From the IMG/VR virus record IMGVR_UViG_3300044799_000910, positions 1 through 20,950 of that record: a DNA stretch of 20,950 bases, one strand, 5' to 3'. This document shows, piece after piece, positions 1 through 20,950 of the stretch. The position numbers and the translations under genes are program-made. The notes beneath the pieces are model-generated. The model searched no databases, had not been told where the DNA came from, and saw only the letters and a program-made list of their open reading frames with translations. The DNA comes from a virus. Each line of letters starts with the position of its first letter. Positions within the stretch are counted from its first letter, which is position 1.

Positions 1-459
1 GTGACGATTCTGAAGCAGATCGGACAGCTCCCCAACTCGCTCCTGGTAAGCTACCCGGTCTTCAAGGCCCTGCGCAATCACCCCAAGATCATTGAGCGCT
101 TCAAGTACTCGCAAGTCGGCATCGTTCAGGCGGATCACCTGAAGTCCGTGTTCAACGTGGATAACTTCTACATTGGCGGGGCGATCAAGAACCTGGCGAA
201 AGAAGGCGCGGCGGATTCGCTCGATTACGTTTGGGGCAAGAACGCCCTGCTCTTCTACAAGCCCGCCACGCCCGGCCGCCGCATGGTGTCGCTGGGTTAC
301 CAGTTCACCTTGCTGTTCGGCGCGAATACCGGCGGCTTTCTCGTCAAGCGTTACCGCGACGAGGCGCGCACCTCGGACATCGTGGAAGTCCAGCTCTACT
401 ACGATTCCAAGGTCGTGGCACCCAACGCTGCCTTCCTGTGGCTGAGCGCCGTCGCGTAA
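1..459 (+). CDS. Phage major capsid protein, C-terminal part (5' end outside window)
   Basis: The visible 152 residues look like the C-terminal half of a tailed-phage major capsid protein. A segment of the type NSLLVSYPVFKALRNHPK (choosing a residue and reading a coat position) is followed by VFNVDNFYIGGAIKN and a closing beta-rich stretch ending in AAFLWLSAVA. Such motifs recur in the P-domain and A-domain of HK97-fold capsids as I know them. The frame is open at base 1. The GTG there is probably an internal valine codon, because 152 aa is far too short for a capsid protein (usually 300-400 aa). Its place directly upstream of a connector and neck genes fits the standard head-to-tail order. 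Product call is inference from motif style and context. It ends with TAA three bases before an octamer repeat array. Confidence 0.7.
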   Translation: MTILKQIGQLPNSLLVSYPVFKALRNHPKIIERFKYSQVGIVQADHLKSVFNVDNFYIGGAIKNLAKEGAADSLDYVWGKNALLFYKPATPGRRMVSLGYQFTLLFGANTGGFLVKRYRDEARTSDIVEVQLYYDSKVVAPNAAFLWLSAVA

Positions 460-462
460 GAA

Positions 463-531
463 GATCGGGTGATCGGGCCATCGGACCATCGAACGATCGG
501 GTAATGAACCCGCCTGCCGATGGCCCGATCA
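463..531. repeat. Octamer array with 15-bp inverted repeat
   Basis: Five consecutive 8-bp units run from 463 to 502 (GATCGGGT, GATCGGGC, CATCGGAC, CATCGAAC, GATCGGGT). The 15-mer at 470-484 is matched perfectly by its reverse complement at 517-531, so the transcript can form a 15-bp stem with a 32-nt loop. The same octamer family recurs at 8815-8886 and 15449-15520. There is no U-tract after the stem, so it is not a classical intrinsic terminator. Confidence 0.9.
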
Positions 532-538
532 GCAAGAA

Positions 539-626
539 GTAGCGCCGGGCTTTAGCCCGGCATGTGCTGCCCTGAAGGGCAGCGCTACACGAGCATGTGC
601 CGCCCTGAAGGGCAGCGCTACACGAG
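539..626. repeat. Bipartite GTAGCGC/GCGCTAC hairpin repeat with a tandem 33-bp duplication
   Basis: The unit at 539-588 starts GTAGCGC and ends GCGCTAC. It holds two hairpins, GCCGGGC/GCCCGGC (544-561) and GCTGCCCT/AGGGCAGC (566-583), linked by ATGT. The second hairpin and its flank are then duplicated head to tail: 561-593 and 594-626 differ at one of 33 bases. The final GAG plus the next G forms the GAGG ribosome binding site (624-627) of the connector gene. The same repeat family occurs at 1727-1783 and 9584-9644. Confidence 0.9.
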
Positions 627-632
627 GTTTCC

Positions 633-1109
633 ATGAGCTTCACAACGATTGACGCGGTTGCCGCTCACTATCCGGGATTCCAGCGTGGCATCCCGGATCA
701 GAATCCCTCGGACGCGCAGATCCAGGCCTGGATCGAGAGCCAGAGCGCGCGCCTTGCGGCGCTGGCCATCGGTCGCGGCTACACGCTCGAGGGGCTGGCC
801 ACCTCCAACCCCCAGGCTTACGCCCTGCTCGCGCTCGCCAACGAGGTGGGCGCGGCGGCGGACCTGGGTGAAGCGCTGTTTTCCCTGCTCGGCCCGGAGG
901 CTTCACCCCAGGGCTGGGCCAATCCCAACGCGCTGCGTCGCTCCTACGAGAACATGCTGGCCGAGCTCGCGCGCGGAACCTACGACAAGCTTTTCATCCC
1001 CGGCGCGCGTACTGGCGACGTCTATCCGGGGTTCGGCGGTGCGGCGGGCCAGGAGGAAGACCTGGAAGAAGATGGCAACGCCGCATTTAAGAAGGGGGAT
1101 GTGTTCTGA
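633..1109 (+). CDS. Phage head-tail connector / head completion protein (gp6-like)
   Basis: This 158-aa protein begins MSFTTIDAVAAHYPGF and continues with an all-helical pattern: SDAQIQAWIESQSARLAALA, then ALLALANEVGAAADLGEAL, then a third helix YENMLAELAR. This is the layout of the small helical adaptor proteins (HK97 gp6-like) that form a ring under the portal. The tail is acidic and disordered-looking (QEEDLEEDG). The ATG at 633 has a GAGG site at 624-627 with a 5-nt spacer, and that site is the end of the upstream hairpin repeat. There are no cysteines. Position between capsid and a gpG-like neck protein supports the call. The stop TGA (1107-1109) lies within the first unit of the heptamer array that follows. 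The alternative frame over this region is a GC-rich shadow. Confidence 0.65.
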   Translation: MSFTTIDAVAAHYPGFQRGIPDQNPSDAQIQAWIESQSARLAALAIGRGYTLEGLATSNPQAYALLALANEVGAAADLGEALFSLLGPEASPQGWANPNALRRSYENMLAELARGTYDKLFIPGARTGDVYPGFGGAAGQEEDLEEDGNAAFKKGDVF

Positions 1110-1141
1110 ATTATGAATTCTGAATTGTGAATTCTTAATTC
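1107..1141. repeat. Heptamer array, TGAATTN type
   Basis: Five 7-bp units in exact phase: TGAATTA, TGAATTC, TGAATTG, TGAATTC, TTAATTC. Including flanks (1106-1143) the segment is nearly palindromic (CTGAATTA...TTAATTCAG). The first unit contains the TGA stop codon of the connector gene. A related four-unit element lies at 11155-11182. The EcoRI-like GAATTC words are a by-product of the array. Confidence 0.85.
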
Positions 1142-1183
1142 AGAGACCGTTGCTCGACGCTTTGTGCTTGTTGCGCACCGGAC

Positions 1184-1246
1184 GAGTTTCGCTTTTCGAG
1201 TTTCGCTTCTCGATTTTCGCTTTTCGGTTTTCGAGTTTCGGTTTTC
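1184..1246. repeat. Heptamer array, nine units of GNNTTTC type, flush to a start codon
   Basis: Nine consecutive 7-mers keep perfect phase over 63 bp: GAGTTTC, GCTTTTC, GAGTTTC, GCTTCTC, and so on to GGTTTTC at 1240-1246, all G..TTTC or a single change from it. No reverse-complement arm is visible, unlike most other arrays here. It ends 4 nt before the ATG at 1251 and leaves no purine-rich ribosome binding site. If translation began instead at the in-frame GTG at 1164, the array would be read as a Phe/Arg/Ser-rich leader. Confidence 0.92.
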
Positions 1247-1250
1247 TTCA

Positions 1251-1730
1251 ATGATCGAGTTCACCTACGCCGTCAATTCGGAGCCGGTCGAAAACGCGCT
1301 CGCGACGTTCCAGCAATCGCTGGCCGAGCAATCGCCGGCGCTCATGCGCATCGCGGATGACTTCCGCGAGATGATTGCGCAGCAATTCGCGTCTGAGGGG
1401 CAGGCGGAAGGAACACTCTGGGCCGAGCTGGCACCTTCCACGTTCCGCCGCCGGCGCGCCAGCACATCCATTCTCTATGAGACCGGCGCGCTGCTCCGCT
1501 CGCTCACCGGACCTGGCGCCGGCGGGCACGTCGAGGAGCTGGAAGGCTACTCAATCACGCTCGGCAGCCGGCTGCCCTACGCCGGCTACCACCAGACCGG
1601 GACGCGCCGCATGCCCGCGCGGCCCATCATTGTGCTCTCAGGGACGCGCGGCGAGCGCTGGACCGAAATCGTTCGGCGCAGTCTTGAGGAGAAGACACTG
1701 CTGCTTGGGTCGAAGGAACTCGGCTCGTAG
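1251..1730 (+). CDS. Phage virion morphogenesis protein (Mu gpG / HK97 gp10-like neck protein)
   Basis: About 159 aa from the ATG at 1251. The family signature of gpG-like tail completion proteins is readable: LWAELAPSTFRRRR (the 'W..L...T...K' region), then ILYETGALLRSLTG ('L.dTG.L..Si'), then LPYAGYHQTGTRRMPARP ('YA..HQ.G......R'). These proteins act at the head-tail joint or in tail completion. Start choice is uncertain. ATG 1251 gives a product of ordinary family length but has no Shine-Dalgarno, because a T/C-rich heptamer array lies directly upstream. GTG 1164 would add 29 residues read from the repeat. I prefer 1251 because homologous sequence seems to begin there. The stop codon TAG (1728-1730) is the TAG of the GTAGCGC terminus of the next repeat. 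Confidence 0.7.
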   Translation: MIEFTYAVNSEPVENALATFQQSLAEQSPALMRIADDFREMIAQQFASEGQAEGTLWAELAPSTFRRRRASTSILYETGALLRSLTGPGAGGHVEELEGYSITLGSRLPYAGYHQTGTRRMPARPIIVLSGTRGERWTEIVRRSLEEKTLLLGSKELGS

Positions 1731-1783
1731 CGCCGGCCCCGCTCTGCGGGACCGGCATGTGCCGCCCTGAAGGGCGGCGCTAC
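1727..1783. repeat. Bipartite GTAGCGC/GCGCTAC hairpin repeat
   Basis: The first hairpin pairs GCCGGCCCCGC with GCGGGACCGGC around a TCT loop (one C/A mismatch, 1732-1756). The second is GCCGCCCT/AGGGCGGC (1761-1778), after the same ATGT linker seen in the 539-588 copy. The repeat contributes the TAG stop of the gene before it and leads directly into the AAGGA (1784-1788) of the gene after it. Confidence 0.9.
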
Positions 1784-1794
1784 AAGGACTCGAA

Positions 1795-2349
1795 ATGAAT
1801 GTCCGTTACCAGGCGCAATTCGCCAAGCCGCTCGTGAACCAGTTGATTGCCATTCTCCAGCGCGATCAGCAGGCGGCGCTCGACCTGGTCAATGCCGGTC
1901 GGGTGCCAGGGCGCGAGCTCAAGCCCTTCGCCGCATTTCATAAGGAAGTGGTGACGGTGCAGAACTGGCCGGCGCTGGTTCTGGTGGCGCAGGAGACGGC
2001 CTTCGATGCGAACTCTGACGCCGACCTTCGCACCCAAACCGTGCGTTTCCTCTGCGCCCTGGCCATCACGGGCACCGACCCTGAATGGCTGTCGGAAGAC
2101 GCCATGGACTACTTGCGCGCGGTGGACATTGTCCTGACCTCGGCGCCGCTCGCGGACTTCTACACGCCGCTCTCGATCAGCCATCGCACGGTCCCCGAGG
2201 GCGAGACCACGGGGCTCGATTCTGCGGTCTCGAAAATCCGCGACCTGCGCGTCCTCCGGCACGATCTCGGCGTTCTGGTAGGCCGGCGGGGCGGGGGGAT
2301 GGCGCGCGGCCCGCAGATCGAGTTTGTGATTGAGATGGAGGAAAGATGA
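1795..2349 (+). CDS. Probable phage tail terminator / tail completion protein
   Basis: 184 aa. The N-terminal helix (AKPLVNQLIAILQRDQQAALDLV) is followed by a beta segment NWPALVLVAQETAFD, a conserved-looking core LRTQTVRFLCALAITGTDPEWL, and a helix AMDYLRAVDIVLTS. A 'PAL.V' strand, then a strand with hydrophobic alternation, then a helix used to count copies per subject position is what I expect of tail terminators that cap the tail tube. Position after the gpG-like protein and before tail genes fits. The family call is mainly contextual. AAGGA at 1784-1788 with a 6-nt spacer supports the ATG at 1795. The stop TGA overlaps the next ATG by 4 nt (ATGA), so translation is probably coupled to the fibre gene. 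Confidence 0.5.
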   Translation: MNVRYQAQFAKPLVNQLIAILQRDQQAALDLVNAGRVPGRELKPFAAFHKEVVTVQNWPALVLVAQETAFDANSDADLRTQTVRFLCALAITGTDPEWLSEDAMDYLRAVDIVLTSAPLADFYTPLSISHRTVPEGETTGLDSAVSKIRDLRVLRHDLGVLVGRRGGGMARGPQIEFVIEMEER

Positions 2350-5300
2350 AAGAAGGAGTCGGGAGTCAGAAGTCAGGAGTCAGAATGCCGCGGAAGTGGA
2401 CAGTGAACAGTGGACAGTGGATAGCAAAGCGGCTGCTGCAACCCGGCCTTCTGCTGTTCACTGTTCACTGTGCACTATCCACTGCTCTGAGCGCCACGCA
2501 TGTTACTGCCACCTACGACCTGGGCGCGAACCCGCGCGTGATGGCGACGGTGAACGGCACGCCGCAATACGGGCTGGTGTTCGCGCAGAGAAACAAGCTG
2601 GTCACTTATGGCGACGTCGAATACGGCCCAAGTGTGGTGAAAGCCTACCTCAACACCAGCGGCCAACTGAACGACGGCGCGGGCAACCTCTGGCTCGACT
2701 TGATCCCGAACCTGGGCGCCACGCCCGGCGACAGCTATTATGTGCTGACGCTCAACATCCAGGGGCGCGTCCACGCGGAAATCTGGGTTGTGCCTGACGT
2801 GGCCAGCGTCAGCGCGGAAGTCTGCCGCCAGGCCCAGCCACCTTCCTCAACCTCCCCCGCGCTTTTCTACCAGTTCCTCCAGCAAGACGGCGACGACCTG
2901 CCGCAGCGTCAAAAGCTGAATTTCTCCGGCTCCGGCGTCAACTGCGTGGACAACGCCGGACAGTTGCGGACTGACTGCACCGTCTCCGGCGGTGGCGGCT
3001 CCGTCCCCAAGGCTTCAGCCACCAGCTCGGGCACGGTGAAAACCGACACGACCGAGAGCGATCCCGTCGTCTATCTCAAGTCCAGCGCGGACTCCCTGCT
3101 GGCCGCCAAGGCACCACTCGCCCACGGCCACGCGGAATCGGACGTGACGAACCTGGTCACCGACCTCGCCGGCAAGGTGGCGAGTACACGAGCCGTAAAC
3201 ACGACCGCGCCCTTGAGTGGCGGAGGCGCGCTATCCTCCGACCTCACGCTTTCCCTGCCGGCCGCATCCGGCTCCCAGAACGGCTACCTGACTTCCGCCA
3301 ACTGGACAACGTTCAATTCGAAGGAAAGCGCCCTCAGCTTCAATGCGCCCCTCAATCGCTCCGTGAATACCATCTCCATTCCCCAGGCCTCAGGCTCCCA
3401 GAACGGGTATCTGGCGTCTGGCGACTGGACGACCTTTAACAACAAGGTTTCGACTTCGCGCAGCATCTCGACGACCGCACCGCTCTTGGGCGGCGGGAAT
3501 CTGTCGGCCGATCGCACGCTCTCCATTGATTTGTTTGGAACCTCGCCAGGGACTAAGGTTGTCAGCACTTCGCTCGCAGGTGACCCGAGCGCCGACAACT
3601 GCGTGAAATGGTTAGCCGGCGGGAAGCTAGGCGACGCGGGCGCGGCCTGCGGCTCGGGCGGTGGGGCACACAACCTGTTCAGTGCAACGCATTCGGATAC
3701 GGTGGCCACCACACCAGTTCTCGGTGATATTCCCTACGCCAACTCGACTCCTGCGTGGACGAAGCTCGCAGGGAATACAACTACAACCAAAAAATGGCTG
3801 AACCAGACTGGCAACGGTTCCGTCTCTGCTGCGCCACGGTGGGATGCAATTGCAGACGGCGACCTACCCAACACCATCGTTCGCACCTCCCGGAATGTTA
3901 GTACCTCCTCACCTCTTGGCGGCGGTGGGACGCTTGCTTCCGACCTCACTCTGACTTGCCCCACCTGCGAAGTCACGGGGAACAAGAATGCCGCCAATGG
4001 CTATGCCGGCCTGACCGCCAGCACCAAACTCAACGTCGCGCAGGGCCAGGAAGTTTGGGGCCTCTCAGACCTGAGTAACGTGAGTGGCACGAGTGGCTCC
4101 GGCTCGACGGCAATTCTCTCCACTTTGACCGGCCTGGCGGCAAACGATCTGCTGAAATGGAGCGGGTCAAATTGGGTCAACACTTCGTTCATCCCGGAGT
4201 CACAGGTCACAAACCTGACGACCGATCTGGCTGGAAAGGTTCCGACATCCCGCAACCTGAACACCAGTTCGCCCCTCGCGGGTGGCGGCGCGCTGAGCTC
4301 CGATCTTACCCTCACCTGCACTACCTGTGAGTTAACAGGGAACAAAAACGCAGCTTCCGGCTATGCGGGATTGACGTCAGGAACGAAGCTCACGGCTGCG
4401 CAAGGTCAAGAGGTTTGGGGCGTCAGTGACCTCACCGACTACGCGACCAAGAGCGGGACGGGGACGGCGGCCGTTGCCGCTACGTTCACCAGCCTGACCA
4501 CGAATGACGTGGTGACTTGGAACGGGTCGAACTGGATCAATCAGGCCCCTTCAGGCGGTTCCGCCTTCTCCGCCATAACTACTGGCACAAACACCGCAGC
4601 CACAATGACGGTTGGTAATGGGGCAACCCTGAATGGTGCGGCGGGCGGAATCGTTAATCTCTCAGCGCTTACTCCGACGACTGGATTCAAGGTTCCGGTA
4701 GGGGCGGGCGCAGCGCCACTGACTAGCGGTCTGCTGGCTTACGATTCGACGGCCAACGAATTCAAGGTTGGCGTGAATGGCGCAACGAAAACCTTGGCGC
4801 GAGCCGACGGTAATATCACCGGCACGGCGGCGGGACTCTCGGCAACCCTCGGGCTGGCCACTGGCGGGACGAACCAGACTTCATGGACGAGTTCGCGATG
4901 CGTGCAAGTAAATTCCGGTGGAACCGCATTGGAGTCAGCGGCGGCGGCGTGCGGCTCGGGCGGCAGTGGAGACAACATCTCGGTCAATGGCACGGCCGCG
5001 ACCGACGCGGATTTCGATGATTCGACCCCGGCGGCACCCGCGAACGCCATCAATGTGAAGTGGCAGAAGGACGCCTCGACCCCGACCAACATCTCGGCTT
5101 ACTGGCTGAGCACCGCCGTGGGCGTGACGATTTTCGGCAGCGGTTCAGCCTTCACTTGGTCATTCGACGATGATGCCGCGACGAGTCCCTCTATCGGCTT
5201 TTCGGCGGGTGGGATTACTCTGACCGCTACGGGGACGAACCAGAACGTGACGCTGACCCCCAGCGGCACCGGCGTCGGCAAGGTAGCCTCGAACACCATC

Positions 5301-7364
5301 GAGACGCAGAATAACAAAAACGCCGCGAGCGGGTACGCTGGACTGACGGCCGGGACCAAACTGACCGCTTCGCAAGGCCAAGAGGTTTGGGGCGTCAGTG
5401 ACCTCACCGATTACAGCACCACTTCGGGGAGTGGCTCGACCGCGCTCAAGGCCACCATCACCAGTCCCTCGTCCAATGATGTGCTCACCTGGAACGGGTC
5501 TAATTGGATTAACCAGGCAGCGAGCGGCGGCTCGAACCACAACCTCCTGTCCTCGACCCATGCGGACAGCGACGCGGGCAGCGCAGTACTTGGCGACATC
5601 ATCTCGGTGAACTCCACCCCACACTGGCAACGCGTTGCCGGAAACACCACCGGCACCAAGAAGTTCTTGACCCAGACCGGAACGGGATCGGCATCGGCCC
5701 TGCCTGCTTGGGGCACGATAGCGGATGCTGACATTCCAAACACTATAGCGCGGACGGCGAGCCCGACCCTGACCGGAACCGTGACGGTCAATGGAGTCGT
5801 CAATCAGAGCACTAGCAACAGCGGGACGGGCGACTTAATAGGCGTGATGACTGCGGCAACGTCCACACACACCTCCGGGTCGCAGGAAACTGTGGTTGGC
5901 GTGTCCGGTAATGCCGCGCACGATGGGGCCGGAGGAGCTACGACAACTCTCGCCGGTGTGGGCGGGTACGCCGAGATTGACGCTGGAACTGCGTCGAACC
6001 TAATGAGCCTCGTTGCATATTCGAACGGGAGCTACGGGGGCACAGCCACCAACAATTACGGGCTGTTCGTCCAGGCCCAGACCGCAGGCACGACAAATTA
6101 CGCGATATTCACTCAGGGGACCGCACCGTCCAAATTCGGTGGTGCCGTGGACGCTGTGGGCGGCTTCAAGGTCAACAGCGCGGCGACTAACCACTCCGTT
6201 TTGCTTGGCAACGGCACGATTTTCCAAGGCAGTGGCGCGATTCCCGACTGCCAAGACGCCGGCGGGAACCACCTGAATTACACGCAATCAAGCCAGGCCT
6301 TTAGCTGCGGAACCACTGGCGGTAGTGGGGGTGGGGATAGCATCTCCGTAAATGGCTCGGCAGCGGCAGACGCGGACTTCGACGACTCGACGCCTGCTGC
6401 GCCCGCTAACACCATCAATGTGAAGTGGCAGAAGGACGCCAGCACCCCGAACAGCCTCTCGGCCTACGTGCCCTATGCCTCGCCACTTACCGTAGCCAGT
6501 GGAAATCTCACTGTGGGAAACGACTCCATTGGACCAACCCAAATTGATGAGACGGCCAGTTACTCGTTCTCGGGAACCCTGGGCACCCCCGTAAAGGCCG
6601 ATCCCGGCTCGCCGACGGTCGGGGAAATCTGGGTCAACCAGTGGGCCCTCAGGTACAGGGACAACAGCGGTACGCCGGTTACGCGAACCGCCGAGGTTAT
6701 GTCCAACAAGAACGTAGCGAGTGGTTATGCTGGACTGACTGCATCGACGAAGCTCAACGCCAGCCAGGGTCAGGAGGTCTGGGCGTTCACCGATTTGTCA
6801 GACGTTGCCATCAGCTCGCCATCTACCGGCCAAGTGCCGCGCTACGACGGCTCCGGTTGGGTCAACTCCGCCCTGGCCTGTACGGACGTCACCAATTGCC
6901 CATCGCTGGTAGCTGCGGGATCTGCGGGGATCAGTGCCTATAACGCGGGTGCGGCAGCAACCGCAGCGCGCAGCGACCACACACATCGGGTCATTCGCAC
7001 GATGCAGTGGTACTTTCCTGGGACAGTCGTGGCTGGGGTGCAAACCGCGCGGTCGCTCGTCCCCGAGGGAGTGTCGAACTGCGCTCTTACCAACTCACGC
7101 CTGACCGCAGGCACAGTGGGCGGCACTGCGACTGCCTGGAACATCCAGCGCTGCACGACAGCCGCAGGTGACTGCACAGCAACGGCAGACATCTATTCGG
7201 GCAACATCACGCTGAACGCCTCTACGCAGTCGGTAGCGGGCGGGACGCCAAACACAACCACAGCCACAGCAGGCGACGCCTTCCGGGTAAATCTGGCGTC
7301 CGTAGGGACAAACCTGGCGGACGCAACTGTCGCTTTGAGTTACACATGCGAAAATACCAACTGA
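2346..7364 (+). CDS. Large modular tail fibre protein with repeat-encoded signal peptide
   Basis: 1672 aa, low-complexity Gly/Ser/Thr/Ala-rich, made of shuffled modules. NKNAASGYAGL...GQEVWG blocks start near residues 546, 666, 990 and 1454. HNL...STH / AGNTT..KK blocks start near 442 and 1065. GD.ISVNG...DADFDDSTP blocks start near 876 and 1331. SxNxxTSSPLxGGGxLSSDLTL blocks alternate with these. A GTNQNVTLTPSGTG motif also occurs in the tailspike at 16765. An ARSDHTH motif typical of fibres lies near the C-terminus. ATG 2346 overlaps the upstream stop and has GGAGG at 2337-2341. ATG 2385 is an equally good start, with AGGAG (2375-2379) supplied by a heptamer array. From either start, residues 28-50 form a basic plus hydrophobic stretch KRLLQPGLLLFTVHCALSTA, which reads as a Sec signal peptide and is encoded by a heptamer hairpin. 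Receptor binding is the likely role. Confidence 0.75.
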   Translation: MKEGVGSQKSGVRMPRKWTVNSGQWIAKRLLQPGLLLFTVHCALSTALSATHVTATYDLGANPRVMATVNGTPQYGLVFAQRNKLVTYGDVEYGPSVVKAYLNTSGQLNDGAGNLWLDLIPNLGATPGDSYYVLTLNIQGRVHAEIWVVPDVASVSAEVCRQAQPPSSTSPALFYQFLQQDGDDLPQRQKLNFSGSGVNCVDNAGQLRTDCTVSGGGGSVPKASATSSGTVKTDTTESDPVVYLKSSADSLLAAKAPLAHGHAESDVTNLVTDLAGKVASTRAVNTTAPLSGGGALSSDLTLSLPAASGSQNGYLTSANWTTFNSKESALSFNAPLNRSVNTISIPQASGSQNGYLASGDWTTFNNKVSTSRSISTTAPLLGGGNLSADRTLSIDLFGTSPGTKVVSTSLAGDPSADNCVKWLAGGKLGDAGAACGSGGGAHNLFSATHSDTVATTPVLGDIPYANSTPAWTKLAGNTTTTKKWLNQTGNGSVSAAPRWDAIADGDLPNTIVRTSRNVSTSSPLGGGGTLASDLTLTCPTCEVTGNKNAANGYAGLTASTKLNVAQGQEVWGLSDLSNVSGTSGSGSTAILSTLTGLAANDLLKWSGSNWVNTSFIPESQVTNLTTDLAGKVPTSRNLNTSSPLAGGGALSSDLTLTCTTCELTGNKNAASGYAGLTSGTKLTAAQGQEVWGVSDLTDYATKSGTGTAAVAATFTSLTTNDVVTWNGSNWINQAPSGGSAFSAITTGTNTAATMTVGNGATLNGAAGGIVNLSALTPTTGFKVPVGAGAAPLTSGLLAYDSTANEFKVGVNGATKTLARADGNITGTAAGLSATLGLATGGTNQTSWTSSRCVQVNSGGTALESAAAACGSGGSGDNISVNGTAATDADFDDSTPAAPANAINVKWQKDASTPTNISAYWLSTAVGVTIFGSGSAFTWSFDDDAATSPSIGFSAGGITLTATGTNQNVTLTPSGTGVGKVASNTIETQNNKNAASGYAGLTAGTKLTASQGQEVWGVSDLTDYSTTSGSGSTALKATITSPSSNDVLTWNGSNWINQAASGGSNHNLLSSTHADSDAGSAVLGDIISVNSTPHWQRVAGNTTGTKKFLTQTGTGSASALPAWGTIADADIPNTIARTASPTLTGTVTVNGVVNQSTSNSGTGDLIGVMTAATSTHTSGSQETVVGVSGNAAHDGAGGATTTLAGVGGYAEIDAGTASNLMSLVAYSNGSYGGTATNNYGLFVQAQTAGTTNYAIFTQGTAPSKFGGAVDAVGGFKVNSAATNHSVLLGNGTIFQGSGAIPDCQDAGGNHLNYTQSSQAFSCGTTGGSGGGDSISVNGSAAADADFDDSTPAAPANTINVKWQKDASTPNSLSAYVPYASPLTVASGNLTVGNDSIGPTQIDETASYSFSGTLGTPVKADPGSPTVGEIWVNQWALRYRDNSGTPVTRTAEVMSNKNVASGYAGLTASTKLNASQGQEVWAFTDLSDVAISSPSTGQVPRYDGSGWVNSALACTDVTNCPSLVAAGSAGISAYNAGAAATAARSDHTHRVIRTMQWYFPGTVVAGVQTARSLVPEGVSNCALTNSRLTAGTVGGTATAWNIQRCTTAAGDCTATADIYSGNITLNASTQSVAGGTPNTTTATAGDAFRVNLASVGTNLADATVALSYTCENTN
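2354..2388. repeat. Heptamer array, RGGAGTC type, inside the 5' coding end of the fibre gene
   Basis: Five in-phase units: AGGAGTC, GGGAGTC, AGAAGTC, AGGAGTC, AGAATGC. The fourth supplies an AGGAG Shine-Dalgarno (2375-2379) with a 5-nt spacer to ATG 2385, whose A and TG fall in the fifth unit. If translation starts at 2346, the array encodes residues 4-14 or so. Confidence 0.85.
2396..2482. repeat. Heptamer inverted-repeat (hairpin) element encoding a signal-peptide-like segment
   Basis: The left arm has four units of GTGRACA type (2396-2423: GTGGACA, GTGAACA, GTGGACA, GTGGATA). After a 31-nt loop comes a right arm of four reverse-complement units (2455-2482: TGTTCAC, TGTTCAC, TGTGCAC, TATCCAC). 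The arms pair over 28 bp with about five mismatches, several of them G-U capable. The element is translated: the left arm gives KWTVNSGQWIA, the loop gives KRLLQPGLL, the right arm gives LFTVHCALST. Confidence 0.9.
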
Positions 7365-8035
7365 TTGCTCTGGTTGCTTTCCTGCTGGTGGCGCGCTGCG
7401 GAAGCGGGCAGACAACACTCTACCTGCGCAGCGCGCCGTCCCTACTGGGCACAGTCTCGTGGGGCGGGGCAGGGATCGGCTGTGACAACGGCAGCCGGAA
7501 CTATACCTGGTATCAGGCAAACACGAGTTCAGGCACGGAAACCTCGAACAACTTCCCCCCGACGAACTCCTCGCCCCCCTGCTACCATCAAAACAGCACG
7601 GTTTTCTGGCGCTGGATCTCGCCTCCGTTGTCGGCTGCCATCAACCTGACGGGAAACTACGACTACTCCGTAAAGTGCCAAGAATCAGCCAACCAGCTCA
7701 ACGCGGGAGTGGACTTTGTAGTCTACCGATGGAGCCGAACCCTGGGTGGGATTGACCTGCTGCTCGACGACAGCGCTACGACCACGGAGTGCAGCACCGG
7801 CGGTGGGACGCTGACCATTGCCGCCCACGCTCCGAGTTGCGGGTCGAGCTGCAGCTTGGCTGTCGGCGACCGCATTGTAGTCATCGCCCGGGTCCAAACC
7901 GTTGGCACCTGGGGCGGCAACGGCACCCGTACCTTCACGCTCTACTACGAGGGTGCCAACACCTTCGCGCACCTGGCGCAGACAGTCTCGTTTGCAGCGG
8001 ACACCAACAACGCACGGGCGTTGGTTTTCCCCTAG
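7346..8035 (+). CDS. Cys-rich secreted-looking protein of the fibre cassette, function unknown
   Basis: 229 aa, not recognised. The N-terminus MRKYQLIALVAFLLVARCGSGQ has a basic start and a 12-14 residue hydrophobic core, reading as a Sec signal peptide. LVARC resembles a lipobox but has Arg at -1, so a lipoprotein is doubtful. Six further cysteines lie in the mature part (GIGCDNG, PPCYHQ, VKCQES, TECSTG, PSCGSSC), and the rest is beta-strand rich (FTLYYEGANTF, TQTLSFAAD-like strands), suggesting a disulphide-bonded beta sandwich. It overlaps the fibre gene by 19 nt, with ATG at 7346 and only a weak GAG upstream, so it is probably translated by coupling. It could be a fibre-associated virion protein, a fibre chaperone-like partner or an exported accessory (moron). 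The signal peptide argues against an ordinary cytoplasmically assembled virion part. Confidence 0.65.
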   Translation: MRKYQLIALVAFLLVARCGSGQTTLYLRSAPSLLGTVSWGGAGIGCDNGSRNYTWYQANTSSGTETSNNFPPTNSSPPCYHQNSTVFWRWISPPLSAAINLTGNYDYSVKCQESANQLNAGVDFVVYRWSRTLGGIDLLLDDSATTTECSTGGGTLTIAAHAPSCGSSCSLAVGDRIVVIARVQTVGTWGGNGTRTFTLYYEGANTFAHLAQTVSFAADTNNARALVFP

Positions 8036-8206
8036 CGCGGAGGGTGAGGAAAGGAAATCAGAATTGAACGGCAAGAAGCGAGAAAAGGAAATTGCCGCGC
8101 TCGAGGATTCACCCGGGAGCGACCGGGACAGCGCAGGCGCAAGCGCGCAAACAACCAGGAAGGGAACGAGGGAATTAGCTGAGCAACGAGTAATTCGGAG
8201 GTCATT
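8036..8206. other. 171-nt intergenic stretch without clear arrays
   Basis: This is the one long gap in the phage operon with no clean 7- or 8-bp array. The first 60 bases are purine-rich with words such as GAGGAAA, GGAAATC, AGAAAAG that could be a decayed heptamer array, but the phase is not convincing. A short CCCGG/CCGGG stem (loop GAGCGA) lies near 8128-8144. No plausible start plus ORF is seen. A strong GGAGG at 8197-8201 serves the tail tube gene. Confidence 0.6.
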
Positions 8207-8806
8207 ATGGCTAACGTGGACGTTACCAAGATTCACCAGGGGCCGGGCAAGCTGTGGCTGAGCGTGAACGTTCCAGCGAGCGGCAGCCGGCTCCTCATCA
8301 ATACCGCGGGGGAGCCCACCACCGGCACACCCGTCTTCGCCGGAGCCACGGAGGGGGCGGCAACGGTGGTTCTGACTCCCAAATTGGAACAAATCTCCGC
8401 CGACCAAGTCGCCGGCGCCATCGACGTTGTTATGACCGGCGAAGCGGAGTCGATTGAGGTCACCCTGAAGGAGTCTGACCTGGCGAAACTAAAACACTTC
8501 ATCGTGCACGGCTCCTTCTCGTCAGGGACCGATACGGGCCTGCCGCCGGGCGTGCAGAACTACGAGGAGATCTCCTTCGGCGGGGTCATGACCATTCCCA
8601 AGACATCCGTAGCGGTGATCTCGCCGCGACGCGACGGCGCGAATAAGTACGTGGTGAGCCAGCTCTACCAGGCTTATCAGGCCGAGGCCATCCAGCTTCC
8701 CTTCCAGCGCGGCAAAGAGACCACCTACAAGGTGAAGTTCGAAGGTCTCGCCGATCCCTCGCGCGCCGCGGGCGACCAGGTGGGGAAGATTTACCGGCAG
8801 ACGTAG
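8207..8806 (+). CDS. Phage major tail (tube) protein
   Basis: 199 aa. The start MANVDVTKIHQGPGKLWLSV is followed by strands and a core VVLTPKLEQISADQVAGAIDVVMTGE, then ESIEVTLKESDLAKLKHFI, and a C-terminal KVKFEGLADPS. The 'NV..V..GPG.L......P' opening and the 'E....E..I....TGE' strand pattern match tail-tube proteins seen in many siphophage clusters. The place immediately before a tail-assembly chaperone pair and a tape measure is the canonical one for the major tail protein. GGAGG at 8197-8201 with a 5-nt spacer is the strongest Shine-Dalgarno in the cluster, fitting a highly expressed structural protein. There are no cysteines. Stop TAG at 8804-8806 is followed 8 nt later by an octamer array. 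Confidence 0.7.
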   Translation: MANVDVTKIHQGPGKLWLSVNVPASGSRLLINTAGEPTTGTPVFAGATEGAATVVLTPKLEQISADQVAGAIDVVMTGEAESIEVTLKESDLAKLKHFIVHGSFSSGTDTGLPPGVQNYEEISFGGVMTIPKTSVAVISPRRDGANKYVVSQLYQAYQAEAIQLPFQRGKETTYKVKFEGLADPSRAAGDQVGKIYRQT

Positions 8807-8814
8807 TCTGACGA

Positions 8815-8886
8815 GATCGGGTTATCGGTCCATCGAACCATCTATCCCTCGATGAACCGATGATCCGATGAATCGATGGAGGGATC
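8815..8886. repeat. Octamer array with inverted halves, nine units
   Basis: Nine 8-bp steps fill the gap: GATCGGGT, TATCGGTC, CATCGAAC, CATCTATC, then the reverse-complement type CCTCGATG, AACCGATG, ATCCGATG, AATCGATG, and GAGGGATC. The phase is unbroken through the turn. The junction of units eight and nine creates GGAGG (8878-8882), the ribosome binding site of the chaperone gene. Confidence 0.9.
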
Positions 8887-8887
8887 A

Positions 8888-9370
8888 ATGTCTAGGAATG
8901 GCATTGCGTCCGCTGGGGACTGGCGAACGGCGGCGCAAGCGGCACGCGAGGCGCACGCCGAGCCGCTGGTGTTGCCGAGCGGCGCGACGATTCTCGCCCT
9001 GAAGCCGGAACCGCTGGAGTGGATCATGTCGGGGCGCATCCCGCAACGCTTGTTGGCGGCGGCGCTCCAGGGCGACGGCGCGCTCTCGCCCGAGGCCGGA
9101 AGCCAAATCAGCCGCGAGGAGATTCTGGACCTCGCCACTTTCGCCGCCCAACTCGTGAAGGCCAGCGTCGTCCGCCCCGCCATCGGCGAGGGGCCGGACG
9201 ATATCCGCCTGGACGATATCCCCATCGAAGACCGGGCCTTCATCTTCGAATGGGCGTGCCGCGCCCTGGGCCGGCCCGCGCCAGGTGGCGCGGGCGTGCG
9301 TGACCCGGCCTCGAGTTCCGTGCCGCAGGAGGTCTCCAGCGACAAGCTGGAGCGGTTTCGTGCGTACTGA
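8888..9370 (+). CDS. Phage tail assembly chaperone (upstream frame)
   Basis: 160 aa from ATG 8888, chosen over the in-frame ATG at 8876 because GGAGG at 8878-8882 sits 5 nt before it. The segment EPLVLPSGATILALKPEPLEWIMSGRIPQRLL matches the 'v.LPSG..v.lr.p....l..G.iP' opening common in tail assembly chaperones of siphophages. The C-terminal part is acidic and helical (DDIRLDDIPIEDRAFIFEWACRALG). It lies between tail tube and tape measure, the usual place of the G/GT pair. The chaperone coats the tape measure and recruits tube subunits in the cytoplasm. A downstream ORF in another frame (+1 or -2 relative) overlaps its end, which raises programmed frameshifting; see the next entry. Confidence 0.65.
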   Translation: MSRNGIASAGDWRTAAQAAREAHAEPLVLPSGATILALKPEPLEWIMSGRIPQRLLAAALQGDGALSPEAGSQISREEILDLATFAAQLVKASVVRPAIGEGPDDIRLDDIPIEDRAFIFEWACRALGRPAPGGAGVRDPASSSVPQEVSSDKLERFRAY

Positions 9371-9389
9371 GAATTTCTTGCTTGTTTCC

Positions 9390-9581
9390 ATGACCGCGCA
9401 GAAGTTTGGCACGCGCCCCAGCCAGCTTGTGGGCCTGCGCGACCCGGTGCTGGCGCTCGATTTCGACCTGGCGGCGGCTGCCCGCCTGCTGGCGGCCGAG
9501 CGCGCAGCGGCCTCCGAAGCGGAAATTCCGCTCGCGGAATCAGGCTCCCCGCCAAGCCGGGCCCGCGAGGTGAAATGGTGA
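9390..9581 (+). CDS. Second tail chaperone ORF, stand-alone or frameshift extension
   Basis: 63 aa from ATG 9390: MTAQKFGTRPSQLVGL, then DPVLALDFDLAAAARLL, then a Ser/Pro-rich end. The 'RPS.L.G..DP..A...D.A...' pattern is typical, as I recall, of the small protein after the tail chaperone in many siphophages. The frame is open upstream to at least 9285, overlapping the previous gene, and is +1 (equivalently -2) relative to it. The 19-nt gap before ATG 9390 has no Shine-Dalgarno, so expression by termination-reinitiation or by a frameshift in 9285-9370 is likely. I see no classical slippery heptamer. If fused, the join would read near ...LERF then VRTENFLLVS. The last codons (GAAATGGTGA) run up to the next hairpin repeat. 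Confidence 0.6.
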   Translation: MTAQKFGTRPSQLVGLRDPVLALDFDLAAAARLLAAERAAASEAEIPLAESGSPPSRAREVKW

Positions 9582-9583
9582 CT

Positions 9584-9644
9584 GTAGCGCAGACCTTCAG
9601 GTTTGCGTCCGTTGAAAGACCGCGGATCTGAAGACCCGCGCTAC
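9584..9644. repeat. Bipartite GTAGCGC/GCGCTAC hairpin repeat
   Basis: Bounded by GTAGCGC (9584-9590) and GCGCTAC (9638-9644). The first hairpin is GCAGACC-TTCA-GGTTTGC with one G-U pair. The second pairs CGCGGATCT with AGACCCGCG with one A/C mismatch. It keeps the CTTCAG and CTGAAG cores of the family but with different stem sequences, so the stems co-vary. Confidence 0.88.
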
Positions 9645-9660
9645 CACAAAGTCGGAGGTC

Positions 9661-9683
9661 GTCCCGATACAAGTCATCGGGAC
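9661..9683. repeat. Perfect 8-bp hairpin upstream of the tape measure gene
   Basis: GTCCCGAT (9661-9668) pairs perfectly with ATCGGGAC (9676-9683) around a 7-nt loop. It is followed by GCGCCGCTAC (a remnant like the GCGCTAC terminus) and a single octamer word GATCGGGT (9703-9710), which together fill the space to ATG 9716. There is no U-tract. Confidence 0.75.
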
Positions 9684-9715
9684 AGGTGGAGCGCCGCTAC
9701 AAGATCGGGTGAACC

Positions 9716-10672
9716 ATGCCAACGAACACGGCTGCTGAACTCTTGATTCGCATCGGCGCTGACCCCACGAGCGCCGAGGCCAGCATCGAGCGCTTCCGCG
9801 CCAGCTTCTCGCGGGATCTTGCCGGCATCGGCTCGGACCTCAACCGCTGGTCCGTCCAAGGCTTTGGGGATTTCAGCCGGGTGCGAGGCGCCGTCCTCAA
9901 CTTGAGTGGCGCCTTGACCCAGACCGCGCAAGCGATGCCGCCGCTGAACGGGCAATTGGGACTGGTTGACCAGACCGCCCAGCGCCTCGGCGACCACTTC
10001 GATGTCAACCTGGCCGCGGTGAACAATCTGCTGAACCAGAACCGGCAGGTAGCCCAGCGCTGGAAGACTGAACTGGTGGCGAGCTTCGTGGAAGTGCTGA
10101 ATACCTCTCAGGCGCTGAGCTCCAGCCTGGTGCGAAGCTTCGTGGTCTTCGACTCCGCGCTGGGTGTGAACATTGCCAACGCCATCATCTGGCAGAAATC
10201 CATCGGCGAGGCCTTCCGGAAGGCGGCGCTCCAGGCGGTCACGTCGATTGCGCAGGAGGCCCTGGTGCGCGCCATCTACGCAACAGCACTGGGGTTCTAC
10301 CTGCTGGCCATTCAGGACTATCGCGGTGCGGCCCTCGCCTTCAAGTCGGCGGCGACGTACGGAGCGGTGGGGGGAACTGCGGCGCTTGCGGGGCGCGCTC
10401 TGGCGGGGCCCGAGGTGCGCGAGGGCGAACAAGGTGCCGTCGCTCGCCGACCGGGCGAGGTGGCGCCGGAACTGATCGTCACCGGGACAAGCGCGCAGGG
10501 TCAGGAAACCGCCGCGACACAAAAGACCGTGCAGGTCATTTTCCAGGGGCCGGTGTACGGCGGCCAAGCCGGCATCGACGAGCTGGTGCGTCATATCTCC
10601 GAGGCCGTCACCGACCGCGATGTGAACTTGGTGGCGTATACCGTGGTGCGGCAACCAGCCACGCGCGCGTGA
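9716..10672 (+). CDS. Tail tape measure protein, unusually short
   Basis: 318 aa. The N-terminal LLIRIGADPTSAEASIERFRASFSRDL is a typical tape measure opening, a short beta strand followed by a long helix. A helical central region rich in Ala/Gln/Leu (QTAQRLGDHFDVNLAAVNNLLNQ) precedes hydrophobic helices (IAQEALVRAIYATALGFYLLA, AVGGTAALAGRALAG). The C-terminus VQVIFQGPVYGGQAGIDEL resembles the beta-containing end of tape measures ('i.i.gpv.g....ve.l...i..a'). Position after the chaperones is diagnostic. Family members usually exceed 600 aa. At roughly 1.5 angstrom per residue (the lambda relation), 318 aa would specify a tail of about 50 nm. ATG 9716 has only a weak GGTGA at 9708-9712. No frameshift or internal stop is seen, so it is short rather than broken. 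Confidence 0.7.
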   Translation: MPTNTAAELLIRIGADPTSAEASIERFRASFSRDLAGIGSDLNRWSVQGFGDFSRVRGAVLNLSGALTQTAQAMPPLNGQLGLVDQTAQRLGDHFDVNLAAVNNLLNQNRQVAQRWKTELVASFVEVLNTSQALSSSLVRSFVVFDSALGVNIANAIIWQKSIGEAFRKAALQAVTSIAQEALVRAIYATALGFYLLAIQDYRGAALAFKSAATYGAVGGTAALAGRALAGPEVREGEQGAVARRPGEVAPELIVTGTSAQGQETAATQKTVQVIFQGPVYGGQAGIDELVRHISEAVTDRDVNLVAYTVVRQPATRA

Positions 10673-10677
10673 GAGCC

Positions 10678-10754
10678 GGGACTTGGGATTAGGGTTTCGG
10701 GGTTTGGGAAAGGAGCACTTCCGAGTCCCGAGTCGCGAGTCCCGAACCCCGAGA
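10678..10754. repeat. Heptamer array with inverted halves, eleven units (GGGACTT type)
   Basis: Eleven 7-bp steps in continuous phase: five G-rich units (GGGACTT, GGGATTA, GGGTTTC, GGGGTTT, GGGAAAG), one turn unit GAGCACT, five complementary units (TCCGAGT, CCCGAGT, CGCGAGT, CCCGAAC, CCCGAGA). It starts 6 nt after the tape measure stop and ends 11 nt before the next ATG. The first 14 bases match the element at 16014. Confidence 0.93.
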
Positions 10755-10765
10755 AAGCGAATGCC

Positions 10766-11152
10766 ATGAGCTTTCCGAAGATCGTCTACACCCCCGCCGG
10801 CGGCAACGAACAAACGCTGGGCTTTGTGCATCCGCCGCAGCAACAGCCCGGCTACTCGAAGGTGGCCGTGCGCCACGACAATGTCTCCACCTGCGGCGTG
10901 CGCGAGTCGGTGCTGGAGCGCCTCGACGAATTCCTGGAATTGTCGCTGGCATGGGTTCAGCCCGGCACGGAGCTGGAAAACTGGCGGGCCTTCCTCGACC
11001 ACGCCCTGACTGGCGCCCCATTTGCCTATTACCCCAACGCCGCCCAAGCCGGTTTCGCCAACTATGTCCTGGAGGATACCGAGGCCGAGATCAAATACCA
11101 GGCGCCGGGCGCGTATGTGCTGCGGTTGAAGCTCCGCAAGGTCGTAAGCTGA
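10766..11152 (+). CDS. Minor tail protein, possibly distal tail related
   Basis: 128 aa: MSFPKIVYTPAGGNEQTLGF, a middle DNVSTCGVRESVLERLDEFLELSLAWVQPG, and a C-terminal YVLEDTEAEIKYQAPGAYVLRLKLRKV. The pattern of an early strand pair, 'G....v.er.d..l.l.l..v..g.el..w..f...a..G..F.yyP' and a closing 'y......l.lr.v' is one I associate with small minor tail proteins that follow the tape measure and sit where the distal tail protein would be. Not recognised with certainty. The upstream gap is a heptamer hairpin and only a weak GAGAAAG precedes the ATG. The stop TGA is followed after two bases by another heptamer element. Confidence 0.5.
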   Translation: MSFPKIVYTPAGGNEQTLGFVHPPQQQPGYSKVAVRHDNVSTCGVRESVLERLDEFLELSLAWVQPGTELENWRAFLDHALTGAPFAYYPNAAQAGFANYVLEDTEAEIKYQAPGAYVLRLKLRKVVS

Positions 11153-11154
11153 GG

Positions 11155-11182
11155 CTGAATCCAGAATTCTGAATTCAGATTT
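11155..11182. repeat. Short heptamer array, CTGAATT/CAGAATT type
   Basis: Four in-phase 7-mers: CTGAATC, CAGAATT, CTGAATT, CAGATTT. They fill nearly the whole 33-nt gap between 11152 and the ATG at 11186. The central GAATTCTGAATTCAG is near-palindromic and shares its words with the array at 1107-1141. It leaves no Shine-Dalgarno for the next gene. Confidence 0.8.
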
Positions 11183-11185
11183 TCT

Positions 11186-11368
11186 ATGCCGATACCCACT
11201 AACTCGCCGTGGACGATTGAAAACGCCAAGCTGGTGAAGCGCCCGCTGTACCTGGTGATCATCGAAGGCGTATCGGAACCGCTCACAACCTTCCGGCCGG
11301 ATGACACGGAGGTCGTCTGGGGCGGCTACGGGATCGGCGGATACGGAATCAATGAATATGGCTATTGA
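11186..11368 (+). CDS. 60-aa protein, probable detached N-terminus of the tail hub
   Basis: Residues 17-36 (VKRPLYLVIIEGVSEPLTTF) look like the 'PLYlVeIeG....F.T' strand that normally begins tail hub proteins of related clusters as I remember them. In those proteins it is joined directly to a segment like the one now found near residue 886 of the next gene. Here the ORF stops after a Gly/Tyr tail with two exact GGYGI units, residues 46-60 (GGYGIGGYGINEYGY). No Shine-Dalgarno is visible because a heptamer array lies directly upstream. The ORF is intact and coding-like in third-position GC. It is either a real small tail protein or the severed N-terminus of the hub gene, separated by the heptamer hairpin at 11383-11438. 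Confidence 0.5.
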   Translation: MPIPTNSPWTIENAKLVKRPLYLVIIEGVSEPLTTFRPDDTEVVWGGYGIGGYGINEYGY

Positions 11369-11382
11369 GGAAAGGCGAAAGT

Positions 11383-11438
11383 GGGAAGTAGGAAGTTGGA
11401 AGTAGGGGCCAATTTCCTACTTCCTATTTCCTACTCCC
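11383..11438. repeat. Heptamer hairpin, RGGAAGT / TAYTTCC type, eight units
   Basis: Left arm GGGAAGT, AGGAAGT, TGGAAGT; turn AGGGGCC, AATTTCC; right arm TACTTCC, TATTTCC, TACTCCC, all in one 7-bp phase. Arms 11383-11406 and 11115+300 region 11415-11438 pair over about 23 bp with a single-base bulge and two mismatches. It is followed by AGGTGA (11445-11450), which serves the GTG start at 11458. Confidence 0.92.
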
Positions 11439-11457
11439 GCTCTTAGGTGACTCGAGC

Positions 11458-14400
11458 GTGACGAAACGGGTAAAAGATTTCTGGCCGGGAGACTTCGAGC
11501 GCGACCTGAAGCGAACCCTCGGCTGGCTCTATAGTCGGCAAAACGCGCCGTGGGATAACTGGCAGGGAAACGCGCGCGGCACGAATACGACCCCCAGCCT
11601 TTGTCAGTGCGGCATCCTCTCAACCGCCGACCTTTCGACTTTCGCGCAAGCCGCGATGGAAAACATCGTCTTCGACGTGCCGCCGGGCATGACGGAGGAC
11701 CTCACGACCGGCCCGGATGGTTTCCCCCTCAACTACTCGCCCACGCTTCTGCCGCGCGGCTACATCTTCCTCAACACCTTCCAGCATACTTACACGCTCA
11801 CGGTGACAGGGCGCTGCTTCTCGCTGCTTCAAGTCGCGAGCAATTATCGCGTCGATTTCTTCGTCTGGACCGACCAGTGGTATTACAAAGGCAGCACCTC
11901 GCTCGTTGACGCCAGCGGGGGCATGGCCACCTGGAGCCGGCAAATCAATTTCTACAGCTATCCGGGCGCCTTGCTCGCTGTCCTTTATCCCACCTCCATT
12001 GCCCAGCCGCCGAGTGACTGGGAAGGCGAGACCCTGCCCGCTGGCTGGAAGGCCCACAGCAATATGGGTGTCGGCAAGAAGCTCGTGAACTACAAGGCGC
12101 GGGTCTACGACCGAACCAACGTCGAATACCTCAAGGAAGATGACATCCCCATCATCGTCCAGGACCGCTGCCACGCGCGGGCCGGCTCGGCCAAGGCCTC
12201 CGGCTCAGGCACGCCGACCATGCACATTGTGTGGAATGATCCGGTGGTAGGCTGGCGGCGGGTTTTCACTTCGCTGCAGCAGCTCGCGGTGATTGACGAC
12301 CTCCCGCGCTCGCTCGAGGTGCCACCTTCTGACCCCGAATTTGCGCCGGATGTCACCTCAGTCAAACCTTTCCGAGTACAGAACCGCTCCTGGATCTACG
12401 ATGCCGCTCTGGCGATCATCGCCTATGCCTATGCGGGCAACTTCCTGGGCGCCCTGCGCATTCTGGATCGCCTGAAGAAGCATCTCGACGAGCAGAAATA
12501 TCTGGCCGCAACGACTTTGGAGAATTGCGAAGATGGCTCCATAGCCCGTTGGACGAAGGCAGGCGATCCCGGTGCTTATCTGGAGACCTTCAACGACCCC
12601 CTGCGCGAGCCTTACGGCGGCGGCAAGCAGATGAACTTTCACGCCGCCGCGGCAGGAGACAACTTCACCTACATCGGCCCGGCGGTTTACGGCAATGGCC
12701 TACCCGACTCGGCCGATTTCATCATTCAATGGCAATTTCGCGCCGCGGCATCGATGACCTGGCAGTTTGAGGTCAGCCTGACCACAGAGCACAACAACGT
12801 TACCAGGCTGAAAGTGACAAGCGACCCGGCTGGCGATCCGACCTACGACAGCGGCACCAAGACCATCACCTACACCATCGGCCCGAGCGAGAACGACTAT
12901 GTCTTCTGGAAATTTGATCTGAAGGCACTCTGCGCTGAACTCGCTTCCGACACTTGGATCTCGACGACGGGCTTCAAAGTGGTCCTGAATCAGGCAGGGG
13001 GGCTGTACTTCGATAACCTCAGCTTGGGCACCTACCAGCCGGCAGGCTCACTCAGCTTCTCCTACGATGTGTTTTACGGGCTTCCCGACCAGTTTTATGT
13101 TCGCACCGGCGCTATGGCCTGGCTTTGTTATGCCTACGCGCTCTACATGGAGTTGACCGCAGATTACACGCCGGCGCTTACGCTCCAGCGGATGCTGGAT
13201 TTTATCTTGACCCTGGAGTCGAGCGACCCGGACCTGCGCCAAGGGCTGTTTTATGGCGGCTTTGGCGAGTATGAAGACCCCGGCTATCATTACGTTCCCG
13301 GCCTCTGCGCCTGGTGTTCCACGGAACATAACGTTGACCTCTATTTCGCCTTTAAGCGCGCTGCGAGAATCCTCCCCCTAGCCGCTACAGAACTCTTGAC
13401 GCGGGGCACGATTACCGGTGCTCAGGCCACGTCACTCAACACGCTGGCGACGACAGTTGACAGCAAAGCGGCCAACGTTAAGACGAAGATCCTGACCAAT
13501 CTCTACATCGCGCCGGGCGCCGATCCCGGCCACTTCGCCCAAGGCGTGCAGGATGATGGCACGCTGGACACGGCGGTGGCCCTGGACGCGGCGGGCACGT
13601 GGTCAGCGATCTTCTGCCACGAAGTGGGCGACGATACCAAAGCCACTGAGTGCCTGAAGTTCGTCTATCAAAAGCTTTATCTCACCAACAAGCAAATCGT
13701 GAAATCGAGCCAACCCAACAGTTGGAACATGGCTTATGAGCAACTCACGCCGTTTGATGGCTTCAAGCCCTACGGCACGGGCTATTCCAATCCGCCAGCG
13801 TCTGTTTGGCAAGAGGGGACCTGGGGCGTGATCAGCGCGCTCTTGCGCTGCCAGGATGTGGCCGGCGTGCAAAGCTATTTCGCGAGCGTCGAAGGCTCCC
13901 TGGACGCCTTCCTGACCAAACTGGTGCGCGGGCAGAAGATCATCTTCTCGACCACCGGTGACGGATCATTGCTCAATTACTCCCTTGCCTCGCGCAGCCT
14001 GCCGTATGAGTTCAGCGTGTGGGCAGGCATCGCCTCCACGGCGTGGCTGTGGCTGACGGCGCAGAATCCCACACTGCTGCTGGCCGCGGAAACCACTTGG
14101 GAATTGCGGCCGTATTTAAGAGTTCCGCGCGGGGTGGAGCAGAGCATTGACCAACTGGAAGGCCAAGGCTCCATCGGCGCGCTCGAACTCGAAGCCATTG
14201 ACGGCGCGGGCTACCTAACCGGGCTCGCCAGCGGCGGGAAGCTGGAAGGCAGGAAGGTGACGCTCAAAGTCGGCTATCCCGGCTTGACGTCCGCGGAGTT
14301 CGTCACTCTGGCTACGCAAGAGATTGAGGCCGTCACCACGCTGGGCGATCTGACCGGCTTCGTGCTTAACTGCCGCGACTTGAAACGCACTACCAAGGCG

Positions 14401-15450
14401 AAAGTGTTCCAAAAGGGCGATGACGGATTTCCGATTTCCCGCGACCACCCCCGAACGCTTTCCGCGAACCCGATGGATGTCTGCCTGATCATCTTGCAGA
14501 ATGAGCTCGGCATCGGCCAGGTGCCCGGCGCGCCGCCCTCCGCGTGGAACATTTACGATCCCGCGCAATGGTCAGGGGGATTGAATCCCACCCTCATCAA
14601 CCCGAATCCTTATCTGGACGTCGAGGGGTTCTTGTCTTACCGCAACAGCATCTTCGCGGGGTACGTCTTCGACTTCCGTTTTCAGGAGCCCGTCGAGGCG
14701 AAACAATTTCTGGAATACGAGATGTTCAAAGTCCTGGGCGGCTACCTCATCGTGCTGGCGGACGGCCGACTCTCACCACGCTTCTTCGTGCCGCCTTACA
14801 GCCTCCTGGACCTCTTCAGCTTCAGCGACCGCAATATGACCGCGCTGCCGGGGGTCGAGCGGCACGCGATCATCAACCAAGTCACGTACCGGATGGACTA
14901 CGATGGCTCGAAGTTTCAGACCGAACTGCTCTTTCTCTATGCTCCGTCGCTCCAACAATTCGGCCTGGCGGGCCAGCACACAATTGAGTCGAAGGGCATG
15001 AAGCTCACACGCGGCGGGGCGTCGCTCGCCGGCATCACGGCGAATCGCATCTTCAAACGCTACGGCGGCCTCGACCCGGTTTCCGGCCAGGCCATGGGCG
15101 GAGCATCAATCCTCCACCTCAGGACGCAGTACCTGACGCTCACCGTGGAGGTCGGCGACTTCGTTTACGTCAATCATCCGCTGCTGCCGAACTTCCTTAC
15201 CGGACAACGTGGCATCTACAACCGAATCTTTGAAGTGATCGAGCGGCAGCCGAATTTCAGCGAAGGCATGATGACGTACAAACTGCTCGACACGAGTTGG
15301 ATGGCTTCGAAGAAAGTCTCGCGCGTAGCGCTGGATGGCACGTTGGCCTGGCCCCAGGCCACGCCCGCCCAGCGCGAGCGCTACATGTTTGTCTGTGCTC
15401 ACGCGACGAAGCAGTACAGCGACGGCACGGCAGGCAAGACTATCTGGTGA
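11458..15450 (+). CDS. Tail hub protein fused to a putative (alpha/alpha) toroid carbohydrate-active region
   Basis: 1330 aa, GTG start with AGGTGA at 11445-11450 (7-nt spacer). Three parts can be seen. Residues 1-300 are beta-rich tail-like sequence. Residues about 300-880 contain repeated helix-pair patterns of (alpha/alpha)n toroid glycosidase-like proteins: WIYDAALAIIAYAYAGN (312), YVRTGAMAWLCYAYALYM (about 545), CSTEHNVDLYFAF (620-632), SVWQEGTWGVISALLR (782-797). Glu623, Asp627 and Glu786 are candidate acidic residues. A beta-sandwich insert (about 352-525, ending LYFDNLSLG) resembles a carbohydrate-binding module. Residues about 880-1330 (SIDQLEGQGSIGALELEAIDG, LEGRKVTLKVGYPGL) look like the hub or gpJ-like body. 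Likely role: baseplate hub carrying an enzyme against the cell surface or a capsule. Enzyme class is not assignable from sequence by eye. Confidence 0.6.
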   Translation: MTKRVKDFWPGDFERDLKRTLGWLYSRQNAPWDNWQGNARGTNTTPSLCQCGILSTADLSTFAQAAMENIVFDVPPGMTEDLTTGPDGFPLNYSPTLLPRGYIFLNTFQHTYTLTVTGRCFSLLQVASNYRVDFFVWTDQWYYKGSTSLVDASGGMATWSRQINFYSYPGALLAVLYPTSIAQPPSDWEGETLPAGWKAHSNMGVGKKLVNYKARVYDRTNVEYLKEDDIPIIVQDRCHARAGSAKASGSGTPTMHIVWNDPVVGWRRVFTSLQQLAVIDDLPRSLEVPPSDPEFAPDVTSVKPFRVQNRSWIYDAALAIIAYAYAGNFLGALRILDRLKKHLDEQKYLAATTLENCEDGSIARWTKAGDPGAYLETFNDPLREPYGGGKQMNFHAAAAGDNFTYIGPAVYGNGLPDSADFIIQWQFRAAASMTWQFEVSLTTEHNNVTRLKVTSDPAGDPTYDSGTKTITYTIGPSENDYVFWKFDLKALCAELASDTWISTTGFKVVLNQAGGLYFDNLSLGTYQPAGSLSFSYDVFYGLPDQFYVRTGAMAWLCYAYALYMELTADYTPALTLQRMLDFILTLESSDPDLRQGLFYGGFGEYEDPGYHYVPGLCAWCSTEHNVDLYFAFKRAARILPLAATELLTRGTITGAQATSLNTLATTVDSKAANVKTKILTNLYIAPGADPGHFAQGVQDDGTLDTAVALDAAGTWSAIFCHEVGDDTKATECLKFVYQKLYLTNKQIVKSSQPNSWNMAYEQLTPFDGFKPYGTGYSNPPASVWQEGTWGVISALLRCQDVAGVQSYFASVEGSLDAFLTKLVRGQKIIFSTTGDGSLLNYSLASRSLPYEFSVWAGIASTAWLWLTAQNPTLLLAAETTWELRPYLRVPRGVEQSIDQLEGQGSIGALELEAIDGAGYLTGLASGGKLEGRKVTLKVGYPGLTSAEFVTLATQEIEAVTTLGDLTGFVLNCRDLKRTTKAKVFQKGDDGFPISRDHPRTLSANPMDVCLIILQNELGIGQVPGAPPSAWNIYDPAQWSGGLNPTLINPNPYLDVEGFLSYRNSIFAGYVFDFRFQEPVEAKQFLEYEMFKVLGGYLIVLADGRLSPRFFVPPYSLLDLFSFSDRNMTALPGVERHAIINQVTYRMDYDGSKFQTELLFLYAPSLQQFGLAGQHTIESKGMKLTRGGASLAGITANRIFKRYGGLDPVSGQAMGGASILHLRTQYLTLTVEVGDFVYVNHPLLPNFLTGQRGIYNRIFEVIERQPNFSEGMMTYKLLDTSWMASKKVSRVALDGTLAWPQATPAQRERYMFVCAHATKQYSDGTAGKTIW

Positions 15451-15520
15451 TCTAGTGATCGGGTCATCGGGCCATCTAAAGATCGCCCGATGATCCGATG
15501 GCCCGATGGGGAGATATATA
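15449..15520. repeat. Octamer array with inverted halves, nine units
   Basis: Nine 8-mers span 72 bp: GATCTAGT, GATCGGGT, CATCGGGC, CATCTAAA, GATCGCCC, GATGATCC, GATGGCCC, GATGGGGA, GATATATA. CATCGGGCCATC (15465-15476) is matched exactly by GATGGCCCGATG (15497-15508). The stop TGA of the hub overlaps the first unit and the ATG at 15522 follows the last unit after one base, so the array is the entire gap. GGGGAG (15508-15513) provides the ribosome binding site. Confidence 0.93.
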
Positions 15521-15521
15521 A

Positions 15522-16007
15522 ATGGCTCAACTAACTTGGTCAACAGTTCCGGGGGCGGTGGATTTGCCAGATTCAAGTCTGGCCGCCGACCAGCCACTGA
15601 CGGACTACTCCCTTACGAAGATCTCGAATAACGCCAAGTTCGCTGCCGTAAGGCCCGAGACGTTCTACGGCTGGTATCGGAATGGCGAGACCGTACAGCT
15701 CCCGGTCAGTCCGGTGGACGGCTATCACTACACGCGCGCCGAACTCGAATACGAGATCGCAGCCTGGTGCTCGCGCTCGCCCGCCGGCGGCGCGGCCACC
15801 AACGGGGCGCTCGCTAAGCCAGCCCGCGCCGAGAGTAACGACGGCCCGGGAACCCTTTTCCTCATGGACTTCTGGGTCGAGGAGAAGAACGAAGCGAACC
15901 CGGGGTTCGTCCATTGCGAGGTCCACTACCGGGACAATGGAACCGAGGTCACGACCAACGGCGGCTTCGTGAAGGTGCGGACCATCGCCACGCGGCTGTC
16001 AGAATAA
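15522..16007 (+). CDS. Small virion-associated protein, unknown function
   Basis: 161 aa, not recognised. It starts MAQLTWSTVPGAVDLPDSSL, a style shared with phage proteins downstream of the hub. A central FYGWYRNGETVQLPVSPVDGYHYTRAELEYEIAAW and a beta-rich end FLMDFWVEEKNEANPGFVHCEVHY suggest a compact beta domain. The aromatic content is compatible with carbohydrate contact, but this is speculation. ATG 15522 is supported by GGGGAG at 15508-15513, part of the octamer array that fills the gap to the hub gene. Position between hub and fibre adaptor implies a baseplate or fibre accessory. Confidence 0.6.
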   Translation: MAQLTWSTVPGAVDLPDSSLAADQPLTDYSLTKISNNAKFAAVRPETFYGWYRNGETVQLPVSPVDGYHYTRAELEYEIAAWCSRSPAGGAATNGALAKPARAESNDGPGTLFLMDFWVEEKNEANPGFVHCEVHYRDNGTEVTTNGGFVKVRTIATRLSE

Positions 16008-16013
16008 AACGCC

Positions 16014-16104
16014 GGGACTTGGGATCCGAGGTTCAGGGCTCGGCCAGAAAATGCTCGCCGCAATTTCCCGAGCCTCCACTCCCGAGTCCCGAAAGCCGAG
16101 GCTC
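16014..16104. repeat. Heptamer array with inverted halves, GGGACTT type
   Basis: A 7-bp phase holds across 13 steps. The G-rich left units are GGGACTT, GGGATCC, GAGGTTC, AGGGCTC. Three turn units follow. The right units are ATTTCCC, GAGCCTC, CACTCCC, GAGTCCC, GAAAGCC, GAGGCTC. GGGCTCGG (16036-16043) pairs with CCGAGCC (16068-16074). The left end CCGGGACTTGGGAT is shared with the element at 10676. The last unit carries GAGG (16098-16101) as ribosome binding site for ATG 16109. Confidence 0.88.
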
Positions 16105-16108
16105 TAGC

Positions 16109-16771
16109 ATGGCTATCGTTCGAACTGTTCTTCCACGCAAAGGAATCATTCAGCCGAAGCACGGCGACAACTACGAGACGGATCTGGACACCAACTGGGA
16201 GTTGCTCGACTCCCTGTTGCAGGACGCCGCAGACGTCCAGGCAACGGTGCTCGCCGCCGGGACGGTCGAAGCCTGGTTGCTGGATCTCAACCTTTCCGGC
16301 GTCATCAGCGGGTTCCAGCTTGGCACCTCCGCTGATCTGACCCCGACGCTGTCGCTTGGGGTGCTCTACGCCCAGGGCAAACGTTATGCGCCGGCCACGG
16401 CACCCAATCCCGGCCCAGCGCCCGCTGAGTCCACAAGCTACCTCTGGTATAACTCGGCCAGCGGCTTCTACTACAACTTGACCGGATCGCCCGCTGCCAA
16501 TGGCGACGCCTACCTAGGCAGCGTGACCACCGATGCGACGCGCGTCACCGCGGTGACCACCGCCACGAAGATCTATGCGCACGTTCCGGTGACGGCGCCA
16601 GCGGCGGGGAGTCTCAACGTCGAGCACCACCTGGGCCGTGCTCCGCTGGGAGCTCTGATCTGCATGACTTCGAGCGGGGGCGTCTGGTTTCAGTCCTCAA
16701 TGTGGGACGGCACGAATCTCTATCTGGTGGCTTCCGAGGCGGGGGTCACCGCGAAGGTGCTGCTATGGTGA
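16109..16771 (+). CDS. Fibre / tail adaptor protein
   Basis: 220 aa from ATG 16109, preferred over an in-frame upstream start at 15914 that would overlap the previous gene and read through the heptamer element. The N-terminus KHGDNYETDLDTNWELLDSLL is typical of proteins starting phage tail-fibre modules ('..P..G........d.N..liDs.l'). The middle GVLYAQGKRYAP...SYLWYNSASGFYYNLTGSPAANGDAYLGSV resembles the repeated fibre-shaft or adaptor pattern 'yvyvd..G.......P..g....g.v.t'. The C-terminus (HHLGRAPLGALICMTS...SMWDGTNLYLVASEAGVTAKVLLW) is a small beta domain. GAGG at 16098-16101 comes from the preceding array. Its end overlaps the tailspike gene by 7 nt. Probable role: joins the tailspike to the baseplate. 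Confidence 0.6.
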   Translation: MAIVRTVLPRKGIIQPKHGDNYETDLDTNWELLDSLLQDAADVQATVLAAGTVEAWLLDLNLSGVISGFQLGTSADLTPTLSLGVLYAQGKRYAPATAPNPGPAPAESTSYLWYNSASGFYYNLTGSPAANGDAYLGSVTTDATRVTAVTTATKIYAHVPVTAPAAGSLNVEHHLGRAPLGALICMTSSGGVWFQSSMWDGTNLYLVASEAGVTAKVLLW

Positions 16772-19212
16772 CGGGAACTGAGAAAAGGAAAGGCAAAGGT
16801 CAAGAGTTGAAGGTTGAAAGTTCAGCGTTCAAGGCCCTGCTTGGCCTGCTGTTACTTTCAACGTTCAGCTTTCAACTTTCAACGGCGCACGCCCAACAGC
16901 CACAGACTTCTGTGGCGCCTATCTTCAGCGCCAACGCGAAGTATGTCCAGGGTGTCGGCCCGGGATACTGGCCGACAGCGGGCGCCGGGCTGACGCTGAA
17001 CCTGGCGCCTGGCACGGCCTACTGTGGCAATCCGCCGCTGCTGGTCACCTACGCCGGTGGCTCGCTGGCGATGACAGATGGAGCCACGAATTACGTTTAT
17101 CTCGACCCGGCCGCCTCCTGCGCGCCAGCGAAGAACACGACGGGCTTCGCGGTGGGGGTCATCCCCCTGGCGAAAGTAGTGACGGCGGGCGGGGCCATCA
17201 CGAGCATCACGGACGCACGGGGCTGGTTCGCGCCCCTGCCCTGCACCATGGGCTCGACGGGGGCCGTCACTTGCGCGGCCCTCGGCACGAACCAAAACAT
17301 CAGCCTCTCGCCCAGCGGCACAGGCTACACCAGCATCGGGAATAGGCTCCAGACGCCGTACTCCTACTACGCTGAATGGGGCGCGGATGACGTGGAGATT
17401 GCGGCCAATCATGACGTAGACTTGGACCTCCTGAAGGACCCCAGCAAGAGCTCGTGGGACCTGTGTATTTCTTGCGGTGGAGACGAGGTCTCTGCCTGGC
17501 GCGCGGCGCCGACCGCGGAGACCCCCTCCTTTGTGAAGAAGTGGAGCATTGGCTACGACGGCATCGAGAGAGTGGAACAAAACATCCTCGCACCCCGCCT
17601 TAACGACGTGCGCTACGCCAACCAATTCCCCACAATTCAGGCCGCCATCGACGACCTGCCCAGCACCGGGGGGATGGTCATTATTCCGCCGGGGGAATAC
17701 TTTACAGATACGATTGTCCTTCCGCCCAGCCCGAAGATTGTGCATCTGGTGGGCGCGGGAATTCGGGCCACCACCCTGCGCGCCAATGCACCTAACATCC
17801 CCATCCTCAAATTGGCGGCGGGAGACAACGTGGAGGGCGACGTCTTCTCCGGGTTCTCGGTGCAGGCACACGCTTCGGGTTCGACCGGACCGGCCATTGA
17901 TATGTCGGGCATGCGGAGCGCCGTCTTTGAGGACATTGGCTATCTGAGCAACTTTAGCGCTAATTTCAATTCCTTCTTTCACCTGGCGTCCTATCCTGGA
18001 TACTCCTATGGGAACATCATCCGTCACCCCGTGGTGCAAGGCCAGACGGGCCCGCCCACGGTGTTTCTCTTCGACAGTGGCGGAACGGGTGACCCTGACA
18101 ACAACCCCAACGCCAATGCCATCTACGATCTTTGGGTCAACGGGAACAGCGGCATCACGACCGTGATCGATGCCCGGCGTTCGGCCATGAGCACCATTAG
18201 CGGGGGGTTGGTGGAGAGCAATCCCGGGGCCGTGGTGCTCATTCCGGGCACTCACACCGTCTTCGAAAACGTCTGGATGGAACTGAACGCCGCGACGCCC
18301 GTGGTACCCACCAGCGGAAGCGACGGCTCGTCCAACGCCGTGAAGTTCTTGAACAACTATATCAGTTCGGCGTTCACCCTCACCTTGCCCGCCTACATCG
18401 ACAACTGGCTAATCTGGGGCAACCATCCTGCCGCGAACCTGACCGTGGTGGATTCAGGCTCCAACAACATCGCCCAGTACGGCGCCACCTTCCAATCCGG
18501 CAAAGCGGCGGCGGAATTAGTGCTGAGTAACACGACCGCAGGGGGCCGCGATTGGGGGTTGCTGTTTCACGGTACCGGCGGGGCCTATCCGGGAGCCTTG
18601 GTCATCAAAGACAAGACCAACAACTTGAAACGCTTTGGCTTGGAGCCAACCCAGAATGTGCTGGCCGCTCCGGCAACCGATGGACTGGCACTGCGGCTGG
18701 TTCCTTTTGATGACACGACGCCGACCAATGCGGTGTTGTCGCTCACGGACGCTGGGCAGACGACCACGAAGCTAGCGTTTCGCAAGAACGGGCAGATTAA
18801 CTCCAGCGTCCCCAGCGGCACGGCACCCTTCGTCGTGGCCAGCACTACGCCGGTGGCCAACTTGAGCCTGAGCGGCGGGCCCGGCACTTCGGTTTCTGTG
18901 GCAAAGCTTTTGACGCCGGTCAACACCGTTGCTTTCTCTTCCACGCCGGACTTCGACGCCAGTTTGGCAAATACGCACAAGATTACACTGACGGGCAATG
19001 TGACCAGCTCGACGCTTTCGAATGCCAGCGCCGGGCAGACCATCAGCTTCCTGATCTGCCAGGACGTAACCGGCGGGCGGACGTTCACTTGGCCCACGAA
19101 CGTCTTGGGCGGGATGACCATCGGCTCGACCGCCTCCAAATGCAGTGCGCAAACTTTCATCTTTGATGGCACAAATGCCTATGCCCTCAGCCCCGGCGTG
19201 ACGAATATGTAG
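16765..19212 (+). CDS. Beta-helix tailspike (pectate-lyase-like) with repeat-encoded signal peptide
   Basis: 815 aa from ATG 16765 (AAGGTG at 16754-16759), overlapping the previous stop. Residues about 24-43 (ALLGLLLLSTFSFQLSTAHA) form a hydrophobic core ending in an AHA site followed by QQP, a good signal peptidase I site. It is encoded by the heptamer hairpin 16804-16883. Residues about 60-160 are a fibre adaptor region (TNYVYLDPA...GFAVGVIPLAKV). GTNQNISLSPSGTG matches the large fibre. From about residue 288, FPTIQAAIDDLPSTGGMVII plus GEYFTDTIVLP is the classic start of a pectate-lyase-3 type right-handed beta helix, running to about 560. The C-terminus (LTGNVTSSTLSNASAGQTIS, then RTFTWPTNVLGGM, DGTNAYALSPGV) is a trimerisation-like beta domain. 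Likely surface-polysaccharide binding or depolymerising. Confidence 0.75.
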   Translation: MVTGTEKRKGKGQELKVESSAFKALLGLLLLSTFSFQLSTAHAQQPQTSVAPIFSANAKYVQGVGPGYWPTAGAGLTLNLAPGTAYCGNPPLLVTYAGGSLAMTDGATNYVYLDPAASCAPAKNTTGFAVGVIPLAKVVTAGGAITSITDARGWFAPLPCTMGSTGAVTCAALGTNQNISLSPSGTGYTSIGNRLQTPYSYYAEWGADDVEIAANHDVDLDLLKDPSKSSWDLCISCGGDEVSAWRAAPTAETPSFVKKWSIGYDGIERVEQNILAPRLNDVRYANQFPTIQAAIDDLPSTGGMVIIPPGEYFTDTIVLPPSPKIVHLVGAGIRATTLRANAPNIPILKLAAGDNVEGDVFSGFSVQAHASGSTGPAIDMSGMRSAVFEDIGYLSNFSANFNSFFHLASYPGYSYGNIIRHPVVQGQTGPPTVFLFDSGGTGDPDNNPNANAIYDLWVNGNSGITTVIDARRSAMSTISGGLVESNPGAVVLIPGTHTVFENVWMELNAATPVVPTSGSDGSSNAVKFLNNYISSAFTLTLPAYIDNWLIWGNHPAANLTVVDSGSNNIAQYGATFQSGKAAAELVLSNTTAGGRDWGLLFHGTGGAYPGALVIKDKTNNLKRFGLEPTQNVLAAPATDGLALRLVPFDDTTPTNAVLSLTDAGQTTTKLAFRKNGQINSSVPSGTAPFVVASTTPVANLSLSGGPGTSVSVAKLLTPVNTVAFSSTPDFDASLANTHKITLTGNVTSSTLSNASAGQTISFLICQDVTGGRTFTWPTNVLGGMTIGSTASKCSAQTFIFDGTNAYALSPGVTNM
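16804..16883. repeat. Heptamer hairpin (GTTGAAA / TTTCAAC) encoding the tailspike signal peptide
   Basis: The left arm, read as GTTGAAG, GTTGAAA, GTTCAGC, GTTCAAG (16806-16833), and the right arm TTTCAAC, GTTCAGC, TTTCAAC, TTTCAAC (16856-16883) match as reverse complements at about 22 of 28 positions, around a 22-nt loop. It is translated: left arm ELKVESSAFK, loop ALLGLLLL, right arm STFSFQLST, directly before the AHA cleavage site. Degenerate purine-rich 7-mers may extend it upstream to about 16780. Confidence 0.9.
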
Positions 19213-19325
19213 CGGCCAGCTTCACCCGGACACGTGCCCCTGGCAACTGACGCGGATGCTCGCGCGTCGCCCCGGCACTCCCCCTGGGGTTTCCGTGCTA
19301 TATTGGGCGGCGTCAGACGACGCCC
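19213..19325 (+). promoter_or_regulatory. Intergenic region with candidate extended -10 promoter of corA
   Basis: TGCTATATT (19296-19304) is a good extended -10; no TTGACA-like -35 is at the right distance. A perfect GGCGTC/GACGCC stem with an AGAC loop (19309-19324) ends one base before the corA ATG. TGACGCG...CGCGTCG (about 19249-19269) could form another stem. No heptamer or octamer arrays are present, in contrast to the phage operon. No U-tract terminator for the tailspike gene is evident. Confidence 0.35.
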
Positions 19326-20387
19326 ATGGCCGAGAGTTCACAACCCGCCGCTTCATCCCTGCTCAATGCGCTCACCGTCATTCCGGAGGTGCGTTGGTAC
19401 CATCTTGCTGATCCCTCCTCTTCTGCGCTGGACGAGTTAGCTGAGCATTTCGGCATTCATCCCCTCCAGGTGGAAGACTGCCGCCACCGGCGCCAGACGG
19501 CGCGGCTGGAAGAGCACGAGCGCTACACCTTTGTGGTGATCAAGGTCCTTGTCGGCCCGCATGGAAAAAATCCGCCGGACCCGAGCGGCGACACTGCCAA
19601 CCACGATGACGCGCCCGCTTCAGAGTCCGGGGACCCTAAGGAAGCCGCGTCATCTGCGCCCCCGGAGGCGCCGGCGAGCACGGCCCGGCTACGTTTTGAC
19701 GATTTCAATATCTTCCTCGGCCCCGACTATGTCCTGACGGTGGACGAAGGGAATTCGTCCCTGGTGCCCGCCGTTCTGCCGCGGATTGCCGCCGAAGCTT
19801 CGCTCCAAAGTCCCGACCGCATCGCGCACGCCTTGATCGATGCGGCGGTGGATCAATACTTGCCGGCGCTCGACCGCCTGGGCGATTTCATCAACCAGTT
19901 GGAGGACCGCGTTATCCGCCACGCCTCGCCGGCCACCCTGCGCGAGATTTTCCGTCTCAAGCGCACGCTGCTCGATTTCCGCCGCGTGGCCACGGCCATG
20001 CGCGAGGCGGTCAACGGATTGGTCCGGCGCTACGACGCTCCCTCCGCAGTTGCCCGGCAGGCGGACCGCGAGCTCCGCATTTATTATCGCGATGTGTATG
20101 ACCACGTCGTGCGGGTGATCGACTTCATCGAAACCTACCGAGACCTGCTGACTGGTTCGCTGGATATTTATCTTTCCGCCGTCGCCAACCGCACCAACGA
20201 GGTGATGAAGATCCTCACCATCTGGGGCACCATCGCCTTGCCTTTACTCATCCTGACCAGCTTCTACGGGATGAACGTTGACCTTCCCCTTCAGAAGCAT
20301 CCGCACGTGATAGCGATCCTGGGGTTGCTGATGGCAGCCTCGGTGCTGGTCATCTACTACTACTTCCAGCGAAAACATTGGTTCTGA
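19326..20387 (+). CDS. corA: CorA-family magnesium/divalent cation transporter
   Basis: 353 aa. The family signature YGMN is at residues 314-317, at the end of TM1 (about 295-313, ILTIWGTIALPLLILTSF). It is followed by a short loop (VDLPLQKHPH) and TM2 (about 327-346, VIAILGLLMAASVLVIYYYF), ending RKHWF, a normal CorA end. The large N-terminal cytoplasmic part contains WYHLADPSSSALDELAEHFGIHPLQVEDC, the long helices LDRLGDFINQLEDRVI and IFRLKRTLLDFRRVATAMREAVNGLV, as in CorA pentamers. Unusual is a Pro/Ala/Asp/Ser-rich insert at about residues 78-118, between the strands TFVVIKVLV and LRFDDFNIFLG. The expected EMN loop motif is not present as such (VDLPL replaces MPEL-like). No Shine-Dalgarno precedes the ATG. 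Host gene at the right flank of the phage cluster. Confidence 0.88.
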   Translation: MAESSQPAASSLLNALTVIPEVRWYHLADPSSSALDELAEHFGIHPLQVEDCRHRRQTARLEEHERYTFVVIKVLVGPHGKNPPDPSGDTANHDDAPASESGDPKEAASSAPPEAPASTARLRFDDFNIFLGPDYVLTVDEGNSSLVPAVLPRIAAEASLQSPDRIAHALIDAAVDQYLPALDRLGDFINQLEDRVIRHASPATLREIFRLKRTLLDFRRVATAMREAVNGLVRRYDAPSAVARQADRELRIYYRDVYDHVVRVIDFIETYRDLLTGSLDIYLSAVANRTNEVMKILTIWGTIALPLLILTSFYGMNVDLPLQKHPHVIAILGLLMAASVLVIYYYFQRKHWF

Positions 20388-20445
20388 GCCCGGCGCCTTC
20401 CCGGAAAGGGAGTCAAAGGCCCCGGGCGCTCTTACTCAGGTTTTT
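20386..20445 (+). terminator. Weak candidate terminator after corA
   Basis: GAGCCCGGCGCC (20386-20397) can pair imperfectly with GGCCCCGGGCGCTC (20418-20431), with an inner TCCC/GGGA hairpin (loop GGAAA). Five T residues follow only at 20441-20445, about ten bases after the stem, so intrinsic termination would be weak. Confidence 0.3.
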
Positions 20446-20520
20446 CCCCGCCGACAGGTTACAGCCTTCCCAAGCAGCGATACGCGCGCGAAGCTGCCCC
20501 GCGTGTCGGCTGGCAAGTTG

Positions 20521-20548
20521 TGCTATGCTCTCGCCCGCATGGCGAGAG
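20521..20548 (+). promoter_or_regulatory. Candidate extended -10 and hairpin in the pilZ leader
   Basis: TGCTATGCT (20521-20529) resembles the extended -10 upstream of corA (TGCTATATT). Overlapping it is a perfect 8-bp stem CTCTCGCC/GGCGAGAG (20528-20535 / 20541-20548) with a 5-nt loop. A second weaker stem GGAAGG/CCTTCC follows (about 20556-20579). The rest of 20388-20520 shows nothing recognisable. The leader to ATG 20624 would be about 85-90 nt. Confidence 0.35.
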
Positions 20549-20623
20549 AGCCGGGGGAAGGATGCATGCGAACCCTTCCGGCGGATTCGCCAGGCCAACC
20601 GCAGTCTTCGAGCGAGGTACTGC

Positions 20624-20950
20624 ATGGCGAAAGCAGTGAGCCCGTCCTCCCTGCGGCGCAGTTCCCGCGTGAGTGTTCAAATTCCGGTGAGGCTTTCAGG
20701 GACGCTGCCGGGTGGCAAGCCGTTCACCGAAGAGACATTTATCGTTACCATCAGCAAGTTCGGGGCGAAGTTGAAGACCCGGCAGCCTCTTGAGGTCGGG
20801 ATGCGGGTGAAGGTCCAGCCTCATCAACGCCACGAGGCCGGCCTCTTCCGGGTGGTCTGGATGGGGCGCCCAGGCACGCCGCGCGAGGGCGAGGCAGGGA
20901 TTGAATACGTCGAGGTCTCTAATCTTCTGGGCGTCGCGTTTCCGGACTAG
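20624..20950 (+). CDS. Small PilZ-domain protein (putative c-di-GMP effector)
   Basis: 108 aa from ATG 20624, supported by GAGGT at 20614-20618 (5-nt spacer). The in-frame start at 20378 would add an Arg/Pro-rich, non-conserved-looking stretch and overlap corA, so it is rejected. PilZ features: RRSSR (residues 11-15, the RxxxR motif), SVQIPVRLSGTLPGG (first strand), FIVTISKFGAKLKT carrying the S..G of the (D/N)xSxxG motif with Thr at the D/N position, then LEVGMRVKVQP and FRVVWMGRPGTPREGEAGIEYVEV, a typical 'V.W.g......G.eF' end. In bacteria that use many stand-alone PilZ proteins these relay c-di-GMP to motility, polysaccharide or transcription functions. The Thr substitution may weaken ligand binding. 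The ORF ends with TAG at the last base of the window. Confidence 0.75.
   Translation: MAKAVSPSSLRRSSRVSVQIPVRLSGTLPGGKPFTEETFIVTISKFGAKLKTRQPLEVGMRVKVQPHQRHEAGLFRVVWMGRPGTPREGEAGIEYVEVSNLLGVAFPD

Follow-up and report, generated by a model that had tools for sequence, protein, structure and literature searches.

The window, i.e., the whole stretch of 20,950 nucleotides analyzed (positions 1 to 20,950 of IMG/VR record IMGVR_UViG_3300044799_000910), carries head, neck, and tail genes of a phage, and short tandem arrays of 7- or 8-bp units were found in the gaps between genes (Table 1). Relatives were found with the tail tube protein as query; the same query gave no cultured phage relative in INPHARED by tblastn. 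The CorA gene is probably host flank. The phage host is a soil bacterium.

Table 1. Genes, arrays, and palindromic repeats of the window
Feature	Position	Strand	Remarks
Major head protein, C-terminal part	1..459	+	phrog_1005
Octad dyad, ATCGGGYC / CGATGGCCCGAT	464..532		immediately 3' of the major head protein gene stop codon
REP-like palindromes, two in tandem, GTAG-tagged, GCCCTGAAGGGC type	539..626		compare GTAG REPs (PMC3733652)
Heptad array TTCTGAA/TGAATTC, self-complementary	1104..1141		
Heptad array CGNNTTT, 9 units	1183..1246		end adjoins ATG at 1251
Phage virion morphogenesis / neck protein	1251..1730	+	PF05069
REP-like palindrome pair, GTAG-tagged	1727..1784		neck-g1795 gap
Heptad array AGGAGTC (CAGRAKT class)	2354..2385		
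Heptad dyad AGTGGAC / CTGTTCA	2395..2484		overlaps start of 2346-7364 protein
Major tail (tube) protein	8207..8806	+	phrog_2175, phrog_885
Octad dyad ATCGRRYC / CGATGAAC	8816..8880		3' of tail tube gene; orthologous array in L001
Heptad dyad GGGATTA / CCGAGTC	10677..10753		3' of gene 9716-10672
Short heptad array CTGAATT, marginal	11155..11176		3 units, score 9 (below 9.5)
Heptad dyad AAGTAGG / TTCCTAC	11379..11435		
Octad dyad ATCTAGTG/ATCGGGCC / GATGGCCC	15442..15509		
Heptad dyad AGTTGAA / ACTTTCA	16801..16883		overlaps start of 16702/16765-19212 fibre-like protein
CorA Mg2+ transporter	19326..20387	+	71-76% identical to Terriglobia MAG proteins, G001-G003

Periodicity and position of the arrays

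The first-pass annotation had listed twelve sites with an exact 7- or 8-bp period. Ten of them hold as arrays, i.e., 463, 1107, 1184, 2354, 2396, 8815, 10678/10721, 11383, 15449, and 16804/16854, whereas the site at 11155 is marginal and the signal at 16014 falls below the array score threshold of 9.5. Further exact arrays were found at 2454 (with 2396) and 11414 (with 11383), and the window alone holds at least eight distinct words. Chance periodicity was ruled out, because 30 second-order Markov shuffles yielded no high-scoring segment at periods 6-11. In the window and its relatives, periods 7 and 8 were prominent, and periods 4, 5, and 9-13 were near zero.

In 49 of 86 cases, the first array follows 1-7 nt behind the stop codon. 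Periodic arrays were present in 37 of 76 orthologous gap instances of relatives. Neither outcome that the first-pass annotation had named as refuting was therefore seen, i.e., a signal no stronger than in shuffles or a lack of periodicity in the orthologous gaps. Occupancy is not obligatory, as the other 39 instances had no array; the L001 gap orthologous to 15442..15509 (about 34 nt) is one without. Orthologues of the 1183..1246 array in L001 and L002 differ in unit number. In the 1104..1141 array, the first unit takes in the TGA that ends the preceding gene, and this striking overlap at 1104-1109 may be a coincidence. Nucleation of arrays from a coding end by microhomology was considered and rejected, because the lag-7 excess is weak (0.35 vs 0.22-0.33 at other lags). 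The gaps are filled variously, i.e., by heptad dyads, octad dyads, or REP hairpins. The palindromes at 539..626 are not heptads and represent a second class of small element, which shares its gap with the 464..532 dyad.

Dyad layout, words, and turnover

The proposed arm, turn, and reverse-complement arm were recovered as a general layout. Among 254 arrays from phage and prophage loci, 60% had a reverse-complement partner within 160 nt at a score of at least 0.7, against 2% for reversed, 7% for complement, and 5% for same-strand controls. The arrays lie on opposite strands with short and variable spacers of 0-112 nt. At IMG/VR CAGRAKT loci, almost no array had a partner when two exactly matching units were required (2/62), and the profile-based partner measure gave 21% vs 3-6%. 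An unbroken phase through the turn did not emerge as a rule; the in-phase register was best in 21 of 143 separately detected period-7 dyads (20.4 expected), with turn-merged dyads, e.g., 8816-8871, excluded. The two arms have a word in common but not the order of its unit variants (0.832 vs 0.828 +/- 0.002 in unit-permuted controls), which does not support the idea that one arm was lately copied to the letter from the other. Of the 86 phage dyads, 70 begin with the purine-rich arm (p = 3e-9).

Words do differ between loci, as had been noted, but the conclusion that copy-paste does not explain them is partly wrong, because words recur in families and full-length copies exist. Across all loci, 236 arrays contained 119 distinct words, compared with 205 +/- 4 when words were permuted, and a few words dominate. 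TCAGRAK is the commonest class, and GGG is absent from most words. Because the words are strongly non-random, the suggested enzyme that would measure length and ignore sequence found no support.

The word lexicon is recurrent and common to the phage arrays and Acidobacteriota chromosomes. Three tandem CAGRAKT units were present in 22 of 199 genomes, and a composition-matched scrambled word in one of 199. Arrays resembling 2354..2385 occur at dozens of places in host genomes G001-G003, TGAGGAC matches number in the hundreds in G067, and G049 and G018 hold array families with common arms or turns, with dyads nested within dyads in G018. The arrays are therefore not phage-specific; they are present in hosts at lower density, with an approximately sixfold higher density in phage gaps than in the gaps of the sampled host stretches.

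Same-word orthologous arrays differ by exact 7-nt indels (L008/L011 and L009/L011). Within arms, unit similarity falls over lags 1-4 from 0.85 to 0.81, 0.78, and 0.74 (201 arrays), and the difference between lags 2 and 4 is 0.071 +/- 0.007. These two results bear out the slippage that had been proposed. Its companion, template switching as the source of the arms, is allowed by the data and not demonstrated; the same word in a different unit order is expected if the arms turned over separately after birth.

L008 and L009 are 91.8% identical in nucleotides outside the arrays, yet they carry different words in the same gap. A word is in common in 13% of same-gap pairs vs 2.6% of different-gap pairs. 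Non-orthologous full-length copies, turn included, were found in L015 (2979-3063 vs 5064-5149, 84%) and L012 (2731-2807 vs 12641-12718, 85%; 12150 vs 12901, 79%), i.e., copies at non-homologous sites as in transposable elements and MITEs. Alignments of the L008/L009/L011 array gaps and of the dyad copies showed no obvious target duplication. Because no clean pair of empty and filled sites with a target duplication was found, insertion as such falls short of proof.

Comparison with known repeats

In many bacterial genomes, no long simple repeat is more abundant than heptamers, for which we know of no accepted origin or function. The STRR sequences of cyanobacteria are heptamer arrays of a single direct-repeat word, patchy in distribution and often just 5' of start codons. 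The present arrays are likewise imperfect, multi-copy 7-bp tandem units in mostly intergenic positions, but they are not limited to one or few words per genome. The patchily distributed TAACTGA repeats, known from Beggiatoaceae, Cyanobacteria, and Bacteroidetes, often lie just 5' of start codons and are a single direct-repeat word, with only one indirect repeat in the Beggiatoaceae genome studied (PMC4679880). Compared with STRR and TAACTGA repeats, the arrays here have dyads and many words.

Heptamer arrays and inverted pairs are already known from Xanthomonas and Geobacter, and the opposite strands and short variable distance of those pairs were found here also. GGGNATC repeats of Xanthomonas and Nostoc are dispersed, few-unit, imperfect, and mostly intergenic, with 70-75 cases of arrays facing on opposite strands (Rehm et al. 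2015, PMC4692102). They have one G-rich word per genome, read as G-quadruplexes, were absent from the plasmids examined, and were not reported from phages or with word swapping (PMC4692102). Their polarity is as here, i.e., the sense strand lies close to stop codons and the antisense strand close to start codons (PMC4692102), whereas our arrays have many words, mostly without G-runs, plus octads; G-runs in each unit, as in G-quadruplex repeats, were not found. In Geobacter metallireducens, the consulted part of the source describes tandem octamers GTTGCTYN or heptamers MTYCTGA as opposite-strand pairs at variable distance in one genome, and that part does not report turnover, copies, or phage occurrence (PMC2700814). 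Read on the other strand, MTYCTGA is TCAGRAK, the commonest word class here.

REP/BIME and TIR elements are small gap dyads tied to Y1 (RAYT/TIRYT) transposases (PMC3733652). The heptad dyads inspected lack the GTAG/CGTC tag, whereas the elements at 539-626 and 1727-1784 are tagged.

Origin of the arrays

We give about an even chance to the reading that the arrays are dispersed dyad-symmetric heptad and octad elements of the Acidobacteriota (Terriglobia) host lineage, which colonize insertion-tolerant gaps of the phage late operon. This reading is drawn from period and dyads above chance, unit indels, the decay of similarity with lag, copies, word swapping, and the host lexicon. Slippage would add and remove whole units. 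A strand switch on a short array, i.e., hairpin template switching, could create the arms, which would then turn over separately by slippage, keeping the word and scrambling the unit order. No memory of unit order is left between the arms, which makes the strand switch a matter of inference and counts against this reading. Whole dyads may spread via copying between repeats and phage recombination, which would also swap the element of a gap with flanking genes unchanged. The proximity to stop codons would mark sites where insertion spares genes and ribosome-binding sites. Neutral copying does not predict the purine-first polarity, which counts against this explanation. Given length steps of seven letters, copying, and word differences between close phages, the arrays can be considered a fast-moving form of a repeat known in outline.

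It is unlikely, in our view, that the heptad dyads make up a small mobile element class of their own, marked by period, dyad, and a loose word grammar without fixed sequence, copied between loci by a dedicated activity, with the word re-tuned in each lineage and signal peptides created by insertion at start codons.

A dedicated mobile-element system, e.g., an unrecognised transposase or reverse transcriptase copying heptad dyads, would fit the full-length copies, the hundreds of dispersed one-word matches in one genome, and the nested dyads of G018. Array-positive genomes also have more Y1 transposases (6.3 vs 2.4), a difference confounded by lineage and genome size. However, a heptad array lay within 1 kb of only one of 20 Y1 loci in array-bearing genomes, and most of these loci have REP/TIR-type inverted repeats. 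The array-bearing G020 and G028 have no Y1 match. On these grounds a Y1/RAYT transposase, the one candidate gene family covered, was rejected as the mobiliser. No target duplications were seen, and a dedicated system appears rather improbable.

Regulatory sites were also considered, i.e., word classes as tandem recognition motifs (core plus spacer) under selection for a DNA- or RNA-binding regulator, with cooperative opposite-strand pairs. Word classes recur with the same core, stop and start codons are near the arrays, and variation clusters at certain positions (2612 vs 2153 +/- 32, inflated by turn-crossing arrays). In Geobacter metallireducens, the opposite-strand pairs were annotated as sites where a global regulator is predicted to bind (PMC2700814). 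But each genome has many word classes, phages 92% identical carry different words in the same gap, same-gap pairs seldom have a word in common, about half of the relatives' gap instances lack an array, and a fixed motif would not lead one to expect similarity decaying with unit distance. We hold such sites to be quite unlikely.

Another possibility is selection for an RNA hairpin of any sequence past the stop codon, for mRNA stability, processing, or translational insulation, with heptad dyads and REPs interchangeable. The alternation of heptad dyads, octad dyads, and REP hairpins and the adjoining stop codons agree with it, and the folds of array gaps are more stable than those of shuffled sequence (mean z -2.9). 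Several array gaps fold poorly, however, with z > 0, and both array and stable fold are missing from several orthologous gaps (e.g., tube-8876 of L005 and L006; big2-15522 of L001). The 7/8-bp period and the lexicon are left unexplained, and little probability is given to this reading. Known RNA families were also looked for, and Rfam models gave no match at the gathering threshold.

Seven has been proposed as the preferred slip length for heptanucleotide repeats, and pure polymerase slippage from local sequence, without dispersal, agrees with the exact indels, local unit similarity, and dominance of period 7, but it is highly improbable, given the dyads, the copies with a common turn, and the same words at unrelated loci, with scrambled words nearly absent, for which slippage alone cannot account.

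The phage clade is a natural experiment, in which the same gaps of small syntenic genomes are refilled repeatedly with words that differ. The inherited features (gap, period, and dyad) can be told apart there from the changing one (word), and local slippage by itself is ruled out as a full account. The clade is also a dense place for seeking the array machinery.

To our knowledge, neither the saturation of a phage with such arrays nor the swapping of words nor signal peptides encoded by arrays have been described before. Translated, a purine-then-pyrimidine dyad gives a charged and then a hydrophobic segment, and a dyad placed over a start codon would thus be read as a signal-peptide-like N-terminus. 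Such N-termini were predicted at the arm-turn-arm of 2395..2484 in the 2346-7364 protein and at the dyad of 16801..16883 in the fibre-like protein. These translated dyads show a concrete route from repeat DNA to a protein start.

Phage genes and the arrays in their gaps

Late genes of a tailed phage are carried by the window, an IMG/VR viral contig of 20,950 bases, several long tail or fibre genes among them (table). Relatives of the tail tube were encoded at 15 IMG/VR loci and at 12 loci of Acidobacteriota MAGs; cultured phages in INPHARED gave no match to it. Three of the nearest of these MAGs (G001-G003) are Terriglobia. A Terriglobia-like acidobacterium is the most likely phage host, judging from the CorA of the window, whose homologues in these three MAGs are 71-76% identical. 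The CorA itself would be host flank.

Features of the window and their positions
Feature	Position	Remarks
Major head protein, C-terminal part	1-459	phrog_1005
REP/TIR-type palindromes, GTAG-tagged	539-626; 1727-1784	
Neck protein	1251-1730	PF05069
Tail/fibre-type gene	2346-7364	predicted N-terminus mprKWTVNSGQWIAkrllqpgllLFTVHCALSTalsa (capitals, array-encoded)
Dyad-encoded start of this gene	2346-2510	
Tail tube	8207-8806	
Tail/fibre-type gene	16702/16765-19212	predicted N-terminus ELKVESSAFKallgllLLSTFSFQLSTaha (capitals, array-encoded)
Dyad-encoded start of this gene	16765-16900	
CorA and PilZ-like protein	right end	

Arrays of period 7 and 8, i.e., heptads and octads, were detected in the window by both TRF and a lag-match score, and none of equal score was found in 30 Markov shuffles of it. 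Periods 4, 5 and 9-13 were close to zero in the window and its relatives. Ten of the 12 array loci listed in the first-pass annotation stand, 11155 is marginal, and 16014 fails the threshold. The dyad layout described there, i.e., an arm, a turn and a reverse-complement arm, was borne out. A reverse-complement partner scoring at least 0.7 was found for 60% of 254 phage/prophage arrays, by a measure that runs too high for self-complementary words, against 2% with reversed profiles, 7% with complemented ones and 5% with same-strand ones. Outside the phage clade such partners were rarer: host DNA had them for 47% of 34 arrays, other Acidobacteriota for 41% of 32, and other viral contigs for 21% of 201. 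The phase had also been read as often unbroken through the turn. However, arm register was random (21 of 143 dyads in phase, 20.4 expected, dyads merged across the turn being omitted), and those loci with unbroken phase therefore have it by accident.

Array density, counted per 10 kb of gap as delimited by naive ORFs, was 103 in the window, 90 in the phages, 16 in the DNA sampled from G001-G003 and 8 elsewhere in the Acidobacteriota. Among 86 cases with a mapped phage gene end upstream, 49 had the array starting 1-7 nt past the stop codon. Purine content was higher in the first arm than in the second for 70 of 86 phage dyads, the clear exceptions being nearly all TCAGC- or CAGT-type words. Some Acidobacteriota that carry related phages (L022, L023, G007-G009) serve as a natural negative control, since period-7/8 arrays are scarce or absent in their phage locus or in the host DNA sampled.

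Exchange and copying of words

Orthologous gaps of the window and six relatives (L001-L006) were lined up, and dyads of different words were found in one position. The gap between the head gene and g633 holds octads ATCGGGYC in the window and L002, TCAG-type heptads in L003, AGTGACG in L004, GGGATTA in L006 and a palindrome of another kind in L001. An array was present in 37 of 76 gap instances; a common word was found in 13% of same-gap pairs versus 2.6% of different-gap pairs, values that vary with the array threshold. The contrast was starker in the L008-L012 clade. Outside arrays, L008 and L009 have 91.8% identity, but they carry unrelated words in several gaps; words are therefore exchanged in whole. 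Same-word gaps of L008, L009 and L011 differ by exact 7-nt insertions or deletions, so array length changes in whole units.

The earlier claim that copy-paste fails to explain the loci is right only in part, because the families are many, not one. Dyads from different gaps of one phage align end to end, turn included, in L015 (84% over 87 nt) and L012 (85% over 78 nt; 79% over 99 nt). Copies were also found in hosts. In G049, arms of one family run CATTCTT, CATTCTG, AATTCTG, AATTTCG, CTTTTCG, a succession that recurs at many sites. Copies with a common turn are present in G018, as are dyads nested in dyads. No insertion event in progress was seen among the compared metagenome contigs, MAGs and sampled, incomplete host DNA.

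Unit identity within arms dropped with separation, i.e., 0.85, 0.81, 0.78 and 0.74 at lags 1-4 (201 arrays; lag 2 minus lag 4, 0.071 +/- 0.007), as expected if units are altered copies of their neighbours. Both arms of a dyad have the word in common, but not the order of unit variants. In a possible scheme, strand switching on a short array would give two arms, and separate slippage in each would then keep the word and lose the variant order.

Y1 transposases, the one protein family covered by the machinery search, numbered 6.3 in array-positive genomes versus 2.4 (p = 6e-5; per Mb, p = 0.002). A heptad array lay within 1 kb of one of 20 Y1 genes in array-bearing genomes. Most of the 20 are flanked by REP/TIR-type inverted repeats, a class also present in the phage gaps. 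Y1 enzymes probably move REP-like palindromes, not heptads. In gaps of the window and L003, GTAG-tagged palindromes of this kind sit beside heptad dyads; the L003 elements (GGGTGGCGCACACA...) are similar to an inverted repeat flanking a Y1 transposase in G001 (CGCGGGTGGCGCATACC...).

Gene starts, word lexicon and published arrays

Two tail/fibre-type genes start inside a dyad, and both predicted N-termini are signal-peptide-like. In several relatives, an equivalent hydrophobic stretch comes from other words, ahead of the conserved mature start.

Heptamer arrays have been published from many bacteria, including inverted pairs in Xanthomonas (PMC4692102) and TAACTGA arrays (PMC4679880). Paired hepta- and octamer arrays are described from Geobacter (PMC2700814), and one consensus given there, MTYCTGA, is the commonest word class of the present arrays. 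Polymerase slippage was proposed as the cause of the 7-nt preference (Mrazek et al. 2007, as cited in PMC4679880). In a limited literature search, in which absence is no proof, no precedent was found for such filling of phage gaps by arrays, for the exchange of words between orthologous gaps, or for signal peptides encoded by arrays.

The lexicon is restricted: 236 heptad arrays used 119 canonical words versus 205 +/- 4 after permuting letters within each word, and CAG/CTG, GAA/TTC and TGA/TCA were enriched 2.1-2.4 fold. Three exact units of CAGRAKT were found in 22 of 199 Acidobacteriota genomes (48 matches in one), whereas the scramble CRAKGAT occurred once. Four units gave 55 stretches in IMG/VR, and the scramble 9. 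Preferred words differ by genome; among the matches listed, those of G049 were all CAGAATT and those of G181 all CAGGAGT. In G067 (8.3 Mb), three exact units of TGAGGAC matched 730 times, often as facing pairs with 60-130 nt between, and this genome is a good one for studying array spread.

Other periods and palindromes were seen in places. The L012 gap near 8979-9515 (alignment columns 2456-2650) has a dyad of 9-bp-like periodicity (words ACGCAGATT / ACACGAAGG) where relatives hold 7- or 8-bp arrays, and many 9-bp arrays occur in several IMG/VR loci (L213, L235). In L008-L012 gaps, small palindromes TCCCGCCGCGGCGGGA adjoin heptad dyads or form their turn.

Follow-up and report, generated by a model that had tools for sequence, protein, structure and literature searches.

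The stretch of DNA that we analyzed, hereafter the window, comprises 20,950 bases, forms one complete IMG/VR record (IMGVR_UViG_3300044799_000910), and is a prophage of a soil bacterium. Its genes include matches to head, neck, and tail families of phages, and close to its right end lies a CorA gene of host type. Among these genes, the ORF list and the homologs described below define a reading frame of 1672 amino acids on the plus strand (2346–7364), the start codon of which overlaps the TGA of an upstream gene of 184 amino acids (1795–2349, plus strand; homologs are present in four IMG/VR loci). An earlier note on this DNA called the large frame a tail fiber. The neighboring tail genes and the repeats within the frame make this plausible, but no Pfam or PHROG family was matched at E ≤ 0.001 and the identity is unproven; we refer to it as the fiber-like ORF. 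Its conserved mature N-terminal domain (THVTATYD..., 2496–3030, plus strand) was delimited by alignment with homologs that are 56–92% identical to the window. This domain had no match among INPHARED phages, and a PDB sequence search returned only two chains (E 0.15–0.16), which we did not accept as relatives. AlphaFold models of the mature N-terminal domains of this gene and of a second gene discussed below were uninformative (mean pLDDT 34.5 and 32.0).

Other features of the window deserve mention. Period-8 arrays (ATCGGGCC-like), a second repeat class besides the heptamers, lie at gene junctions at 464–499, 8850–8878, and 15442–15509, and REP-like 33-nt duplicated palindromes of the CCCTGAAGGGC type occur at two window junctions (560–626 and about 1741–1780). 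By eye, plain signal peptides were noted on several proteins of phage tail-gene regions, at 7346–8035 of the window and also in L127 and L190, two loci with relatives of the second gene; they are odd for virion parts that assemble in the cytoplasm.

The heptamer element at the start of the fiber-like ORF

The ATG at 2346 overlaps the upstream stop codon (ATGA) and is preceded by GGAGGAA (2337–2343), the start region thus spanning 2337–2349 on the plus strand. Downstream, on the same strand, follow an outer array of purine heptamers GGAGTCR (2355–2383), a left arm of purine heptamers GTGGACA/GTGAACA (2395–2424), a spacer or loop (2419–2456), and a right arm of pyrimidine heptamers TGTTCAC (2454–2484). 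TRF reported period-7 arrays at 2395–2421 and 2454–2484, and the arms of the inverted repeat (2395–2417 and 2454–2476) are separated by 36 nt and 91% complementary across a length of 23 nt. Across the 150-nt signal region, identity at lag 7 was 0.55, compared with 0.25 in codon-order shuffles (z 8.0; none of 2000 shuffles reached this value). The period-7 signal in the window is not due to chance.

The frame stays open across all of these arrays. Codons 1–50 run through the outer purine array, the left arm, the spacer, and the right pyrimidine arm before entering the mature domain, so that the N terminus reads MKEGVGSQKSGVRMPRKWTVNSGQWIAKRLLQPGLLLFTVHCALSTALSA/THVTATYD (a slash marks the inferred cleavage site here and below). 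The outer array encodes part of the n-region, the left arm contributes its polar segment WTVNSGQW, the loop supplies KR and the first part of the hydrophobic core (LLQPGLLL), and the right arm encodes the remainder of the core, LFTVHCALST. A c-region with an inferred signal peptidase I site follows (ALS/A or SA/THV; 2485–2495, plus strand); the corresponding sites in homologs are AFA/A, AFA/N, and AIA/G.

These data bear out the earlier description of an in-frame inverted repeat encoding a signal-like segment, including its coordinates, its translation, and its division into left arm, loop, and right arm. Both proposed starts also have ribosome-binding sites: GGAGGAA for ATG 2346 and AGGAG, derived from the outer heptamers, for the alternative ATG 2385. 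Because GGAGGAA doubles as the end of the upstream protein, we did not count its conservation alone as evidence. The arms had further been presented as (GTGRACA)4 and (TGTTCAC)4 repeats. The inverted repeat is real, but GTGRACA fits only three of the four left units (GTGGACA, GTGAACA, GTGGACA, GTGGATA) and TGTTCAC is exact in only two of the four right units (TGTTCAC, TGTTCAC, TGTGCAC, TATCCAC).

Translation and signal-peptide character across relatives

Relatives of the fiber-like ORF were collected from IMG/VR, three Terriglobia MAGs, and two further genomes of the same class. Weaker search hits mostly matched within the domain, and among them we viewed the N termini of L149–L152 and L159 only. 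The array could be an untranslated junction repeat, with the gene beginning downstream and the signal peptide over-annotated; most host arrays do sit untranslated just before start codons (for example before a presumed yicC gene in L217, described below), and the GGAGG ahead of ATG 2346 also belongs to the coding sequence of the upstream gene. The relatives make this very improbable. In all ten close-relative loci, an ATG that overlaps the upstream stop shares its frame with the mature part, 126–201 nt (42 to 67 residues) away, and the intervening stretch is a period-7 array readable as a signal peptide. If the six array families found in these loci are assumed to be independent, chance would place all of them in frame with a probability of about (1/3)^6 = 0.0014. 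In L003, no in-frame ATG, GTG, or TTG precedes the mature part apart from the ATG at the upstream stop, and L010 lacks any in-frame start from codon −51 up to the mature part; neither has one between array and mature part. Finally, in the 15 mature codons that lead from the array to the first conserved Met, the differences between the window and nine homologs add up to 9, 12, and 55 at codon positions 1, 2, and 3, respectively. This preponderance of third-position differences indicates that coding extends to the array edge. Judged from these sequences, the pyrimidine array must be translated. The starts in L003 and L010 and the conserved frame thus support the earlier view that the repeat is almost certainly translated, and homologs starting downstream of it, which would have refuted that view, were not found among the ten.

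We also considered a phase-variation switch like that of neuO in prophage CUS-3, in which the hydrophobicity of the encoded segment would be incidental. Heptanucleotide repeats in the 5' part of a phage coding gene are a known switch (PMC13001214, as far as that source was available). In neuO-bearing genomes, however, the gene is out of frame in 65.6% of cases according to the same portion of that paper, whereas all ten loci here are in the ON frame, with few and imperfect units. The homologs differ in the unit rather than in copy number, and the pairs window/L004 and L011/L149 are equal in length despite flanks differing by 11–20%. In the absence of read-level data, we found no frame-shifting variation in copy number among these loci, and we regard a switch as highly unlikely.

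The element might, alternatively, be retained as an RNA hairpin acting in translation regulation or mRNA stability, its coding capacity being a by-product. The window does fold better than shuffled sequences (z −4.2 and −2.6), as do L004, L005, and L012, but L003, L011, L149, and L151 gave z values only between −0.3 and −1.2. The coding property is shared by the homologs and the fold is not; we rejected an RNA hairpin as a conserved feature, since folding clearly beats shuffles in only some homologs, and find such a role scarcely credible. The earlier formulation of a hairpin exapted as a signal peptide consequently stands for the repeat and not for the hairpin: what persists is a pyrimidine-rich array that is read as a hydrophobic segment.

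Judged from sequence only, the translated segment combines a positively charged n-region with a hydrophobic core, and an A-x-A-like site precedes the mature part. A crude, untrained signal-peptide caller was positive for 9 of the 10 fiber-like homologs (L012 negative) and for 16 of the 17 relatives of the second gene (L187 negative), compared with 152/564, 33/141, and 28/97 host genes (23–29%) and 357/2000 residue-shuffled sequences. This caller had been loosened after a strict version missed most cases (the strict version flagged 2 of 58 viral arrays and none of 12 arrays from the homolog MAGs), and its counts describe rather than test. With that reservation, the absence of a predicted signal peptide, also named in advance as a refutation, did not materialize. 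Sec export and cleavage by signal peptidase I are inferred. The location of the gene counts against them: it lies amid phage tail genes, and a virion part that is assembled in the cytoplasm would not be expected to carry a signal peptide.

An uncleaved N-terminal membrane anchor would fit the long stretch ahead of the mature part (42 to 67 residues), and cleavage is only inferred. We consider an anchor unlikely, albeit not negligible, as the sites A-F-A/A, A-F-A/N, and A-I-A/G recur before the mature part across different arrays, and in ordinary relatives of the second gene the signal peptide stops at the same position, with AQA/QQPQ or ASA/QNPQ.

Differing arrays between similar flanks

Six heptamer families were found across the ten loci, the flanking DNA of which is up to about 90% identical. 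The right-arm unit is TGTTCAC in the window and L004, TTCTTTC/TTCTGGC in L003, TTGTCAC in L005, L011, and L149, TTTCTGC in L009 (= L016), TTCCTAC in L010, and TTCTGAC with variants in L012 and L151. Lag-7 identity exceeded that of codon-order shuffles in all ten loci (z 5.4–9.0). Autocorrelation pooled over nine of them (excluding L004, a near copy of the window) reached 0.51, 0.49, and 0.43 at lags 7, 14, and 21, compared with about 0.23–0.30 elsewhere; the mature region of the same nine loci had no peak at these lags.

Between the window and L003, the 300-nt flanks are 0.89 and 0.92 identical and the signal region only 0.47; for L010, the respective values are 0.85 and 0.92 against 0.35. The relation is reversed for L004, with flanks of 0.87 and 0.89 and a signal region of 0.97. 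Such divergent signal regions between near-identical flanks indicate that the export tag was replaced wholesale, and repeatedly; gradual drift would not easily yield such divergent tags between conserved flanks. Despite these differences, the n-region read from each array is still basic, the core hydrophobic, and the end A-x-A-like (LAFLLLTPFFFLLAPAFA/A, LGLLLVTCHLSLVTAFA/A, FCFLISAFCLLLSAFCFLPSAFA/N, and AFALLATSYFLHPTSAIA/G). The distant relatives L152 and L159 (about 33% identity) have plain signal peptides at the junction, as judged by eye. The direction of change, from plain to heptamer or the reverse, is without tree support.

A second ORF of the window (16765–19212, plus strand), the start of which also overlaps the upstream stop (ATGGTGA), has a repeat-encoded signal peptide of its own, MVTGTEKRKGKGQELKVESSAFKALLGLLLLSTFSFQLSTAHA/QQPQT. 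A left array of GTTGAAA-like purine heptamers (16806–16832), read from the sequence and below the threshold of the array detector, precedes a right array of TTTCAAC pyrimidine heptamers (16854–16883) that encodes STFSFQLST; both lie on the plus strand, and the TTTCAAC heptamers translate to KALLGLLLLSTFSFQLSTAHA/QQPQT. Of 17 relatives with an alignable N terminus, 12 had a lag-7 z above 5; the others were L184 (2.8), L180 and L190 (1.9 each), L127 (1.0), and L189 (0.8). This set excludes L191–L196, in which the match begins within the domain, and L128, which is fused to a longer protein. L127, L189, and L190 carry plain signal peptides with the same mature start as the heptamer forms, for example MMVKRLIAALIVVASTFVAQA/QQPQT in L127 and MKRNLIWPLLFLMAHVASA/QNPQT in L190, and L193 and L194, outside the 17, also have plain signal peptides by eye. 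Plain signal peptides at the same junction indicate that this is a signal-peptide site and that heptamers are one way to fill it.

Intergenic copies and surveys of host and viral DNA

A DNA search for the window element in 299 genomes of the class gave matches in 20. The best match, L217, is intergenic in a Terriglobia genome (G002, the MAG that contains L011), lying between an ORF that ends at 1459 and a gene that starts at 1610, which we take to be yicC from its sequence MIRSMTGYGRV. It is 75% identical over 130 nt and includes the outer array, both arms, and a similar loop; the loop matches at 27 of 38 positions, equaled by 0 of 200,000 random 38-mers of sampled G002 DNA. The open frame through this array is most likely unused. 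An intergenic copy of the whole element suggests that dispersed non-coding DNA was its source. Of the traits that would mark a mobile element of the kind of MITEs or Rickettsia palindromic elements (RPEs), the sequences offer inverted-repeat arms in the window and this one whole-element copy; mobility is an inference.

The arms of L011 and L012 gave 17–43 and 18–94 matches per genome, respectively, in six Terriglobia-class genomes, and 0 and 1 in a seventh (G453). One sampled genome of the same phylum contained 47 period-7 arrays per 400 kb and no more than 4 at other tested periods (non-multiples of 7). Among 50 loci from the element and arm searches, 29 were intergenic, 11 overlapped a called gene, and 10 had no array by the detector. 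Four of them (L227, L228, L247, and L258) are the fiber-like genes themselves, two of which were tallied as intergenic because the caller places the gene start late. The remaining gene overlaps among the 50 are C-terminal tails or internal, and none yielded a new signal peptide. With its many, mainly intergenic period-7 copies, the repeat class behaves as a dispersed junction element.

Some of these places are of separate interest. The C-terminal tails of called host genes in L240, L249, L255, and L265 consist of purine arrays (ending, for example, in GVRGSGLGVRG or ARSQKSE), the counterpart of the N-terminal pyrimidine arrays. In L238 and L244 (G003:C174), heptamer arrays lie inside a called gene of at least 921 amino acids, apparently as an in-frame interior insertion; presumably, this gene resembles Mfd. 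The window itself contains an intergenic heptamer hairpin (AAGTAGG/TTCCTAC, 11379–11435) directly before a GTG start at 11458, an element of the same type located outside translated sequence.

We then asked how general the phenomenon is. About 131 arrays in about 1.69 Mb from five host genomes (G070, 87; G003, 21; G191, 11; G002, 8; G334, 4) included no convincing signal peptide. We thus rejected general exaptation in hosts for the sampled DNA, and this outcome suggests that an array is not easily turned into an export tag. One host array (L119, 965) flagged by the strict caller was judged to be a spurious ORF with weak coding character. Called host N termini showed no lag-7 excess, with strong signals in 0/486 for G070, 0/116 for G003, and 0/90 for G002; two "strong" cases among 75 in G191 were masked runs of N. 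The host negative is softened by the gene caller, which favors starts after arrays (L016 was started at 7980). Part of the host array surveys used the longest open frame rather than called starts.

Pattern scans of viral contigs yielded additional cases for some units. Scans for TTCTGAC (52 viral stretches) and TTGGAGC (34 stretches) gave no case. The TTGTCAC scan (16 stretches) yielded two cases by the caller (L268 and L271 = L126) plus L279 (= L005), which had been filtered out; L268 encodes a lipoprotein with a heptamer signal peptide, MKKKLLLVTCHLSLVTLFAGC. The TTTCTGC scan returned 51 sites, 34 of which were open with a start and 18 of which were called; six loci (five genes) were convincing by eye, namely MQRLIFVSAFCFLLSAFGQ (L387 = L402), L389, L392, L400, and, less surely, L398. 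The other 12 called sites were apparently spurious ORFs. L387, L389, L392, and L400 have no alternative in-frame start upstream, and L387 and L392 match virion and tail families weakly. We thus saw recurrence in phage surface-type proteins. On the reverse strand of the phage contig L268, a fiber-like ORF from 6092 has a hydrophobic core that contains TTGGAGC heptamers (FLGAWSLGFGAF), with lag-7 identity only weakly raised (p 0.016).

The coding properties of the units bear on how an array can be read in this way. One 7-base unit encodes the identical heptapeptide in all three frames. Heptapeptides from pyrimidine units (LFTVHCS, LVTCHLS, LLSAFCF, and others) have a mean hydropathy of 0.13 to 2.39, purine units are polar, and the TTCTGAC unit contains a stop unless altered. 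Across 119 arrays, mean hydropathy was +0.30 for the pyrimidine strand and −1.22 for the purine strand, and stops occurred in 126/357 and 177/357 frames, respectively. Array sense (purine:pyrimidine) was 39:7 near stops and 7:33 near starts (Fisher 2.6e-10); in the host sets alone, it was 25:3 and 1:20 (Fisher 1.2e-9). Units that would create an in-frame stop are altered: the last base of the motif TTC-TGN was A at none of 10 places in frame, compared with 6 of 23 out of frame and 68 of 112 in host arrays. The lack of A in frame partly restates that the frame is open.

Interpretation and comparison with known systems

The best explanation, which we hold with a probability of about 80%, is that the N terminus of the fiber-like ORF is a Sec-type signal peptide derived from a dispersed, normally intergenic heptamer element. 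Arrays would arrive at gene junctions by insertion or recombination, the pyrimidine strand usually facing the downstream gene. At junctions with overlapping stop and start codons, an array would land within the export tag and could assume its function, because the unit is frame-blind and its pyrimidine strand encodes Leu, Phe, Val, Cys, Ser, and Thr. A broader reading is possible and is offered only tentatively: junction heptamers may serve as ready-made cassettes for signal peptides. They would be frame-blind and symmetric, the purine arm leading on both strands, and one placed at the beginning of a gene would yield an export tag immediately. Phage fiber-like genes in several bacterial groups would exchange them repeatedly, such that tag renewal by DNA replacement outpaces protein divergence.

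The origin and fast turnover of signal peptides are an open question, and here replacement is directly visible between near-identical flanks; swapping orthologous signal peptides made of unrelated repeat families could test it. A repeat can evidently be safe to translate even when its length is not divisible by three, and the widespread, unexplained junction heptamers gain one concrete consequence at the protein level. For annotation, the warning runs both ways: most heptamer N termini are spurious, and a few are real.

Intergenic heptamers have been described as TAACTGA in Beggiatoaceae (PMC4679880), GGGAATC in Xanthomonas and GGGGAYT in Nostoc (PMC4692102), and MTYCTGA in Geobacter metallireducens (PMC2700814). 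According to the available portions of these papers, they resemble the arrays studied here in being period-7 repeats at gene junctions, and the Xanthomonas and Nostoc heptamers share their polarity, the G-rich strand being in sense orientation downstream of stops and in antisense orientation upstream of starts (PMC4692102). The available portion of PMC4679880 considers heptamers that are translated as well as repeats at the ends of proteins; the term "signal peptide" does not occur in the main text of any of the three. In open-licence PMC literature, consulted mostly as listings, we found no report of orthologs with signal peptides from different heptamer arrays.

As far as the partly available sources go, repeat elements within proteins, a predicted signal peptide formed in part by a MITE, and a heptamer phase switch are already known. 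The neuO gene of prophage CUS-3 likewise has a tandem heptanucleotide repeat (AAGACTC) in the 5' portion of its coding sequence, but with 3 to 53 copies and frame switching, and the accessible part of the paper does not describe it as a signal peptide (PMC13001214); the window family has few imperfect units that are always in frame. RPEs, as covered by the available part of PMC2229807, are also palindromic repeats in frame within protein genes. They form a 105–146-bp family with its own sequence, present in 19 reading frames and in many conserved proteins, whereas the repeat in the window forms an export tag and its family varies among orthologs. The closest precedent in the sources as available to us is the Yersinia RU-2/YPAL MITE, which forms part of one predicted signal peptide, that of YPO1552, the relatives of which carry unrelated signal peptides (Delihas 2007, PMC2759123; PMC2229807). 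As described there, that case concerns one locus and one 168-bp element, without tandem heptamers and without the serial replacement among orthologs that we infer for the fiber-like genes.
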